Below the pieces are notes generated by a model. The model searched no databases. It saw only the letters and a program-made list of their open reading frames with translations, and was not told the origin of the DNA. The translations under genes and the position numbers were made by a program. From a virus: a DNA stretch of 47,844 bases. Positions 1 through 47,844 of this stretch are shown here, in pieces. Each line of letters begins with the position of its first letter. The first letter of the stretch is position 1. Location of the stretch: positions 1-47,844 of the IMG/VR virus record IMGVR_UViG_3300020202_000020; one strand, given 5' to 3'.

Positions 1-127
1 TGTTAATTTGTGAAAGTACTAATGTGTAAAGATTCTCGTCCTTAGAAAAGGATTCTAGATCAATAATCGCTTTTTGAATTTGTTTCCACTCTGGTTGTGT
101 TCGATCAAATGGCAAATCAAGTTTTAA
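1..127. repeat. 127-bp terminal direct repeat, left copy
   Basis: Identical base for base to 47718-47844. It lies inside the helicase gene and keeps its frame when the two ends are merged, so it is one locus seen twice. An exact 127-base overlap at the ends of a contig is what a k=127 de Bruijn assembler leaves on a circular or circularly permuted molecule. A real terminal repeat is possible but less likely. The unique genome length is 47717 bp. Confidence 0.97.
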
Positions 128-976
128 GTCGTAGTCGATGATTAAAAGTTTAATATTGTTTTTCTTCTTAGATCTCACCCATGCCTTGATTTGCTCAACC
201 GTCAGCGGCTTGCCGCTTGTTACGAATAACCTTCCCTCGATGTCGTTAAACGCTTCAGCCGTTTGACTTAAGTCGTAGTCACCATAATAAAAATCTCGGT
301 AGCCCATGCGAGACTTAATTACTATGGCCCGCCTCGCAATGTCCTCTGGGTTCATTTCCATGTTGGCTAAGCAAACTCCGAATTTCTTGGCCCCACTCAT
401 CGCAAAATTAAGAGCCGCATTTGTTTTTCCGAGACCTGTTTGGCCCAAGAGAATTCCTATGCGTCCAGGATTAAACCCGCCGATCATTTGCGATAGCTTG
501 GGGTAGTCCGGAAGCTCAACTGCAAGCTCTTTGTTTTTCGCTTTTTGTTTTAATTGTGGAAGTAGTGCTTTCGAGATGTCCGCAAGATCGAAGTCTTGGA
601 TATTTCCAAACTCCAAAACAAAGTTTTGAATCAGACTCAAACATTCTTGCGGCTTGTGTTTAATTTCAAGTGCAAGATTCACAGCGCTTCGCTCACGCCA
701 TAGCTCTTGAAATTTTAAGGTGATCACATCTGGGTCGTTCGGAGCTAACCCTGGTTTTCCACCCATGATTGAAAGCGAGTGTGGCAATTCGTTAAATTCG
801 TGTTGTGCGTACTTAGTACCTTTGTCGGCTGCGAGCCTTAGGTACGAAGTCATTTCTTGTCCGAAGTAGTCATCAAGCTTTTCCCAAAAAACTCCAGCCA
901 CCCTTAACGAGTCGTTAAACGATGGGTCTAGGAAAACTGCGTAGGCTAGCGATGCAATGAATTGCTCGAGGTTCAT
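1..976 (-). CDS. DnaB-like replicative helicase, N-terminal four fifths
   Basis: Hexameric RecA-fold helicase expected to unwind the replication fork. The gene starts at ATG 976, overlaps the initiator stop as ATGA, and runs off the left edge. It continues at 47717 and stops at 47473, giving 406 residues in one frame. Walker A GQTGLGKT is at residues 178-185, within the stretch FNPGRIGILLGQTGLGKTN. A hydrophobic strand ending in IDYD (Walker B region) follows near residue 280. The protein is shorter than bacterial DnaB (about 470), and only a small N-terminal helical domain precedes the ATPase core, as in many phage helicases. It is co-transcribed with the initiator, so the pair probably forms the replication module. 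No loader or primase gene is recognisable next to it. Confidence 0.88.
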   Translation of the reverse strand, partial: MNLEQFIASLAYAVFLDPSFNDSLRVAGVFWEKLDDYFGQEMTSYLRLAADKGTKYAQHEFNELPHSLSIMGGKPGLAPNDPDVITLKFQELWRERSAVNLALEIKHKPQECLSLIQNFVLEFGNIQDFDLADISKALLPQLKQKAKNKELAVELPDYPKLSQMIGGFNPGRIGILLGQTGLGKTNAALNFAMSGAKKFGVCLANMEMNPEDIARRAIVIKSRMGYRDFYYGDYDLSQTAEAFNDIEGRLFVTSGKPLTVEQIKAWVRSKKKNNIKLLIIDYDLKLDLPFDRTQPEWKQIQKAIIDLESFSKDENLYTLVLSQIN

Positions 977-1695
977 GCGCTGCCTTTCATGTCTAGAAGC
1001 ATTCCGATTTGTTTAAGCAGGGCAACACTTAGGTATCTTGGGCGGACCTTGCCTGTCTCGTCTCGTGCGTTCTTTGCATTTATGACGTCTTCGAGCCAAA
1101 TCCTAAAGTCTTCAGCGGTCCCGAACTTATCGAGAATTCTTTTTTCGTAAACAAACAGGTCTTCGAGTTGTGTTTTGTTTAGGTACCTGGACAGATAGAC
1201 TTTGATTGTTTCAAACTCAGCGGTAGTAGCACTGGTTTCGGGTTCTACGTTCACAGTTCCCAGTTCACAGTTCACAGTTGTATTGGCAGGCTGCAAACTT
1301 GGTGCTTGTATGGTGCCAGTATCTGTCAGGCAGTGCGTCTTAACGCAACTATCGAGAATCTCTTGAGGAATTTTGTACCTTGGTTTTTCATCTCGGTGGA
1401 AATTTTGATGACGCCCAAGAAATGGACAGTATATATAGCTGCGCGATTTGTAGTCAAAAGCGTAAAGTCGATTTTTAGAAATCAGTTCACAAATTATCTC
1501 GTTTAACCGGTCTAAAGTAATGTCTTCATCGTAAGGAAAAACTTCGCGCTTAATTAGCTTTAAATCATAATCGCAGAGCCCATTTCGATCTAAGACACAC
1601 CACAACCCGATGTACAAAAGCCTCGCGTCCCGCGACACATCAGCAACATGCGTATCGCTGAAAAATGTCGGTTTAATATATCTCGTCCTTCCCAA
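973..1695 (-). CDS. Phage replication initiator-like protein
   Basis: The N-terminal 100 residues (TRYIKPTFFSD, then ARLLYIGLW, then an IKREVFPYD segment) match the winged-helix start of phage replication proteins of the lambda O/DnaD type. A Thr/Asn-rich linker follows, then a helical C-terminal part (about residues 150-240). Start chosen: TTG 1695, five bases after a GGGGAGG Shine-Dalgarno, giving the family-like start (M)GRTRYIKPTFF. An upstream GTG at 1716 has no such site. The stop overlaps the helicase ATG, so the two are translationally coupled. The linker DNA carries four perfect tandem 7-bp units, listed separately, recalling lambda O, whose gene contains the origin iterons. Origin recognition is inferred, not shown. 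Confidence 0.75.
   Translation of the reverse strand: MGRTRYIKPTFFSDTHVADVSRDARLLYIGLWCVLDRNGLCDYDLKLIKREVFPYDEDITLDRLNEIICELISKNRLYAFDYKSRSYIYCPFLGRHQNFHRDEKPRYKIPQEILDSCVKTHCLTDTGTIQAPSLQPANTTVNCELGTVNVEPETSATTAEFETIKVYLSRYLNKTQLEDLFVYEKRILDKFGTAEDFRIWLEDVINAKNARDETGKVRPRYLSVALLKQIGMLLDMKGSA
1252..1279. repeat. Four tandem 7-bp units inside the initiator gene, candidate origin iterons
   Basis: On the plus strand the units are CACAGTT, CCCAGTT, CACAGTT, CACAGTT without gaps. Period 7 is not a multiple of three, so protein repetition does not explain them; they fall in the unstructured linker of the initiator. Lambdoid initiators bind iterons in exactly this part of their own gene. The units are short for iterons, so origin function is inference. 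Confidence 0.4.
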
Positions 1696-2013
1696 GCATC
1701 CCTCCCCAGAGACCACTAAAGTTGAATTTAAGAATGTTTAATTTTTTTGAAATCAAAGTTGAAAAAGGGACCTTTGCTGGACCAATTGGCAGAAACCATT
1801 TGCGCCCCATTTGCGCCTCATCGCTGGGAAATTGAGGGAATTTGCGGGAAAAATGAGGAAAGTGTTGCACAACCGCTGGACCAATGGGAATGTACTCAAA
1901 TGTATTATATTTGAAGCCAAAAATGTCGGGGAGTAGCGCAGTCTGGTAGCGCATCTGCTTTGGGAGACGATGACAGACCATAATACGCAAAATTAATTCT
2001 CTAATAATCTTGC
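1696..2013. other. Intergenic attP region between int and the replication genes
   Basis: About 318 bases without a convincing gene; a 114-codon minus-strand frame here is rejected. It holds the tRNA-Pro half (1927-1966), a direct repeat GCTGGACCAAT at 1776-1786 and 1875-1885, a perfect tandem repeat CCATTTGCGCC at 1796-1806 and 1807-1817, and purine-rich near-repeats (GGGAA...TTG) at about 1827-1860. Such repeats beside attP are the usual place for integrase arm-type sites. An AT-rich TATTAT at 1903-1908, on the plus strand just before the tRNA half, could be a -10 element. Confidence 0.55.
1927..1966 (+). mobile_element. attP: attP core: 5' half of a tRNA-Pro(UGG) gene
   Basis: Forty bases read as the acceptor 5' strand (CGGGGAG), D arm (GCGC...GCGC), 5' anticodon stem (TCTGC) and anticodon loop TTTGGGA with anticodon TGG. 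The match stops one base into the 3' anticodon stem, and no 3' half follows. It lies 47 bases past the integrase stop, the standard place for attP. Inferred: the phage integrates in the anticodon region of the host tRNA-Pro gene. Retaining the 5' rather than the 3' half is less usual, because the phage must then supply the promoter for the restored tRNA. Confidence 0.75.
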
Positions 2014-3189
2014 TCACTTGCCCGCCTCTATCTCAATAATATTATTGGCTGTTTGCTCCCCGTTTTTTTGTACGGTGCGTTTTTTCTCTAGTAATTTAGT
2101 CAAACCAGGCACTTCGACAACATCACTTAGCGCGCGTAAATCATCGGCATCCATGGTGACATAGATATTTTTTTGAACGTCAATTGAAGCGCCCGCAATC
2201 TTTTCTTTTTGTGTATCAGTCGAACCAGTGTGCTTGTTTAAGTGCTTCTCATAAGTCGCTCTTAAGTCATGCCACGTAATATTTCTGTCGTGGAAGTAAT
2301 ATGAACCGTCTTCACGCTTAGTCTTTAAAAGCTTTCGCCATGGGTTCATAAAGCCGGCTGGATCCATATGGCGCCTAGGGTCTCTCTTGTTCGGGAAAAC
2401 CCAAGGGCTCGCCTGATAACGCTTATTAACTACTACCTCAGAACGCCTTCTGATTAACTCTTTAAAGACATATTGATTAACTGGAATTTGCCTCACTGAG
2501 CTTAACGTCTTGGCAATTTCTTCTCGGACATGCAGAGACGCATTTTGAAAATCAATGTCCTGCCACCTTAGAGTTATAATCTCGGTGCGCCTTAAACCCA
2601 TGAGACCGGCGAACATTAAAAATAGTAAAAGTCCATCGTCGGCCAAGCTAAAGACGGTCAAAAGCTGTTCGACTGATAAGATTTTTCGTTTGCGCTTTTT
2701 GTGATGTGGTATCCAACTAATGTCTGGCATGTGGCGAATATATTTTTTACGTTTACACCACGATAAAAAACCCTTCATAACTTTTCGGTGATTGGTTAGG
2801 TCTGACACTGTCGATTGATGGCAGTAGTCCTCCCAAATCGTAGGGTCGATCTCTGATAGCTTCATTTCACCGAAAAATGTTTTTAAGTGATTTCGAATCA
2901 CGCTGTCGATTTCTTCCCAAGTTCGAAAACGGTCTCGCTTTTCTTTTGCGAGCTTACCTTCCATTTTGTTTTTTCTAAAATCATTGTAGGCATCCATGAT
3001 GGGCCCGACCGTAGTCTTAAGCGCCATCTCGCCATGGCGGTCTAACTCTATCGCTATTTTTGTATAGCGCTCAAGTGCTTGAGTGAAGTCGCGCGTTTTA
3101 AGAGAGATAAACTTTTTACCACTACGATAGTAGTAGTAACCATTCTCACCTAAGACGATATTCGGATGTTCGGTTTTAAATCTTTTCAT
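2014..3189 (-). CDS. int: Tyrosine recombinase integrase
   Basis: Site-specific recombinase for integration and, with a helper, excision. Length 391, normal for phage integrases. An N-terminal arm-binding part (about 1-60) is followed by a SAM-like core-binding domain (about 60-150) and a catalytic domain (about 170-370). Visible catalytic residues are R200 in GLRRTEI, the box H307-D-L-R310, and Y343 in NIYVTM. The gene begins directly after the stop of the AT-hook protein (TAAATG), so the two are coupled. The tRNA-Pro half lies just downstream. The gene sits in the early leftward operon rather than opposing it, so the timing of integration must depend on that transcript or on an internal promoter that I do not see. 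Confidence 0.95.
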   Translation of the reverse strand: MKRFKTEHPNIVLGENGYYYYRSGKKFISLKTRDFTQALERYTKIAIELDRHGEMALKTTVGPIMDAYNDFRKNKMEGKLAKEKRDRFRTWEEIDSVIRNHLKTFFGEMKLSEIDPTIWEDYCHQSTVSDLTNHRKVMKGFLSWCKRKKYIRHMPDISWIPHHKKRKRKILSVEQLLTVFSLADDGLLLFLMFAGLMGLRRTEIITLRWQDIDFQNASLHVREEIAKTLSSVRQIPVNQYVFKELIRRRSEVVVNKRYQASPWVFPNKRDPRRHMDPAGFMNPWRKLLKTKREDGSYYFHDRNITWHDLRATYEKHLNKHTGSTDTQKEKIAGASIDVQKNIYVTMDADDLRALSDVVEVPGLTKLLEKKRTVQKNGEQTANNIIEIEAGK

Positions 3190-3432
3190 TTACCCGCAAA
3201 ACTTTTTTAGCAATTCATCTAAATCCAACATCGGGCAATTATTATCGCCGTACCTGCGAAGTTCTTTTCTACTCGGAGTTGTCATATTCTGAAGTGTTTT
3301 TTTGCTCGGAGTTTTCTTAAGAGCGATCATTGGACTCTCGAAGCGTTTAAGTAAGGCCTCTCTGATTTTTTCGACACCTTCGTCAAACGTGACTAGGGTT
3401 AGTTTCCTTGGTCGTCCTCTTTTGTTTTCCAT
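3190..3432 (-). CDS. Small basic AT-hook protein upstream of integrase
   Basis: Eighty residues with an AT-hook core near the N terminus (RGRPRK, residues 5-10) and a basic middle part; no helix-turn-helix is evident. It stops one base before the integrase start codon. Small DNA-bending proteins coupled to int are often excisionases or integration helpers; that role here rests on position and the AT-hook alone. I do not recognise the family beyond the hook. Confidence 0.6.
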   Translation of the reverse strand: MENKRGRPRKLTLVTFDEGVEKIREALLKRFESPMIALKKTPSKKTLQNMTTPSRKELRRYGDNNCPMLDLDELLKKFCG

Positions 3433-3568
3433 AAAACCCCTTCAATAACAAAAAATTGATACTGTCAAACGTCTAAAAATTTCATCATCCGCAAACATTT
3501 CATTTGATAACACAGCAAAACACAGTAGTGCATAGTTGGAAGTGGTAGTACACGGTCCAAAAATATTT
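3433..3568. promoter_or_regulatory. 136-bp gap upstream of the AT-hook/int pair
   Basis: No gene. It contains two similar 9-mers, CAGTAGTGC near 3521 and GGTAGTACA near 3544, and AT-rich stretches. It is the only gap above 100 bases in this part of the early operon besides attP, so a promoter for int is plausible, but no convincing -35/-10 pair was found. Confidence 0.25.
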
Positions 3569-3778
3569 TCACTTTAACGCGACCACTTCCGTATTGTCTG
3601 TTTTTCTTTCACCGATCACGTCCAACTTAACAATCTCACCATTCGATAGTCGAACAAATTTTTCTAAATGACTCTCGCCACAATGGTAGCTGTTTTCTTC
3701 ACAGACTTCTCCACAATACGCGCATGTGGAAAACTCCTCTACAACTTCATTAGTAAATATTTGTGATTTAGAGTTCAT
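3569..3778 (-). CDS. Small zinc-finger-like early protein
   Basis: Sixty-nine residues. The pattern CAYCGEVC followed by YHCGESH suggests one zinc site (C-x2-C and C-x3-H). The remainder is acidic and polar, with no catalytic motif. The start codon directly follows the stop of the 3779-3994 gene, typical of the densely packed early operon. Likely a small regulator or adaptor of host proteins; function unknown. Confidence 0.6.
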   Translation of the reverse strand: MNSKSQIFTNEVVEEFSTCAYCGEVCEENSYHCGESHLEKFVRLSNGEIVKLDVIGERKTDNTEVVALK

Positions 3779-3994
3779 TTACTCACCCGCACACTCGCAA
3801 TAAACAGAGTGGTCGATGTAGGGCTTAATCTTTAGAATTAAATTTTTAACTCTAAGCGCTTCTTTTCTATAGCCCTCAGGATTTTTTGAGTTAAATTCAC
3901 CTGAGTCGATAGACTCGATAACACGAGATAAGCCCATCTCATGAGAGTGAAGTGCTTCGTAAATTGCATAGAGGTCTTTTTCATCAAAGGTCAT
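3779..3994 (-). CDS. Conserved-looking small early protein, unknown function
   Basis: Seventy-one residues, predicted mostly helical (DEKDLYAIYEAL, then KEALRVKNLILKI), acidic, with a C-terminal CEC. No family recognised. It overlaps the 3' end of a possible membrane microprotein (3984-4058) and is followed immediately by the zinc-finger gene. The position suggests an early host-takeover accessory protein, but nothing in the sequence shows a function. Confidence 0.55.
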   Translation of the reverse strand: MTFDEKDLYAIYEALHSHEMGLSRVIESIDSGEFNSKNPEGYRKEALRVKNLILKIKPYIDHSVYCECAGE

Positions 3995-4058
3995 TCTGCA
4001 CCCTCCACAAATGCCACGCGCCTAGAAATATTAAGAGACAGAAGAGCGCCCAGGTCAT
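3984..4058 (-). CDS. Possible 24-residue membrane microprotein
   Basis: Below normal ORF cut-offs. From ATG 4058 it reads as a short hydrophobic helix (TWALFCLLIFLGAWHLW) ending RVQNDL; an in-frame ATG at 4094 would add 12 residues. It overlaps the next ATG by 11 bases and helps fill an otherwise empty 185-bp gap in a tightly packed operon. The AGGA upstream is weak. It resembles the 24-residue membrane peptide at 42222-42296 in size and topology. Confidence 0.35.
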   Translation of the reverse strand: MTWALFCLLIFLGAWHLWRVQNDL

Positions 4059-4179
4059 TGTCCTGGCCCGTTGTAATGGCACGTTCGCTGGCATCTTACA
4101 CAATAAGCCATATATTTATTTTGATGAGGAAAGATTTTGTCATGACCAAAGAGGTAACAAACTAAACGCTTAAGCGAAA

Positions 4180-4386
4180 TCATTCTCTCACCCTCACACA
4201 AATCTCCCTACACGCTTGCCACGGCTTAAGCTCATCAGAGCACACCGGCAGCTCGCGTGGGATGTAATGCGTTTCAATTAATTTAGTAAACTCTTGCTCG
4301 CTCACGTACATCATTTTCTCGCACTCGTTTGAGTCTGGAGACGCAGCGACGAGCGCTACGAATAGTATTGGGAGGAGGATTATCAT
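4180..4386 (-). CDS. Small exported Cys-containing protein
   Basis: Sixty-eight residues beginning with a signal-peptide-like stretch (ILLPILFVALVAAS, residues 2-16, AAS cleavage context). The mature part has four cysteines (NEC, PVC, QAC, EIC), consistent with disulphides in the periplasm. Start ATG overlaps the upstream stop as ATGA. A secreted early phage protein could act in superinfection exclusion or envelope modification; that is inference, and I recognise no family. Confidence 0.6.
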   Translation of the reverse strand: MIILLPILFVALVAASPDSNECEKMMYVSEQEFTKLIETHYIPRELPVCSDELKPWQACREICVRVRE

Positions 4387-4655
4387 TTCTCGCCTCGTGC
4401 TTTTTTGATCACTTCAAAAACTGACGGCATAAAACAATCCGTTAGATGTCCACTCTCGCGCTCCTTGACTGAGCATTTGCAATCAACTGATTCCAGTGTC
4501 TCCAACATTTCAGGAGCAGCGGTTATGAGGTTACCATCCGCCATGGTTGTAAAGCGATTACCTGGTATCTCGCAGATAGTCCCGTTCTTGTAAAGGATGG
4601 AAACCGCACCGTTTTTGTGGGCATAGTATTGCCAAGGACCAGGAGTATGCTTCAC
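4383..4655 (-). CDS. HTPGPW-type phage hypothetical protein
   Basis: Ninety residues from GTG 4655, chosen because it forms a GTGA overlap with the stop of the upstream gene; an ATG 24 bases earlier would overlap the upstream gene deeply. The start MKHTPGPWQ and the later ITAAPEMLETLESV are the hallmarks of a very common phage protein family (HTPGPW...AAPELL) found in many temperate phages. Its function is unknown. A Cys-rich C-terminal part (DCKCSVKE...DCF) could bind metal. Confidence 0.75.
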   Translation of the reverse strand: MKHTPGPWQYYAHKNGAVSILYKNGTICEIPGNRFTTMADGNLITAAPEMLETLESVDCKCSVKERESGHLTDCFMPSVFEVIKKARGEK

Positions 4656-4870
4656 AACCCACCACCCACCATTATCCAAACCATTAATCCAAACACTGTA
4701 AACGCTCCAATTGAAGCAACGATGAAGTCAAATGGACGCTTAACTTCAGGCTCAGTGCACATAGCTTTAACTAAAGTAGTTTTACAACTCTCGCAGTTAT
4801 GGAGTAACAAAATACGATTAGCTAGATGTTGAACGCCAACGTATGAAGTGTTTTTGTGTTTACAGGTCAT
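4652..4870 (-). CDS. Zinc-ribbon-like, C-terminally membrane-anchored small protein
   Basis: Seventy-two residues. CKHKNTSY near the N terminus and HNCESC around residue 25 give a C-x-H / C-x2-C metal-binding pattern, followed by one transmembrane segment (FIVASIGAFTVFGLMVWIMV, about residues 48-68). This predicts a cytoplasmic metal-binding head on an inner-membrane tail. ATGA overlaps lie on both sides. Function unknown. Confidence 0.6.
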   Translation of the reverse strand: MTCKHKNTSYVGVQHLANRILLLHNCESCKTTLVKAMCTEPEVKRPFDFIVASIGAFTVFGLMVWIMVGGGL

Positions 4871-5082
4871 GCGCCCTCCACTTTTGGTTTACGACTCAAA
4901 GTAATTTTATCTAAAATTTTCTGAGCTAACTCCTGCGGCACGTGAGGCAGTGCTTCAGCTAAGCAGTTAAGAAGCATCATTCTATCAGCGTGCAAACCAT
5001 AGCCTGCCCTCTCATAGTAATTAGCTACATCCTTCACAGCTTGCCTTGCAGCTTCTATGCTTACGGTTTTGGTGTCGCTCAA
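4867..5082 (-). CDS. Small helical early protein, unknown
   Basis: Seventy-one residues, predicted helical (SIEAARQAVKDVANYYERAG, then LLNCLAEALPHVPQELAQKIL), no cysteine pattern or catalytic motif. It sits between the ssDNA-binding protein and a membrane-anchored protein, with ATGA overlaps at both ends, so it belongs to the recombination/early transcript. No family recognised. Confidence 0.6.
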   Translation of the reverse strand: MSDTKTVSIEAARQAVKDVANYYERAGYGLHADRMMLLNCLAEALPHVPQELAQKILDKITLSRKPKVEGA

Positions 5083-5573
5083 AATGCTAACTCCTCGTCA
5101 TCTTGCTTTTGAAGTTTATCAGCATGGTTAGGAATATTTTGATTATGCTCAAGTGGAAGCAAAGACATTTTCGACAAATAATCCATAGTAGCGCTTGAAA
5201 TTTGTTGTTTCAGCAAAGGAAGTACGGAGTAAGTAGTATCTGTACCAGTGCCGTTTCGAGTAATTTTAACTATAATCTCATCAAGGCCGTACTCATCATG
5301 AAGTTCGCGAAGCTGATTATAAACAGTTAAGCCTTGCTCAAATATTTTAGGAACGTAAGATGAACCTTCCTTCATTACAAAGTTAACTCTAAAGCGAAAC
5401 TTAGCGCCTGAAGTATTTTCATCAACTACAGTTGATTTACCGTTTTCCCAGAGAATATAAAACTCATATAAATCTCCTCTGAAAATACCTTGCACACTTT
5501 CTTTATCTTTTAATTTTAGAAAATTTTTAGAGCCGCCTGTTTCTGGTAGCTCATCTTGATTTTTAAATTTCAT
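5079..5573 (-). CDS. Phage single-stranded DNA-binding protein (gp32-like OB fold)
   Basis: 164 residues. The order FLKLKDKESVQGIFRGD, then FRFRVNF, then KIFEQGLTVYNQL, then VKITRNGTGTDTTYSV matches phage ssDNA-binding proteins usually annotated as gp32/OB-fold: beta strands with aromatic DNA contacts, then the TRNGxGTDTTY box. An acidic tail (KQDDEELAF) ends the protein, as in SSBs that recruit partners. It directly follows the PD-(D/E)XK nuclease with an ATGA overlap, forming a recombination/replication pair. It would coat ssDNA made by that nuclease or by the fork. Confidence 0.8.
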   Translation of the reverse strand: MKFKNQDELPETGGSKNFLKLKDKESVQGIFRGDLYEFYILWENGKSTVVDENTSGAKFRFRVNFVMKEGSSYVPKIFEQGLTVYNQLRELHDEYGLDEIIVKITRNGTGTDTTYSVLPLLKQQISSATMDYLSKMSLLPLEHNQNIPNHADKLQKQDDEELAF

Positions 5574-6499
5574 CCTACTTGCTCCTCGTTAGTGTCTGCT
5601 TGCTTATCTGAAGCGGTTAGACGTTTATATTGGTGACAAAAGTTTTTAACTTTACAGTAAAATTCACAGCGCTTAGTTGGGTCCTCACGACGATACTCAA
5701 CAAACGTACCTGGAGTTTGTGCGCACAACTTTTCTGCTGCTTCCATTGAGTATTGAACACCACCAGTAATGGCTCTAGTTTTGCCAGTCTTGCCACGCTT
5801 GACGACTGCCCATGATTCTTTGCCTGCGTACCTGTCGTCATCAGTACACTCAGGCAACAACTCTGAAGGCGTGAGCTTTGCAGCTTCATGACCAGCTATT
5901 CGCATCTCAATCCAAGCAGTAGACTGCTGTCTGCTCCACATGGGAATTTCACGAACAGCGATTGGTGTTAGAGGATAATTTGCATTTATTCTTGCGTCCT
6001 TAATTTGCCAGTCACGAATGAGACCAATAATTTGAAGCTTTATAGCGTCATATCCATTTCGTCTCATAAGCTCTAACTGTGTGTTCATTTGAGAAATCCA
6101 ATCAGCTTTAGGCTTAGAATCTCTTTTAAAACTCCACGCTGTAGTCATTTTAAAATCAGATAGTACGCCATCAGTTAACGAGAGCGTGTCGATTTGTGCT
6201 GATACTTTAAAGTCTTTGCCGTTAACGGTGAAAGTTGAGAAAAAACGCTTCTCAGCCAGGTCAGCCATGTTAGCTCGCTCTAAAATACCGTGAGATACCT
6301 GACCATATAATCTATATAGTCCGTCCTCAGCATCCTCCTCAATTTCATGAGCGTGGCGATCCTCTAAAGCTTTTATTTGAAAAGGCTTATTTAACGTCGA
6401 AGGTGTGTAATCGCTCCCGTCATTCGTATACGGATCATTCTCTAGAGCCCTCACTAGAGCCGCTGGTAAATTTGAGTTATTCGTTAATTTCATTTTCAC
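5570..6499 (-). CDS. PD-(D/E)XK nuclease (RecB/Cas4-like phage exonuclease)
   Basis: 309 residues. Motifs in order: GQVSHGILE (H70, E74), the metal-binding D104 in SAQIDTL, the D-x-K pair at 115-117 in LSDFKM, and a QxxxQ helix (QMNTQLEL, 137-144), which together define the RecB-type nuclease core. A Cys cluster near the C terminus (CEFYCKVKNFC) could hold metal, but the first Cys of a Cas4/AddB-type Fe-S site is not obvious. It is the first gene of the long leftward early operon after the Cro-like repressor. Its partner is the ssDNA-binding protein just downstream; a role in DNA-end processing for recombination is inferred. Confidence 0.82.
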   Translation of the reverse strand: MKMKLTNNSNLPAALVRALENDPYTNDGSDYTPSTLNKPFQIKALEDRHAHEIEEDAEDGLYRLYGQVSHGILERANMADLAEKRFFSTFTVNGKDFKVSAQIDTLSLTDGVLSDFKMTTAWSFKRDSKPKADWISQMNTQLELMRRNGYDAIKLQIIGLIRDWQIKDARINANYPLTPIAVREIPMWSRQQSTAWIEMRIAGHEAAKLTPSELLPECTDDDRYAGKESWAVVKRGKTGKTRAITGGVQYSMEAAEKLCAQTPGTFVEYRREDPTKRCEFYCKVKNFCHQYKRLTASDKQADTNEEQVG

Positions 6500-6506
6500 T
6501 TACCTC

Positions 6507-6573
6507 TAACAGTGACCAACAAACTCAACCTTGAGGAGCGTATGATGAGCGCTCACTATGTAGGTCACTGTTA
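6507..6573. promoter_or_regulatory. Long inverted repeat with nested palindromes in the early leader
   Basis: TAACAGTGACC (6507-6517) and its exact complement GGTCACTGTTA (6563-6573) enclose 45 bases that themselves contain CTCAA-CC-TTGAG (6524-6535) and the 10-bp palindrome TGAGCGCTCA (6546-6555). It lies between the Cro-like gene and the nuclease, in the 5' leader of the early operon. As RNA it would fold into a branched structure; as DNA it could be a pair of operators. No U-tract, so a simple terminator is unlikely. Confidence 0.5.
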
Positions 6574-6654
6574 CAGCCAAGCTCCTTTTTGGTAAAACTT
6601 TCCAATACGCAACTAAAAGTTACGTTCAATTCACTTCTAATTTATAATCACCGT

Positions 6655-6900
6655 TTAGGCCGCGTCCGTGGACCTTAGTAGTTCGTCCTTAGTTATCTCA
6701 AGGATAGCGGCCAATTCTTTAACGACAGTTTCACTAGGGTTACATTTGCCTGCCAGCACTTGCCCTAGATAACCGCGACTTATATTTAGCCTGCTCGCCG
6801 TCCAGGTGAGCGTTCTGCCGCATTCCTTCAAAAGCATCTTTGCTCTTGCGTGATCAAATTCGTTCTCAAGACGTTTGCCCATATAGATACATAATAACAT
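6655..6900 (-). CDS. Cro-like HTH repressor
   Basis: Up to 81 residues with a lambda-repressor-type helix-turn-helix (TWTASRLNISRGYLGQVLAGK, then a helix ending ELAAILEITKDELL). It is divergent from the CI-like gene across a 76-bp operator region, the arrangement of a Cro. The start is uncertain: ATG 6900 or ATG 6882 (MGKRLENEF). Neither has a Shine-Dalgarno. A candidate promoter (TTGCAA 6918-6913, 16-bp spacer, TATTAT 6896-6891) would begin transcription close to 6884 and favour 6882 on a nearly leaderless message. First gene of the leftward early operon. Confidence 0.78.
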   Translation of the reverse strand: MLLCIYMGKRLENEFDHARAKMLLKECGRTLTWTASRLNISRGYLGQVLAGKCNPSETVVKELAAILEITKDELLRSTDAA

Positions 6901-6923
6901 TAAATGCTAACTTTGCAACAATA

Positions 6924-6942
6924 ATTTACATTTATTGTAAAT
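6924..6942. promoter_or_regulatory. Operator-like inverted repeat in the cI/cro intergenic region
   Basis: ATTTACA-TTTAT-TGTAAAT is a perfect 7-5-7 inverted repeat centred between the divergent repressor genes. Its size fits a dimer of HTH repressor. A second inverted repeat, GCCCAT-GTG-ATGGGC (6945-6959), lies between it and the CI-like start, and could be another operator or an mRNA hairpin in front of that gene. Confidence 0.6.
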
Positions 6943-6976
6943 ATGCCCATGTGATGGGCGAGGGTATTATGAACAT

Positions 6977-7402
6977 ATGAAAAGCGTTGAGGAAATTGTA
7001 ATTCTCAATATTAAACAAAGGATGGCTGACTTGAGGTGGAGTCAGCGCCAGTTAGCAAAAAATGCTAACATTAAGGCCCCTTCGCTAAATCAGATGCTAA
7101 AAGGGAAACGTCCTATTGGGGATAAAAGCAGGGCACTGATTGCCGGTGCCCTCGGATGCGACCCTGAGGAGCTCCGGCACGAGAAAGTTGCTATCCTTGC
7201 CCCTATTGCAAAACAAAAGCAGCTCTTAGCCATAGCCTTCGAGGCGGTTAATAATTCCGATTTTTTTTCTCTTTGGGACGCCTTTCAAAAGCTAGAACCG
7301 AAGCATCGTAAGATTGTTTTGGAGCGGGCTCAGCTTTATGTAAAGGACAGCCAGGGCATCGCCTACGGTAAAACCGTAAAGAGAAGGGTCCGAGGCAGAT
7401 AA
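6977..7402 (+). CDS. CI-like HTH transcriptional repressor
   Basis: 141 residues with an XRE-type HTH at about 8-63 (RWSQRQLAKNANIKAPSLNQ, then a GKRPIG turn and LIAGALGCDPEEL). There is no peptidase S24 domain, so induction by RecA-stimulated self-cleavage is not expected; the C-terminal half is helical and basic at the end (KRRVRGR). First gene of the only plus-strand block, divergent from the Cro-like gene. The start ATG is about 12 bases after a GAGGG. It is the likely lysogeny repressor; anti-repression or proteolysis by the host would be needed for induction. Confidence 0.75.
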   Translation: MKSVEEIVILNIKQRMADLRWSQRQLAKNANIKAPSLNQMLKGKRPIGDKSRALIAGALGCDPEELRHEKVAILAPIAKQKQLLAIAFEAVNNSDFFSLWDAFQKLEPKHRKIVLERAQLYVKDSQGIAYGKTVKRRVRGR

Positions 7403-7546
7403 GATCCAAAGCTTCATTCAACAAGGCCTTAATTTGCTCATACCGCTTCATACTGATTATTTCGGGAAAATTAGTCCCAAACTAAATATTTTTTATGTAC
7501 TACCGATAAGTCTAGTGTGATAGGGTTTGCCTATTATGGGGGCACA
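7403..7546 (+). promoter_or_regulatory. Intergenic gap before the lipoprotein gene
   Basis: 144 bases without a gene. GGGA-AAATTAG-TCCC near 7464 is a weak hairpin that may separate the repressor transcript from the lipoprotein. AT-rich sequence follows. An independent promoter for the lipoprotein is likely from the layout, but I could not pick a convincing -35/-10 pair. Confidence 0.25.
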
Positions 7547-8257
7547 ATGAAATTACTATTAGTCTGTCTCTCTCTAGTGTTTATTGGATGCAAGGAATCT
7601 AGGTCTGTCGTTGAGGCCACGAACCGTGACCCAGCTTTACCTTCGCCAAGTAATGACGTCCCAGTTGATTTCGGATTCTGCGAAGACGGTCTTCAGGGCA
7701 CAGATGATGAAAGAGATGACGTTCTTATAATCGGCGATTCAATTTCAATGGGATATCTTCCTTACGTGCAATCCGGCTTGCCAGACATGGACGTATTCCG
7801 ATGCCCATGCAATGGCAGAAGCTCACGCAACGGTGTTTTGAATATAGACCTGTGGTTAGCAAAGCGTGCCAATTGGAAGGTTATTGTTTTTAATCACGGA
7901 CTTTGGGATTCCTTCATAGGAATAGGAATTTCTTTACAAGACTATGAGCGAAACCTTCGCATTATAGCAACCAAGTTAAAGCAGACTGGCGCAACAGTCA
8001 TATATAATACCACTACATACATACCTATAGGCGAAACGGGTCGGCACTTTGGATACGAAAACGAACTTAACATGGTCGCAAGTAGAGTCATGCAAGATTT
8101 CGAGATCCCCGTAAACGATCTTTACGCTGTGGGCAGGACTATTCCTCATCTAATGAAAAACTACCCAATTGAAAATGATGTTCATTTTATAGATGAAGGC
8201 TCAAGAATTTTGGGGGAAAGCGTGGTAGAGGCAATCAAAGGGCAAATATTAAACTAA
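7547..8257 (+). CDS. SGNH/GDSL-hydrolase lipoprotein (lysogenic conversion candidate)
   Basis: 236 residues from ATG 7547, after TATGGGGGCACA; an upstream in-frame ATG at 7517 would spoil the signal peptide. The lipobox is LVFIGC with lipidation at C15. After a Pro/Asp-rich linker comes an SGNH core: block I GDSIS with nucleophile S65, a block-III-like FNHGLWD, and a C-terminal DVHF (D211, H213) completing the triad. These enzymes remove acyl or acetyl groups from glycans or lipids. Anchored in the envelope and located beside the repressor on the opposite strand, it is placed like a moron expressed from the prophage, for example one that alters a surface glycan to block superinfection. That role is inference. 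Confidence 0.8.
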   Translation: MKLLLVCLSLVFIGCKESRSVVEATNRDPALPSPSNDVPVDFGFCEDGLQGTDDERDDVLIIGDSISMGYLPYVQSGLPDMDVFRCPCNGRSSRNGVLNIDLWLAKRANWKVIVFNHGLWDSFIGIGISLQDYERNLRIIATKLKQTGATVIYNTTTYIPIGETGRHFGYENELNMVASRVMQDFEIPVNDLYAVGRTIPHLMKNYPIENDVHFIDEGSRILGESVVEAIKGQILN

Positions 8258-8300
8258 AAAATTTCCTTGCTTCGAGCGCCCGGTCACGCTACCTGGATGC

Positions 8301-8537
8301 GTGGCCAAAAAACCAACAGACAATGTATTTGATATAAACGCACGCCCGCCGAAGTCTAAAGAGTCTAAGCTATACGGTGAAGCTGAGATGAGGCGCGTGG
8401 CCCGCTCAGATCTTGAGAAAATTAAAGACTCAGTTAACCGGACGATAGAATCCAAAATCCCTAAAGACGTTTTAAGATACCTTTTAGATGTATCAGACTG
8501 GGACGAACTTAAACGAAAGCTAGGACTTCCTCCTTGA
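8301..8537 (+). CDS. Small charged protein, unknown
   Basis: Seventy-eight residues starting at GTG after CTGGA. Hydrophilic and helical (KSKESKLYGEAEMRRVARSD, then DVLRYLLDVSDWDELKRKLG). Its stop overlaps the -35 element of the next promoter, so it ends the lipoprotein transcript. No family recognised. Confidence 0.6.
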   Translation: MAKKPTDNVFDINARPPKSKESKLYGEAEMRRVARSDLEKIKDSVNRTIESKIPKDVLRYLLDVSDWDELKRKLGLPP

Positions 8538-8562
8538 CTCCCAAATATATATTTGATATATA
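8534..8562 (+). promoter_or_regulatory. Promoter with embedded palindromic operator for the TA-like pair
   Basis: TTGACT (8534-8539), an exact 17-bp spacer, then TATATA (8557-8562); a perfect TATAAT also lies at 8561-8566. The spacer contains a 14-bp perfect palindrome, CAAATATATATTTG (8542-8555). The downstream start codon is at 8569, so transcription would begin at or next to the ATG and the mRNA would be leaderless. A palindrome inside the spacer is the layout expected for autorepression by a ribbon-helix-helix antitoxin. Confidence 0.65.
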
Positions 8563-8568
8563 TAATAT

Positions 8569-8799
8569 ATGCCGACAATATATAAAGCAGGCAAGTTAAG
8601 GTTCGCAATATTGTTCGGTGACCACAACCCTCCGCACGTTCATGTATTCGGGCCAGGCGCTGAGGCTAAGGTATCTTTGGATAATTGCGAGTGCTACTTC
8701 GCGCGGGGTTTCTCTGTTCGCGAAATCAGCAAAATCGAAAACGTAGTATCACGGTATCAAGAACAATTTCTGGAGTTATGGCATGAGTACCAAAATTAA
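8569..8799 (+). CDS. DUF4160-type protein, toxin-like partner
   Basis: Seventy-six residues. MPTIYKAGKLRFAILFGDHNPPHVHV, then EAKVSLD, GFSVREISKIE and a final ELWHEYQN follow the DUF4160 pattern (NEPPHVHV...GFSxRELREIE...WHEYF) closely over the whole length. DUF4160 genes usually sit beside a DUF2442 or other small DNA-binding gene and are regarded as toxin-antitoxin-like, with no proven activity. Here the next gene is a ribbon-helix-helix protein overlapping by 17 bases. The gene has no Shine-Dalgarno and a promoter ending a few bases upstream. Confidence 0.85.
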   Translation: MPTIYKAGKLRFAILFGDHNPPHVHVFGPGAEAKVSLDNCECYFARGFSVREISKIENVVSRYQEQFLELWHEYQN

Positions 8800-9157
8800 A
8801 AAAGACATTCAGTATAGCGAAAAAGACGCCCTTACCCACGAGGACTGGTCTGATCAACAGATAAGAATTTCTATGATGATTCCCGTTGAGCTTTTGGACG
8901 CTCTAAAGGATAGGGCCGCAGCGGAGGGGAAAAAGTATCAGCCGTTCATGCGCGAGATTCTACAGCTTTACGTTGAGGGAAGGCTTCACCAAAAGAACGT
9001 GGACCTCTACCGGGTCGCAGATTTTCTTGCTAATAATGAGCAGTTCATAGTTTTGGTTGAGTCCAAAATCAGGAAGGACATAGAGAACATGTTTATGACA
9101 AAAACCAAAAATTTTGTTTACGACACGCTAAAAAAGCTGAAGCTGAAAAGAGCCTAA
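8783..9157 (+). CDS. Ribbon-helix-helix antitoxin-like protein
   Basis: 124 residues. A BrnA/CopG-type RHH spans about residues 26-60 (QIRISMMIPVELLDALKDRA, then KKYQPFMREIL), where the beta strand would contact DNA. The remaining 60 residues form a long basic helical tail (VADFLANNEQFIVL, then VYDTLKKLKLKRA) that could bind the partner. It overlaps the DUF4160 gene, so the two are translated together. The palindrome in their promoter is a plausible operator for this protein. Toxin-first gene order is less common for antitoxin systems but known in several type II families. Confidence 0.75.
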   Translation: MSTKIKKDIQYSEKDALTHEDWSDQQIRISMMIPVELLDALKDRAAAEGKKYQPFMREILQLYVEGRLHQKNVDLYRVADFLANNEQFIVLVESKIRKDIENMFMTKTKNFVYDTLKKLKLKRA

Positions 9158-9167
9158 ATCTAGACCT

Positions 9168-9210
9168 ACTTTTAGCCAAAAGTCTAAACGCTAATTGCTA
9201 CGCTAAAAGT
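9168..9210. promoter_or_regulatory. Inverted repeat immediately before the metallophosphoesterase start
   Basis: ACTTTTAGC (9168-9176) and GCTAAAAGT (9202-9210) are perfect complements with 25 bases between them, and the right arm ends one base before ATG 9212. There is no Shine-Dalgarno, so the repeat either sequesters the start in mRNA or is an operator over a promoter of a leaderless message. Short GCTAA/GCTA copies lie inside the loop. Confidence 0.4.
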
Positions 9211-9211
9211 A

Positions 9212-10150
9212 ATGGATAAGCATGACCTTATCGTTGCACTACAAAGCATGGCAGCTGAGTTAGGTCGAACTCCAACACATACGGAGTTTACTAATTCAGT
9301 ACGCGGTGGACATTATCAAATAAAAAAACAGTTTCAAAACTACACCGTACTCTGCCAAGCCGCTGGGCTTGATACTTACCGAGCGGCGCCGAAATTAACA
9401 AATGCTATTTTTGAAAGAGACCTCGAGCGGCACCTTGCAGAGCATAAGCCGGAGCCGATACAGGCGCGCATAAAATATCCCTCAATAGCTGTGTTGGGCG
9501 ACCTTCATGAGCCCTTTAGCCACGAGCAAGTAAAGGCAGACTTTGTATCATTCGTCGAAAAACATCGGCCTAAATATGTAATTCAGGTCGGCGACTCTAT
9601 GGACGGGTATTCTCACGCTAAATTCCCAAAATCCATGAACATATACACGCCAAAGCAAGAGGAGGATCTCGCTCGGAAAAACCTCGAGGAGCTTTGGAAG
9701 GCGATCACCAAAGCCAGCCCCCAAAGCAAAAAAATACTACTATTGGGGAATCACTGTATCCGAGGCATAAAACGAGTTCTTGAAAATGTACCGTCTATTG
9801 AGCATTGGGCCCAAAAATATTTGCAGGATCTAATGTCCTTCGACGGCGTTGAAACTGTGTTCGACCACACTCAAGAATACTTTATAGAGGACATTGCGTT
9901 TCTACATGGGCACTACAGCAAAATCGGGGATCACCGCGACTATATGTTAATGAATGCTGTTTGCGGGCACGTTCATTTGGGGGGCGTTTCATATCGTCAC
10001 ATCAAAGGAAAAACACTATGGGAGCTAAACGCGGGGCTCGCCGGTGATCCGTACTCGAAAGGCCTTAGCTACCGTAATCAGAAAATGACAAAATGGACAC
10101 TAGGTTGGGGATTCATAGATGAATACGGCCCACGCTTCATCCCCCTTTGA
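9212..10150 (+). CDS. Metallophosphoesterase with N-terminal homing-endonuclease-associated repeat
   Basis: 312 residues. Residues 3-54 (LQSMAAELGRTPTHTEF, then a YTVLCQAAGL end) match the homing endonuclease associated repeat, a DNA-binding unit normally found in tandem in HNH proteins. Residues about 90-312 are a calcineurin-like phosphoesterase with the metal motifs D97-L-H, G127-D, GNH (179-181), a later HGH and GHVH. The fusion suggests DNA-directed phosphodiester hydrolysis or phosphatase action on a nucleic acid. The 3' end overlaps the convergent HNH endonuclease gene by 14 bases. It is expressed with the lysogeny block. Confidence 0.8.
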   Translation: MDKHDLIVALQSMAAELGRTPTHTEFTNSVRGGHYQIKKQFQNYTVLCQAAGLDTYRAAPKLTNAIFERDLERHLAEHKPEPIQARIKYPSIAVLGDLHEPFSHEQVKADFVSFVEKHRPKYVIQVGDSMDGYSHAKFPKSMNIYTPKQEEDLARKNLEELWKAITKASPQSKKILLLGNHCIRGIKRVLENVPSIEHWAQKYLQDLMSFDGVETVFDHTQEYFIEDIAFLHGHYSKIGDHRDYMLMNAVCGHVHLGGVSYRHIKGKTLWELNAGLAGDPYSKGLSYRNQKMTKWTLGWGFIDEYGPRFIPL

Positions 10151-10694
10151 TTGCCTTCGTCACGGACGACAACGTCTTCCCTTGCCCGATGTTGTAGACT
10201 GTCCTTCTTGTGACGCCAAACTCTTTCGCCAAGTGATGCCGATTATCCCCTCGACGAAACCTCTCAAAAATATCCTTCACCTGCTTCTCCGAAAGAGCAC
10301 ATTTTTTATTGGCGATTCCACTTATTTTCGGAAGTCGCATTTCTTGCGTTTTTTTGTGAAACCCCATTTTGTACGCATGAAGCCTGTTTTCGCTGGAGCT
10401 CACCCATTCGAGGTTGTCCGCTCGATTGTTCGTTTTATCGCCGTCGATGTGATTTACTTCTGTCTTGGTGGCGGCGGGCACCCCGTGAAAGGCGAGAGCG
10501 ACAAGGCGGTGGACGGCGACGTTGTTGCTACCGTCCCCGAGGGACACGATGAAGTATGCCGCGCGCCAATTACCCAACCTCTGTTTTTTTATCTTATAGG
10601 CTTTTACCCACTTTCTGGGTACAGACCTAACTCTTCCAAAACTACTCGCCTGATATTTTCCTTCATACCCAGGAATGTTTTGCCATATTTCCAT
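10137..10694 (-). CDS. NUMOD4-HNH homing endonuclease
   Basis: 185 residues from ATG 10694 (a GTG at 10697 is also possible). NUMOD4 (EIWQNIPGYEGKYQASSFGRVRS, about 1-50) is followed by an HNH domain: VHRLVALAFHG, then VNHIDGDKTNNRADNLEW, with the His-His-Asn residues present. A C-terminal HTH (KQVKDIFERF, then HLAKEFGVTRRTVYNI) gives DNA specificity. It is free-standing and intact, at the junction between the plus-strand block and the lysis genes, opposing the metallophosphoesterase. Such genes spread by cutting unoccupied homologous sites in co-infecting genomes. The 23 bases upstream of its start recur upstream of the radical SAM gene. Confidence 0.88.
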   Translation of the reverse strand: MEIWQNIPGYEGKYQASSFGRVRSVPRKWVKAYKIKKQRLGNWRAAYFIVSLGDGSNNVAVHRLVALAFHGVPAATKTEVNHIDGDKTNNRADNLEWVSSSENRLHAYKMGFHKKTQEMRLPKISGIANKKCALSEKQVKDIFERFRRGDNRHHLAKEFGVTRRTVYNIGQGKTLSSVTKAIKGG

Positions 10695-10708
10695 CACAAT
10701 GACTTACG

Positions 10709-10731
10709 AAGTGGTATTTCCAATGTCAATG
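10709..10731. repeat. 23-bp dispersed repeat, copy 1
   Basis: Identical to 20696-20718 over 23 bases. On the minus strand it reads CATTGACATTGG... and so contains a TTGACA, 15 bases upstream of the HNH gene. Both copies are just upstream of minus-strand genes and in the same orientation, so a shared promoter or regulator site is possible, although no good -10 follows at 17 bases in either. Confidence 0.6.
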
Positions 10732-10750
10732 AACTGCCGACGAGGTGCTC

Positions 10751-10921
10751 ATGTTTGACCTCATCCTAAAATTTCTCATTACTGTCTGGATTTTAGTGGT
10801 CCTTATCGGCGGTATCCTCGCATGCGTTGACCCAAAGTTATGGGATAAGGCTAAGCAAGAATGTCCTTCGCCTACTTATATTGAAGTGCCGGTGTATGAT
10901 AGCTGGGCTGAGGATGACTGA
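10751..10921 (+). CDS. Small plus-strand membrane protein, 56 residues
   Basis: ATG 10751 follows GAGGTGCTC, a good Shine-Dalgarno. One transmembrane segment (FLITVWILVVLIGGILAC, about residues 8-25) is followed by a polar tail ending WAEDD. It overlaps the 3' end of the amidase by 46 bases in the opposite direction. It lies next to the lysis genes but on the other strand; it could be an accessory membrane protein of the lysogeny block. Family unknown. Confidence 0.5.
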   Translation: MFDLILKFLITVWILVVLIGGILACVDPKLWDKAKQECPSPTYIEVPVYDSWAEDD

Positions 10922-11496
10922 TTAACCAAGAACTTATGAGCTGCCGAAATTAAACTCATCGCAAGTGGTACTCTTTTATCAAGTAGTAACTTGGATTCAA
11001 TTTTATTGTCAGCAAACACGGGTTCAATAAGTGCATATGGAATCTTAACCGTGGCAGCGTTCTTAAATCCTCTGTCGTGATCAGTTAAAAGTTTAGTGCC
11101 ACGGTCTAATTTATTTTTCTTCTGATCTTTTTGATCACGCCTGTTAAATAATCCTATCATAGCGTTGTGAACTTCTTTAGCGAGTAACTCGCCCTCAGGT
11201 GGTTCAAGATCAAACCAAGTTTCAGTGCCTTGAATATTTCCGTTTAGAGAATTCCAGTGGAGCTCAATCGCACAAGCGTTATCATCGCCAGCCCATTTAT
11301 TAACCGCCTCGCCAACCTTCTCGATAGTTAAACCGTCCCGAGTAAATACATGACACTGAAGGTTTAACCCCCGAGCCAAGCGATATAGCTCTTGAGCAAA
11401 TGGTTTATACCATTCGTACTCGTAGCAATTTAATGGGTCGACTCCATAAGCTCCAGGCTTAGTAAGCGAGTGCCCTACAATAATGGCAATTTTCAT
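10876..11496 (-). CDS. N-acetylmuramoyl-L-alanine amidase (endolysin)
   Basis: 206 residues of Amidase_3 type: VGHS near the N terminus (zinc His), a Glu in YEYEW, ELHWN (second zinc His, about residue 79) and IEPVFADN with the catalytic Glu near residue 160. No cell-wall-binding domain and no signal peptide, so export relies on a holin. It cleaves the amide bond between MurNAc and the stem peptide. The last gene of the late operon, ATGA-coupled to a small membrane protein. The C-terminal Ser/Gln-rich tail is read through the overlap with the plus-strand ORF. Confidence 0.88.
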   Translation of the reverse strand: MKIAIIVGHSLTKPGAYGVDPLNCYEYEWYKPFAQELYRLARGLNLQCHVFTRDGLTIEKVGEAVNKWAGDDNACAIELHWNSLNGNIQGTETWFDLEPPEGELLAKEVHNAMIGLFNRRDQKDQKKNKLDRGTKLLTDHDRGFKNAATVKIPYALIEPVFADNKIESKLLLDKRVPLAMSLISAAHKFLVNQSSSAQLSYTGTSI

Positions 11497-11708
11497 CTTT
11501 GAGAAATTTGTGCTTTTTTAGCCTTGTGCGCTTCTATCTGCTCACGGTAACTCTGGTTAAGCTTAACGGATTTAAGTCCACCATACTCAAGCGAGCCTAC
11601 CATTTTAATGAATAGCTCTTTAGCCTCAGCACTCTCAACATACTTATCAAGTAGCATTCCTAAAAGCTTAAGAACTAAAGGTAAAACCATTGTGACGATT
11701 GCTATCAT
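11493..11708 (-). CDS. Small lysis-cassette membrane protein (inner spanin or holin candidate)
   Basis: Seventy-one residues: one hydrophobic N-terminal helix (IVTMVLPLVLKLLGMLL) followed by a charged helical part rich in Lys/Glu/Gln (EIAHK-type heptads: REQIEAHKAKKAQ). It is coupled to the lipoprotein upstream and the amidase downstream. An N-anchored coiled coil next to a lipoprotein recalls an i-spanin/o-spanin pair, but it is short and the orientation in the membrane is not certain. A class III-like holin is the alternative. Confidence 0.6.
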   Translation of the reverse strand: MIAIVTMVLPLVLKLLGMLLDKYVESAEAKELFIKMVGSLEYGGLKSVKLNQSYREQIEAHKAKKAQISQR

Positions 11709-12412
11709 TACTCACCTCGGATTAGAATTTTTTGATAACCGAGCAAGGTCATTCTATGGACCTGGCCGTCCTCGCTAAAGAACGCGAAAACACACTCCCC
11801 AACCGGCATTTCAAACTGCCATACCTTATCATCTTGAGGTTTTGGCATTTTACATTTAGCCGCTTCAAATTCAATTGTAACAGGTACTTGAAATTCTATT
11901 TGCTGAATTAGTCCTGCTTTACTCTGACAGACACTAACTCCATTTGCTTTTGTAACTTTGCCATTACAGTTTAATGTGGCTGGAAGCTTAGCTTCAGGTG
12001 TTTCAAAATCAATGAACGCCCATGAGTTTTCATTCTCTTTATTGTATCCACCCACATAAGCAGGACATGCATAAATATCCTCAAGGCCTTTAATCGGTGT
12101 GTAGGTACCACTATATTTTTCACCACTACCAAACCAACCACCACTGCCAGCATCCTCTGCTACTTCTTCTCTGTGGCACGTCGAAAACGTGAATAGATCG
12201 AGGTCACCTTTTGCCTTAACACTAAATTTATAAACAGTAGCACGAGGCACAACCAAAACGCCTTCACTACAAGTATTCCCGAAACACACTTCCATATCTC
12301 TTTTATAGACTGTTTGATCATGGACCACACCGCCGCCTGATGTTTCTGGAGTTGTGGGTACTGAGCCACAACCAATAAAGAAAAATGACAAAACGATTAA
12401 AATTATTTTCAT
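11708..12412 (-). CDS. Lysis-region lipoprotein
   Basis: 234 residues with lipobox FFFIGC (C15), then a Thr/Gly-rich linker and a beta-rich domain with six or more cysteines (VCFGNTC, STCHREE, YACPAY, LNCNGK, SVCQ, AKC, GEC), suggesting periplasmic disulphides. Located between the holin-like gene and a membrane protein with tight overlaps, so it is expressed with lysis genes. It could be an outer-membrane spanin component or a late superinfection-exclusion lipoprotein; it is larger than usual o-spanins. No enzyme motif recognised. Confidence 0.7.
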   Translation of the reverse strand: MKIILIVLSFFFIGCGSVPTTPETSGGGVVHDQTVYKRDMEVCFGNTCSEGVLVVPRATVYKFSVKAKGDLDLFTFSTCHREEVAEDAGSGGWFGSGEKYSGTYTPIKGLEDIYACPAYVGGYNKENENSWAFIDFETPEAKLPATLNCNGKVTKANGVSVCQSKAGLIQQIEFQVPVTIEFEAAKCKMPKPQDDKVWQFEMPVGECVFAFFSEDGQVHRMTLLGYQKILIRGE

Positions 12413-12594
12413 AAAAACCTGACACCGCTCTTGGTTAAAATTCTAAGTAAGATAAAGACAAACGAGACTAGATATCCAGAAATATTCTGATGAGATTTTA
12501 TATACTCCTGAATAGGTCCTTCAAACGAGATAAGGGCCGCGTATGCTAGCGCGACCCAAACCGTTTTAGAGTATAGAATACTCTTATTTTCCAT
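12409..12594 (-). CDS. Holin-like protein
   Basis: Sixty-one residues. The start MENKSILYSKTVWVALAYA resembles the SKTVW start of a common phage holin family, and a second hydrophobic helix (SGYLVSFVFILLRIL) gives two membrane passes. It sits immediately after a small helical protein and before the lysis lipoprotein, with the amidase two genes further on. Expected to permeabilise the inner membrane so that the signal-less amidase can reach the wall. Confidence 0.7.
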   Translation of the reverse strand: MENKSILYSKTVWVALAYAALISFEGPIQEYIKSHQNISGYLVSFVFILLRILTKSGVRFL

Positions 12595-12878
12595 TACGCT
12601 GACTTTTTTAAAAGCTCAGCTACCATAGGTTTAATACCTTGGATAAAGCCATCAACTGAAGCAAGAGCGTCTTCTTTTACTTCGTCGGCAGCTTTTTCAA
12701 TACCCTGTAATCCAGGCACGAGTTCAGAAAGAGCCGAAGCCATTACTACAGGCAAATCCTGTCCTAATTGCCAGCCATCAGCTAAGGCTTGTTTAACTGC
12801 AAGACCGAATTTACCTAAGCCTTGAGCCGCTTCATAGATTTCTTTTGAAACTTCTGTTTCAATTTTTACTTTTGCCAT
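12594..12878 (-). CDS. Helical late protein upstream of the holin
   Basis: Ninety-four residues, soluble, alpha-helical, acidic (EIYEAAQGLGKFGLAVKQAL, then EKAADEVKEDALASVDGFI). No cysteine and no motif. It begins the compact lysis cassette after a 36-base gap with an AAAAGGAG Shine-Dalgarno. Function unknown; it might be a lysis regulator or a minor virion protein. Confidence 0.6.
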   Translation of the reverse strand: MAKVKIETEVSKEIYEAAQGLGKFGLAVKQALADGWQLGQDLPVVMASALSELVPGLQGIEKAADEVKEDALASVDGFIQGIKPMVAELLKKSA

Positions 12879-12914
12879 TATAAAAACTCCTTTTAAAAAT
12901 GACGGTTAATAAAA

Positions 12915-14252
12915 CTAAGCTGCTTTTTGTAGTGATTCTTTTTCAAACGGTGTTGGTATTTCAGAAGAATCTGAATAGATCCAATTTATTGCCCCAGGCA
13001 TTTGCTGTAAATCAATGCGAGCAATGTGCCTAAATATATCACGGGAAGTCGTTAAGAGATTAATACTTTTTTCTGCGTTACCGGCCTCTTTTTCTTTAAT
13101 CGCCATTTGCCGAAAACAATGGCCGAGCATTTCTAAAAGTGTTGCGCTGTTATCTCTTAGACTTAGGGCTTTTTGCAGATACTCAATTGCCGTTGCATAC
13201 CTTCCATAGCGCATGCAGAGGTCAGCGGCAAATTGGTAACCGTCTACCTCGTTAGGACATGCGTCGATTGCTGGCTTAACGTAGTGGTTAAAGATGTCCT
13301 CAAACTTCGGCTCGAATCCACCCTTGTGAAAATTCGCGCGCGTGTTCTCGTAATAATTTCTATAAGCGATCGGGAATTTTGCATAGGCTTCAAATGCTGC
13401 TTTATAGTCGTGGTTCGTTACGGCATCATAGGCCTTTTTAATTGCCGCCATCTTTTTAATAATTTCTTCTGGATTCTCTACAAAGCGAGGCTCTTTCATT
13501 AACTCATCGTTACGCTTACAAATATATGTATCACCGTAAAGAGTGCCGTTATATTTAACTACTTCAAAGCCTACTTTCTTTAAAAGAGATTCAAAAAGGC
13601 TACGCGTCCACACATTCACATGGTTAGTACTGTAATAATATTCAATATCAAAAGAACCTTCCATACCGAAGTTAGTGAGTGTGCTAAACCAAGTAGGAAC
13701 ACTAATATAAAGTAAACCATTTTCTTTAAGAAGCTCTTTATATTGAAGTAGCTTTTTATCAGCATCCATTTGGTGCTCAGCTACCTTGTAAGAGCAAATC
13801 ATGTCATACTTAACATTTGGGTCTAAGTCGTCTTTAAGATTTAAACCATACTCGTGAAAAGCCACGCGCTTAAATGTGGTTGTGAGCTCAGTTCCATGAA
13901 ACTCACCTTTTGGAAAAAACTGTGATCTAACCCAGTTTAGAAAAATACCGTAAGCAGAGCCAACTTCACCGATAACAGGTGAGTTAATTCCCTTCTCAAT
14001 CCACTCCTTAAATATCGGCCTTAGCATAATATCGTGGTGGAGGAGCTTTCTATTTCCAGTATATAGATTGCCGATGCTGGGCGCTTTTCTATATTCTTTT
14101 CTGTAATACTCAATCATCTCAGCTTCTGTTTTGTAGAGCGATGGGTAAGAAACGAACCCACAGCCCATGCAGATTTCCATTTTTTTTGGGACTAGCCGGT
14201 ACTGGTCAGCGTTCTTCCATTTGTCTGTACTGTCGCAGATTAAACATCGCAT
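12915..14252 (-). CDS. Zinc-binding class I SAM methyltransferase with C-terminal TPR-like repeats
   Basis: 445 residues. An N-terminal zinc site (C3-x2-C6 and C28-x2-C31), as in sugar C-methyltransferases of the TylC3/NovU type, precedes a Rossmann SAM domain: GEVGSAYG at 95-102, YDMICSYKVAEH, and a LLYISVPTWF strand. After residue 270 comes a helical region with TPR-like units (YQFAADLCMRYGRYATAIEY). Architecture and context, next to NeuB-like and DAHP-like enzymes and a cytidylyltransferase-GT, suggest methylation of a sugar or glycan. The TPR tail is unusual for this enzyme class. Substrate unknown. Confidence 0.78.
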   Translation of the reverse strand: MRCLICDSTDKWKNADQYRLVPKKMEICMGCGFVSYPSLYKTEAEMIEYYRKEYRKAPSIGNLYTGNRKLLHHDIMLRPIFKEWIEKGINSPVIGEVGSAYGIFLNWVRSQFFPKGEFHGTELTTTFKRVAFHEYGLNLKDDLDPNVKYDMICSYKVAEHQMDADKKLLQYKELLKENGLLYISVPTWFSTLTNFGMEGSFDIEYYYSTNHVNVWTRSLFESLLKKVGFEVVKYNGTLYGDTYICKRNDELMKEPRFVENPEEIIKKMAAIKKAYDAVTNHDYKAAFEAYAKFPIAYRNYYENTRANFHKGGFEPKFEDIFNHYVKPAIDACPNEVDGYQFAADLCMRYGRYATAIEYLQKALSLRDNSATLLEMLGHCFRQMAIKEKEAGNAEKSINLLTTSRDIFRHIARIDLQQMPGAINWIYSDSSEIPTPFEKESLQKAA

Positions 14253-15071
14253 CTATAATACTCCTCGTAACTCTTTGATTTTTTCCATGAGTGTTTGAAA
14301 TTCATAAATAGAAATAGCCTGATCACTATCTGATAAGCTTAATTCTGGGTTTTCGTGAAACTCTATCAGGGCCCCGTCGGCGCCCGCCGCTATTCCAGCT
14401 AAGGCCATTGGCCACACTAAATCTCTTCGACCAGTACCATGCGAAGGATCCACCAATATCGGCAGAGCTGTTATTGCCTTAACCGCCGGTATCATGCTTA
14501 TAGATAAGTCCCAGCGCACGTGTGAGCTATGACCACTAGAGCCCCGCTCTATTAATGTGAGTTCATTTACGCCGCCGACAAGTAGATGCTCAGCCGCTCC
14601 TAAGAATTCATCGATAGTAGAGCCAGGATGACGCTTTAAGAATACTGGCTTTTTGTAATACCCTAGCGTTCTTAGAAGCTGATAGTTTTGCATTTGCCGA
14701 CAGCCAACTTGAAAGCAGTCAGCGTATTGAGCTACCCAGTCGAGCTCATGAGTTGAGTAGTTTAAAACTTCAATAATATTTTTTAAGTTATTTGATCTCG
14801 CGGCCTCGTGATATTGCTTAACAAGATCCTTCTCGATAAGGCCGAAATTCTTGCCGGGAAAAGTACCAGCCCGAAATACGCCTCCACGAAGGTGAGTCGC
14901 ACCACTCTGCTTTGCGATACTCGCAAGGTATTCTATCTGCATTTGATTTTCTACAGAGCAAGGGCCTGCGATGATTGTAAAATCTTTGTTGGGCCTAATG
15001 TAATTAAGCACATTCTCATATGAGGGCCTTGGCCCCCAAATACGCCTATGAGCAAACTCATTTAATTGCAC
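14253..15071 (-). CDS. DAHP-synthase-family (NeuB-superfamily) aldolase
   Basis: 272 residues covering a complete TIM barrel of the AroF/KdsA family. Visible: IIAGPCSVE (PEP site), LRGGVFRAGTFPG, a GCRQMQNYQLL strand, VFLKRHPGST (KR phosphate clamp), and PILVDPSHGTGRRDLV with the metal-binding D-x-SH pattern, then GADGALIEFHENPE. Such enzymes condense PEP with erythrose 4-phosphate or arabinose 5-phosphate. The GTG start lies inside the NeuB-like stop region (14-bp overlap). Phage copies are unusual. It may feed aromatic synthesis, but beside the NeuB-like gene it more likely makes another 3-deoxy-ulosonic acid. Substrate unproven. Confidence 0.85.
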   Translation of the reverse strand: MQLNEFAHRRIWGPRPSYENVLNYIRPNKDFTIIAGPCSVENQMQIEYLASIAKQSGATHLRGGVFRAGTFPGKNFGLIEKDLVKQYHEAARSNNLKNIIEVLNYSTHELDWVAQYADCFQVGCRQMQNYQLLRTLGYYKKPVFLKRHPGSTIDEFLGAAEHLLVGGVNELTLIERGSSGHSSHVRWDLSISMIPAVKAITALPILVDPSHGTGRRDLVWPMALAGIAAGADGALIEFHENPELSLSDSDQAISIYEFQTLMEKIKELRGVL

Positions 15072-15732
15072 GCGCTAGCTCCTCAAATTCGTTTGGCAGT
15101 AACCCATGAACGGACTCATCTAATTGGATGCCATCAAATTGAATGTTTTTATCTAAGGTAAAGTGTTTTTCTACAATGTGGGCGCTATGGTATTTAGCTG
15201 CCTTTACGCACGCCTCAATCCCTCTAGTGTGGTCAGAGTATCCAACTAAGCGTTTATAATATTCGCGCAAGTTATCTATATTTTCTAGATGCGGGTTATT
15301 GGCGGTGTACTCACTTACGTAAAGCACCTGTGCTTTAGTTACGTTAGGTCTTGGACATAGCTCGGGAATAGCTACGAAAAGATTTTCCATATCCATGCGC
15401 TCAGCTGTCGATGGTTTTCGTCTAACATCTGAAGCCGGTAACTTGTGGTACTTTTGATGATAGGTCATCGGATAAAGTTTTCTAGAATAAACTGTGTAGA
15501 ATAAATCTATATCTAGAAATGTCTTGGCGTAGTGAATGAGTTCTAAGTATTCCTCTTGCGTGAATTCACATTGCTTGTAAAAAGCAAAGGGCATAGTGCC
15601 GTTAACGTTTTCTGCAAAGTAGGCCTTTGATTTAACAATGTCGGCACCTGATTCTTTGGCGAGCCGAACTAGTTCTTTCGCTTTATCAAAGTCCCCTAGA
15701 TGGCAATTCCCTATCTCAGCGATTAGAATCAT
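15058..15732 (-). CDS. NeuB-like N-acylneuraminate/nonulosonic acid synthase
   Basis: 224 residues from ATG 15732, which gives the family start MILIAEIGNCHLGD (a TTG at 15741 is possible). SGADIVKSKAY corresponds to the VKFQ strand, and GYSDHTRGIE, then VEKHFTLDKN, carry the conserved Asp-His and catalytic His/Glu of sialic acid synthases. These condense PEP with ManNAc or a related sugar to give a nonulosonic acid. The C-terminal antifreeze-like (SAF) domain is absent and the barrel is short (NeuB is about 345), so it is a minimal or diverged form. Directly upstream of the DAHP-type gene. Confidence 0.8.
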   Translation of the reverse strand: MILIAEIGNCHLGDFDKAKELVRLAKESGADIVKSKAYFAENVNGTMPFAFYKQCEFTQEEYLELIHYAKTFLDIDLFYTVYSRKLYPMTYHQKYHKLPASDVRRKPSTAERMDMENLFVAIPELCPRPNVTKAQVLYVSEYTANNPHLENIDNLREYYKRLVGYSDHTRGIEACVKAAKYHSAHIVEKHFTLDKNIQFDGIQLDESVHGLLPNEFEELARAIK

Positions 15733-15734
15733 GG

Positions 15735-15872
15735 CTAACAATCACTCCCAAATTTGAATACGGCGATACAAATATTCATTAATAGAATTAGGCCCGTGAG
15801 CGCGCAGTACATTGGCTCGTTAACATGATGAAAATAAAAAGCCAGCACTATTAAAATCACGGCGGCACACAT
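15735..15872 (-). CDS. 45-residue membrane protein
   Basis: Two short hydrophobic segments (AVILIVLAFYFHH, then ALTGLILLMNICIAVF). It overlaps the upstream membrane protein gene by 16 bases and stops two bases before the NeuB-like ATG, so it tiles the gap exactly. The size lies below usual ORF thresholds. Function unknown; it could form a membrane partner of the preceding small protein. Confidence 0.55.
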   Translation of the reverse strand: MCAAVILIVLAFYFHHVNEPMYCALTGLILLMNICIAVFKFGSDC

Positions 15873-16042
15873 CCAGAAGCTAAGCAAATGAAGGCCACGA
15901 GAAATCCAATCATTAAAAAAATATCCATGTAAAGGTTCACATAAAGACTGGGCGTTAATACTTTGCTTTGAATAAGCGCTCTAACGCTTGTTATGAATCC
16001 AACCGTCATGATTGTGAAAAAGAGAAGGGCTAGGTATTTCAT
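15857..16042 (-). CDS. 61-residue membrane protein
   Basis: Start ATG 16042 (MKYLALLFF), chosen because it gives an ATGA overlap with the upstream gene; longer frames from 16075 do not. Two membrane helices (LALLFFTIMTVGFITSV and IFLMIGFLVAFICLAS) are joined by a short polar loop. Part of a run of tiny membrane genes in the sugar-modification region. No family recognised. Confidence 0.6.
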   Translation of the reverse strand: MKYLALLFFTIMTVGFITSVRALIQSKVLTPSLYVNLYMDIFLMIGFLVAFICLASGCVPP

Positions 16043-16398
16043 TTCGCCTCGACAGCAGCCAAGGCCGCAAGACATATAGCATGCGGTGCCGACTCTGCAA
16101 TAGTTGAATGATCTACGCGGTGGTCATTATCCCATTCATCGTATTTAAGGAAACACCACTTATCGCTTGCAGTTTTACCAAGTGAGTTTGTCCATCCGAT
16201 AAGATCTATGTGCTCCACAACCTTCCATGCGGCGCCAAGATCAGTAGAGTAATAAGGGAGCTCTGGCATTTCGTTAGGAGGCATCATTGAGCCATTCGGA
16301 AAAACGACCCACATTTTTCCCCTCATGTAGTCACAACCTATGGATAGGTTAAATATTTTTCCAGCAATCAATTTGTCTAACTCTCTACCAGCTTCCAT
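16039..16398 (-). CDS. Phage ABA-sandwich domain protein
   Basis: 119 residues from ATG 16398 (MEAGRELDKLIAGKI), overlapping the upstream stop as TAATG. The pattern MEAGRELDxLIAxKI, then YYSTDLGAAWKVVEHI, then SAPHAICLAALAAVEA is the Phage_ABA_S family, found in many phages with unknown function. It lies between a PNK-type phosphatase and membrane genes. The domain is usually 80-120 residues, so it is complete. Confidence 0.82.
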   Translation of the reverse strand: MEAGRELDKLIAGKIFNLSIGCDYMRGKMWVVFPNGSMMPPNEMPELPYYSTDLGAAWKVVEHIDLIGWTNSLGKTASDKWCFLKYDEWDNDHRVDHSTIAESAPHAICLAALAAVEAK

Positions 16399-16874
16399 TA
16401 GTAGTCTCCCTCGGCGCACTGCAAGCACACAAGCCCTAGTTCACGCCACAGCTTTACCACTTGCGACCTGTCATCAACTACGAACTCAACGCCGTATTTT
16501 CCGTCTATATACTTCTCGTATATTTCTTTTTTGATTTCAAAGTCTGGCCTGTAGTCATTTTCTTTTCTTAAAAATAACCAGTGAAATCTAATGTCATGCT
16601 CCTCAAGCCATCCTCGAGTAACACTCATGTAATTATCAGGACGGCCAGAGACTAAAAGAATTGTGTAACCTTGTGAGTGATATAAGTTAGACATTTTTTT
16701 GCACCACTCATTTGGTTTATCTTTAATCATAGAATCAAAGAATAATGACCAGTGTTTTTTTTCTAAATTGAGCAAGTGTCTTCTGTGATCAATATTGGCA
16801 AGTGTACCGTCAATATCAAAGATCACAGCCTTAGGCTTAATATGATTGTTTTCGCAAATAGCTTTCAAGCTCAC
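16398..16874 (-). CDS. HAD phosphatase resembling the 3'-phosphatase domain of T4 polynucleotide kinase
   Basis: 158 residues. KPKAVIFDIDGTLANIDHRR is HAD motif I (DxDGT). ILLVSGRPDNY with a TRGWLEEH follow-up is motif II. KENDYRPDFEIKKEIYEKYI and FVVDDRSQVVKLWRELGLVC (motif III/IV, DDR) match the T4 Pnk phosphatase domain rather than sugar phosphatases. No kinase domain is present. Start GTG 16874 overlaps the upstream gene by 38 bases; GTG 16826, just after the upstream stop, would shorten it to MIFDIDGT. Expected to remove 3' phosphates from nucleic acid ends, though a nucleotide-sugar-related phosphatase role cannot be excluded. Confidence 0.82.
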   Translation of the reverse strand: MSLKAICENNHIKPKAVIFDIDGTLANIDHRRHLLNLEKKHWSLFFDSMIKDKPNEWCKKMSNLYHSQGYTILLVSGRPDNYMSVTRGWLEEHDIRFHWLFLRKENDYRPDFEIKKEIYEKYIDGKYGVEFVVDDRSQVVKLWRELGLVCLQCAEGDY

Positions 16875-17235
16875 TATCTGTCATCCTCTTTTCATCTTTT
16901 GTATGTTTTTTATTCTTAACTATTTTTCTGATTGTTTTATCAATTGAACCGATCCAGCGAGGAAACATTTCTATTAGCCCTTGAGTCGTTAGCCTTTTTT
17001 TAACCGCATCGTCCATACCGAGTTGAAGTCCATATCTCACTCGTACAAGTTCGTTTATATTTTTGCTTTTAAAACACCTTGTTAACCACTCATTCCATTT
17101 CTCATGCGAGCTCACCGCCTTAAATACTTTTGTAGAATCAAACGACGTCTTAGTATTTACGCTTAGGACATCGTCCTCGAAACCTTCTAAGGTGCCGGTG
17201 TAAAGTTTAACCACGTCTATAGCTTGGTGTTTCAA
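16837..17235 (-). CDS. Unknown late-region protein
   Basis: 132 residues from TTG 17235, which forms a TTGA overlap with the upstream stop; a longer ATG start at 17259 would overlap more. Basic and helical with a central FPRWIGSIDKTIRKIVKNKK. The segment IEMFPRWIGS recalls a widespread small phage protein, but I cannot name the family. It is followed by the PNK-type phosphatase. Confidence 0.55.
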   Translation of the reverse strand: MKHQAIDVVKLYTGTLEGFEDDVLSVNTKTSFDSTKVFKAVSSHEKWNEWLTRCFKSKNINELVRVRYGLQLGMDDAVKKRLTTQGLIEMFPRWIGSIDKTIRKIVKNKKHTKDEKRMTDSELESYLRKQSY

Positions 17236-17486
17236 TCTCCGAAACCCCCGCCGCCACATCCGGAGTCGAATGAACCACCGCCCGAATCAAATGAGCTACC
17301 ACCGCAGCCCGAGTCGCTGCTGCTACCGCCGCCGCTGTCGTAAGAAGGCCAACTAAGTGGACTCGCAGGATTTACATAATTCAAAGTGTTGGACGGATCT
17401 AGCAGGCTAGTCGATTCTTTGCGCTCGGCTTTTTTGGCCGGCGTGTTTTCTTTTTTTCTTTTGAACAAGTCTAAAATCGTTTTCAT
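17232..17486 (-). CDS. Gly/Ser/Cys-rich small protein
   Basis: Eighty-four residues from ATG 17486, preceded by GGAGGG three bases away; a longer frame from 17561 lacks this and overlaps another gene. A basic N terminus (TILDLFKRKKENTPAKK) is followed by a low-complexity tail of SGGGS and DSGCGG units with three Gly-Cys-Gly sites. Such tails occur in small cell-surface or secreted proteins, but there is no signal peptide. Unknown function. Confidence 0.6.
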   Translation of the reverse strand: MKTILDLFKRKKENTPAKKAERKESTSLLDPSNTLNYVNPASPLSWPSYDSGGGSSSDSGCGGSSFDSGGGSFDSGCGGGGFGD

Positions 17487-17653
17487 CTGCCCTCCACAAA
17501 GGCGACCGAGTAATAAAATCCGAATAGGCATGCGTAGCTTAAGCCAGCAGAGGCGGCCCAAACTTCGCCAGGCGTCGCGCCATTTGCCTCAAGCAACATT
17601 AATAAAGAAACTCCAATAAACGACCACGCGATCATTAGTAAAAATGGCTTCAC
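17483..17653 (-). CDS. 56-residue membrane protein
   Basis: Missed by size cut-offs. GTG 17653 forms a GTGA overlap with the upstream zinc-ribbon stop and its own stop overlaps the next ATG (ATGA), so it tiles the operon perfectly. Two membrane segments: PFLLMIAWSFIGVSLLMLL and GLSYACLFGFYYSVAF, separated by EANGATPGEVW. Holin-like topology, but it lies far from the lysis cassette. Function unknown. Confidence 0.6.
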   Translation of the reverse strand: MKPFLLMIAWSFIGVSLLMLLEANGATPGEVWAASAGLSYACLFGFYYSVAFVEGR

Positions 17654-17901
17654 TTCCACCCCATTGTTGTATGTAACATTCCTCGACCATTAAATTTTGC
17701 ATAAGGCGTATTACAGTTAGGACAGTTAAACGGCTTGTCTTTAGCGATACTTTCAGGCTCAACACTTATCGCTGTGAATTTACTCGGCGTGATTCTCTCG
17801 CTTGGATAAAGATCAACATTAAGCTCAGCGATTATTATCGCGCAGTTAGGACAGCAAATCTTAGTACCTTCAGGTAAGTAATTAACGTTTGATGTTTGCA
17901 T
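17650..17901 (-). CDS. Zinc-ribbon protein
   Basis: Eighty-three residues with two CPNC pairs (residues about 17-20 and 59-62), consistent with one zinc ribbon, and a beta-rich body between them. It sits directly after the cytidylyltransferase-GT gene, overlapping by 20 bases. Could be a small adaptor or nucleic-acid-binding protein; no family recognised. Confidence 0.6.
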   Translation of the reverse strand: MQTSNVNYLPEGTKICCPNCAIIIAELNVDLYPSERITPSKFTAISVEPESIAKDKPFNCPNCNTPYAKFNGRGMLHTTMGWK

Positions 17902-19210
17902 GTTTTAAATCAATCTCTGCTCTTATTTTTTTTCTGTATTCAATATTATTTTTACTTAAACTCTCAGCATGTTGACGGTAGAAAAATAATGGACGGTTTA
18001 AGTACCCAACTTTAATTTGGTCCTTAGCTCTTACGAAAAAGTCATAGCCTTCGTAGCCTCGTAACCCGTCGGTGAACTTAACGTGATTTACAGCCTTAGT
18101 GTTAAAGAGTGCTCCGCCCACGTGATGATCTTGTGAACCACGCTGAATGATCGAGCGTGAACCGAAATAATTATTTGGGTATACTACATCTAAGCTTCGT
18201 TCTTTAATCTCGTAAAGCATTTGAGCTATTGCAGTTGGCTCTACAAAATAGTCATCAGCATCAAGCCTAATGATGTGGCGACCGCGAGCTAATTGGAGTG
18301 CAATATTTGAACTTGTAGCAAGGCCAACGTTTTGCGGGTTTCTAAAATATTTAACGTTTTTATTCTGACATGAAAACTTAACTAGCTTTTTAGGCGAGCT
18401 ATCCTCTGAATAGTCATCAACTATGATAAACTCAAAATCTTTAAAGCCCTCTTGGCTCTTAACTGACTCAAGGCATTCATCAATATATTTTTCAGCGTTG
18501 TAGGCGCATGTGTAAACTGTAACTTCTGGCTGTTTGTTGATAGATGTAATCCATGCGTTTTCAGTTATGAACTTAAGAACACTTGTAACGCTTGCATTAT
18601 TACCCACGCACGCGAAAAGTGCTGAGATAAACTTAACATCTTCCGGGAAATCAATTAGAAGCCTTGTTTTTGGCAGATGCTTTTTAGAGAAATCAAAATC
18701 AAAGACGTTATCAGTAACCGCCTTAATGGCGTAACTTGTAAACTCGACTGGATTTTTAAATGAGTGAGCAGCCAAGCTTAGTGCTTTACTTGAGATAATC
18801 TCAAACCCACAACCAGGGGTTATGCTTGAGCTAAATAAGTAATCAAGGCCCTTATCATCAAAAACACTTAGAGCTTTTTGAATATCCTCTGGGTCAACTA
18901 ATATTTTATCAGCGGTAACTCTGATAACTTTATCGGCCTTAAGTTTACCGGCAATTGTGTTTAAGGCGTGCAGCGGGCTTTTTGAATCAAACTCACCGCG
19001 AGTGTAAAAAATGAGAGAAGGATACTCTGAAATGAATGGTACAAACTCATGGTCTTGATTTTCGGGATATCCTATTGCTATAGGAATGCCCAACGGCATG
19101 AGTCTTTCGACTAGGTGACTGAGTAGCTTTTTGCCATTTATGTTTTTAAAGATTTTATTAGGGATTCTTTTTGAATCCGTTCTAGCGCAAATGACAATAG
19201 CTGCTGTAAT
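17882..19210 (-). CDS. SpsF/NeuA-type cytidylyltransferase fused to a GT2 glycosyltransferase (ATT start)
   Basis: 442 residues if started at ATT 19210. The first ATG (19099) would remove the nucleotide-binding motif. In frame above it lies AAIVICARTDSKRIPNKIF, the ARxxSxRxPxK loop of SpsF/NeuA cytidylyltransferases, with no ATG, GTG or TTG before the preceding stop. The ATT comes one base after the TAA of the LuxR-like gene, so coupled initiation is plausible. Domain 1 (about 1-225) also has KVIRVTADKILVDPEDI. Domain 2 (about 230-442) is GT2: VTVYTCAYNAEKYIDECLES, IIVDDYSED and the DxD RLDADDYF. Together these predict CMP-activation of an acidic sugar and its transfer. Transfer by the same chain is inference. 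Confidence 0.8.
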   Translation of the reverse strand: MTAAIVICARTDSKRIPNKIFKNINGKKLLSHLVERLMPLGIPIAIGYPENQDHEFVPFISEYPSLIFYTRGEFDSKSPLHALNTIAGKLKADKVIRVTADKILVDPEDIQKALSVFDDKGLDYLFSSSITPGCGFEIISSKALSLAAHSFKNPVEFTSYAIKAVTDNVFDFDFSKKHLPKTRLLIDFPEDVKFISALFACVGNNASVTSVLKFITENAWITSINKQPEVTVYTCAYNAEKYIDECLESVKSQEGFKDFEFIIVDDYSEDSSPKKLVKFSCQNKNVKYFRNPQNVGLATSSNIALQLARGRHIIRLDADDYFVEPTAIAQMLYEIKERSLDVVYPNNYFGSRSIIQRGSQDHHVGGALFNTKAVNHVKFTDGLRGYEGYDFFVRAKDQIKVGYLNRPLFFYRQHAESLSKNNIEYRKKIRAEIDLKHANIKR

Positions 19211-19211
19211 C

Positions 19212-19511
19212 TTATAACCCCGCTTGAGTTAATTTCTGGTAAACGCCGATGCGGTTTCTCACACCTAGCTTTTTAAATATATTTGTAAAATGAAACTTAA
19301 CCGTCTTTTCGCAAATGTGTAGAGCGTTTGCGATATCGATATTTTTTGCGTGAGTTTTTAGAGCTTCAATAATTTCAATCTCACGACGGGTTAGTTTGTT
19401 AAATCTAGTTTTGTATTTAATAAAAGTATCTGTTGGATCTACCTCTGTCGGCTTGCTTTTGCCCGTATCTACCGCTGACACCATGTCCTTATGTGGTAGC
19501 ACTAAATTCAT
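19212..19511 (-). CDS. LuxR-type HTH regulator, small
   Basis: Ninety-nine residues; the C-terminal 63 are a complete LuxR/FixJ HTH (LTRREIEIIEALKTHAKNID, then ANALHICEKTVKFHFTNIF and KKLGVRNRIGVYQKL). The N-terminal part is too short for a receiver or sensor domain, like GerE. It may control the glycan-modification or late genes or host genes; no operator can be identified. Its TAA is one base before the ATT start of the next gene. Confidence 0.85.
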   Translation of the reverse strand: MNLVLPHKDMVSAVDTGKSKPTEVDPTDTFIKYKTRFNKLTRREIEIIEALKTHAKNIDIANALHICEKTVKFHFTNIFKKLGVRNRIGVYQKLTQAGL

Positions 19512-19512
19512 G

Positions 19513-19716
19513 TCATTCCTCCTTGTGATTAATCCTTGGCTTTTCTATTTGCATTCTGTCGTTAAGCCTTTTTAAAAATCTCATTATTCCTTGGCCGGTT
19601 TCAGTCGCGTACGCTAGGTCATTTTCCTCAAGAGCAATTAGAAGGTTTGTCATATCTGATCTTAGATCCATTACTTCAGTACCTTCTAAAACAACGTACA
19701 CACGAGTTTTGGTCAT
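19513..19716 (-). CDS. Small unknown protein between rSAM and LuxR genes
   Basis: Sixty-seven residues, mixed alpha/beta (TRVYVVLEGTEVMDLRSDM, then LIALEENDLAYATETGQGIM). Overlaps the radical SAM stop as ATGA and is followed by the LuxR-type gene after an AGGAGG Shine-Dalgarno. No family recognised. It may partner either neighbour. Confidence 0.55.
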   Translation of the reverse strand: MTKTRVYVVLEGTEVMDLRSDMTNLLIALEENDLAYATETGQGIMRFLKRLNDRMQIEKPRINHKEE

Positions 19717-20678
19717 GCGTGCCAGCCCGGTTGATAGCCCTGATAACTTTCATAACTACTGCACGTCTTGCATGGATCTTTTAAGAAGGCTGATCCATCT
19801 TTGAGTGATCGCCTAAGTTCTTTCGCCTGAATGGAATTATAGATGCTCCAGACGGTGTCTTTATCGATGTGTCCAAGTTGGAGTTTTTCCCCGATGTCTG
19901 GGCAACATGCATGCGCACGACCGGAGTGATTGAATATAACTCTAACGTGAGCTTGCTGGCAGGACTGTCTCCTAGATGAATCTTTTGTTTTGTGCTCAAG
20001 ACCAGATAGGTCAGCTCCAACACGCCCTGTAACCATATCACGCACCGAGACACTAGCAGAAGGCCAACGTCTTTTAACTTCCCCATAGATATCCTCATCT
20101 TTATTGAGCTTAGTTCTTACCGCCTGAATTACCATTTCAGTGTTTGATAAAATACGAAGCGGGTGATTATAGAACTTATCAATGTTAGCAAGTGCTAGCT
20201 CATACTTAGCGCCACGCCTTTGCGTTTCGAGCACTTCTTTTATGAAAGAATCAAAAGATATTTTAACTTTAGTTTGATTAGATAGGCCTTCGAAAATTTC
20301 TTCTTTGTTAGTTGGAAATTTAAAATTAGAGTTTGTGAGTCTATCTATGAACGTAGTTCTAGTTGAAAGCTTTTTAGCAAGAGCTGTGCAGTCTCTAAAT
20401 ATAGGATTAAGTGTACTCTCACCCTTCCAATTAAACTTGATTGAGTTAACACCTAAGACAGCGCTTTGATAAATTATCTCCTCAGCTGTCTCCCATTTCA
20501 TTAAACCTTTAACGAAAGGTAAATTCTTTTGGTCGGCGTGATAACAATATCCACACGATTGATTACAGGTTGAGGATAATTCTAAAGAGACATCTACTGG
20601 AGTTGTGAGTAGTAGGTTTTTACCGTAGCGGTATTTGAATCGGTACCAGTTATAATTTATTCGGTCAATCCATGACAT
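19713..20678 (-). CDS. Radical SAM enzyme with SPASM-like C terminus
   Basis: 321 residues. The [4Fe-4S] motif C38-x3-C42-x2-C45 (CNQSCGYCYH) and the following strand FNWKGESTLNP (the GGEP-like substrate/SAM element) define a radical SAM barrel. A C-terminal Cys set (SCQQAHVRV, HACCPD, DPCKTCSSYE) fits a SPASM/twitch auxiliary cluster as in peptide or sugar-modifying enzymes. First gene after the adhesin, leading the sugar-modification region. It may epimerise or otherwise modify a sugar or protein substrate. Substrate unknown; anaerobic chemistry implied. Confidence 0.85.
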   Translation of the reverse strand: MSWIDRINYNWYRFKYRYGKNLLLTTPVDVSLELSSTCNQSCGYCYHADQKNLPFVKGLMKWETAEEIIYQSAVLGVNSIKFNWKGESTLNPIFRDCTALAKKLSTRTTFIDRLTNSNFKFPTNKEEIFEGLSNQTKVKISFDSFIKEVLETQRRGAKYELALANIDKFYNHPLRILSNTEMVIQAVRTKLNKDEDIYGEVKRRWPSASVSVRDMVTGRVGADLSGLEHKTKDSSRRQSCQQAHVRVIFNHSGRAHACCPDIGEKLQLGHIDKDTVWSIYNSIQAKELRRSLKDGSAFLKDPCKTCSSYESYQGYQPGWHA

Positions 20679-20679
20679 C

Positions 20680-20703
20680 TACCACTTAGTTGAGTAAGTG
20701 GTA
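20680..20703. promoter_or_regulatory. 9-bp inverted repeat just upstream of the radical SAM gene
   Basis: TACCACTTA-GTTGAG-TAAGTGGTA is a perfect hairpin or operator ending two bases before the radical SAM ATG. The right arm overlaps the 23-bp repeat. A second hairpin (TTACC...GGTAA) lies at about 20716-20736. No U-tract follows, so regulation of translation or repressor binding is more likely than termination. Confidence 0.45.
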
Positions 20704-20718
20704 TTTCCAATGTCAATG
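20696..20718. repeat. 23-bp dispersed repeat, copy 2
   Basis: Exact copy of 10709-10731, in the gap between the adhesin stop and the radical SAM start. Orientation relative to the downstream gene is the same as at copy 1, about 18 bases upstream of the start codon. Confidence 0.6.
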
Positions 20719-20751
20719 TTACCGCATTTTTGCAGGTAAATAGTCCTAAGT

Positions 20752-21867
20752 TTAGATATAGTAGACGACGCAAATACCATTTGTACCGTCGCCGCCGCCC
20801 TCGCCGACGGTGCCAGCTCCCGTGCCACCGCCTCCTCCGCCGCCACCTCCGGCCCCAAAAGCAGTAGCCCCGGCGTCGCTTCCGCCGTTACCAGCCGCGC
20901 CAGCTCCTCCCCCTTCGCCACCGTTGCCGCCTCTACCCCAAAGAGATGCGCCACCGCCACCACCGCCACCACCGCTGACTCCGTTGTTACCGTCACCTCC
21001 AGTGAAGGTTACTGCGTGTGTTCCTGCTGTTCCAGCAGCCCCCGCGTTTCCACCGGATCCACCGCTTGCCGCGACAAGGGCCATTCTTGGAGTGGTCGAA
21101 CCACCCGCACCGCCAGTGCCCCCGCCTCCAGTATTTCGCCCCCTAGTTCCGCCCTGTCCGCCGGCGAAAGAGTATGTCTTTGATCCGACAACAACGGTCG
21201 TAGTTCCACCAGGAGACCCAGAGTTTCCGTCCCCACCGCCGGAGCTCGCCGACCCCCCGGCCCCTGAATTTCCAACGGTTATCGACAGCACTGTCGCCGC
21301 GCCCACGTCTATGGTGAAAATTCCGTAGTGTCCCGATTGCCCACCACCACCGCCACCACCGGCATTACCACCACCACCACCTCCTCCCCCGCCTCCTCCA
21401 GCCGCCTCGATGATTAGCGCCGCTGTGCCAGAGGGAATTGTAAACGTCCCGTTAGAAGTAAACGTTTGCGCTTTCATTTCAATATTAAAAGCAAACGCAC
21501 TTTGAGTTATGCTCGATGGCCTTATCGTACCCCCATCAAAGCCGTCAGACTTAAAACAGCCAACGGTTACACCTTCAATTAAAACATCAATCGCGCCCGC
21601 AGCTGTGCCTGTCTGCCCTTGAATAAGAAGTGTCGCGGTCGTCGTGGAAGTTCTAAGATCAAGTGAATTTGTATATAGACAACGCCAGTAGGCATCACTC
21701 GCACCTAAATCGTAAGTATGATTGGCGCTAGTGGAAGTGTTTGGGTCTACAGGCATTATGTGGCCGCGATAGACATTGAAGTTTGCGTTCACTTCATTGG
21801 CTCGCGCTTTTGTGCCTGGAGTGAATGTGTAAAAACTTGAGCTTGTTATTGTGTTAGAACTTGGCAT
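20752..21867 (-). CDS. Glycine-rich tail adhesin
   Basis: 371 residues. The N-terminal module (residues about 1-60, YRGHIMPVDPNTSTSANHTYDLGASDAYWR) is shared with the 22218-23174 protein and probably attaches to the fibre. From about residue 130 the protein is 40-50% glycine in long runs of GGGG with aromatic and polar interruptions, ending ICVVYYI. Polyglycine sandwiches of this sort form the receptor-binding tips of T2-type gp38 adhesins. The final gene of the tail cluster in the direction of transcription. The GC content is far above its neighbours because of the glycine codons. Confidence 0.8.
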   Translation of the reverse strand: MPSSNTITSSSFYTFTPGTKARANEVNANFNVYRGHIMPVDPNTSTSANHTYDLGASDAYWRCLYTNSLDLRTSTTTATLLIQGQTGTAAGAIDVLIEGVTVGCFKSDGFDGGTIRPSSITQSAFAFNIEMKAQTFTSNGTFTIPSGTAALIIEAAGGGGGGGGGGGNAGGGGGGGQSGHYGIFTIDVGAATVLSITVGNSGAGGSASSGGGDGNSGSPGGTTTVVVGSKTYSFAGGQGGTRGRNTGGGGTGGAGGSTTPRMALVAASGGSGGNAGAAGTAGTHAVTFTGGDGNNGVSGGGGGGGGASLWGRGGNGGEGGGAGAAGNGGSDAGATAFGAGGGGGGGGGTGAGTVGEGGGDGTNGICVVYYI

Positions 21868-21868
21868 C

Positions 21869-22228
21869 TTACAAATCCCTCGCTAGTAATTTGCACATTC
21901 TCTTTAGTAGAGTTTTGATAGGCGCCTCAAGGCTTGAATTATCGATAACCGTATTAGCTAATTTTAATTGTTCGACGAGAGTTTTTTCTGTCGTTCGCCT
22001 TGCCTCATCTCTTGTTAGCTTGTCTGCCAATGCTTGGTCGTAGGCAGCTTTTTTGACAAGATCAACTTCCACGCGTCCATTTATTAAAACTAAAAATATA
22101 CCGTCCTCAATCTTAAAGTCGGTATTAGTAATATCAATTAATGGATCGATATTTTTTGGAATGAAGCCATCAGTCGTGAATACGCGGCCCTTACCGTTCC
22201 TGTCGACCGTGAACCATTTAAATGCCAT
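21869..22228 (-). CDS. Probable fibre-associated or fibre-assembly protein
   Basis: 119 residues between two fibre genes. The N-terminal 60 residues are beta-rich (FKWFTVDRNGKGRVFTTDGFI, then GIFLVLINGRVEVD) and the rest is a charged coiled-coil-like helix (DKLTRDEARRTTEKTLVEQL). Overlaps the upstream fibre gene by 11 bases. Small proteins in this position are often fibre assembly chaperones or connectors; no family recognised. Confidence 0.55.
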   Translation of the reverse strand: MAFKWFTVDRNGKGRVFTTDGFIPKNIDPLIDITNTDFKIEDGIFLVLINGRVEVDLVKKAAYDQALADKLTRDEARRTTEKTLVEQLKLANTVIDNSSLEAPIKTLLKRMCKLLARDL

Positions 22229-23174
22229 AGGCGGACCTCTCTGCGTAAATGTAAACAGTGGAAACGTAGTTTGTGGGAGTGCTGCCAGATGTGACTTGAA
22301 CTAGGGAGCTTGCGTAGATCGTGGTCGTCGCGGTTACCAGCGCCTTGTGATGACTATTCAACCACCAACTGTCTATTATTTCAAAAGAGGCCGAGCCGCC
22401 TTGTACGAATCCTATCTGACCACCGTCGTTACCTCTTATTGAAATATTCGAAGTTAGCGTGTACCCACTTGTAGTTTCTGAGAAGGCCGAGGCAATAGTG
22501 TATATCTGTACTGACGGCGAAGCCGTTCTTCTAACCCACGAAACCCCATATAAATTATATACCCCTGGATCTAGCTGAATTCCGGCTCCGGCCACGCCAA
22601 GATAAGTGTTGTTAGATGTAATCGTGTAGGTAGTGCTTGCGGAAACAAATTTACTGGAGTTAAGTGGAAGCCAAGCTTGGGCGGTATGACATATAAATTC
22701 AATCAACCTGCGAGGCTCAACCGTGTAACTAGTATTGGTTACTCCATTAATAGACTCACCACTAGATGGATATACAGATAGATTCTTAGAGCCTTGAAAA
22801 TTCAAAACTCTAATAACTTGCCCAGCGGTAGCGCTCGGAAGCTTTACCGAATCATTATCGCTCGCACATACGGTGATTACGTTGTTTTGTTTTGTTAGAG
22901 CTGTAGCGCTACCTTGCCCTCCGCCTGCAAAGGCCGTGATCCCTGTATTGACACTCTCGTATCCGTAGCCAGTTAAATAGGAGTTTCGCCACTTATAACT
23001 AGATGAACCTAGATCATAAGCCCCATTCGCAGCGGCACTTGTTGACCCGTCAACGGGTAACATATGGCCACGGTATAAAGCCATGTGGCCAATCCATTTA
23101 GCAGACGTAATGGTCTCTCGAAACGTCGGCGTCCAATAATCAGTTGACGCAATTGTATCACTAACAGGGCACAT
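22218..23174 (-). CDS. Tail fibre protein
   Basis: 318 residues. The segment YRGHMLPVDGSTSAAANGAYDLGSSSYKWRNSYLTG is a typical phage tail-fibre repeat motif (DLGSSxxxWRN) and is paralogous to the adhesin N terminus. The C-terminal part is Ser/Thr/Gly-rich beta structure (TYTITSNNTYLGVAGAGIQL). Probably trimeric. It follows the baseplate hub gene. No enzymatic (depolymerase) motif seen. Confidence 0.75.
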   Translation of the reverse strand: MCPVSDTIASTDYWTPTFRETITSAKWIGHMALYRGHMLPVDGSTSAAANGAYDLGSSSYKWRNSYLTGYGYESVNTGITAFAGGGQGSATALTKQNNVITVCASDNDSVKLPSATAGQVIRVLNFQGSKNLSVYPSSGESINGVTNTSYTVEPRRLIEFICHTAQAWLPLNSSKFVSASTTYTITSNNTYLGVAGAGIQLDPGVYNLYGVSWVRRTASPSVQIYTIASAFSETTSGYTLTSNISIRGNDGGQIGFVQGGSASFEIIDSWWLNSHHKALVTATTTIYASSLVQVTSGSTPTNYVSTVYIYAERSAYGI

Positions 23175-23175
23175 C

Positions 23176-24582
23176 CTATGTCTCCCTCAATTTAAATTTA
23201 CATTCAAAGTTATCTAGGTTTACGCTTGTACCTAAAATCACAAATTCTTTATTATTAAGTTTAATTGAATCACCGCGAGTGCCGTCCCAGACTAAATCAC
23301 CACTCGTTGCGGCAGCACCTGAAGTATCAGCCCAGTTGTTGTTATCCCATTGAGATTCTGCTGGAGCTGAGCCCGAAGCATCAAAGCTAACTCTTACAAT
23401 ATCCAAAACATCTAATTGCGGGATAAAGCTAGTTGTTACCTCTAACTCTTTTTTTAAGCTTGATACGTTTGTGAAAATTGTCTGAGCAATAGTTTCAGCA
23501 GCGGTCGTCGTCGGTATCCAAGTATTTTCTAAGCTATATGTTCTATAGCCATAATTCCAAATAGAATTATTTCCCGCAACGGTCAGCGATGATTCTACCA
23601 CATGATAGCTAGTTGACGTGTCTTCTTCTCTATATTTTACTTGCACGCGGGAATAAAACTTGGAATTTACTGGACCAAAATTAGATATCTGCTTAATCGT
23701 AGTCCCATAGACTGAGCTAAAATATCCAGGTCCATAGAAGTGATAAGCCTCAGTGGTTGAACCAACGGTCCTAGTTTTAAATTGAAAAGTGCCTGTTCTA
23801 TCACAATAAGCTAAGAAGCCTTCAGCCTCAGATAGTTTTTCAACCGTTGACCACACATCTTTATCAACAATGTCTTTAGCGCCAGAGGTGTTTAAATTCT
23901 GATATATGTTTGAGGTCGCTGTGAAATTAAAGCCAGTTGTTGTGTTGTAAAAAAATGGCCTAAAGACAAAAGAGCCTGCACCATCAGTCATGTCTCTTAA
24001 GCCTTGAACAAACTGTGAAGCGCTTAGACCTGTAGTAGTAAAAAAGTTAAGTCTTTGAGCTGGGAAGTCTCTAAACACTTGGTTTAAAGGTGCAGCTGTC
24101 AATACAACTTCGTTTTTGCTAGAGGAAGGAATGTCACCCGTAATTATACCCGTAAATACCACTTGCGCGTCATCGTCAATGACCCCGTCATCAAATAAGT
24201 CTATGTCAAACTGAGGAGCATCTCTTGGAGTTTTAGTCTGAGTCCAAATTCCAGAGGTAACAGTTTCCTCAATAAAGCCTGCTCTAACTTGTAGTAGTGA
24301 ACGCGCTCTAGCGGCATAACCAAACCATAGACTATTTTCGTCATCCTCTGGGTTAAATAAGCCCTCATCATTTTTGACAGTAATTTTAGCTGACGAAAAT
24401 TTAAATCTATTAAACCGCTCAGAATCTATATCAGTTGTAAATGTACCCCAACGCTTTATCTCATCAGTAATCTCTACCCAGTCAGATTCAAATTGCCCGG
24501 TCGACCTTAAACGCCTTTTAATGTAGGCGCGTCTAAACACCCTTGATTTCCCGCGCTTAATAATATCAAGTAGTGATGACAT
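23176..24582 (-). CDS. Tail baseplate hub / tail-associated protein
   Basis: 468 residues, beta-rich. The N terminus SRVFRRAYIKRR...WVEITDEIKRWGTF, and a middle part with repeated short beta segments (FSSAKITVKNDEGLFNP, then VFTGIITGDIPSSSKNEVVL) resemble the gp27-like hub domains of siphoviral tails, which read D(x)I..D and V(x)T(x)G(x)I. Gene order tape measure, Dit-like, hub, fibres is canonical. No peptidase domain seen, so the protein is structural. Confidence 0.65.
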   Translation of the reverse strand: MSSLLDIIKRGKSRVFRRAYIKRRLRSTGQFESDWVEITDEIKRWGTFTTDIDSERFNRFKFSSAKITVKNDEGLFNPEDDENSLWFGYAARARSLLQVRAGFIEETVTSGIWTQTKTPRDAPQFDIDLFDDGVIDDDAQVVFTGIITGDIPSSSKNEVVLTAAPLNQVFRDFPAQRLNFFTTTGLSASQFVQGLRDMTDGAGSFVFRPFFYNTTTGFNFTATSNIYQNLNTSGAKDIVDKDVWSTVEKLSEAEGFLAYCDRTGTFQFKTRTVGSTTEAYHFYGPGYFSSVYGTTIKQISNFGPVNSKFYSRVQVKYREEDTSTSYHVVESSLTVAGNNSIWNYGYRTYSLENTWIPTTTAAETIAQTIFTNVSSLKKELEVTTSFIPQLDVLDIVRVSFDASGSAPAESQWDNNNWADTSGAAATSGDLVWDGTRGDSIKLNNKEFVILGTSVNLDNFECKFKLRET

Positions 24583-24585
24583 TAA

Positions 24586-25374
24586 TTACACCGATGTTTG
24601 TTTAAGCCTTATGCTGCCTGAAAAACCAGAGGCAGCAGCGTCGTCGCTATATTCTAGAAAATCAAAACCACCTGACCATACGCAGGGGAATGCGACTTTG
24701 TCCCATGAGGTAGATGTGGGAAATGCTGCGAAAATAAATTCATCTTGCAGGTCATATACTTCACGCAAAGCACTCGTAAAAGTTAAGCCAACGTTGTCGA
24801 ATTTCACATTGGCACTAAATACATCTCTTACGAAATGTATACGCGTACCACCATCAGCCATCTTATGTTCAACACGCTCAGGGGTTACTTGTGGTTTATA
24901 ATTACTAGAGTTTGGAATTCGTCCGCCGTCAGCTTCAAAATCTAAAAGAACATCGCTAACAACTACCCAACCCACGGCCTTCTCAACGTTCGCTACCTGA
25001 GTTGAATACACATCAAAGCTTACTGAAGTACACGCGACTGGGGTCGTAAATAAATACATACTCGTTTCAGAGTTAGTGGAAAAGTTAGCTGTAGTCGTTG
25101 CCGAAGTTGTCGTGAGAGCAAAGGTACTAGCGGTTGTGCCGTTATAGTAACATCTAAATTGTTTCCAATTCATGTTAGCTAAAACAATTCTCGATACAGT
25201 TTTGGTCGAGCTAAAATTAATTCTTATTGTTGCTGTCGTTGAATCGTTATTAAAGCCTGAGCTTATGTACTGCTGCCTTAAGTCTGTGGACATCATGTAC
25301 TGGGCGCCTGCAGTGTTTGAATTAACTACCAGTGCACTCGTAGTATCTAAAAAGTTTTTGTAGATAAACTCCAT
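24586..25374 (-). CDS. Distal tail-like protein
   Basis: 262 residues, immediately after the tape measure gene. A discoidin-like beta-sandwich is suggested in the first half (IRINFSSTKTVSRIVLANMNWKQF, then CTSVSFDVYS), the sort of galactose-binding fold found in Dit proteins of carbohydrate-binding phages. The second half ends with GFDFLEYSDDAAASGFSGSI. Assigned mostly by position and fold impression. Confidence 0.6.
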   Translation of the reverse strand: MEFIYKNFLDTTSALVVNSNTAGAQYMMSTDLRQQYISSGFNNDSTTATIRINFSSTKTVSRIVLANMNWKQFRCYYNGTTASTFALTTTSATTTANFSTNSETSMYLFTTPVACTSVSFDVYSTQVANVEKAVGWVVVSDVLLDFEADGGRIPNSSNYKPQVTPERVEHKMADGGTRIHFVRDVFSANVKFDNVGLTFTSALREVYDLQDEFIFAAFPTSTSWDKVAFPCVWSGGFDFLEYSDDAAASGFSGSIRLKQTSV

Positions 25375-27056
25375 TAGATTATGCCCTCAAAAGATAGCGA
25401 GCCACCTTCTTTTCTAAGCTTGTAAAGTTCTTTATCAAGAACTTCAGCAAAGCGTCTTGCTTGTGATTCATCGCCAAGAATTGGACCGTTAAAGTTAATG
25501 GTCATTCCACCGCCTAAGCCTGAATCGGGATCAAAGTTTTTAGGAAGTGGGATAACGGCCTCAGCTCTATCGCCTTCACCGATTGTTGCTTGTGTACCGC
25601 CAGGGGTAGGCATGACAATACCGCCCTCAGCTAGTTGGACGCCTGATATCTTAGCCACGTTTGCAAAAGCTTGAACGCCGATACCTATGGCCGCCGCGAT
25701 ATTGGCCGGGTATGGGACGTTTGCTAGAGCATTTTGAATGGCAACGTAGGCGTTCATTGTCGCATTCGCAATTGCAGCTGCCTTACCGATGGCCGCTATT
25801 TGTTTGTTGCTTGACTCAGTAAGAGCAGAAAGGCCAGAGAAAAACGTGCTGTAGCCCTGAAGCTTTTCTTTATTTTCTTGCTCGAGGAGCATCTTTCTTT
25901 GAACTACGCCCTTTTGCTCAAGGAAGTCTTTTTTCTTTTGGAAGTCTGTCTCGGCGGCGATGGCCTTGTTTAAATAATTTAAATGATTGCTTAGGCGATT
26001 TTCGTTATTTGAATTTAGCCATGCTGTATGGGCCATCTCGAGTTCTTGCTCGAGCGTTAGCTTTTCGAACAGCTTGGCTTCTCTCTCTATCTTTTCTTGT
26101 TCCTCTTGCGCATTATTTAAAGCCTTGGTATTGGCTGCTATTTCTATCTTTGTTTCTTCGTGCTTCCTAAGTTCTTCCTCTAACAGTCTAAGGTTGGCGC
26201 GTTCTTTTTGAAGTTTTTCCTCAGAGAAAATTAGCTTATCGACAGAAGAAGCTTGTGCTGAATTTTGAACCTCGTAAACTTTTTGTGCAAGCTTTGCGTA
26301 CTCTGTGCGCGCAGCTTGTACTTTCGCTACAAGTGGATCCATGCTTGCGGCGTTCTTTTGATTTACTCCAATTAACTCTGTAGCGCTTTCAACTATGTCA
26401 CCTAGAATATTGGCAAGCGGCAAGAGCACGGTAGTTAGTCTGCCGCCAATGGCCTCCATAAAATCGCTGAATGTGTTGGCAAGCTTTGAGAACCCGCCAG
26501 CCCCTTGAGCCGCGGCCTCTGCTTGTCCGTAGAAAACAGAGTTTAGCGTCCGGGTAACATTAGCAAGCCGACCCTCTTTATCTATGGCGTCTTCAATGTA
26601 AACGCCGTGACGCTGAAAAACCGTGGTGTTCCCTGTTATCGCCTTACCGACAAGGTTGGCCGCCGTGGTTAAGTCCATCTTTTTGGCCGCCGCGAGATTT
26701 AGCGTAGCCTTTATTAGGTCTTCGGTAACTTCCCTTTGACCAACAAATCCTTGAAGAACTGCTTGCGCGCTAATGACCTGCTCGTCGGCAAATAGAGTGG
26801 TTTTTTGAATGCTCGAGGCTAGCTGAAGGTATTTATTTTTGAGGTCGTCGCTATATACGCCCTGATTGATCATGGACTGATTGAGGGCGTTTATCGCTTG
26901 TTCTTCTTCCCTGTAGGCACTAATAGCATTGGCTACGAATTGAGGAATTTGTCTTGCGACATTGATAAGGTCGCCTAACGTGATCACAAATCGGTCCATG
27001 ACTTGCTGGCCGACCTGCTTGACTCGGAGTAAGAGTGTAGCTTCTTTCTGGGCCAT
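25374..27056 (-). CDS. Tape measure protein
   Basis: 560 residues. N-terminal VKQVGQQVMDRFVITLGDLI and a helical stretch (YREEEQAINALNQSMINQGV, then ITGNTTVFQRHGVYIEDA) match phage tape measure starts. A hydrophobic segment (GGRLTTVLLPLANILGDIVES), a long coiled coil (about 245-390), and a Gly/Ala-rich hydrophobic C-terminal region with GGIVMPTPGGTQATIGEGDRAEAVIPL follow, the last a widespread tape measure signature. By the usual 0.15 nm per residue the tail would be near 84 nm. The start overlaps the stop of the frameshifted chaperone. Confidence 0.9.
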   Translation of the reverse strand: MAQKEATLLLRVKQVGQQVMDRFVITLGDLINVARQIPQFVANAISAYREEEQAINALNQSMINQGVYSDDLKNKYLQLASSIQKTTLFADEQVISAQAVLQGFVGQREVTEDLIKATLNLAAAKKMDLTTAANLVGKAITGNTTVFQRHGVYIEDAIDKEGRLANVTRTLNSVFYGQAEAAAQGAGGFSKLANTFSDFMEAIGGRLTTVLLPLANILGDIVESATELIGVNQKNAASMDPLVAKVQAARTEYAKLAQKVYEVQNSAQASSVDKLIFSEEKLQKERANLRLLEEELRKHEETKIEIAANTKALNNAQEEQEKIEREAKLFEKLTLEQELEMAHTAWLNSNNENRLSNHLNYLNKAIAAETDFQKKKDFLEQKGVVQRKMLLEQENKEKLQGYSTFFSGLSALTESSNKQIAAIGKAAAIANATMNAYVAIQNALANVPYPANIAAAIGIGVQAFANVAKISGVQLAEGGIVMPTPGGTQATIGEGDRAEAVIPLPKNFDPDSGLGGGMTINFNGPILGDESQARRFAEVLDKELYKLRKEGGSLSFEGII

Positions 27057-27639
27057 TACCTGCGCTTCCTCATTCGTTTGGCTTTTTCAGCATTTTCTTT
27101 GGACAGGCGCTCGTGATTCAAAACGCCCTCCTGAGCAATAATTAAATTCTGCTGAAATTCCTCAATGCCTAATTTTAATATTTCTGATGGCAAAACACCG
27201 TAGCGCTGAGCTATCTGGTCAATCGCTACAGCCGACTTCTTAACGATTCTAGCTGTTTGAACTTTTTTTTTCCGTAGGTGTACTCAATGATGTGCGTGTA
27301 AAGCTCTTCGCAAATATCCCAGTCATTCAGAATATTGCCGACAAATGTTTTTCCCGGCTCATCTTTTTTGTTGGTTATTTTGGGGCTCACCACAGCACTC
27401 ATGAACACGTCGGCGTAATGTTCTTTTATTTTCTCAATGTGCTTAGGGTCTGCTGTGGCCTTCCCTAGCGCCCTATCTGCATCGTAAGTGTTAAAGGCCT
27501 GAAGCATTACGTTGTAGCCTGCAGCCACATCCAGAGGACATATTTTCTTAATATGAAAGCTTACGCCCTTTATTTTTACTGCCTTAACTTCGTTTAAGAC
27601 GGCGTCCAGGTGACGCCTACCAAATATCCAATTAAGCAT
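27056..27639 (-). CDS. Tail assembly chaperone GT-type, -1 frameshift product
   Basis: About 194 residues from ATG 27639 with a -1 shift at the heptamer A AAA AAG (27268-27262). After the shift the reading frame runs KKKVQTARIVKKSA..., is open for about 70 codons, is helical and ends KRMRKRR with a TAA overlapping the tape measure ATG (TAATG). Tail chaperones G/GT of siphoviruses are made in just this way, upstream of the tape measure gene; the fused form binds both the tape measure and tail-tube protein. The nine-A run allows slippage on more than one codon pair. Confidence 0.85.
27226..27639 (-). CDS. Tail assembly chaperone G-type (unshifted product)
   Basis: 137 residues with FGRRHLDAVLNEVKAVKIKG and a helical body, ending at TAG after the A9 run. 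It shares the first 125 residues with the longer frameshifted form. Encoded between the tail tube and tape measure genes, the universal siphoviral position. The start overlaps the tail tube stop by 8 bases. It would coat the tape measure C-terminally with excess copies over the GT form. Confidence 0.85.
   Translation of the reverse strand: MLNWIFGRRHLDAVLNEVKAVKIKGVSFHIKKICPLDVAAGYNVMLQAFNTYDADRALGKATADPKHIEKIKEHYADVFMSAVVSPKITNKKDEPGKTFVGNILNDWDICEELYTHIIEYTYGKKKFKQLESLRSRL
27262..27268 (-). promoter_or_regulatory. -1 ribosomal frameshift site A AAA AAG
   Basis: The run of nine A, then G (minus strand, 27271-27262), gives the most efficient type of bacterial slippery heptamer in the correct register for a -1 shift into the 70-codon extension frame. 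A downstream stimulatory hairpin was not obvious; A AAA AAG functions without one in some phages. Confidence 0.8.
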
Positions 27640-28681
27640 AACTAGATGTTAGGTTCCTTACTACCGCTCGCATTGGGTAGCCGCCTGCAGAGGAGTCGTC
27701 ACGCAACACTGCAAAGGTTACTTGCGATGTTAATATTTCATCAGGTCCAGAAATTTCCGGATCACCCGCATCACTTACAAATATTTTTGGGAATTGAAAT
27801 TTAACAGACCTTGTGAATTTAGAGCCTGTTAGCGTTGTGCCGGTAAATTCAAGCTCAGCGGCAAGCTGAGTGTTTGCCATCATGGCATCAAAAGCAGTCG
27901 TGGTATCAAATCTAATTGTGGCGTTAAATGTAAAGTTAGCAATGCCGACTGGTAGCACACCCAAAATGTCAGACCCGATTCTTCGAGAAGCGCTGTCTGA
28001 TTTAAGGTTGTTTGCAATTCCAAACTCAACGCTTTGGACATGCCAGAATGAAGTTGAGGTCAAGCTTGAAAAGTTACTCTCTACCGAGATACGACCGTTA
28101 ACAAAAGATAGCGGTTGATTCTGGGCAACTGATAGAGCGCTTGAAACATCATTAGAAGTTTTTGTCACGTCCATTGCAATGACCTGGGCCGTGCATTTTA
28201 GTGCTTCGTCAATTTCAGCTGAAAACATAAATTCATTAACTCGCACGCCAGAATATTGAAACACCATTCCGCCAGAAGAATCCCCCTTGCGGTGATTAAA
28301 ACAAAGTGAAGTGTAACTCTGGTCCATGTTGCCAATAGAGATGATATGTTCAAAGCTAGCCGATCCAGTTGTTTCACTGGTTGTGGTCGCACTTGTAACC
28401 GTTCCACCCAGCGCATTTTGTAAAAGATAAACAAAGCTTGCGGCCTCGGAGTATGGATAAAACTCCATCTCTCCTTCAATAGTTTTTCCAAGCGCTATCT
28501 GCTTTGAGTAGGAGCGTTTGGTTTCAATTTGCTCTAATATTTTTACTTCTTTTGTGGCCTTAAAGGAGGCTGAGATAAAATCCAAGGCCGAGGTACACGT
28601 GGTATAAGTGTTTAAAGTAGTCTCTCGCCCTACGGCAAGATAACTATTGAAACTTGTTAAAGCGCCCTGTCCTACGGCCAT
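27632..28681 (-). CDS. Major tail (tube) protein
   Basis: 349 residues, beta-rich, starting AVGQGALTSFNSYLAVGRET, the usual N terminus of siphoviral tail-tube proteins (AxGxxxYxxYGxET). Central repeats of TSATTTSETTGSASFEHII lead to a second domain with SVEFGIANNL. Located directly before the G/GT chaperone pair. It is larger than lambda gpV. It is abundant in the virion and thus a possible substrate of the adjacent Maf-like protein. Confidence 0.8.
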   Translation of the reverse strand: MAVGQGALTSFNSYLAVGRETTLNTYTTCTSALDFISASFKATKEVKILEQIETKRSYSKQIALGKTIEGEMEFYPYSEAASFVYLLQNALGGTVTSATTTSETTGSASFEHIISIGNMDQSYTSLCFNHRKGDSSGGMVFQYSGVRVNEFMFSAEIDEALKCTAQVIAMDVTKTSNDVSSALSVAQNQPLSFVNGRISVESNFSSLTSTSFWHVQSVEFGIANNLKSDSASRRIGSDILGVLPVGIANFTFNATIRFDTTTAFDAMMANTQLAAELEFTGTTLTGSKFTRSVKFQFPKIFVSDAGDPEISGPDEILTSQVTFAVLRDDSSAGGYPMRAVVRNLTSSYA

Positions 28682-28691
28682 GAATGCCCTC

Positions 28692-29678
28692 CTAGATTGA
28701 GGCTAAATGCGATCGCCAGTGTTTATTGGAAATTTTTCTAATCTTTTCTTCTGTCTCAGAAATTCTTCGCTTCAAAGCATCGCGCTCGGCTGCGAAATTA
28801 ATTACCTTCCGAGAATCAACGGTATCAAATTTATATTGCATTTGTGATTCGAGACTTTTGACTGGAACGGCACCAAGGATTGTTGAATCACTACCCAATA
28901 CTACAGGTAACTTGAATAAATTTAAATAGTTTTCTAACCATTGCGCTGAGAATAGAAGGTTAGTTGATGTATAGCAATGATGCCCGCCTCGCGTTCTGGC
29001 AAACACGTGGGTCATATAAAAGCGCTTACCTTGAGCCGAGTGATCAAAGGCGTAGTAGTTTTTATTATGACGCCAACAAAAGTCGTAGCCAATTAATACA
29101 ATCTTGTCATAACCAAAATAGTTCTTTCTGCCTTTGTTATCACTTTGAGTGACCATGACTAAAAGTGAATTACCCACATTGGTAGCGGCAGGGATTGTGT
29201 TGTCACACTTAGATAACGCTGTGAATTCTTTCTCAGTCTGGATTGCATCCTCGACACAGTAAAAGTACATCTTTTTCCAATTACCATTATCAGTCCACTT
29301 AGGGTTGGCGGTTACAGCTGAGAACAGTATTGTGTTTTGAAGCTTATTTTCCCATGGCTTCATATATTTTTCATAGTCAACTACTGCGTCAGCGACCATG
29401 CAAAAAGTTGGAGTAATGCCATTATCTAAGAGTGTGCCGAGTGTTTTATCACAGCACATGATATCGACATTTGACTGGTATTTTTTTATCGTCTCGATGT
29501 TTTCTTCAAATGAGTATCCATTACCAACAAGTAGGAGGGCTTTACCAATTCCAGAGAACTTAAAATCAGAAAGAGGTCTAAACGGTGCGTGCTTTGAGTG
29601 ATGAATTGCATGCGCTCGCCATTTATCACACCACTGATTGTAAGCTGATTTACTCTGTGAAATTACGTCTAAAGCCAT
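28692..29678 (-). CDS. DUF115 / Maf-type (flagellin glycosyltransferase-like) protein
   Basis: 328 residues. GKALLLVGNGYSFEENIETI, then VDIMCCDKTLGTLLDNGITPTFCMVAD, then NVGNSLLVMVTQ and FGYDKIVLIGYDFCW correspond to the DUF115 (PF01973) core: a GNGxS nucleotide loop, dTLgxLLdnGIxPxFxxxaD, and the GxDxxW strand. DUF115 includes the Maf enzymes that transfer nonulosonic acids to flagellin; MptE-type 6-hydroxymethylpterin diphosphokinases are the other branch. Its place inside the tail cluster, directly upstream of the tail-tube gene, plus the NeuB-like and CMP-transferase genes at 15-19 kb, supports glycosylation of a virion protein. Substrate and donor unproven. Confidence 0.8.
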   Translation of the reverse strand: MALDVISQSKSAYNQWCDKWRAHAIHHSKHAPFRPLSDFKFSGIGKALLLVGNGYSFEENIETIKKYQSNVDIMCCDKTLGTLLDNGITPTFCMVADAVVDYEKYMKPWENKLQNTILFSAVTANPKWTDNGNWKKMYFYCVEDAIQTEKEFTALSKCDNTIPAATNVGNSLLVMVTQSDNKGRKNYFGYDKIVLIGYDFCWRHNKNYYAFDHSAQGKRFYMTHVFARTRGGHHCYTSTNLLFSAQWLENYLNLFKLPVVLGSDSTILGAVPVKSLESQMQYKFDTVDSRKVINFAAERDALKRRISETEEKIRKISNKHWRSHLASI

Positions 29679-29687
29679 AACACTCCT

Positions 29688-31337
29688 TTAGTAATAGACC
29701 TTACATTGCAAACTCATATAGCCTACTCTAAGGTGAGACTGTTCATCTAATCTTACGGTGTGATACTCAACTGAAGTCGGAAATTGCCAATTAGCATAGC
29801 CGCCAAGATTGGCGTAAGAGCGTAAAACCCGCTCTGTATTTTCCATTAAGTAGGTTAGGTCCTTATCAGCTGGGTCTTCAGTTGTGTTAATCGACTGGTT
29901 CCACATAAGCCCCATAATGCCAAACCTAACATCGGCCTCACGCTTACCATTCACCTGATCTTTAGCTATCGTCTTTTGCAAGATATCTTTCTTCTCACAG
30001 TAGACATAAAGGGCCGGTAATTGATGCCCGTCAGGTTTAATTTTAGCCGGATTATATTTAAAAATATTTTGCACACGTCTCGTCAAGTTACTGCTTAAGT
30101 CAATGACCTCATAACCTGATGTCGTGTTATTAAGATTTAGCGTGTACCTAATTTGCTCAAGTAAATTTGGAATATCAACTGTCCCAGCCGTTCCACTTGC
30201 GGCAGTTGGAACGCTAAGAGTTCCAGTGATAGTGACTGAGTTTTGTATTTGATTAACGCCAGCTCTTATATCGCTAGCAGAAAGTGTGGACCATGTTTCG
30301 CCAGTGAACGAGCCCGTCACCGTCACAGAGTTTTGTATCTGATGTATACCACTTCTAATTTGTGCGGCAGTTAGTGTAGACCATACTTCTGAAGTTAAAG
30401 AACCGGTGTACCCCACTGCATCGGCTGTAAAGCTTACACCTGACTGCACTTGTGCGGTTGTAAGAGTGGTCCACCTGTCTGCGCCATTGTAGGTGCCCGT
30501 CTGTGTAAGTCCAGCTTGTATTTGGTTAACACCTATTTTAATTTCAGCGGCAGAGATTGATGTCCACTGTCCACCTAGAAACTTTGCGCAATCAATCCAT
30601 CCGGTACGCGATTGACCATTAAGCGCGCCCGTACTCGTAACGCCCGTTGATGGATCAACTAAGGTCATAGCGCCGATTGTTGTAGCGGTCAGAGCTTTTC
30701 GAAAAATGACTACTTCGTTTGGTATGGTGCGAGTAGTACTATTGCCGCCGCCGCCTAATACGACAGAGTCGAAGAAGTCGCCACGAATCCCATTTGGGTT
30801 TGTAATGAGCGCAGCTGAAAAGTTGAACTGTCCAGTTTGAGAGCCGTTTACGAAGTAAGTAACGGCAGCTGTTAGCGTGCGTGCGTCGATAACAGTGATG
30901 TGATCATAAAAGCCAGCGGTCGTTGTAAGCTTGTCAGATCCAGATGCCGTGGTGGTCACCTGAGAAACAACCGTATTACCATCGTTAATAATAGTACCGG
31001 CAAGATCCCCTACGCTGTTATCAGTAAAGAACATGACGGGCGGGCGTTGACTACCTAACTGAAGAGCGGAACCAGCGTGGGCAGTAATTCTGAATCGATT
31101 TACAATAGAAAAAGTTAGGGTATTAATGGCGTTAAAATTAAAAATGGCTTTGGCGACCGTAGAACCTCGGCCAATATCAAGCTCGAAACCACCTATCGCA
31201 CCAGTCGTTGCCTGAAGCGCCTCTGCAGCTGAGCCGTAAGTATTACCCCGGTACACCATCTCGGCGTTACCGTTTTCTATGTATCTTGCTGAGGTGGTGT
31301 CAGAGCGGTAAGCAAAACATACGGAGCTATTAGCCAT
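29688..31337 (-). CDS. Tail terminator-like domain fused to a LamG-like domain and repeats
   Basis: 549 residues from ATG 31337, after AGGTGAG; an in-frame GTG lies at 31346. Three parts can be seen. Residues about 1-230 are a concanavalin-like/LamG jelly roll (DFFDSVVLGGGG). About 255-380 hold four degenerate 30-residue repeats starting W-T/S-T/S-L/I-x-A-x-x-I-x-x-G-V with QIQ and TGT turns. The last about 150 are a tail-completion domain (ALYVYCEKKDILQ, then FGIMGLMWNQSINT, then LRVGYMSLQCKVYY), as in phage tail terminator proteins, usually 130-170 residues alone. The fusion is unusual and would place a carbohydrate-binding module at the head-tail junction. Confidence 0.65.
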   Translation of the reverse strand: MANSSVCFAYRSDTTSARYIENGNAEMVYRGNTYGSAAEALQATTGAIGGFELDIGRGSTVAKAIFNFNAINTLTFSIVNRFRITAHAGSALQLGSQRPPVMFFTDNSVGDLAGTIINDGNTVVSQVTTTASGSDKLTTTAGFYDHITVIDARTLTAAVTYFVNGSQTGQFNFSAALITNPNGIRGDFFDSVVLGGGGNSTTRTIPNEVVIFRKALTATTIGAMTLVDPSTGVTSTGALNGQSRTGWIDCAKFLGGQWTSISAAEIKIGVNQIQAGLTQTGTYNGADRWTTLTTAQVQSGVSFTADAVGYTGSLTSEVWSTLTAAQIRSGIHQIQNSVTVTGSFTGETWSTLSASDIRAGVNQIQNSVTITGTLSVPTAASGTAGTVDIPNLLEQIRYTLNLNNTTSGYEVIDLSSNLTRRVQNIFKYNPAKIKPDGHQLPALYVYCEKKDILQKTIAKDQVNGKREADVRFGIMGLMWNQSINTTEDPADKDLTYLMENTERVLRSYANLGGYANWQFPTSVEYHTVRLDEQSHLRVGYMSLQCKVYY

Positions 31338-31812
31338 TCTTCTCACCTAAAACATAGTTGAGAGTGAACTCGCCGATCTTGCCTAGAGCCTTATCAGATA
31401 GCCACATGAATTCACGTTGCGGCAAGCGACCGTCGCCTTCATTGTGCGCGAACGCGTAGGGATAACCGTCCTTAGTTTTGGCGGGGTTGTACCATTCAAG
31501 CCCGCCTTGAGCTTTTCGGTATTGGCTAGGTGTAAAGCTTTGTCTTAAGCGGCCAGAGAATTGAAGTATTTCATTTCCACCGCGACCGATCCTATTCATT
31601 TGCTCAGTGTATGAGTCTGACCATTCTTGCCATTCACCCTGAGGACCTGACTCTTTTGCGAAGTGATCCATGACATCTTGAAAAACAAATATGGATAAGC
31701 CGTCAGCGTAAACTTTTTCAGCTCGCGTAGCTTGGCCTAGGCGTCTAGTTAGATCGCTAAAAAACTCCCTAACCTGTTTATCATCTAACTCTAAATCAAC
31801 GGCAGCGGCCAC
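31330..31812 (-). CDS. Tail completion protein, HK97 gp10/phage virion morphogenesis family
   Basis: 160 residues from GTG 31812. VDLELDDKQVREFFSDLTRRL, then RLRQSFTPSQYRKA, then AFAHNEGDGRLPQREFMWLSDKAL match the virion morphogenesis family (GpG/GpS, PF05069), where the conserved PxRxF/PQREF box ends the domain. Head-tail joining role. Start overlaps the upstream 52-codon gene as TAGTG. Confidence 0.82.
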   Translation of the reverse strand: MAAAVDLELDDKQVREFFSDLTRRLGQATRAEKVYADGLSIFVFQDVMDHFAKESGPQGEWQEWSDSYTEQMNRIGRGGNEILQFSGRLRQSFTPSQYRKAQGGLEWYNPAKTKDGYPYAFAHNEGDGRLPQREFMWLSDKALGKIGEFTLNYVLGEKNG

Positions 31813-31970
31813 TATTTATCCTTAATGGGTTTTTTCATAATAAATTTAATAATGCTAACAAGTGAGTGGGTGTTTTGATCACTTATGTCAGTTATCACCT
31901 GAAAGACTTCATAGCCTTTTTTCTCAAAGTCCATGACCTTATCCAAAGTTACAACCACCCAATCATTCAT
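31812..31970 (-). CDS. 52-residue protein in the connector cluster
   Basis: Missed by ORF size cut-offs. ATG 31970 overlaps the upstream stop (ATGA) and the stop overlaps the downstream GTG (TAGTG), so it is a true cistron. Sequence MNDWVVVTLDKVMDFEKKG..., then IIKFIMKKPIKDK; small and basic at the end. Its place among head-tail connector genes suggests a minor connector or assembly factor. Confidence 0.65.
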   Translation of the reverse strand: MNDWVVVTLDKVMDFEKKGYEVFQVITDISDQNTHSLVSIIKFIMKKPIKDK

Positions 31971-32455
31971 CAGTCTCTTTCCGAGCTAATGTCATCAAGC
32001 TTGTCTGGATCAACGCTCCAGTTAAGCTGATCATCCTCGTTAAATGTATTTGAATAATCACTTGTAGTAGACGTGATAAAATTAAATCCAGCGCGCTCAG
32101 GTATTAGTGAGCCTGACGTGTCGTAAAGGCTAGCTTTACCTTCGATTATCGCATCTAAGTTAGTGTTAGCTTTTTTTATATATCTATCTGCACGCTCGTA
32201 AGCTTCTTTTCCACCTCGAGCATTGGCTTCATATGTATAGCCGGTTGACAACCATTTTGCGATATGAATAACCGCTGGAGGAACACTCGTACTTGTTTGA
32301 AAGTACGCACTTGAAACATCATACCTACGAGCTAGTACTTTTCTAATCTCATCCTCGGCTTGAGTTATACACTCAGAAGCTAAGGCGGTTAGACCAGAAA
32401 ACACAGTCCCAGTCATAAGAGTTTCAATTGAAGTGGTTGTGCAGAATATTCCCAT
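31970..32455 (-). CDS. Head-tail connector protein (gp36/DUF1320-like)
   Basis: 161 residues. AGRYDVSSA-like segment LARRYDVSS, then VPPAVIHIAKWLSTGYTYEANARGG, matches the phage Mu gp36-type adaptor family, where a helical bundle attaches to the portal-distal side. An acidic, flexible C-terminal tail (NEDDQLNWSVDPDKLDD) follows. The position after the capsid gene and before the tail-completion proteins is as expected. Confidence 0.72.
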   Translation of the reverse strand: MGIFCTTTSIETLMTGTVFSGLTALASECITQAEDEIRKVLARRYDVSSAYFQTSTSVPPAVIHIAKWLSTGYTYEANARGGKEAYERADRYIKKANTNLDAIIEGKASLYDTSGSLIPERAGFNFITSTTSDYSNTFNEDDQLNWSVDPDKLDDISSERD

Positions 32456-32457
32456 GA

Positions 32458-32739
32458 CTACTTAAGAAGGCCTTTTTCTTTTAACTTTTTAACTTCTTCA
32501 GCGTCTTTTTTCTTAATGTAGGAGCAATGATAGCTTGAATACTCAGACCCATTTGCTTTAAGAGCTCGCCTTACAACTTTAGTGCCTTGGACTTCAAACC
32601 AGACTTTTTTCTCAACGTTATTTTTTTCAATCTCTTTTTGTTCTTTAGACATGCGCTTTAAGAATTGGTCTTTACGCTCACCTTCTAATTCTTCAGCGTT
32701 AACCCTAACGTTATCGTCTCTTTTGTACTGTCCTGCCAA
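32458..32739 (-). CDS. Charged small head-region protein
   Basis: Ninety-three residues, Lys/Glu-rich helix (DQFLKRMSKEQKEIEKNNVEK) followed by a short beta part (VWFEVQGTKVVRRAL) and a helical end. No cysteine pattern except two isolated Cys. Located between the major capsid gene and the connector; preceded by a strong hairpin and an AGGAGG site. Perhaps a minor capsid or assembly factor; family unknown. Confidence 0.6.
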   Translation of the reverse strand: MAGQYKRDDNVRVNAEELEGERKDQFLKRMSKEQKEIEKNNVEKKVWFEVQGTKVVRRALKANGSEYSSYHCSYIKKKDAEEVKKLKEKGLLK

Positions 32740-32759
32740 ACAAGCCTCCTAAATAGATA

Positions 32760-32787
32760 AGGGGCCAGGCGCAAGGCCTGAGCCCCT
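32760..32787. terminator. Strong hairpin downstream of the major capsid gene
   Basis: AGGGGC+CAGGC pair with GCCTG+GCCCCT around GCAAG, 11 base pairs with one bulged A. It lies between the capsid stop and the next gene. On the minus strand it is followed by TATCTATTT rather than a clean U-run, so partial termination or mRNA 3'-end stabilisation, giving high capsid expression, is more likely than full termination. Confidence 0.55.
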
Positions 32788-32807
32788 GATTGTTGATTAC
32801 AAAAAAA

Positions 32808-33719
32808 TTAAGCAGATACGTCTTTAAGTAAGTAGCCAGCTAAGCTTGCTACAACTTTTGGAACGTACTTCATATTTACTTCGACAACATCGCTATCTCG
32901 CTCTTCTTCACGCCATTTCTTAACCATAGGCATAGAGTTACGGAAGATGTAACCTGCTGACGGCTCAAGAGGTGAAGCGTTTTGCGGACGATAGCCAATG
33001 AAAACATTGTCGTTCCACAAAGCCGCAACGGAAGCTGCAAGACCTTCGGCGGCAGAATCTACAACCGCAAGAGGTACTAAAATCTTAGGCATGTCGAAAA
33101 GACCTGCAAGCATGTTTGGCGTAATTTCAGCACTTGTGTACTTAATACGGTCGATAATGCTTGAGTGGTTTTTCGCTTGAACCATTTGACGATGCGGGAT
33201 AATCGCATAGTTAGGTTTCTTGCCTGAGTTTTCAAGTACGACAGTAGTCGCAGTATCAAACTGAGGAATGGGGTTAGAAGTAGTAGTATCAGCTGACCAT
33301 TGCTGAGCGGTCGATAAGCTTGTGTTTTGTGACCAGCTAGATGAGGTAAATAATACCGCAACGCTGTTTTCACGTCTTAACAAAATCTTATCTGTTAAAT
33401 TCTCAGTGTGGTCCGCTTCTAAGATTGCTAGATCATAATTCTCTTTATCAGAGTCAGAGATAAACGCTTTTAAAGCGTGGTGCTCTAAATGATAGCTAGC
33501 AGTTGAAACGTCAAAGCCATACTCGCGCGCAATGCCTCGGTTGGCCCTTTTTGTTTCAGGTAGCTTGAAGTTACGGTCATAGATTCGGTATAAATCATGG
33601 TCCTTTTTAACCATTACTTCAGGAAAAACCTGATCAGCAATGTAGGATTCATTTTTATACTTAATCGAAATATTACTTAAGAGCTGGTCTATATGTAGTG
33701 TTGATTTTAATGGTCCCAT
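32808..33719 (-). CDS. Major capsid protein
   Basis: 303 residues. GPLKSTLHIDQLLSNISIKYKNE, IADQVFPEVMVKKDHDLYRIYDR, a central VAVLFTSSSW, and the C-terminal FIGYRPQNASPLEPSAGYIFRN read as a Mu/HK97-fold major capsid protein of the type that follows a Mu I-type protease and DUF2190 decoration protein. The gene is the most strongly framed head gene, ahead of an 11-bp hairpin that may protect its message. No N-terminal delta domain, so the separately encoded scaffold should guide assembly. Confidence 0.8.
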   Translation of the reverse strand: MGPLKSTLHIDQLLSNISIKYKNESYIADQVFPEVMVKKDHDLYRIYDRNFKLPETKRANRGIAREYGFDVSTASYHLEHHALKAFISDSDKENYDLAILEADHTENLTDKILLRRENSVAVLFTSSSWSQNTSLSTAQQWSADTTTSNPIPQFDTATTVVLENSGKKPNYAIIPHRQMVQAKNHSSIIDRIKYTSAEITPNMLAGLFDMPKILVPLAVVDSAAEGLAASVAALWNDNVFIGYRPQNASPLEPSAGYIFRNSMPMVKKWREEERDSDVVEVNMKYVPKVVASLAGYLLKDVSA

Positions 33720-33739
33720 TATAATAATTCCTCCATGAA

Positions 33740-34126
33740 TTAAGCGCCAGCTTCATATCCAGGCATAACTAGAACATCTGCTAGTGTGCCTGTCGCTGAA
33801 ACTGCTGCACCGACCAAGATACCGCCGTAAGCTGCTGACAAAGTTACTGAGGTAGTTGTAGCGGCAAGAGTAAAAGGAACACCGCGACCACTAGTATCAG
33901 AAGCAACTAAGCCTCCAGCTGAAACAGTGTCGTTAAAGAAAAGTTTAGCGATCTCACCAACACATGCGACGGGAATACCTTGTGTGATTTCCTTAACGGT
34001 GTCGATAGTGATGCCAATGGGAAGTCTTGTATTTGCGTTAGGGTAACCGACAGTGTTAGCTGTACCAGTTAAAGCCACAAAACGATAAGCTTCTAGAGTA
34101 GCGTCTACTTTGAATGAATGTATCAT
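33740..34126 (-). CDS. Capsid decoration protein (DUF2190-like)
   Basis: 128 residues, almost all beta: VALTGTANTVGYPNANTRLP, then GVPFTLAATTTSVTLSAAYG, then GTLADVLVMPG. The pattern FKVDATLEAYRFVALTG ... GITxDxVxxGxxVAV with a final VLVMPG matches DUF2190 capsid cement proteins, which occur directly before the major capsid gene in Mu-like head clusters. Likely binds as trimers or knobs on the capsid. Confidence 0.8.
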   Translation of the reverse strand: MIHSFKVDATLEAYRFVALTGTANTVGYPNANTRLPIGITIDTVKEITQGIPVACVGEIAKLFFNDTVSAGGLVASDTSGRGVPFTLAATTTSVTLSAAYGGILVGAAVSATGTLADVLVMPGYEAGA

Positions 34127-34140
34127 CTAATCCTCCTTGA

Positions 34141-34674
34141 TTAAGATGCTTTATCGTTAAGTACGATTTTGTAAGCTTCACCGTAAGTGATTTTGTGCTC
34201 TTTTGCGTACTTTTCGATTTTCTCGTGTAAAACTTTTGAAGTTTTACCTTCGGGTTTTTCGTCAGTGGTGCTTTCTTCAGTGTTAACGTCTTCAACCTTT
34301 TTGTTTAATTCAAAAAGCTTTTTAAGAACGTCAAACTTAGAAAGTTGAACTTCCTTGTCACCTTCTTTAAAACCATACTCTTTTTTCTCAGTGCCCATTA
34401 ACGCTTTAACATATTGGCGCTGGCTAGGGGTCATTAGTTTTTCATTTTGAAGTTGGTCAAGTTTACCTTCTAGATCAGTTTCAAAAAGTTTAGTTTTAAT
34501 ATCTAGAAGTTCTTTTTCTTTCTCAGCTTGAGATTTTTCTAGGTCTGCTTTAGCTTTTTCAGCCGCTTCAAGATCAGCTTTGAATTTTTTATTTTCAGCT
34601 TCCGTTTCAGCGAGCTTAGTTTTTGCTTCCTGCATTTCTAGCTCAAGCTTGATTTCAGATTCAGTTTTTGGCAT
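34141..34674 (-). CDS. Nested scaffold protein from an internal start
   Basis: ATG 34674 lies in the protease frame and is preceded by AGGAGG with eight bases between, one of the best ribosome sites in the window. It would yield a 177-residue scaffold (MPKTESEIKLELEMQ...), coiled-coil for about 80 residues, without the protease. Lambda Nu3 within C, and Mu Z within I, follow this arrangement. Confidence 0.75.
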   Translation of the reverse strand: MPKTESEIKLELEMQEAKTKLAETEAENKKFKADLEAAEKAKADLEKSQAEKEKELLDIKTKLFETDLEGKLDQLQNEKLMTPSQRQYVKALMGTEKKEYGFKEGDKEVQLSKFDVLKKLFELNKKVEDVNTEESTTDEKPEGKTSKVLHEKIEKYAKEHKITYGEAYKIVLNDKAS

Positions 34675-35199
34675 AGCGCCGTCCTCCTGAGTGCAATCAA
34701 GTGAATAAATTTTTAATTGATTATTTTCGAATGTTTCTTTGTAGGTCTTTACGGTGCTTGCTGCGAACCCGTATAGATTAAGAATGTCATCTAGGTTCAT
34801 CACTCCTGGAGTCTCTGCTCCCAACAAAGCAATGGCGCCTATTAGATATTTATACGACTTATCCTCTAATTTCACATCTAAATAAATTTCACACGACACT
34901 TTGCGATAGGCACGCTTCTCAATTAGGTCGTAAATTTTTTCAGGAATATCTGTGAAGTCCGCATAGAGTTTGTCACCTGATCGGTACAAGCGCTCCACCC
35001 ATCCGGCAGCAGGCATGCCTGAATTAGATAAAAGGTCTTGCTTGTCGTTGTGTCCGAGCTTTAAATAAGGCGGCACTGTTTTATTAGTGTTGTTAAACGC
35101 TCTAATCATTTCGTCTAGGTCTTCAGTCGTATACTGGTCACCATTCCATGTGCCGCTTGAGAATACGTGAACACCTTTTATTTTTCTTCTTTCACTCAT
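34141..35199 (-). CDS. Head maturation protease fused to scaffold (Mu I-like)
   Basis: 352 residues. The N-terminal half (about 1-160: KGVHVFSSGTWNGDQYTTEDL, then PYLKLGHNDKQ, then WVERLYRSGDKLYADFTDIPEKI, then YRKVSCEIYLDV) is the Mu gpI-type serine protease, with the conserved GH and SxE/SCE elements. The C-terminal half is a highly charged coiled coil (about 180-250) and basic/acidic tail. An internal in-frame start at 34674 should also produce the scaffold alone. Matures the prohead by cleaving the scaffold. Confidence 0.82.
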   Translation of the reverse strand: MSERRKIKGVHVFSSGTWNGDQYTTEDLDEMIRAFNNTNKTVPPYLKLGHNDKQDLLSNSGMPAAGWVERLYRSGDKLYADFTDIPEKIYDLIEKRAYRKVSCEIYLDVKLEDKSYKYLIGAIALLGAETPGVMNLDDILNLYGFAASTVKTYKETFENNQLKIYSLDCTQEDGAMPKTESEIKLELEMQEAKTKLAETEAENKKFKADLEAAEKAKADLEKSQAEKEKELLDIKTKLFETDLEGKLDQLQNEKLMTPSQRQYVKALMGTEKKEYGFKEGDKEVQLSKFDVLKKLFELNKKVEDVNTEESTTDEKPEGKTSKVLHEKIEKYAKEHKITYGEAYKIVLNDKAS

Positions 35200-35204
35200 A
35201 AAAG

Positions 35205-35462
35205 CTACTCCTTAGCTTTGACACCGAAGTGTGTGTCTATTTTTCCTTTTAGGTAACTAAGTTCATTTAGAATCTTGTCGAACTTCTGGTCTACTTCTCT
35301 GCCGCTTTCTTTTTGCTCTATTTTTATTTCTTCAATGTCTTTGGCACTTGTCTTAGATAATTCCCATAGGCTCGTTAGCCACATGGCAGCCCCAATAATT
35401 ATGGTTAGGAGCGATATGGGAATTAATGTTTTTTCTGTGATTGATTTAATGTCAGTGCTCAT
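35205..35462 (-). CDS. Small membrane/coiled-coil protein in the head cluster
   Basis: Eighty-five residues. One transmembrane segment (LIPISLLTIIIGAAMWLTSLW, about 12-32) followed by a coiled coil (AKDIEEIKIEQKESGREVDQKF). The layout recalls XhlA-type haemolysin-associated or membrane-bound phage proteins. It lies between the portal-MuF and protease genes, where a membrane protein is unusual. Function unknown. Confidence 0.6.
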   Translation of the reverse strand: MSTDIKSITEKTLIPISLLTIIIGAAMWLTSLWELSKTSAKDIEEIKIEQKESGREVDQKFDKILNELSYLKGKIDTHFGVKAKE

Positions 35463-37666
35463 TTGACTGAAAATCCTTTTCCAATATTTTCTTCGATAAA
35501 TTTATCAATTGACTGACCGTTATTAGCTTTTTTATCTGCCTCAAATTCTTCAAAAATTGTTATTGGAATCAATAAGCTTCTACATGAAAAATGCATTGGC
35601 GGTGTTGGCCCATCATCAGCCTTAAATATTTTACCGTCTAACCCACTACAAATGTCTGAAGTTGTGTCATCCATGATTGCTGAGAATTGATATGCGGCCA
35701 CAATTTTAGATTCCTGAAACTCCTCTATGCGAGCCCTATTCATTACTTCAGTGAGCTTAGTTCTTGAGTAGCGTTCAATAGAGGTGTCAGAGTATTCGTG
35801 AAGTAGAATTTCAGTATCACGAATGACTTCACTTAAGGGTTTACCGTCCTTAACTGCGTTCATCAATTGGCGCTTAACAAGCTTTAAGCTTTCGTATTTC
35901 CAATTCCCTATGTAGTCGAAAGTCTCAGTTTCAAGAAAGGCTAGAAACTTATCTGACGGCAATGGCTGTGCGAACTCTTGCTTGATTAACTCTTTACGCG
36001 CGAGAATCTTGTTATCTAGATAATGCCTTTTAAAATGCTTTTTAAAGGCGGTCTGAAGCTGGCCTAAGTACTTAATATCAAGACTATCGATGCGGTCAAT
36101 TTTATCAGGATTTGATAAAATATTTTTCTTTTGTATTTGCTCAAGTAAGTCATCATAGGACTTATTAACTAAAGGCTTTAAGTCAGCAACGAGGGTTTTC
36201 TCATTACCCTCTAGCTGAAGCTTAATAGCTTTAAAATCTACTCGCTTATGATAATGCCCGTAGCCTTCAGGTATTTTCTTAGCGAATTCTTTTTTTTTAT
36301 CTGAAGCGGCCTCATCCTTAAGGCCTTTAGCACCATCCATAGCTTTAGCCTTTGGATCTTTAGAGTCAACCTTTGGGTCAAGTGGTTCACCTGTTTCTGG
36401 ATCCACTCCACCCGCTACCTGTTCTTCAAAGAACTCAACGTCATCACTCTCTGGAAACCTAATTAAACTTCTAAAGTGATTTATTTCTTCAGGCGTTGGT
36501 TTATATAGCTTACCCTTAATAGCCTCGATAAATGTTTTAGCAAAATCGACAGCGTTATCATCACTAATGGGGCGCAAAGTAAATTGAGGATATTTATCAC
36601 TTACACCGTGGTTCCAAATGCAAAGGGGCTCGATAATATGTTTATTAACAAGCCTTTCAAGTGTGCGCCTACGCTTAAGAATGTGTTTAAAGAACAAATT
36701 CATTTGCTCTTTACCGAGCGCGTATGCACCGCCAGCGGTTTCAGAGCCAGCGAATCCTAAAAGGTCAGGCACAAAAAGCGAGCGCCCAATAAACATGTTA
36801 AATAAATTAATACCCTTTAGAAAGGCTTCGCCATTATTCTTAGCCTCTAAAAATTCAACTTCAAAATCTTTTGGGTAAACAAGTGCTGTCTTAGTCTGAA
36901 ACTTTTTTAAGATATCAAAAAGTTTTCTTTGGGCCGCTTCATCGCTAACTTTATTTCTATCAAACTTACCTGTAGGAATAGGGCTTGCCGCTTTTTCTAC
37001 AAAGATAGAATACATTCGAACGAAGTGACGTTTTGTAAACCAAGCCTCGTAAGCTTTTCTTAAATCACTCTGTCCATAGGGGTTTTGAAATTGAGGATTA
37101 TTAATATAGTGGATTAAGCTTTTAGGATTAATTTCAGCCTTTTCTTTTCGCCCGCCCTGTTCGTACTTTGTGACATTACCATACTCATCTGTATGAATTA
37201 GCCAAGAGCCTGGGTGAGTGGTCTTAAGTTTTCTAAGTGCTAGCTTGTTTTTAAGCCCTTGCTTAAATACTTTCTCAGTGATTGCAAAACCATAACCAAA
37301 GGCTGACTTAATAAGCTCCTCTAACATTTCATCAAGAGGTGATTCGGCTTCATTTTCCAGGATGTAATATATTTCCTCAGCTTTTTCCTCTTGCTCTTTA
37401 TCTGTCGCTAAAATGTCCCAGCCAGACCCAACGAGTAAATCAATCTTAAGCTGCATGGCGATTGACACCTGGTCATCGTTTAGCATTTCTTCATAGATTG
37501 AGTAGTCGTAAGTTTTAGTGTAAAGGTCGTCTTGGTTGTAAGGCTTATTGATAGATTTAGCTACCCATGCAGACTCTTGCATGGTTTTCTCAGCGGTCCC
37601 TGTATAAACGTCAGGGACTTTGTTTTGGCTTTTTTCAGATAATACTTCGTCTTCACTAATAGCCAA
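35459..37666 (-). CDS. Portal protein (Mu gp29-like) fused to MuF minor head domain
   Basis: 735 residues. Portal part about 1-430: QVSIAMQLKIDLLVGSGWDIL, then FGYGFAITEKVFK, then HPGSWLIHTDEYGN, GRSLFVPDLLGFAGSETAGG, which matches DUF935/Mu gp29 portals. An acidic, Lys/Pro linker (430-500) leads to a MuF domain (about 600-735) with RYSRTKLTEVMNRARIEEF, MDDTTSDICSGLDGKIF and PPMHFSCRSLLIPI, the DxC...H..C box of SPP1 gp7/MuF proteins. Usually the two are separate genes. It forms the DNA entry ring and carries the injected minor head module. Confidence 0.88.
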   Translation of the reverse strand: MAISEDEVLSEKSQNKVPDVYTGTAEKTMQESAWVAKSINKPYNQDDLYTKTYDYSIYEEMLNDDQVSIAMQLKIDLLVGSGWDILATDKEQEEKAEEIYYILENEAESPLDEMLEELIKSAFGYGFAITEKVFKQGLKNKLALRKLKTTHPGSWLIHTDEYGNVTKYEQGGRKEKAEINPKSLIHYINNPQFQNPYGQSDLRKAYEAWFTKRHFVRMYSIFVEKAASPIPTGKFDRNKVSDEAAQRKLFDILKKFQTKTALVYPKDFEVEFLEAKNNGEAFLKGINLFNMFIGRSLFVPDLLGFAGSETAGGAYALGKEQMNLFFKHILKRRRTLERLVNKHIIEPLCIWNHGVSDKYPQFTLRPISDDNAVDFAKTFIEAIKGKLYKPTPEEINHFRSLIRFPESDDVEFFEEQVAGGVDPETGEPLDPKVDSKDPKAKAMDGAKGLKDEAASDKKKEFAKKIPEGYGHYHKRVDFKAIKLQLEGNEKTLVADLKPLVNKSYDDLLEQIQKKNILSNPDKIDRIDSLDIKYLGQLQTAFKKHFKRHYLDNKILARKELIKQEFAQPLPSDKFLAFLETETFDYIGNWKYESLKLVKRQLMNAVKDGKPLSEVIRDTEILLHEYSDTSIERYSRTKLTEVMNRARIEEFQESKIVAAYQFSAIMDDTTSDICSGLDGKIFKADDGPTPPMHFSCRSLLIPITIFEEFEADKKANNGQSIDKFIEENIGKGFSVK

Positions 37667-37692
37667 GGGACGGCCTCCTCAAGTGGAAGTAA

Positions 37693-39156
37693 TTAAACAA
37701 ATATTAAATTTTCTAGATTGTCTAAAGAACCCGCTGGGCCGTTAGCGATGAGCATTTGAATTGCTATCGCGCAAGCGATGACACAGTCATCATGGCATGA
37801 TTCGGCAGCTTCTATTTTCCCGTCATTATCAATTAGTGTTAAACACTCAGATAAAATTTCACGAGATAGTACTGAGACTGTACCAGTTTCCACCGAATCT
37901 ATAAAGGTATCAATCATTAAAGGTCGCGTTATGCTGTCAGTTTTCCAACCGAGTCTATCCTCTTGGTAGGAATATAAATTTGGATAGTTAATTGGTTTTT
38001 CATCAAGGGCGAGTAGTACCGCGTGGCCATGATTATTACATTCAACTCCGACTAAAGGATGAACTCGGCCCGTGCGCCAATACATTTTTGCAAGCTTATA
38101 AATTACGTGCGCAAACTCTTTTGGCTTTAAATTATTTGAACGCGCGGTCGCTACCACTTCTTTAGTCGCACAATTTATTACGACGGCGACTGAGTAATCA
38201 GACCTTACACCTTCAGCAGTGTCACAACCAATAACGTAAGCGTTTTTTGAACTATACTCTTTATAAACTTTTATCACACCGTCATCAGAAATTGGCTCAG
38301 GACATTTTTTAATAAGCTCTGAAACTTTAATTAAGTCCATAGCTGAATTACCAGAAGCTAGAAAACAACTAACGTCATCCTCTGGGTATTCTTGCAAGTA
38401 CATATCTTTAAGGGATGACTTTTTCCAACGCCTATAGGCTATTTGCTCAGGGGTTATATCTACATTGTAAAGCCTTTTAGCTTTAGCGATAAACTCTAGC
38501 TCATCGTCGGTAAATTCTTTTACGTGATCAGCCGTCAGCTGATATTCGTTATCATAGTACCAAGGGAAAAAAAGCTTATACAAATACGGTGAGTCCCCGA
38601 TCCAGTTAAGATAGAAATCGTTACCTAACCCATTAGGGGTTGATTCGTAAGTTATCTGACCTGTCTTCGGGACGGCCTCGGTCGTGGCCTTCATTCGACT
38701 GGGATCGGCGAATGCTGCCTCTGAAATGTGTAACTTGTGTATTGTGTCACCACGTGATTCTAAATCACAGTAGATTTTAGAATCGATCTCGGGAAAACGC
38801 AGTTCATACTTCGAGCCGCCACCCTTGTCTAAGCGCGGTTGAATTTTAGGGTGCATTTCGCTATGCGCGCGCCTAGCGATATTAAATATTTTCTCGATAG
38901 AATCTTGGTCGTGGGAAAGAATGCATGTAACAAGGTTCGGAGTAAAGATAGTGTCATCAAACAGACTTAAAACCGCGTTAGTGGTTACACCTTTTTGCCG
39001 AGACTTTAGAATAATCTTATTCTGAGCGGTACAATCGTTAATAACTTTTTGTATCTTATTTTCTTTAAATACTCGCTTACTCTTGTCTTTATCTACAATC
39101 TTGTAGAAGTTATTTAAACGAAATCGTTTATTTTGTAGATCAGCTTTTGAGTACAT
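37693..39156 (-). CDS. terL: Terminase large subunit
   Basis: 487 residues. The ATPase N-terminal region has KSRQKGVTT (Walker A-like, residues 51-59) and a D-x-x-H/E box (SEAAFADPSRM) for coupling; the RNase H-like nuclease has GCDTAEG (first Asp, about residue 311), VGVECNNHG (Glu) and CHDDCVIACAI (last Asp). It packages DNA with TerS. Preceded by a hairpin plus U-run at 39168-39191. The start ATG at 39156 has no Shine-Dalgarno in front and may rely on the hairpin region or an upstream message. Confidence 0.92.
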   Translation of the reverse strand: MYSKADLQNKRFRLNNFYKIVDKDKSKRVFKENKIQKVINDCTAQNKIILKSRQKGVTTNAVLSLFDDTIFTPNLVTCILSHDQDSIEKIFNIARRAHSEMHPKIQPRLDKGGGSKYELRFPEIDSKIYCDLESRGDTIHKLHISEAAFADPSRMKATTEAVPKTGQITYESTPNGLGNDFYLNWIGDSPYLYKLFFPWYYDNEYQLTADHVKEFTDDELEFIAKAKRLYNVDITPEQIAYRRWKKSSLKDMYLQEYPEDDVSCFLASGNSAMDLIKVSELIKKCPEPISDDGVIKVYKEYSSKNAYVIGCDTAEGVRSDYSVAVVINCATKEVVATARSNNLKPKEFAHVIYKLAKMYWRTGRVHPLVGVECNNHGHAVLLALDEKPINYPNLYSYQEDRLGWKTDSITRPLMIDTFIDSVETGTVSVLSREILSECLTLIDNDGKIEAAESCHDDCVIACAIAIQMLIANGPAGSLDNLENLIFV

Positions 39157-39167
39157 TTAAAAAGATA

Positions 39168-39191
39168 GCGGGGCCCGTGGGTAAGCCCCGC
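39168..39191 (-). terminator. Intrinsic terminator or attenuator between terS and terL
   Basis: GCGGGGC (39168-39174) and GCCCCGC (39185-39191) form a perfect 7-bp GC stem with a 10-base loop. On the minus strand it is followed by ATCTTTTT, a Rho-independent terminator pattern, which ends only three bases before the TerL ATG. It would allow separate control of TerS and TerL levels. Confidence 0.7.
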
Positions 39192-39234
39192 CAAAAGGAC
39201 TTTCAAGGAAAGGAAAATGAACAACGAAGCTCAA

Positions 39235-39720
39235 TTATTCCTCCTCATCCGAATCTTGTCCACTGGGCTTTTTATCTGTTTCGTTAATTATTTCACAAAT
39301 TAGTTTATGGATGTTGTCTCCGTCGAAGTTTGACTTCTTGGTCTCATCATTCTCAACCTTAAGGGTATCCTTCTTGCCCCAGCGTATCGCATTTTTTCGC
39401 TCAAGCCTCCACGCGGACGCTCGCCAGTCTCGTGCGGCCTGGTCATCAATGTTCTTTACGTCTTTAAGCTCAGACTTAGCCATAGCGGCTTCGACTCTTT
39501 GTTTGAACTCAAAAAAAATACCGTCTTCTTCGCGTCGGCCTCTTTTTAACCAAATAAGAAAGCTATTCCTTGATATCCCACAGAGTGCTGCCGCCGTTTC
39601 CATGTAAACGCCATACTCCAAATACTGGCACATTTCATTGATGAGTTCGGGAGTGAGCGAGGTCGGCCTACCCGCCTCTAACTTCTTCGCGCGTTTGAAG
39701 TGTTGGTGTTTCCGGGGCAT
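39235..39720 (-). CDS. terS: Terminase small subunit
   Basis: 161 residues. A basic N terminus (PRKHQHFKRAKKLEAGRPTSL) and a helix-turn-helix (ELINEMCQYLEYGVYMETAA, then LCGISRNSFLIWLKRG), then a coiled segment (EFKQRVEAAMAKSELK) and an acidic tail (QDSDEEE) fit a phage TerS that binds pac/cos DNA and oligomerises into a ring. Immediately follows the DNA methyltransferase gene, sharing its last base with the TerS ATG region. Confidence 0.85.
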   Translation of the reverse strand: MPRKHQHFKRAKKLEAGRPTSLTPELINEMCQYLEYGVYMETAAALCGISRNSFLIWLKRGRREEDGIFFEFKQRVEAAMAKSELKDVKNIDDQAARDWRASAWRLERKNAIRWGKKDTLKVENDETKKSNFDGDNIHKLICEIINETDKKPSGQDSDEEE

Positions 39721-40616
39721 TAGCTAGCCTCAATCCTTTTCTCAGCAATCTCGATATATTCTTTGTTTAATTCTATACCTATAAACTTGCGGCCGTGGTA
39801 TTTGCTGACGAGACCAACAGTGCCCGCGCCGAAAAATGGATCCAGAACGGTGTCGCCTGGTTTTGAACCCGCCAAAATGCAAGGCTGAATTAGATCTTGC
39901 GGGAATGTTGCAAAGTGAGCGCCCTTAAATGGCTTCGTGGCGACAGACCAAACAGATCTCTTGCTTGCGCCTTTTGGATTTTGTTTAAAATTAGCGAAGT
40001 CGTTTTTTATGCCAATTTGTTCAAACTTGTGCGGCCGCGCAATTCTTTTGCTTGCGCGAAAGTTATCAGGCTTTGGCTCAGTCCTAATCGCATCACTATC
40101 AAAATAATATTTCGGGCTTCTTGAGAGTAAAAAAATATATTCGTGCGCCTTAGTACATCTATCGCGGACACTCTCTGGCATCGGGTTAGGTTTGTGCCAA
40201 ATAATATCCTGTCTTAGATACCAGCCGTCTGCTTGGAGCGCAAAGGCAACACGCCAAGGGATGCCAACCAAGTCCTTTTGCTTTAGTCCATGCTCAAATT
40301 TCTGTTTAATATCAGAGTAAAATGAGCCCTTGTTTGTTGATTGCTTGGCTGTCTTGCCGCCGGATCCTTTGCGGTCACTTGCATAGCTGTCACCTAGATT
40401 CAACCAAAGGGTTCCGTCATTTTTTAAAACGCGCCTTACTTCACGAAACAGTTCCACCATTTTTTGCACATATTCTTCAGGTGTCTTCTCTAGTCCTAGT
40501 TGTCCGTCTACTCCATAATCTCTTAAGCCCCAATAAGGTGGCGAGGTCACACAACATTGAACTGAATTAGCCTCTAGCTCTTTTAGTTTATAGAGGGAGT
40601 CGCCAAAGAGAATCAT
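39720..40616 (-). CDS. Site-specific DNA methyltransferase (beta class)
   Basis: 298 residues. Motif IV TSPPYWGLRDYG (about residues 24-35) precedes the SAM motif VLDPFFGAGTVGL (about 263-275), the beta-class order; SPPYW suggests N4-cytosine (or N6-adenine) methylation. QLGLEKTPEEYV and IDIIWHKPNPMPESVRDR are further conserved pieces of this phage family. No restriction enzyme gene is nearby, so it is an orphan. It probably protects phage DNA from host restriction or marks the packaging region. Located before TerS at the start of the late operon. Confidence 0.88.
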   Translation of the reverse strand: MILFGDSLYKLKELEANSVQCCVTSPPYWGLRDYGVDGQLGLEKTPEEYVQKMVELFREVRRVLKNDGTLWLNLGDSYASDRKGSGGKTAKQSTNKGSFYSDIKQKFEHGLKQKDLVGIPWRVAFALQADGWYLRQDIIWHKPNPMPESVRDRCTKAHEYIFLLSRSPKYYFDSDAIRTEPKPDNFRASKRIARPHKFEQIGIKNDFANFKQNPKGASKRSVWSVATKPFKGAHFATFPQDLIQPCILAGSKPGDTVLDPFFGAGTVGLVSKYHGRKFIGIELNKEYIEIAEKRIEAS

Positions 40617-41062
40617 ATCTCTTTCTCTCCACTATAAAACCTATGCAAACAGTAGGCGTCGGTTAAGAGTTTAACTATCGGATCATTTCCGGCTTGGCCA
40701 ATGGCGATGAGTAGGGTGTCCACTTCTACCTGGTCCCAAAGATATTTATGATTAGGGCTAATTCCAAATTGATAAACGCCCATAAGTAAAACTCTACATA
40801 GGCAATTAATAACGTGCGTTTCCATAACTTTTGGCTGCATAACTATTGTGCCCGGTTCAAGACCTTCTCTGTATTCAGAGACTAATTTTCTGCCGACCAC
40901 ATAAAACTTAGGCTCGTATGAAATGTTACCAAGTACTTCGCAAGTACCAGGCGCGAGCAAGCTTGTAACAACCACTTTATCCTTACCATTACAAAACTCT
41001 CTTAATGGCTCAATGTCTTGCTTAAATCCTTTAATCGGTAATCTTTCGCTAAATACGTGCAA
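40613..41062 (-). CDS. Unknown protein between sigma-like and methyltransferase genes
   Basis: Up to 149 residues. Beta-rich first half (DKVVVTSLLAPGTCEVLGNISYEPKFYVV) and helical second half (THVINCLCRVLLMGVYQFG, then EVDTLLIAIGQAG). The start is doubtful: ATG 41062 overlaps the previous gene by 61 bases; GTG 40975, behind GGTAAGGATAAA, would avoid this and give 120 residues. No family recognised. May be a late regulator. Confidence 0.55.
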   Translation of the reverse strand: MHVFSERLPIKGFKQDIEPLREFCNGKDKVVVTSLLAPGTCEVLGNISYEPKFYVVGRKLVSEYREGLEPGTIVMQPKVMETHVINCLCRVLLMGVYQFGISPNHKYLWDQVEVDTLLIAIGQAGNDPIVKLLTDAYCLHRFYSGEKEI

Positions 41063-41502
41063 ACAAGCTCCTCCATTTTAGCTATCTTTTGATAAACTCT
41101 ATTATTTGAAACGTTATATATTTTGGCCATCTCAAGAACGGTTGAACCGTTTAAGTAAACTAGATCAAATAGCTCACACCATTTTGGATTATATAAGCCA
41201 ACTATCATGCGTGAGCGCTCAAGTATTTCCTTACTGAAAACTAGATCATATTGGCTTTCATCAGGTGAATGAAACACGTCCTCGAAACTACATTTTAGGC
41301 TTAAACTTAAGTGTGTACCGTGTTTAGGATTGCCATAATTTCTACATAAGTAATCACGCGCGTGGAATTTTAATATTTGCTTTTGGCTTTTACCTTCTAA
41401 TTTTCTTAAGAAAAAATCTTGTGTGGCATCCTCAGCATCATCAGGATAGCCGAGCTTAGTTAACTCAAACGTTAGGGCCTTTAAAATAGCCTCGTAGTCC
41501 AT
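41002..41502 (-). CDS. Sigma-70-family-like factor
   Basis: 166 residues. PDDAEDATQDFFLRKLEG matches the sigma region 2 helix (DAEDxxQExFLR), and the C-terminal ELFDLVYLNGSTVLEMAKIYNVSNNRVYQKIAKMEE is a region 4-type HTH. Size is of ECF class. Located upstream of the methyltransferase, terminase and head genes, so it is a good candidate for the late-gene activator. No -10/-35 pair of a new sigma was identified. It could bind host RNA polymerase or an anti-sigma. Confidence 0.72.
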   Translation of the reverse strand: MDYEAILKALTFELTKLGYPDDAEDATQDFFLRKLEGKSQKQILKFHARDYLCRNYGNPKHGTHLSLSLKCSFEDVFHSPDESQYDLVFSKEILERSRMIVGLYNPKWCELFDLVYLNGSTVLEMAKIYNVSNNRVYQKIAKMEELVCTYLAKDYRLKDLSKTLSH

Positions 41503-41561
41503 GGTGTGAGGCTAGCATAAGTAATCCTAGACTTTTTCACGGTTTTTTTATCGCATACCCG
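41503..41561. promoter_or_regulatory. Gap with hairpin before the sigma-like gene
   Basis: ATACCC-GCTA-GGGTAT (about 41557-41572) is a 6-bp inverted repeat at the 3' end of the metallophosphoesterase gene. On the minus strand an A-rich run and TTATGCTA follow, a possible -10 for the sigma-like gene. Signals are weak. Confidence 0.3.
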
Positions 41562-42218
41562 CTAGGGTATAAAACAATGTGATTGATGATAATTTATACC
41601 TTGTCGGGTACAAAATATTTTCGCATCAAAACTATTATCATATCGATCATCTAACACCGCCGCATTAATAAACATTGTGTCCTCTATCCTTTCAATTCCA
41701 GACGAGTGGTGAATATGTCCAAAAATATGGAACTTTGGACTCTTATCTTTTACGGCTTTGTAAAGCGTTTTACTTCCACACAAATCCCCTCGGCTATTCT
41801 TGTCTAGAATGGAGTATGGCGGTCCGTGTGTAATGAGGATATCTAGGTTCTCAGGAATATTATGCCATACATGCGCAAGCTTTATATCCGGCTTCATAAA
41901 AGCCCAATCATAAAATGTTGGTGTCCATGGTGATCCATAAATTCTGAGACCTTCAATATTTACTTCTTCATCGATTAGCATCGTAGCATTGGTTAAAGCT
42001 TTTCTGGCTATCTCGGGGAATGCCTCAACATAAATATCATGATTGCCTGGCACATATACTTTATGCTTATGCGGGAGTGTGCCAAGCCAAGTGTTAAACT
42101 GCAAAAGCTCATCAAATGTACCGCGTGAGAGTGCGTCCCCTGCATGGATTAATAGGTCCCCGTCAGGTATCACGAGATTAGTCTCGAGATGAGTGTCGGA
42201 AATACATACAACCCTCAC
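41562..42218 (-). CDS. Calcineurin-like metallophosphoesterase
   Basis: 218 residues. The metal motifs appear in order: ISDTHLE (DxH), HAGDAL (GD), VPGNHDIY (GNHD), THGPPY (H) and FGHIHHSSG (GHxH). A single-domain phosphoesterase of the MPPED/YfcE-like size, distinct from the fused one at 9212-10150. Start GTG 42218 gives the family N terminus MRVVCISDTH. Likely substrates: nucleotides, nucleic acid ends or phosphoproteins; not decided by sequence. Precedes the sigma-like gene. Confidence 0.85.
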   Translation of the reverse strand: MRVVCISDTHLETNLVIPDGDLLIHAGDALSRGTFDELLQFNTWLGTLPHKHKVYVPGNHDIYVEAFPEIARKALTNATMLIDEEVNIEGLRIYGSPWTPTFYDWAFMKPDIKLAHVWHNIPENLDILITHGPPYSILDKNSRGDLCGSKTLYKAVKDKSPKFHIFGHIHHSSGIERIEDTMFINAAVLDDRYDNSFDAKIFCTRQGINYHQSHCFIP

Positions 42219-42221
42219 TCC

Positions 42222-42296
42222 CTACTCTCCCTCTGTTTCATACCCCCAGTAGTAACCGACCATGATGCCTACGAGTAGGCCTAGGATGAAGGTCAT
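42222..42296 (-). CDS. 24-residue membrane microprotein
   Basis: ATG 42296 directly follows the upstream TAA (TAAATG); the stop lies a few bases before the GTG of the phosphoesterase. It is almost entirely one hydrophobic helix (TFILGLLVGIMVGYYWGY) with a short acidic end. The exact tiling between two genes argues that it is translated. Function unknown. Confidence 0.55.
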   Translation of the reverse strand: MTFILGLLVGIMVGYYWGYETEGE

Positions 42297-42479
42297 TTAC
42301 GACTCCGGGGTTTCTTCTTGGAATTCCATGGAACATTTGACTGAACAAAATCCGCCATACAAAACACCTTCACCACAACCATTTCTGCATTCCACTACTT
42401 GATCACATTCGCAAAGATCTGAAGTGCCGTCGTTAAGTTCATACCCACCGCACTCTTGACATTGTCTATTTATCAACAT
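42297..42479 (-). CDS. Zinc-ribbon-like protein
   Basis: Sixty residues from ATG 42479 (MLINRQCQECGGY). Cys pairs CQECGG, LCEC, CRNGCG and FCSVKC could form two zinc sites. A longer frame from 42500 would overlap the previous gene more. The TAA stop is directly followed by the ATG of a membrane microprotein. Perhaps a nucleic-acid or host-protein adaptor. Confidence 0.58.
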   Translation of the reverse strand: MLINRQCQECGGYELNDGTSDLCECDQVVECRNGCGEGVLYGGFCSVKCSMEFQEETPES

Positions 42480-42861
42480 TCCCCCCATCTCTGGCATCAA
42501 GTTTTGAGAGTGTTTCGCGGGCTATGTGAGATTTGTCACGTTCTTTTTTATATTCATCGCGCTCTTTCTTATATTTAAACTCATGCACCCAGCCTTCATT
42601 TATTAATTCAAGGTGCTTCTTCAATTCATCGCACTCTTTTTGTAGCGCCTCGTAGGCTGAGTATTCGATGACGTGAATTTTTTCATTGTGCAGAATAAAT
42701 GCTTGTTCACTTTTGACTGATACTTTACAGTCCATTTGATCAGTGACTATGTGTTCGCAAGGTTTGAATTGAAGCTCAAACTCCCTCACCGCCGCGCTTG
42801 CATCCTTAACTTCGTTAAGTACGCTATCCCTACTTGGGGTAGGTTTCTTTTCGTTAGTCAT
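42466..42861 (-). CDS. Coiled-coil early protein
   Basis: 131 residues. After a Cys-containing first half (FKPCEHIVTDQMDCKV), the second half is a charged coiled coil (YEALQKECDELKKHLELINEG, then KYKKERDEYKKERDKSH). Start overlaps the stop of the frameshifted gene as ATGA. No family recognised; could be a structural adaptor in early infection. Confidence 0.58.
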   Translation of the reverse strand: MTNEKKPTPSRDSVLNEVKDASAAVREFELQFKPCEHIVTDQMDCKVSVKSEQAFILHNEKIHVIEYSAYEALQKECDELKKHLELINEGWVHEFKYKKERDEYKKERDKSHIARETLSKLDARDGGNVDK

Positions 42862-43125
42862 ACACGCTCCAAAGATTTAATAATTGGTTCATCAATTTCA
42901 AATTGTGTTGGAAATCCCCAAAACACAAACTTACATGGTTTAACTCCGTAGCAATCGTGTAACTGAATGGGATAGCGATATTGATCACTGTTTTTTAATA
43001 CGACAAGTGTTGGACGCCTAAGTTCAATTTGGTCTTCAAACCTGTATAGTGCTTCGGTTTCAAAAAATCGATTGCTGGGTGCCCGTCATAGGTTTTCTCT
43101 TTTCCCCCGCCGGTTGCTCCGTCAT
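42858..43125 (-). CDS. Gene with apparent +1 frameshift at UUU UGA
   Basis: 268 bases, one more than a multiple of three. ATG 43125 overlaps the upstream stop (ATGA) and opens 20 codons to TTT TGA at a T6 run (43067-43062). The +1 frame then carries 67 open codons (ETEALYRFEDQIE... to ...IKSLERV) without any start codon, ending with an ATGA overlap to the next gene. Joined, it makes an 88-residue protein of unknown family. Slipping by one base keeps UUU paired on UUU, as at the prfB site. A homopolymer indel or a decayed gene are the alternatives. Confidence 0.6.
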
Positions 43126-43364
43126 TTGGGCTCCTTATACTTAGAAAGAACATCGCGAGCTATTTTACCGCCATGAAATCTTGCATGAGCTTCACTGTAG
43201 TCAATGTCCTCGCCCATGATAATTGCTGGACAATGTTGGTTATCAGAGCCAGACCAGTGGTCTCTATCGGCATAAAACTTCAAAGCATCTTTCAATGCAT
43301 TTATCTGTTCTTTGAGTGAATAAACTTCTTCAATATCATTTGCTAGCGTCGTTTCAAAACTCAT
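43122..43364 (-). CDS. Common phage early protein, ALKFYADRDHW type
   Basis: Eighty residues. The segment LKDALKFYADRDHW, then ARFHGGKIARDVL, is a recurrent motif in small early proteins of many temperate phages (ALxFYAD..NW...D.G..AR..L), of unknown function. Helical and acidic. ATG follows the TAA of a 16-codon ORF, and its stop overlaps the frameshifted gene. Confidence 0.65.
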   Translation of the reverse strand: MSFETTLANDIEEVYSLKEQINALKDALKFYADRDHWSGSDNQHCPAIIMGEDIDYSEAHARFHGGKIARDVLSKYKEPK

Positions 43365-43415
43365 TTACTCCCGCCCTGTGCCCTTAACGGCACTATCGTT
43401 TGTTTGCTTCGTCAT
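43365..43415 (-). CDS. 16-codon ORF tiling two genes
   Basis: ATG 43415 overlaps the upstream stop (ATGA) and TAA is directly followed by the next ATG. The codons of its end (GGGCGGGAG) provide the Shine-Dalgarno for that gene. It may be a translated leader for coupling rather than a functional peptide. Nothing in the peptide suggests a function. Confidence 0.4.
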   Translation of the reverse strand: MTKQTNDSAVKGTGRE

Positions 43416-43612
43416 TTGGTTAACTCCTCTTTATCTGGCACCCTTTTTAGTGGAGTGATAGACACGTCCGATACATCGCTCCCACTATCATAGTCTCGAT
43501 AGAATATTTCACGAGCCTTCAGGTTTGCATGATCTATGTCCCTTGCTTCTATTACAAAGTCGACTGAACCAATATATTCGACTGTTATTTCGAAAAACTT
43601 CTTACTCATCAC
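43412..43612 (-). CDS. Small early protein, unknown
   Basis: Sixty-six residues, beta-alpha-beta-like (KKFFEITVEYIGSVDFVIEAR, then HANLKAREIFYRDYDSGS, then DVSITPLKRV). The fold impression is of a small ferredoxin-like or DUF-type phage domain. ATG follows GGGCGGGAGTG. ATGA overlaps on both sides. No family recognised. Confidence 0.58.
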   Translation of the reverse strand: MMSKKFFEITVEYIGSVDFVIEARDIDHANLKAREIFYRDYDSGSDVSDVSITPLKRVPDKEELTK

Positions 43613-43872
43613 TCCCGCCCTTCTGGGTTGTTGGGTTTATTAAATTCTAAATCAACAATACCCTCTTTCAATCGCTTAATCGTTTCTGCAATGACGGTAT
43701 AAAGTTTTTTAGCGCAAGCGTGACAAGCATCTTCATATTTGTACTGAACTTGGCAGTTTGCCATTCCGGTGAGATCAAGATTGATACTACCTTTTTGGTA
43801 AGACCAATGCGCAGGGGTTTCAGGAATAAACGACCTGCAGATATCACAATAGGTTTTGAATTCTTTAGCCAT
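43609..43872 (-). CDS. Zinc-ribbon early protein
   Basis: Eighty-seven residues from ATG 43872 (MAKEFKTYC), five bases after GGGGAGA; an ATG six bases earlier is too close to that site. CDIC near the start and CHAC near residue 50 form one four-Cys zinc site with a beta-rich core between. The end (NNPEGRE) provides the ribosome site for the next gene. Unknown function. Confidence 0.6.
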   Translation of the reverse strand: MAKEFKTYCDICRSFIPETPAHWSYQKGSINLDLTGMANCQVQYKYEDACHACAKKLYTVIAETIKRLKEGIVDLEFNKPNNPEGRE

Positions 43873-44143
43873 TCTCATCTCCCCTAATTTTCCTAATCAT
43901 CTCGCTGTGCTGAAATTTAGCGCCTTCGAAAAACTTTTCCATTTCATATGATTGCGTAACAGGAGGATTGTCTCCATGAAAATACTTACTTGCAGAAACC
44001 ATTGTTTCTTTTGCATCGAAGCCCAACTCCTCAATCACAGCCTCAATTGCCAACTCAGCTATCTGCTCAGCTCTAAAAGTGCTTACGTGAAATCCTGTAG
44101 ATTTAATTCGCTTTAACATTTTCTCGCGCAGGAGTTTATTCAT
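43865..44143 (-). CDS. Helical early protein, unknown
   Basis: Ninety-two residues, helical (LLREKMLKRIKSTGFHVSTF, then AEQIAELAIEAVIEELG, then EMEKFFEGAKFQHSEMIRKI). A hydrophobic heptad pattern in the middle suggests oligomerisation. Overlaps both neighbours by 8-14 bases. No family recognised. Confidence 0.58.
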   Translation of the reverse strand: MNKLLREKMLKRIKSTGFHVSTFRAEQIAELAIEAVIEELGFDAKETMVSASKYFHGDNPPVTQSYEMEKFFEGAKFQHSEMIRKIRGDENG

Positions 44144-44501
44144 CGACTGGCTCCCAATTTGCTTTGAGTTTTACTCCGCAGTGTTTGCAGACAGCATCTA
44201 TTTTGTAGTCATAAACGCCTTTGATACTTGGCTCATGCTCACACGTTTCACTCATTAACTTTTGATGAAACACTATCGACTCGTAATAAGGGCCGGTGTT
44301 ATCCCAGCAATCTAGAACTTCTTGCTTGTCAGCGATGTAACCACTCTCTTCATTCCCATACACAACTTTCCCATGCTCCTTAAGCATTTCAGCGAGGCGG
44401 GCGTTGGCTAAACGAGAAAGCTCGTTAGCAGACACATGCTTTTCTATTATAGAATTTGTCATGACTTCATAAAAATCCTCGAGCGTGAATTGGAGCTTCA
44501 T
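44136..44501 (-). CDS. Early protein with C-terminal zinc motif
   Basis: 121 residues. The first two thirds are helical (FTLEDFYEVMTNSIIEKHVS, then LSRLANARLAEMLKEHG). The end has CEHEP...CKHCGVKL, a small zinc-binding knuckle found at the end of many phage hypothetical proteins. ATG overlaps the stop of the 53-codon gene upstream. Function unknown. Confidence 0.6.
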   Translation of the reverse strand: MKLQFTLEDFYEVMTNSIIEKHVSANELSRLANARLAEMLKEHGKVVYGNEESGYIADKQEVLDCWDNTGPYYESIVFHQKLMSETCEHEPSIKGVYDYKIDAVCKHCGVKLKANWEPVDE

Positions 44502-44659
44502 TGTTCATCCTTGTAGACTTTGTTTATTTTCTTAGCCGACAACTCCCAGCCGTTAACGTAGATAGAAATCTCGGTCTGGCCAAGTTCTGTAAGCGCCTCG
44601 ACGAACAATTCAGCTTCAGTAAATATGCGCTTTTGTACTGCCTCTATTACTTTTTCCAT
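44498..44659 (-). CDS. 53-residue early protein
   Basis: Below usual size cut-offs but convincing: GGAGGAG five bases before ATG 44659, and the stop overlapping the next ATG (AATGA). Helical first half (KVIEAVQKRIFTEAELFVEAL) and a beta/helical end (TEISIYVNGWELSAKKINKV). No family recognised. Confidence 0.68.
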   Translation of the reverse strand: MEKVIEAVQKRIFTEAELFVEALTELGQTEISIYVNGWELSAKKINKVYKDEQ

Positions 44660-44689
44660 TTCACTCCTCCCATCCCCCTCTTTCGCTCT

Positions 44690-44878
44690 CTAAGAAAACG
44701 CGAGCGCAGTTTCTTCATCAACTAGAGTTACTTCTTTTGTATCATCATTGATCGCCAAGAATAATTCGCAAGTATCAATGTTGCTGACTTCACCCTCTGG
44801 ATCTAAAATAAATACTTCACGTCCAGGAACTTCTTTAGCCAGCGTCTCTAGTTGTTTAATTAATAATTCTATTTTCAT
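44690..44878 (-). CDS. Small acidic early protein
   Basis: Sixty-two residues: helix then beta hairpin (LIKQLETLAKEVPGREVFIL, then DPEGEVSNIDTCELFL). This order, with the xxDPEGE turn, is found in many small phage proteins with no known function. A strong GGAGAGAGA Shine-Dalgarno precedes the ATG and lies just past the closing stem of the RNA element. Confidence 0.6.
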   Translation of the reverse strand: MKIELLIKQLETLAKEVPGREVFILDPEGEVSNIDTCELFLAINDDTKEVTLVDEETALAFS

Positions 44879-44897
44879 TTTCTCTCTCCTATTTAGA

Positions 44898-45079
44898 TCG
44901 AGCCCGCGTTGCTAGGTGAGGCGCGACTCTCACAATGCGGCTTTGACACTCTCCTCACATGGATTCAAGTATCCGCACTGAACCGAGTGCATGTCTCCAG
45001 TGGTTTCGGTCCTTCCCCGATAAAGCCGCTCATATGTCGGTCACCACAGCTTCCCACGCCGCTAACAACACGAGCCCGA
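44898..45079 (-). ncRNA. Structured RNA of unrecognised family
   Basis: About 182 bases between two small ORFs, visibly more GC-rich than its neighbours and without a sensible ORF. As minus-strand RNA its ends form one uninterrupted 18-bp helix (45079-45062 with 44915-44898) with four G-U pairs; on the plus strand these would be C-A mismatches, which fixes the strand. Inside: a gapless three-way junction (44957-44994: ACAT, GGAT-loop-ATCC, GCACT-loop-AGTGC, ATGT), a perfect 8-bp long-range pairing GCGGCTTT/AAAGCCGC (45029-45022 with 44944-44937), a GTGGT/ACCAC pair and a GGCGTG/CGCGCC pair. Some of these would make a pseudoknot. I do not see tmRNA, RNase P, 6S or group I intron cores. It may be a free RNA or an element in the early message. 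Confidence 0.68.
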
Positions 45080-45083
45080 AAGT

Positions 45084-45326
45084 TTAACATTCATCGTCGG
45101 ATAAAATATCTCTCACGCTTTTTATATCACTCTCAGCAATTATCGGATTTAGGTCCCGGTATAATTCCCAAAGCAAAACATGCTCTTTTCTCATTTCTAA
45201 AAGAACTCGGGCAATCTCTATTAAAAAGAAAGTATGTCCTCTTGTGGTCTCGATATTGCCTTTATCAAAATCTGTTACTGTTCTTTCAATACTCGATAGT
45301 GTGTCCCTTAATTCTTGACTAGTCAT
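45084..45326 (-). CDS. Small helical early protein upstream of the RNA element
   Basis: Eighty residues, all helical: TSQELRDTLSSIERTVTDF, then FFLIEIARVLLEMRKEHVLL, then IKSVRDILSDDEC. Start overlaps the subtilase stop as ATGA. Because of this coupling it could be a specific inhibitor or partner of the protease, though that is only positional. No family recognised. Confidence 0.58.
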   Translation of the reverse strand: MTSQELRDTLSSIERTVTDFDKGNIETTRGHTFFLIEIARVLLEMRKEHVLLWELYRDLNPIIAESDIKSVRDILSDDEC

Positions 45327-46507
45327 TGCTTCACCGACTTCAAAGCATCCACTCTACCTTGACCATACAAGCTCTTATCACCAACACTGTCCACGCCAAC
45401 TGGTAAGCCGCTCGCTATCGCCATTGCAAGCGCAGCTGTAACTTCAGGTGCGGCCATTGATGTACCAGAGGCTTTAGCGTAACCGTTAGTTAAGCCCGCC
45501 ATTTTAGATTGCTCAGGCACCGTTGAGAGAATATTAACTCCAGGACCTGCGAGCTCAACTTTGCCACGTGAACTAAAGCTTGCTATCATGTCATTCTGAT
45601 CAGTAGCGCTTACAGAAAATAAGCCTGGAATATTATAAGCAGCTGGATAGTTAGTTGGTCCACCGTCATTGCCTGCTGAAAAAACAAACTTAACTCCTTT
45701 GTTAGTCCAGAAAGAAATCGTATCAAACATCATTTGGGAGTAAGGACCTCCGCCTAGTGATCCGTTCACAATTTGAGCACCATTTTGCCCGCAAAAGTTA
45801 ATTGCTTGTGTGATACCTGTCAGAGCTCCCGAGCCATCGTCACCTAACGCTTTAGCATTGATTATATCAACAATACTGTGGGCACCCCCTACCACACCAT
45901 GGGTATTGTCGATCGCAGCTATAATGCCCGCTACGTGCGTACCGTGCCCATATATGTCACTAGTCGAACCACCTACGAAAGTAGCGCTCTTAGTGACTAC
46001 TAAATCATCATGTGGGCCGACACCTGTATCAATCACGCAAACCTTAACTCTCTTGCCTAATGTTGGTGCAATCTTGTTTGCTTCTTCGGCTTTGATTTTT
46101 ACAAAGCCCCAATCTTGAACTTGCGTAGGCTTTGGTTCATTTGGATCTGGTACAGGTGTGGGTGTTGGACTTGGTGCCTTTTCACAACCAAATAAGTGCG
46201 CATGCATTTTAAAGTTTTCTTCAACGTTACCGCTAAAAGTATGAATGCGAGACTTAACATCATTGCGTGAAGCTTTAAAAGTTTTAACAACTTTAGGTAA
46301 ACCGTTTTTATCTTTTTCCCAAACGATAAACTCTTGTGGAACGTGCTCATCAACTTGAGCTTTCATTTGATTGTTTTCAGTAACTAAGCTTAATGCTTCA
46401 ACTTCAATTTCTTGTTTTTCAGTTTTAAGTTTCTCATTCTCAAACTTTTGAAGTCCGACCATACCGCCTAATACTACCGTTGCGAATACTGCAATCTTGT
46501 TATTCAT
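45323..46507 (-). CDS. Secreted or membrane-anchored subtilisin-like serine protease
   Basis: 394 residues. N terminus MNNKIAVFATVVLGGMVGL (signal anchor) is followed by a coiled coil (about 25-50), a Pro-rich linker (PSPTPTPVPDP, 112-123) and a peptidase S8 domain (about 130-390). The full catalytic set is present: D160 in CVIDTGVG, H188 in GHGTHVAG, oxyanion N280 in SAGN, S350 in GTSMAAP. The residue run before the protease domain may be a pro-region with C108. Subtilases are rare in phages. Transcribed with replication genes, thus early or middle. Could degrade a host envelope protein or process a virion protein. Confidence 0.9.
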   Translation of the reverse strand: MNNKIAVFATVVLGGMVGLQKFENEKLKTEKQEIEVEALSLVTENNQMKAQVDEHVPQEFIVWEKDKNGLPKVVKTFKASRNDVKSRIHTFSGNVEENFKMHAHLFGCEKAPSPTPTPVPDPNEPKPTQVQDWGFVKIKAEEANKIAPTLGKRVKVCVIDTGVGPHDDLVVTKSATFVGGSTSDIYGHGTHVAGIIAAIDNTHGVVGGAHSIVDIINAKALGDDGSGALTGITQAINFCGQNGAQIVNGSLGGGPYSQMMFDTISFWTNKGVKFVFSAGNDGGPTNYPAAYNIPGLFSVSATDQNDMIASFSSRGKVELAGPGVNILSTVPEQSKMAGLTNGYAKASGTSMAAPEVTAALAMAIASGLPVGVDSVGDKSLYGQGRVDALKSVKQ

Positions 46508-46707
46508 GCTGTCCTCATTTCATATTTTTTTTGTCTATGGCAGTTACCACATAGGTCTCTTGCATAGAATTGGTTTTGGTTTTTTTGAATAAACTCTTTA
46601 CTGCAACGCTTGCATGTAACTGTTCTACACTTCTCACACTTACCACTCGCGTGAACAGTGGGCTTATCACAAGTCTTCGTTATGCACTTGGCGTAAGTGT
46701 CATTCAT
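46504..46707 (-). CDS. Double zinc-ribbon protein
   Basis: Sixty-seven residues. Cys patterns CITKTC, GKCEKCRTVTCKRC, and LCGNCH give two overlapping zinc sites (CxxxxC and CxxC pairs), as in small phage zinc-finger proteins. Basic. ATGA overlaps with the neighbours. Possibly a nucleic-acid-binding accessory of the replication block. Confidence 0.62.
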   Translation of the reverse strand: MNDTYAKCITKTCDKPTVHASGKCEKCRTVTCKRCSKEFIQKNQNQFYARDLCGNCHRQKKYEMRTA

Positions 46708-46889
46708 TTCTTTCTAGCTTTCTTGCGAATGACTTTCGCTTCAGCGAGTGCCGCTTTTAATTTAACCGCTGGCATGATCGCGTATTTAGTTTCTATAATC
46801 CGAATAACTTCTTTCACTTGAGCGATTGAAAGACTTTGCTTAAGCCCTTCTTGCTTGGTCACCCATACTGCCAACTGATGTTTATTCAC
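46704..46889 (-). CDS. Small basic helical protein
   Basis: Sixty-one residues: NKHQLAVWVTKQEGLKQSLSIAQ, then VKEVIRIIETKYAIMP, then a very basic tail ending RKKARKK. The first half resembles the N-terminal helices of HU-type DNA-binding proteins, but the beta arms are missing, so that is only a suggestion. Lies between RusA and the zinc-ribbon gene with overlaps. Confidence 0.55.
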   Translation of the reverse strand: MNKHQLAVWVTKQEGLKQSLSIAQVKEVIRIIETKYAIMPAVKLKAALAEAKVIRKKARKK

Positions 46890-47295
46890 TCACTGCCTCC
46901 TTGATATTAATAAACGTTTTTGGATTATCACTTTTAATTTCTTCAACTATGACTTTGATGTGACCTGCTTTAGGCTTACCTTTTTCCCAAATATATTTTG
47001 GGTCTGGCATGTTGTGTGGCTTATCGTTAACCAGCACACCACACTCAACTAAAGCATCACGAATAGCCTTAAATGAAATTCTTAAATTATCATCGTCCGG
47101 CTGATTAGAGCTCACACGGATGAAAGTACACTTAGCCTTTAGAAGTGGGGCGCGCGGTTTTTTTCTACCGATTGCAAATATTGTGGCTTGTTTCCATTTT
47201 TTCTTAACACCATGTGAGTAGTACCACTTGGAGTGCGGACCGTTTGACAAGATCGGTGGTAACCCGTCGATAGTGAATTCTAGGCGGTAGGTCAT
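46882..47295 (-). CDS. rusA: RusA-family Holliday junction resolvase
   Basis: 137 residues, the normal RusA length. LEFTIDGLPPILSNG opens the domain; QPDDDNLRISFKAIRDALVECGVLVNDKP contains the conserved D-x-D-N acidic residues, and the end KAGHIKVIVEE is typical. It resolves four-way junctions from replication and recombination before packaging. Follows the helicase and a small gene; overlaps the next gene by 8 bases. Confidence 0.88.
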   Translation of the reverse strand: MTYRLEFTIDGLPPILSNGPHSKWYYSHGVKKKWKQATIFAIGRKKPRAPLLKAKCTFIRVSSNQPDDDNLRISFKAIRDALVECGVLVNDKPHNMPDPKYIWEKGKPKAGHIKVIVEEIKSDNPKTFINIKEAVSE

Positions 47296-47528
47296 ACGAG
47301 TCCGCGCTCCGTTGCTTCTGCTAGCCGGCGCCTTAGCGAAACATTTTCTTGCAACAAGAACTCGAGCACATCGGCAAACTCTGCAATTACAGAATCCTTA
47401 GTGCTAGCTTTAAGTTTTTTTATATCGTTTAGCCAACCTATTGTCTGTGTAAGCATTTCTTGATCCATTCCGCTATGCTTGTACTCTTGATACTGAAAGC
47501 CTTGCCTGTTCGCCTGTTCGCTTTTCAT
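47292..47528 (-). CDS. Small helical protein overlapping the helicase end
   Basis: Seventy-eight residues from ATG 47528 with GAGGACGAGG upstream; the frame overlaps the helicase stop by 56 bases. A later ATG at 47468, five bases past the helicase stop, would give 58 residues and no overlap. Helical (MLTQTIGWLNDIKKLKAST, then SVIAEFADVLEFLLQEN). Its stop overlaps the RusA start (ATGA type). Could be a helicase accessory; family unknown. Confidence 0.5.
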   Translation of the reverse strand: MKSEQANRQGFQYQEYKHSGMDQEMLTQTIGWLNDIKKLKASTKDSVIAEFADVLEFLLQENVSLRRRLAEATERGLV

Positions 47529-47844
47529 AAGTAATAACCTCGTCCTCAAAAATGTTTGAATTGTCTTGAACATAAGTAGCCTTTAGCGCCTGGTCCTTTA
47601 ATCCGTGTCGATTTTTCTCAGCGTGAATTAAAAATCCATGTTCTTTGTCTTTAAAGAACTTAAGAACCGTGTGTGCCGTATAGAGGGCGCGGTGCGAACT
47701 CGCTACTTCCTCTGACCTGTTAATTTGTGAAAGTACTAATGTGTAAAGATTCTCGTCCTTAGAAAAGGATTCTAGATCAATAATCGCTTTTTGAATTTGT
47801 TTCCACTCTGGTTGTGTTCGATCAAATGGCAAATCAAGTTTTAA
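47473..47844 (-). CDS. DnaB-like replicative helicase, C-terminal end
   Basis: The rest of the gene that enters at position 1. Residues from about 284 to 406: KQIQKAIIDLESFSKDENLYTLVLSQINRSEE (motif with catalytic Gln and Arg), then HTVLKFFKDKEHGFLIHAEKNRHG, the usual beta-strand and arginine-finger region of DnaB-type helicases. It ends RVQA with TAG at 47473. The 127 bases from 47718 are the same DNA as 1-127. In the circular genome the gene is 1221 bp and intact. Confidence 0.88.
   Translation of the reverse strand, partial: LKLDLPFDRTQPEWKQIQKAIIDLESFSKDENLYTLVLSQINRSEEVASSHRALYTAHTVLKFFKDKEHGFLIHAEKNRHGLKDQALKATYVQDNSNIFEDEVITYEKRTGEQARLSVSRVQA
47718..47844. repeat. 127-bp terminal direct repeat, right copy
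   Basis: Second copy of 1-127. It carries the helicase coding sequence in the same frame. Merge it with the left copy when building the circular map. Confidence 0.97.

Follow-up and report, generated by a model that had tools for sequence, protein, structure and literature searches.

A phage gene cassette with a putative pathway from 3-deoxy-ulosonate-type sugar synthesis to CMP-activation and transfer, and a Maf-like gene next to that of the tail tube

INTRODUCTION

The question raised by this locus is whether a phage can bring its own pathway for making, activating and attaching a sugar acid, and on which surface such a sugar would be placed. We analyzed the window, meaning the whole stretch of 47,844 nucleotides, which is an entire IMG/VR tailed-phage record with the cassette lying within the late operon. 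In the original prediction six genes were described as a sialic-type (nonulosonic) acid module. All six are found on the minus strand with their coordinates and families confirmed by Pfam or profile matches (Table 1). The data support the view that the phage has genes to make a 3-deoxy-ulosonate-type sugar, to activate it with CMP and to transfer it, and that a Maf-like gene adjoins that of the tail tube. The term 'nonulosonic' implies a product of nine carbons, which stays hypothetical, since no precursor step specific to nonulosonic acids (NeuC epimerase, Pse or Leg enzymes) was seen to recur in the cassette.

Table 1. Features of the cassette and of the tail genes associated with it in the window.
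Position	Strand	Feature	Support
12915..14252	-	Methyltransferase, N-terminal CxxC...CxxC, C-terminal TPR repeats	Methyltransf_23 (PF13489) 1.3e-10; TPR
14253..15071	-	PEP aldolase resembling DAHP synthase, with AGT[FY]P; core synthase in this cassette family	PF00793 (DAHP_synth_1) 2.2e-44
15058..15732	-	Short NeuB-type PEP synthase, no SAF domain, 224 aa	PF03102 3e-19
16398..16874	-	PNKP-type HAD phosphatase	PF25109 7e-40
16837..17259	-	Small helical protein, conserved cassette member just before the synthase	Nearly all window-type cassettes
17882..19210	-	Fusion of SpsF-type cytidylyltransferase (aa 1-225) and GT2 (aa 226-442)	CTP_transf_3 (PF02348) 5e-13; Glycos_transf_2 6e-30
19713..20678	-	Radical SAM/twitch enzyme, BtrN-like (sugar dehydrogenase type)	SPASM 1e-5; Radical_SAM 2.5e-5
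20752..21867	-	Tail fibre/adhesin rich in Gly, adjoining the cassette upstream; second acceptor candidate	Translation
27632..28681	-	Tail-tube-like protein, 349 aa, of which 23.5% are Ser+Thr; acceptor candidate for the glycan	Conserved DUF115 partner
28692..29678	-	DUF115/MptE-like protein, candidate Maf-type transferase, 328 aa	PF01973 3.5e-18, 66 bits (cut-off 34.6)

RESULTS AND DISCUSSION

The cassette and its relatives

The cassette encodes a BtrN-like radical SAM enzyme (rSAM), an SpsF-GT2 fusion, a small helical protein, a PEP aldolase and a methyltransferase-TPR protein. When the same gene set was sought in relatives, an identical gene order was seen in more than 30 other contigs of uncultured phages, which argues that the arrangement is not due to chance. 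In most relatives a homologous Gly-rich fibre gene lies ahead of the rSAM gene. A tblastn search of 50,697 annotated phage records gave no match to the rSAM and DUF115 proteins.

The small protein, which was missing from the original gene list, is modelled by AF2 as four helices (pLDDT 75). A 115-aa protein that fills its slot in L010 and L132 is an unconvincing homologue, with 8-18% identity. Some cassettes carry extra sugar genes, for example a UDP-glucose dehydrogenase and an epimerase in L076. No gene that would produce a particular aldose precursor is conserved in the cassette, and the aldose must hence come from the host. The PNKP-type phosphatase of the window has no counterpart in the related cassettes compared, and a conserved phosphatase step was dropped for this reason.

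Two PEP aldolases in one slot

The DAHP-synthase-like (DAHPS-like) protein has the (beta/alpha)8 barrel of this family, with the metal ligands C38, H211, E237 and D248 invariant in the alignment, as are R62, K146, R147 and R176, and with the PEP residues intact. Its TIGR01361 score is 244 bits, under the 268-bit cut-off, and in 25 of 25 phage copies [RS]AGT[FY]P replaces the KPRT of the KPRTSPY found in real DAHPS. We take the KPR(T/S) motif, from known AroG and Thermotoga structures, to be the one that holds the phosphate of erythrose-4-phosphate (E4P). Without this grip, and with no phosphatase kept across the cassettes, the enzyme probably uses an unphosphorylated sugar; it predicts a new aldolase specificity that is open to a simple assay. 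Among 84,980 species genomes scanned, the AGT[FY]P enzyme was confined to a single phage contig in a MAG, and the DAHPS of the MAG itself has FKPRTSPY. DAHPS matches among the annotated phage records, labelled as Listeria, Staphylococcus and Enterococcus phages, are 38-43% identical and lie on unannotated contigs; we take them to be probably bacterial.

In the NeuB-type synthase the predicted catalytic residues E6, K34, K97, S166, H168, E188 and H190 are invariant between the window and nine NeuB-only phage copies; presumably they match the SDH, EKH and Lys residues of meningococcal NeuB. The predicted metal and PEP residues of the NeuB barrel are thus kept in 10 copies, and they are lost in L021, where SDH has become KDK and EKHF has become EKNI; this loss of the metal histidines is expected of a redundant copy. 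The copies are only ~224-247 aa long, the next gene follows immediately, and the C-terminal SAF domain, which has a part in holding the substrate of characterised NeuB enzymes, is missing. The window protein also scores far under the cut-offs of the NCBIfam equivalogs TIGR03569 and TIGR03586. The predicted NeuB-like synthase holds as a PF03102 member with its predicted catalytic residues, in a short form that lacks the SAF domain. A search of viral contigs with the single NeuB sequence found nothing, as the NeuB copies are only 30-48% alike; a 10-row profile recovered the cassette copies and 18 more distant viral NeuB proteins outside the cassette, several of them full-length.

By comparing the synthase slot among 34 cassettes, we found 22 with the DAHPS type, 10 with the NeuB type, two with both and none with neither. 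The double carriers are the window, where the two genes overlap by 14 bases, and L021. This either/or pattern gives a Fisher p of 5e-7, a value that is not corrected for kinship between the phages. Most PF03102 matches in the cassette records are the DAHPS-like gene itself, and these were excluded from the NeuB counts. Contigs that were reached solely through rSAM or SpsF searches carry DAHPS in four cases, NeuB in nine and both in none. The trees of SpsF-GT2 and of rSAM can be explained only with several switches of synthase; for example, L002 (DAHPS) and L078 (NeuB) are sisters in the SpsF-GT2 tree with 100/100 support. Such an interchange implies the same kind of product. NeuB is absent from 22 of the 34 cassettes, with the DAHPS-like enzyme in its place, so it cannot be regarded as the core enzyme, and the two synthases look like alternatives and not like two steps. 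The slot can be seen as an evolutionary experiment in which one role is served by two different PEP aldolases.

Predicted activation and tailoring enzymes

Profile comparison of the SpsF-GT2 fusion gives the cytidylyltransferase 6oew (5.7e-29, aa 4-226), Kdo cytidylyltransferases at ~1e-10 and the glycosyltransferase 6p61 (1.7e-33). In the SpsF domain R10, S13, R15, K19 and D101 are invariant, with the R-x2-S-x-R...K loop, and in the GT2 domain D265-D266, D317 and D319-D320 are invariant, with the DD and DxDD motifs. The window frame has no ATG, GTG or TTG ahead of the catalytic N-terminus, and ATT stands where relatives have ATG. The two domains are separate genes in L029. CMP-sugars are not normal donors of GT2 enzymes, so the fused GT2 may take a different donor. 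For rSAM the best PDB match is BtrN, an aminocyclitol dehydrogenase (7.7e-15); the CxxxCxxC motif and the auxiliary C-x17-CC-x43-CxxC cysteines of a BtrN-like twitch enzyme are kept in nearly all copies. A profile of the methyltransferase-TPR protein was built from 19 copies, and the protein is present wherever the 3' end of the cassette is in range, except in L029.

A Maf-like protein encoded next to the tail-tube gene

The DUF115 gene lies directly upstream of the tail-tube gene, and the two are neighbours in every relative that shows both. Its AF2 model (pLDDT 85) has Maf 5MU5 as the top fold match (Z 22.0 over 239 aa), which bears out the original Maf/DUF115 call; the HPPK fold of MptE, 8sd5, a 6-hydroxymethylpterin diphosphokinase from the same Pfam family, comes second (Z 15.6), followed by sialyltransferases at Z 9-10. 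Maf proteins have three domains. The phage model aligns only to residues 237-513 of the Maf chain, that is to the central domain, and a flagellin-type mode of acceptor recognition therefore cannot be assumed; no flagellin gene was noticed in the phage. DUF115 is present in 36 of 38 cassette records, a co-occurrence that could partly reflect shared phage ancestry. The DUF115 records in which rSAM is missing do not speak against the link, since none has more than 8.9 kb of downstream sequence (G032, with 8.9 kb, is borderline).

Maf enzymes were shown to take CMP-Neu5Ac and CMP-Kdo and to act on Ser/Thr (PMC11339370). The tail-tube assignment is based on position and on the call of the original prediction, and its role as acceptor is one that we infer. 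The acceptor is probably the tail tube or the fibre. With DUF115 and the tail tube, as few as two genes would serve to test whether a protein is O-glycosylated with Kdo- or sialic-type sugars.

Proposed pathway and alternative explanations

On balance we favour the explanation that the cassette enzymes produce a CMP-activated 3-deoxy-2-ulosonic acid, which is then modified and joined to a virion protein. The substrate, product, order of steps and acceptor given here are those that we infer from the gene content. A PEP aldolase, either the short NeuB or the AGT[FY]P enzyme, would condense PEP with an aldose into a Kdo- or sialic-acid-like 3-deoxy-2-ulosonic acid, from which the SpsF domain would form the CMP-sugar. 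The Maf-like DUF115 protein would then link the sugar to Ser/Thr residues on a virion protein, with the adjoining tail tube and/or the fibre as the most likely acceptors, whilst the GT2, the BtrN-like rSAM (converting an alcohol to a ketone) and the methyltransferase may extend or tailor it. Against this explanation weigh the single Maf-type domain of DUF115, the missing SAF domain of NeuB, the lack of a conserved gene for the aldose precursor and the usual donors of GT2 enzymes. A glycan of this kind could shield the particle or improve its adsorption. If the explanation is true, phages bring their own sugar-acid synthesis, activation and transfer for particle decoration, beyond borrowed host sugars. 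A more specific version, which we offer tentatively as having somewhat less than an even chance, is that the phage-restricted AGT[FY]P aldolase has a new substrate and yields an unphosphorylated 3-deoxy-2-ulosonic acid, which after oxidation and methylation is put on the tail tube by a minimal Maf, and that this enzyme repeatedly replaced NeuB or was replaced by it. This would mean an ulosonic-acid glycan of the virion and a natural convergent exchange of synthases.

One alternative is that the same pathway alters a host surface polysaccharide (LPS or capsule), so that superinfection is blocked or a receptor is changed. O-antigen is a frequent target of GT2 proteins from phages, GtrB-like matches were obtained here, and an integrase in the window makes a lysogenic role possible. 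However, the cassette genes belong to the late operon of structural genes, DUF115 goes with the tail-tube gene and not with the lysogeny region, a flippase or GtrA-like gene was not seen, and no clear membrane segment is found in the cassette proteins apart from a hydrophobic stretch of the DAHPS-like barrel. We consider this explanation unlikely, and the data lean to the virion. Placement of the sugar on phage DNA, as a hypermodified base, is suggested by the habit of phage glycosyltransferases to modify DNA, yet among the window proteins scanned there is no thymidylate-synthase-like hydroxymethylase, the phage has an N6/N4 DNA methylase instead (39720-40616), and the link of DUF115 to the tail tube points to protein; this option has hardly any probability.

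Other alternatives concern the synthases. The original prediction had NeuB and a second aldolase acting jointly on a nine-carbon sugar, and the window does have both genes, with all predicted catalytic residues kept in its NeuB. But 32 of the 34 cassettes have one synthase only and the NeuB of the other double carrier is damaged at its metal site, and we find such a two-step pathway improbable. A role of the DAHPS-like enzyme in boosting aromatic amino acid synthesis during infection, as an ordinary auxiliary metabolic gene with neighbours unrelated to it, would fit its clear family membership and the occurrence of DAHP synthases in phages (PHROG 5045). It is nevertheless very improbable, given the uniform replacement of the E4P grip, the exchange with NeuB in the same slot and the CMP-sugar and transferase neighbours, which are present even in the distant L029.

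Comparison with known systems

The DAHPS-like enzyme shares its fold family, metal ligands and PEP-site residues with type I-beta DAHP synthases (1zco, 1rzm), and differs from them by the replaced KPRT motif and by its occurrence almost only in phage contigs. In the marine T4-like virus AG-345-L05 (MH319754) a phage NeuB also lies near an SpsF-type gene, but within a large sugar cluster, and DUF115, rSAM and the AGT[FY]P synthase are unmatched in the stretch examined. Virion glycans are known from mycobacteriophages, on capsid and tail-tube subunits (Freeman et al., 2023, as cited in PMC12619734 and PMC11256854); these two papers name glycosyltransferases and do not mention CMP-ulosonate synthesis.

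The sps operon of Bacillus subtilis encodes the NeuB-type SpsE and the cytidylyltransferase SpsF, and places legionaminic acid on spores (PMC7439481). The pairing of a NeuB-type synthase with an SpsF-type enzyme and the coating of a particle are alike, whereas in the phage cassette counterparts of SpsC, SpsD, SpsG and SpsM are not seen, SpsF is fused to GT2 and the acceptor is different. Compared with bacterial flagellin glycosylation (Maf with NeuB/LegI/PseI and a CMP-sugar synthetase), the cassette has the central Maf domain only, usually a DAHPS-like synthase, no precursor enzymes, and an extra rSAM, GT2 and methyltransferase-TPR protein. Both systems share a PEP aldolase, a cytidylyltransferase and a transferase of the PF01973/Maf fold, and in both the transferase gene adjoins the gene of a repetitive, tube-like structural protein.

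Organization of the cassette

The sequence is a complete IMG/VR record (47,844 bases) of a tailed phage with a Mu-type portal, a major head protein, a tape measure and an integrase, and its minus strand carries the genes from the terminase through the amidase. The original prediction was of a phage module for nonulosonic acid synthesis, activation and transfer, and its six genes (NeuB, DAHPS-like aldolase, SpsF-GT2, methyltransferase, radical SAM enzyme (rSAM) and Maf-like DUF115) had been both correctly located and correctly assigned, as judged by domain and family matches.

Features of the phage record, with their coordinates
Feature	Position	Strand	Remark
HNH repeat (homing-endonuclease-associated) and calcineurin-like phosphoesterase	9212-10150		one protein
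DAHPS-like aldolase	14253-15071	-	methyltransferase gene abuts it
NeuB, short, without SAF domain	15058-15732	-	ATG at 15732; 14-base overlap with DAHPS-like gene
PNKP-type HAD phosphatase	16398-16874		kinase partner absent from this stretch
Start region of SpsF-GT2 frame	19099-19211		no ATG, GTG or TTG ahead of catalytic N-terminus; ATT at relatives' ATG position, possibly a weak non-canonical start or a mutation
Orphan LuxR/GerE-type HTH protein	19212-19511		within cassette region; PF00196, 4e-16; relative in viral contig L022 on opposite strand
Proline-rich long open frame	20810-21328	+	antisense to the gene for the Gly-rich fibre; in all likelihood a side effect of that gene's glycine codons
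Tail tube	27632-28681
DUF115	28692-29678	-
Subtilase-family protease	45323-46507		PF00082, 8e-37; relative in viral contig L099

Viral contigs were scanned with four query proteins (DAHPS-like, rSAM, SpsF-GT2 and DUF115), and the gene order in the relatives is fibre, rSAM, SpsF-GT2, small helical protein, synthase and methyltransferase-TPR. Another phage group (L010, L020, L024, L026, L027, L132 and L133) has the cassette genes upstream of or among those for terminase and portal, and in the 57-kb viral contig L029 SpsF and GT2 are separate genes adjoining those of rSAM and the DAHPS-like enzyme; the cassette is thus a unit that occurs in varied genomic settings. Some cassettes, such as that of L076, hold additional sugar-nucleotide enzymes. 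In L029 1-20783, genes of PfkB kinase, nucleotidyltransferase and epimerase-like type belong to a large sugar cluster, within which rSAM, the AGTYP-synthase, SpsF and GT2 form a minimal set.

Two aldolases for one position

Among the 34 cassettes that show both synthase and methyltransferase, 22 have only the DAHPS-like enzyme, 10 only NeuB, two both (our phage and L021) and none neither (Fisher p 5e-7 for mutual exclusion, kinship ignored), with the contigs reached via the DAHPS search skewed towards that type. Where rSAM or SpsF was the first route to a contig, the counts were nine NeuB, four DAHPS and no double carriers. The SpsF-GT2 and rSAM trees need 10-11 label changes in all. Counting starred branches only, the minimum is 5-6 changes for the DAHPS label and 2-3 for NeuB, and L002 (DAHPS) and L078 (NeuB) are sisters at 100/100 in the SpsF-GT2 tree. 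The NeuB of L021 has lost both metal histidines, while that of our phage is intact. Our conclusion is that the two aldolases stand in for each other functionally. In the NeuB-only phage L018/G017 the NeuB gene switches reading frame between its halves (L071 1950-2728), an assembly error or decay.

The PEP-site residues and metal ligands of the DAHPS-like enzyme are invariant, and in all 25 phage copies [RS]AGT[FY]P replaces the KPRTSPY of true DAHPS (1zco was used for alignment). An Endomicrobiia MAG has FKPRTSPY in its own DAHPS and FKASYDKGNRSS in its Kdo8P synthase. In established DAHPS structures the missing Arg-Thr segment grips the phosphate of erythrose-4-phosphate; its loss, together with the lack of a conserved phosphatase in the cassette, suggests that the acceptor is unphosphorylated, as with NeuB.

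Scanning 84,980 species genomes with a profile turned up a single copy of the enzyme, on a contig that also has terminase, portal, capsid and tail genes; the search relied on exact peptide patterns and so may miss divergent cellular relatives. The sole cassette found in the genome collection is L020 1-19527, a phage contig binned in the Endomicrobiia MAG, a hint that Endomicrobiia host this phage group.

Proposed activation, tailoring and transfer

By profile comparison, the SpsF domain is nearest to the cytidylyltransferase 6oew and Kdo cytidylyltransferases, while 6p61 and chondroitin synthase are the closest matches of the GT2 domain. The best solved relative of the rSAM profile is BtrN, which converts an aminocyclitol alcohol to a ketone, and the four-Cys auxiliary cluster pattern is conserved. 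The TPR repeats of the methyltransferase may serve as a docking site for the acceptor.

Of 38 cassette records, 36 contain DUF115, the exceptions being a 15-kb fragment and L029, and the DUF115 records without a cassette all end at most 8.9 kb downstream. Its AF2 model (pLDDT 85) matches Maf 5MU5 (Z 22.0), MptE kinase (15.6) and sialyltransferases (9-10). Maf enzymes modify flagellin at Ser/Thr with nonulosonic acids and, in experiments, with Neu5Ac and Kdo (PMC11339370). The tail-tube gene lies immediately downstream of DUF115 in the loci showing both; this tail tube is 23.5% Ser/Thr, and several other tail proteins are likewise Ser/Thr-rich.

Taken together, sugar-acid synthesis and activation is a well-supported function of the cassette, and putative attachment of the sugar to the virion is likely. 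The product may be nonulosonic.

Comparison with known systems

Our literature search of open-licence papers found no description of the whole cassette, the exchangeable synthase or the AGT[FY]P enzyme. Phage-borne NeuB by itself is not new, since NeuB and SpsF genes occur together in one marine T4-like virus and a few viral contigs. In B. subtilis, the NeuB-type SpsE is paired with SpsF in coating the spore with legionaminic acid (PMC7439481), and mycobacteriophage capsid and tail-tube subunits are cited as bearing glycans (Freeman et al., 2023, as cited in PMC12619734 and PMC11256854).
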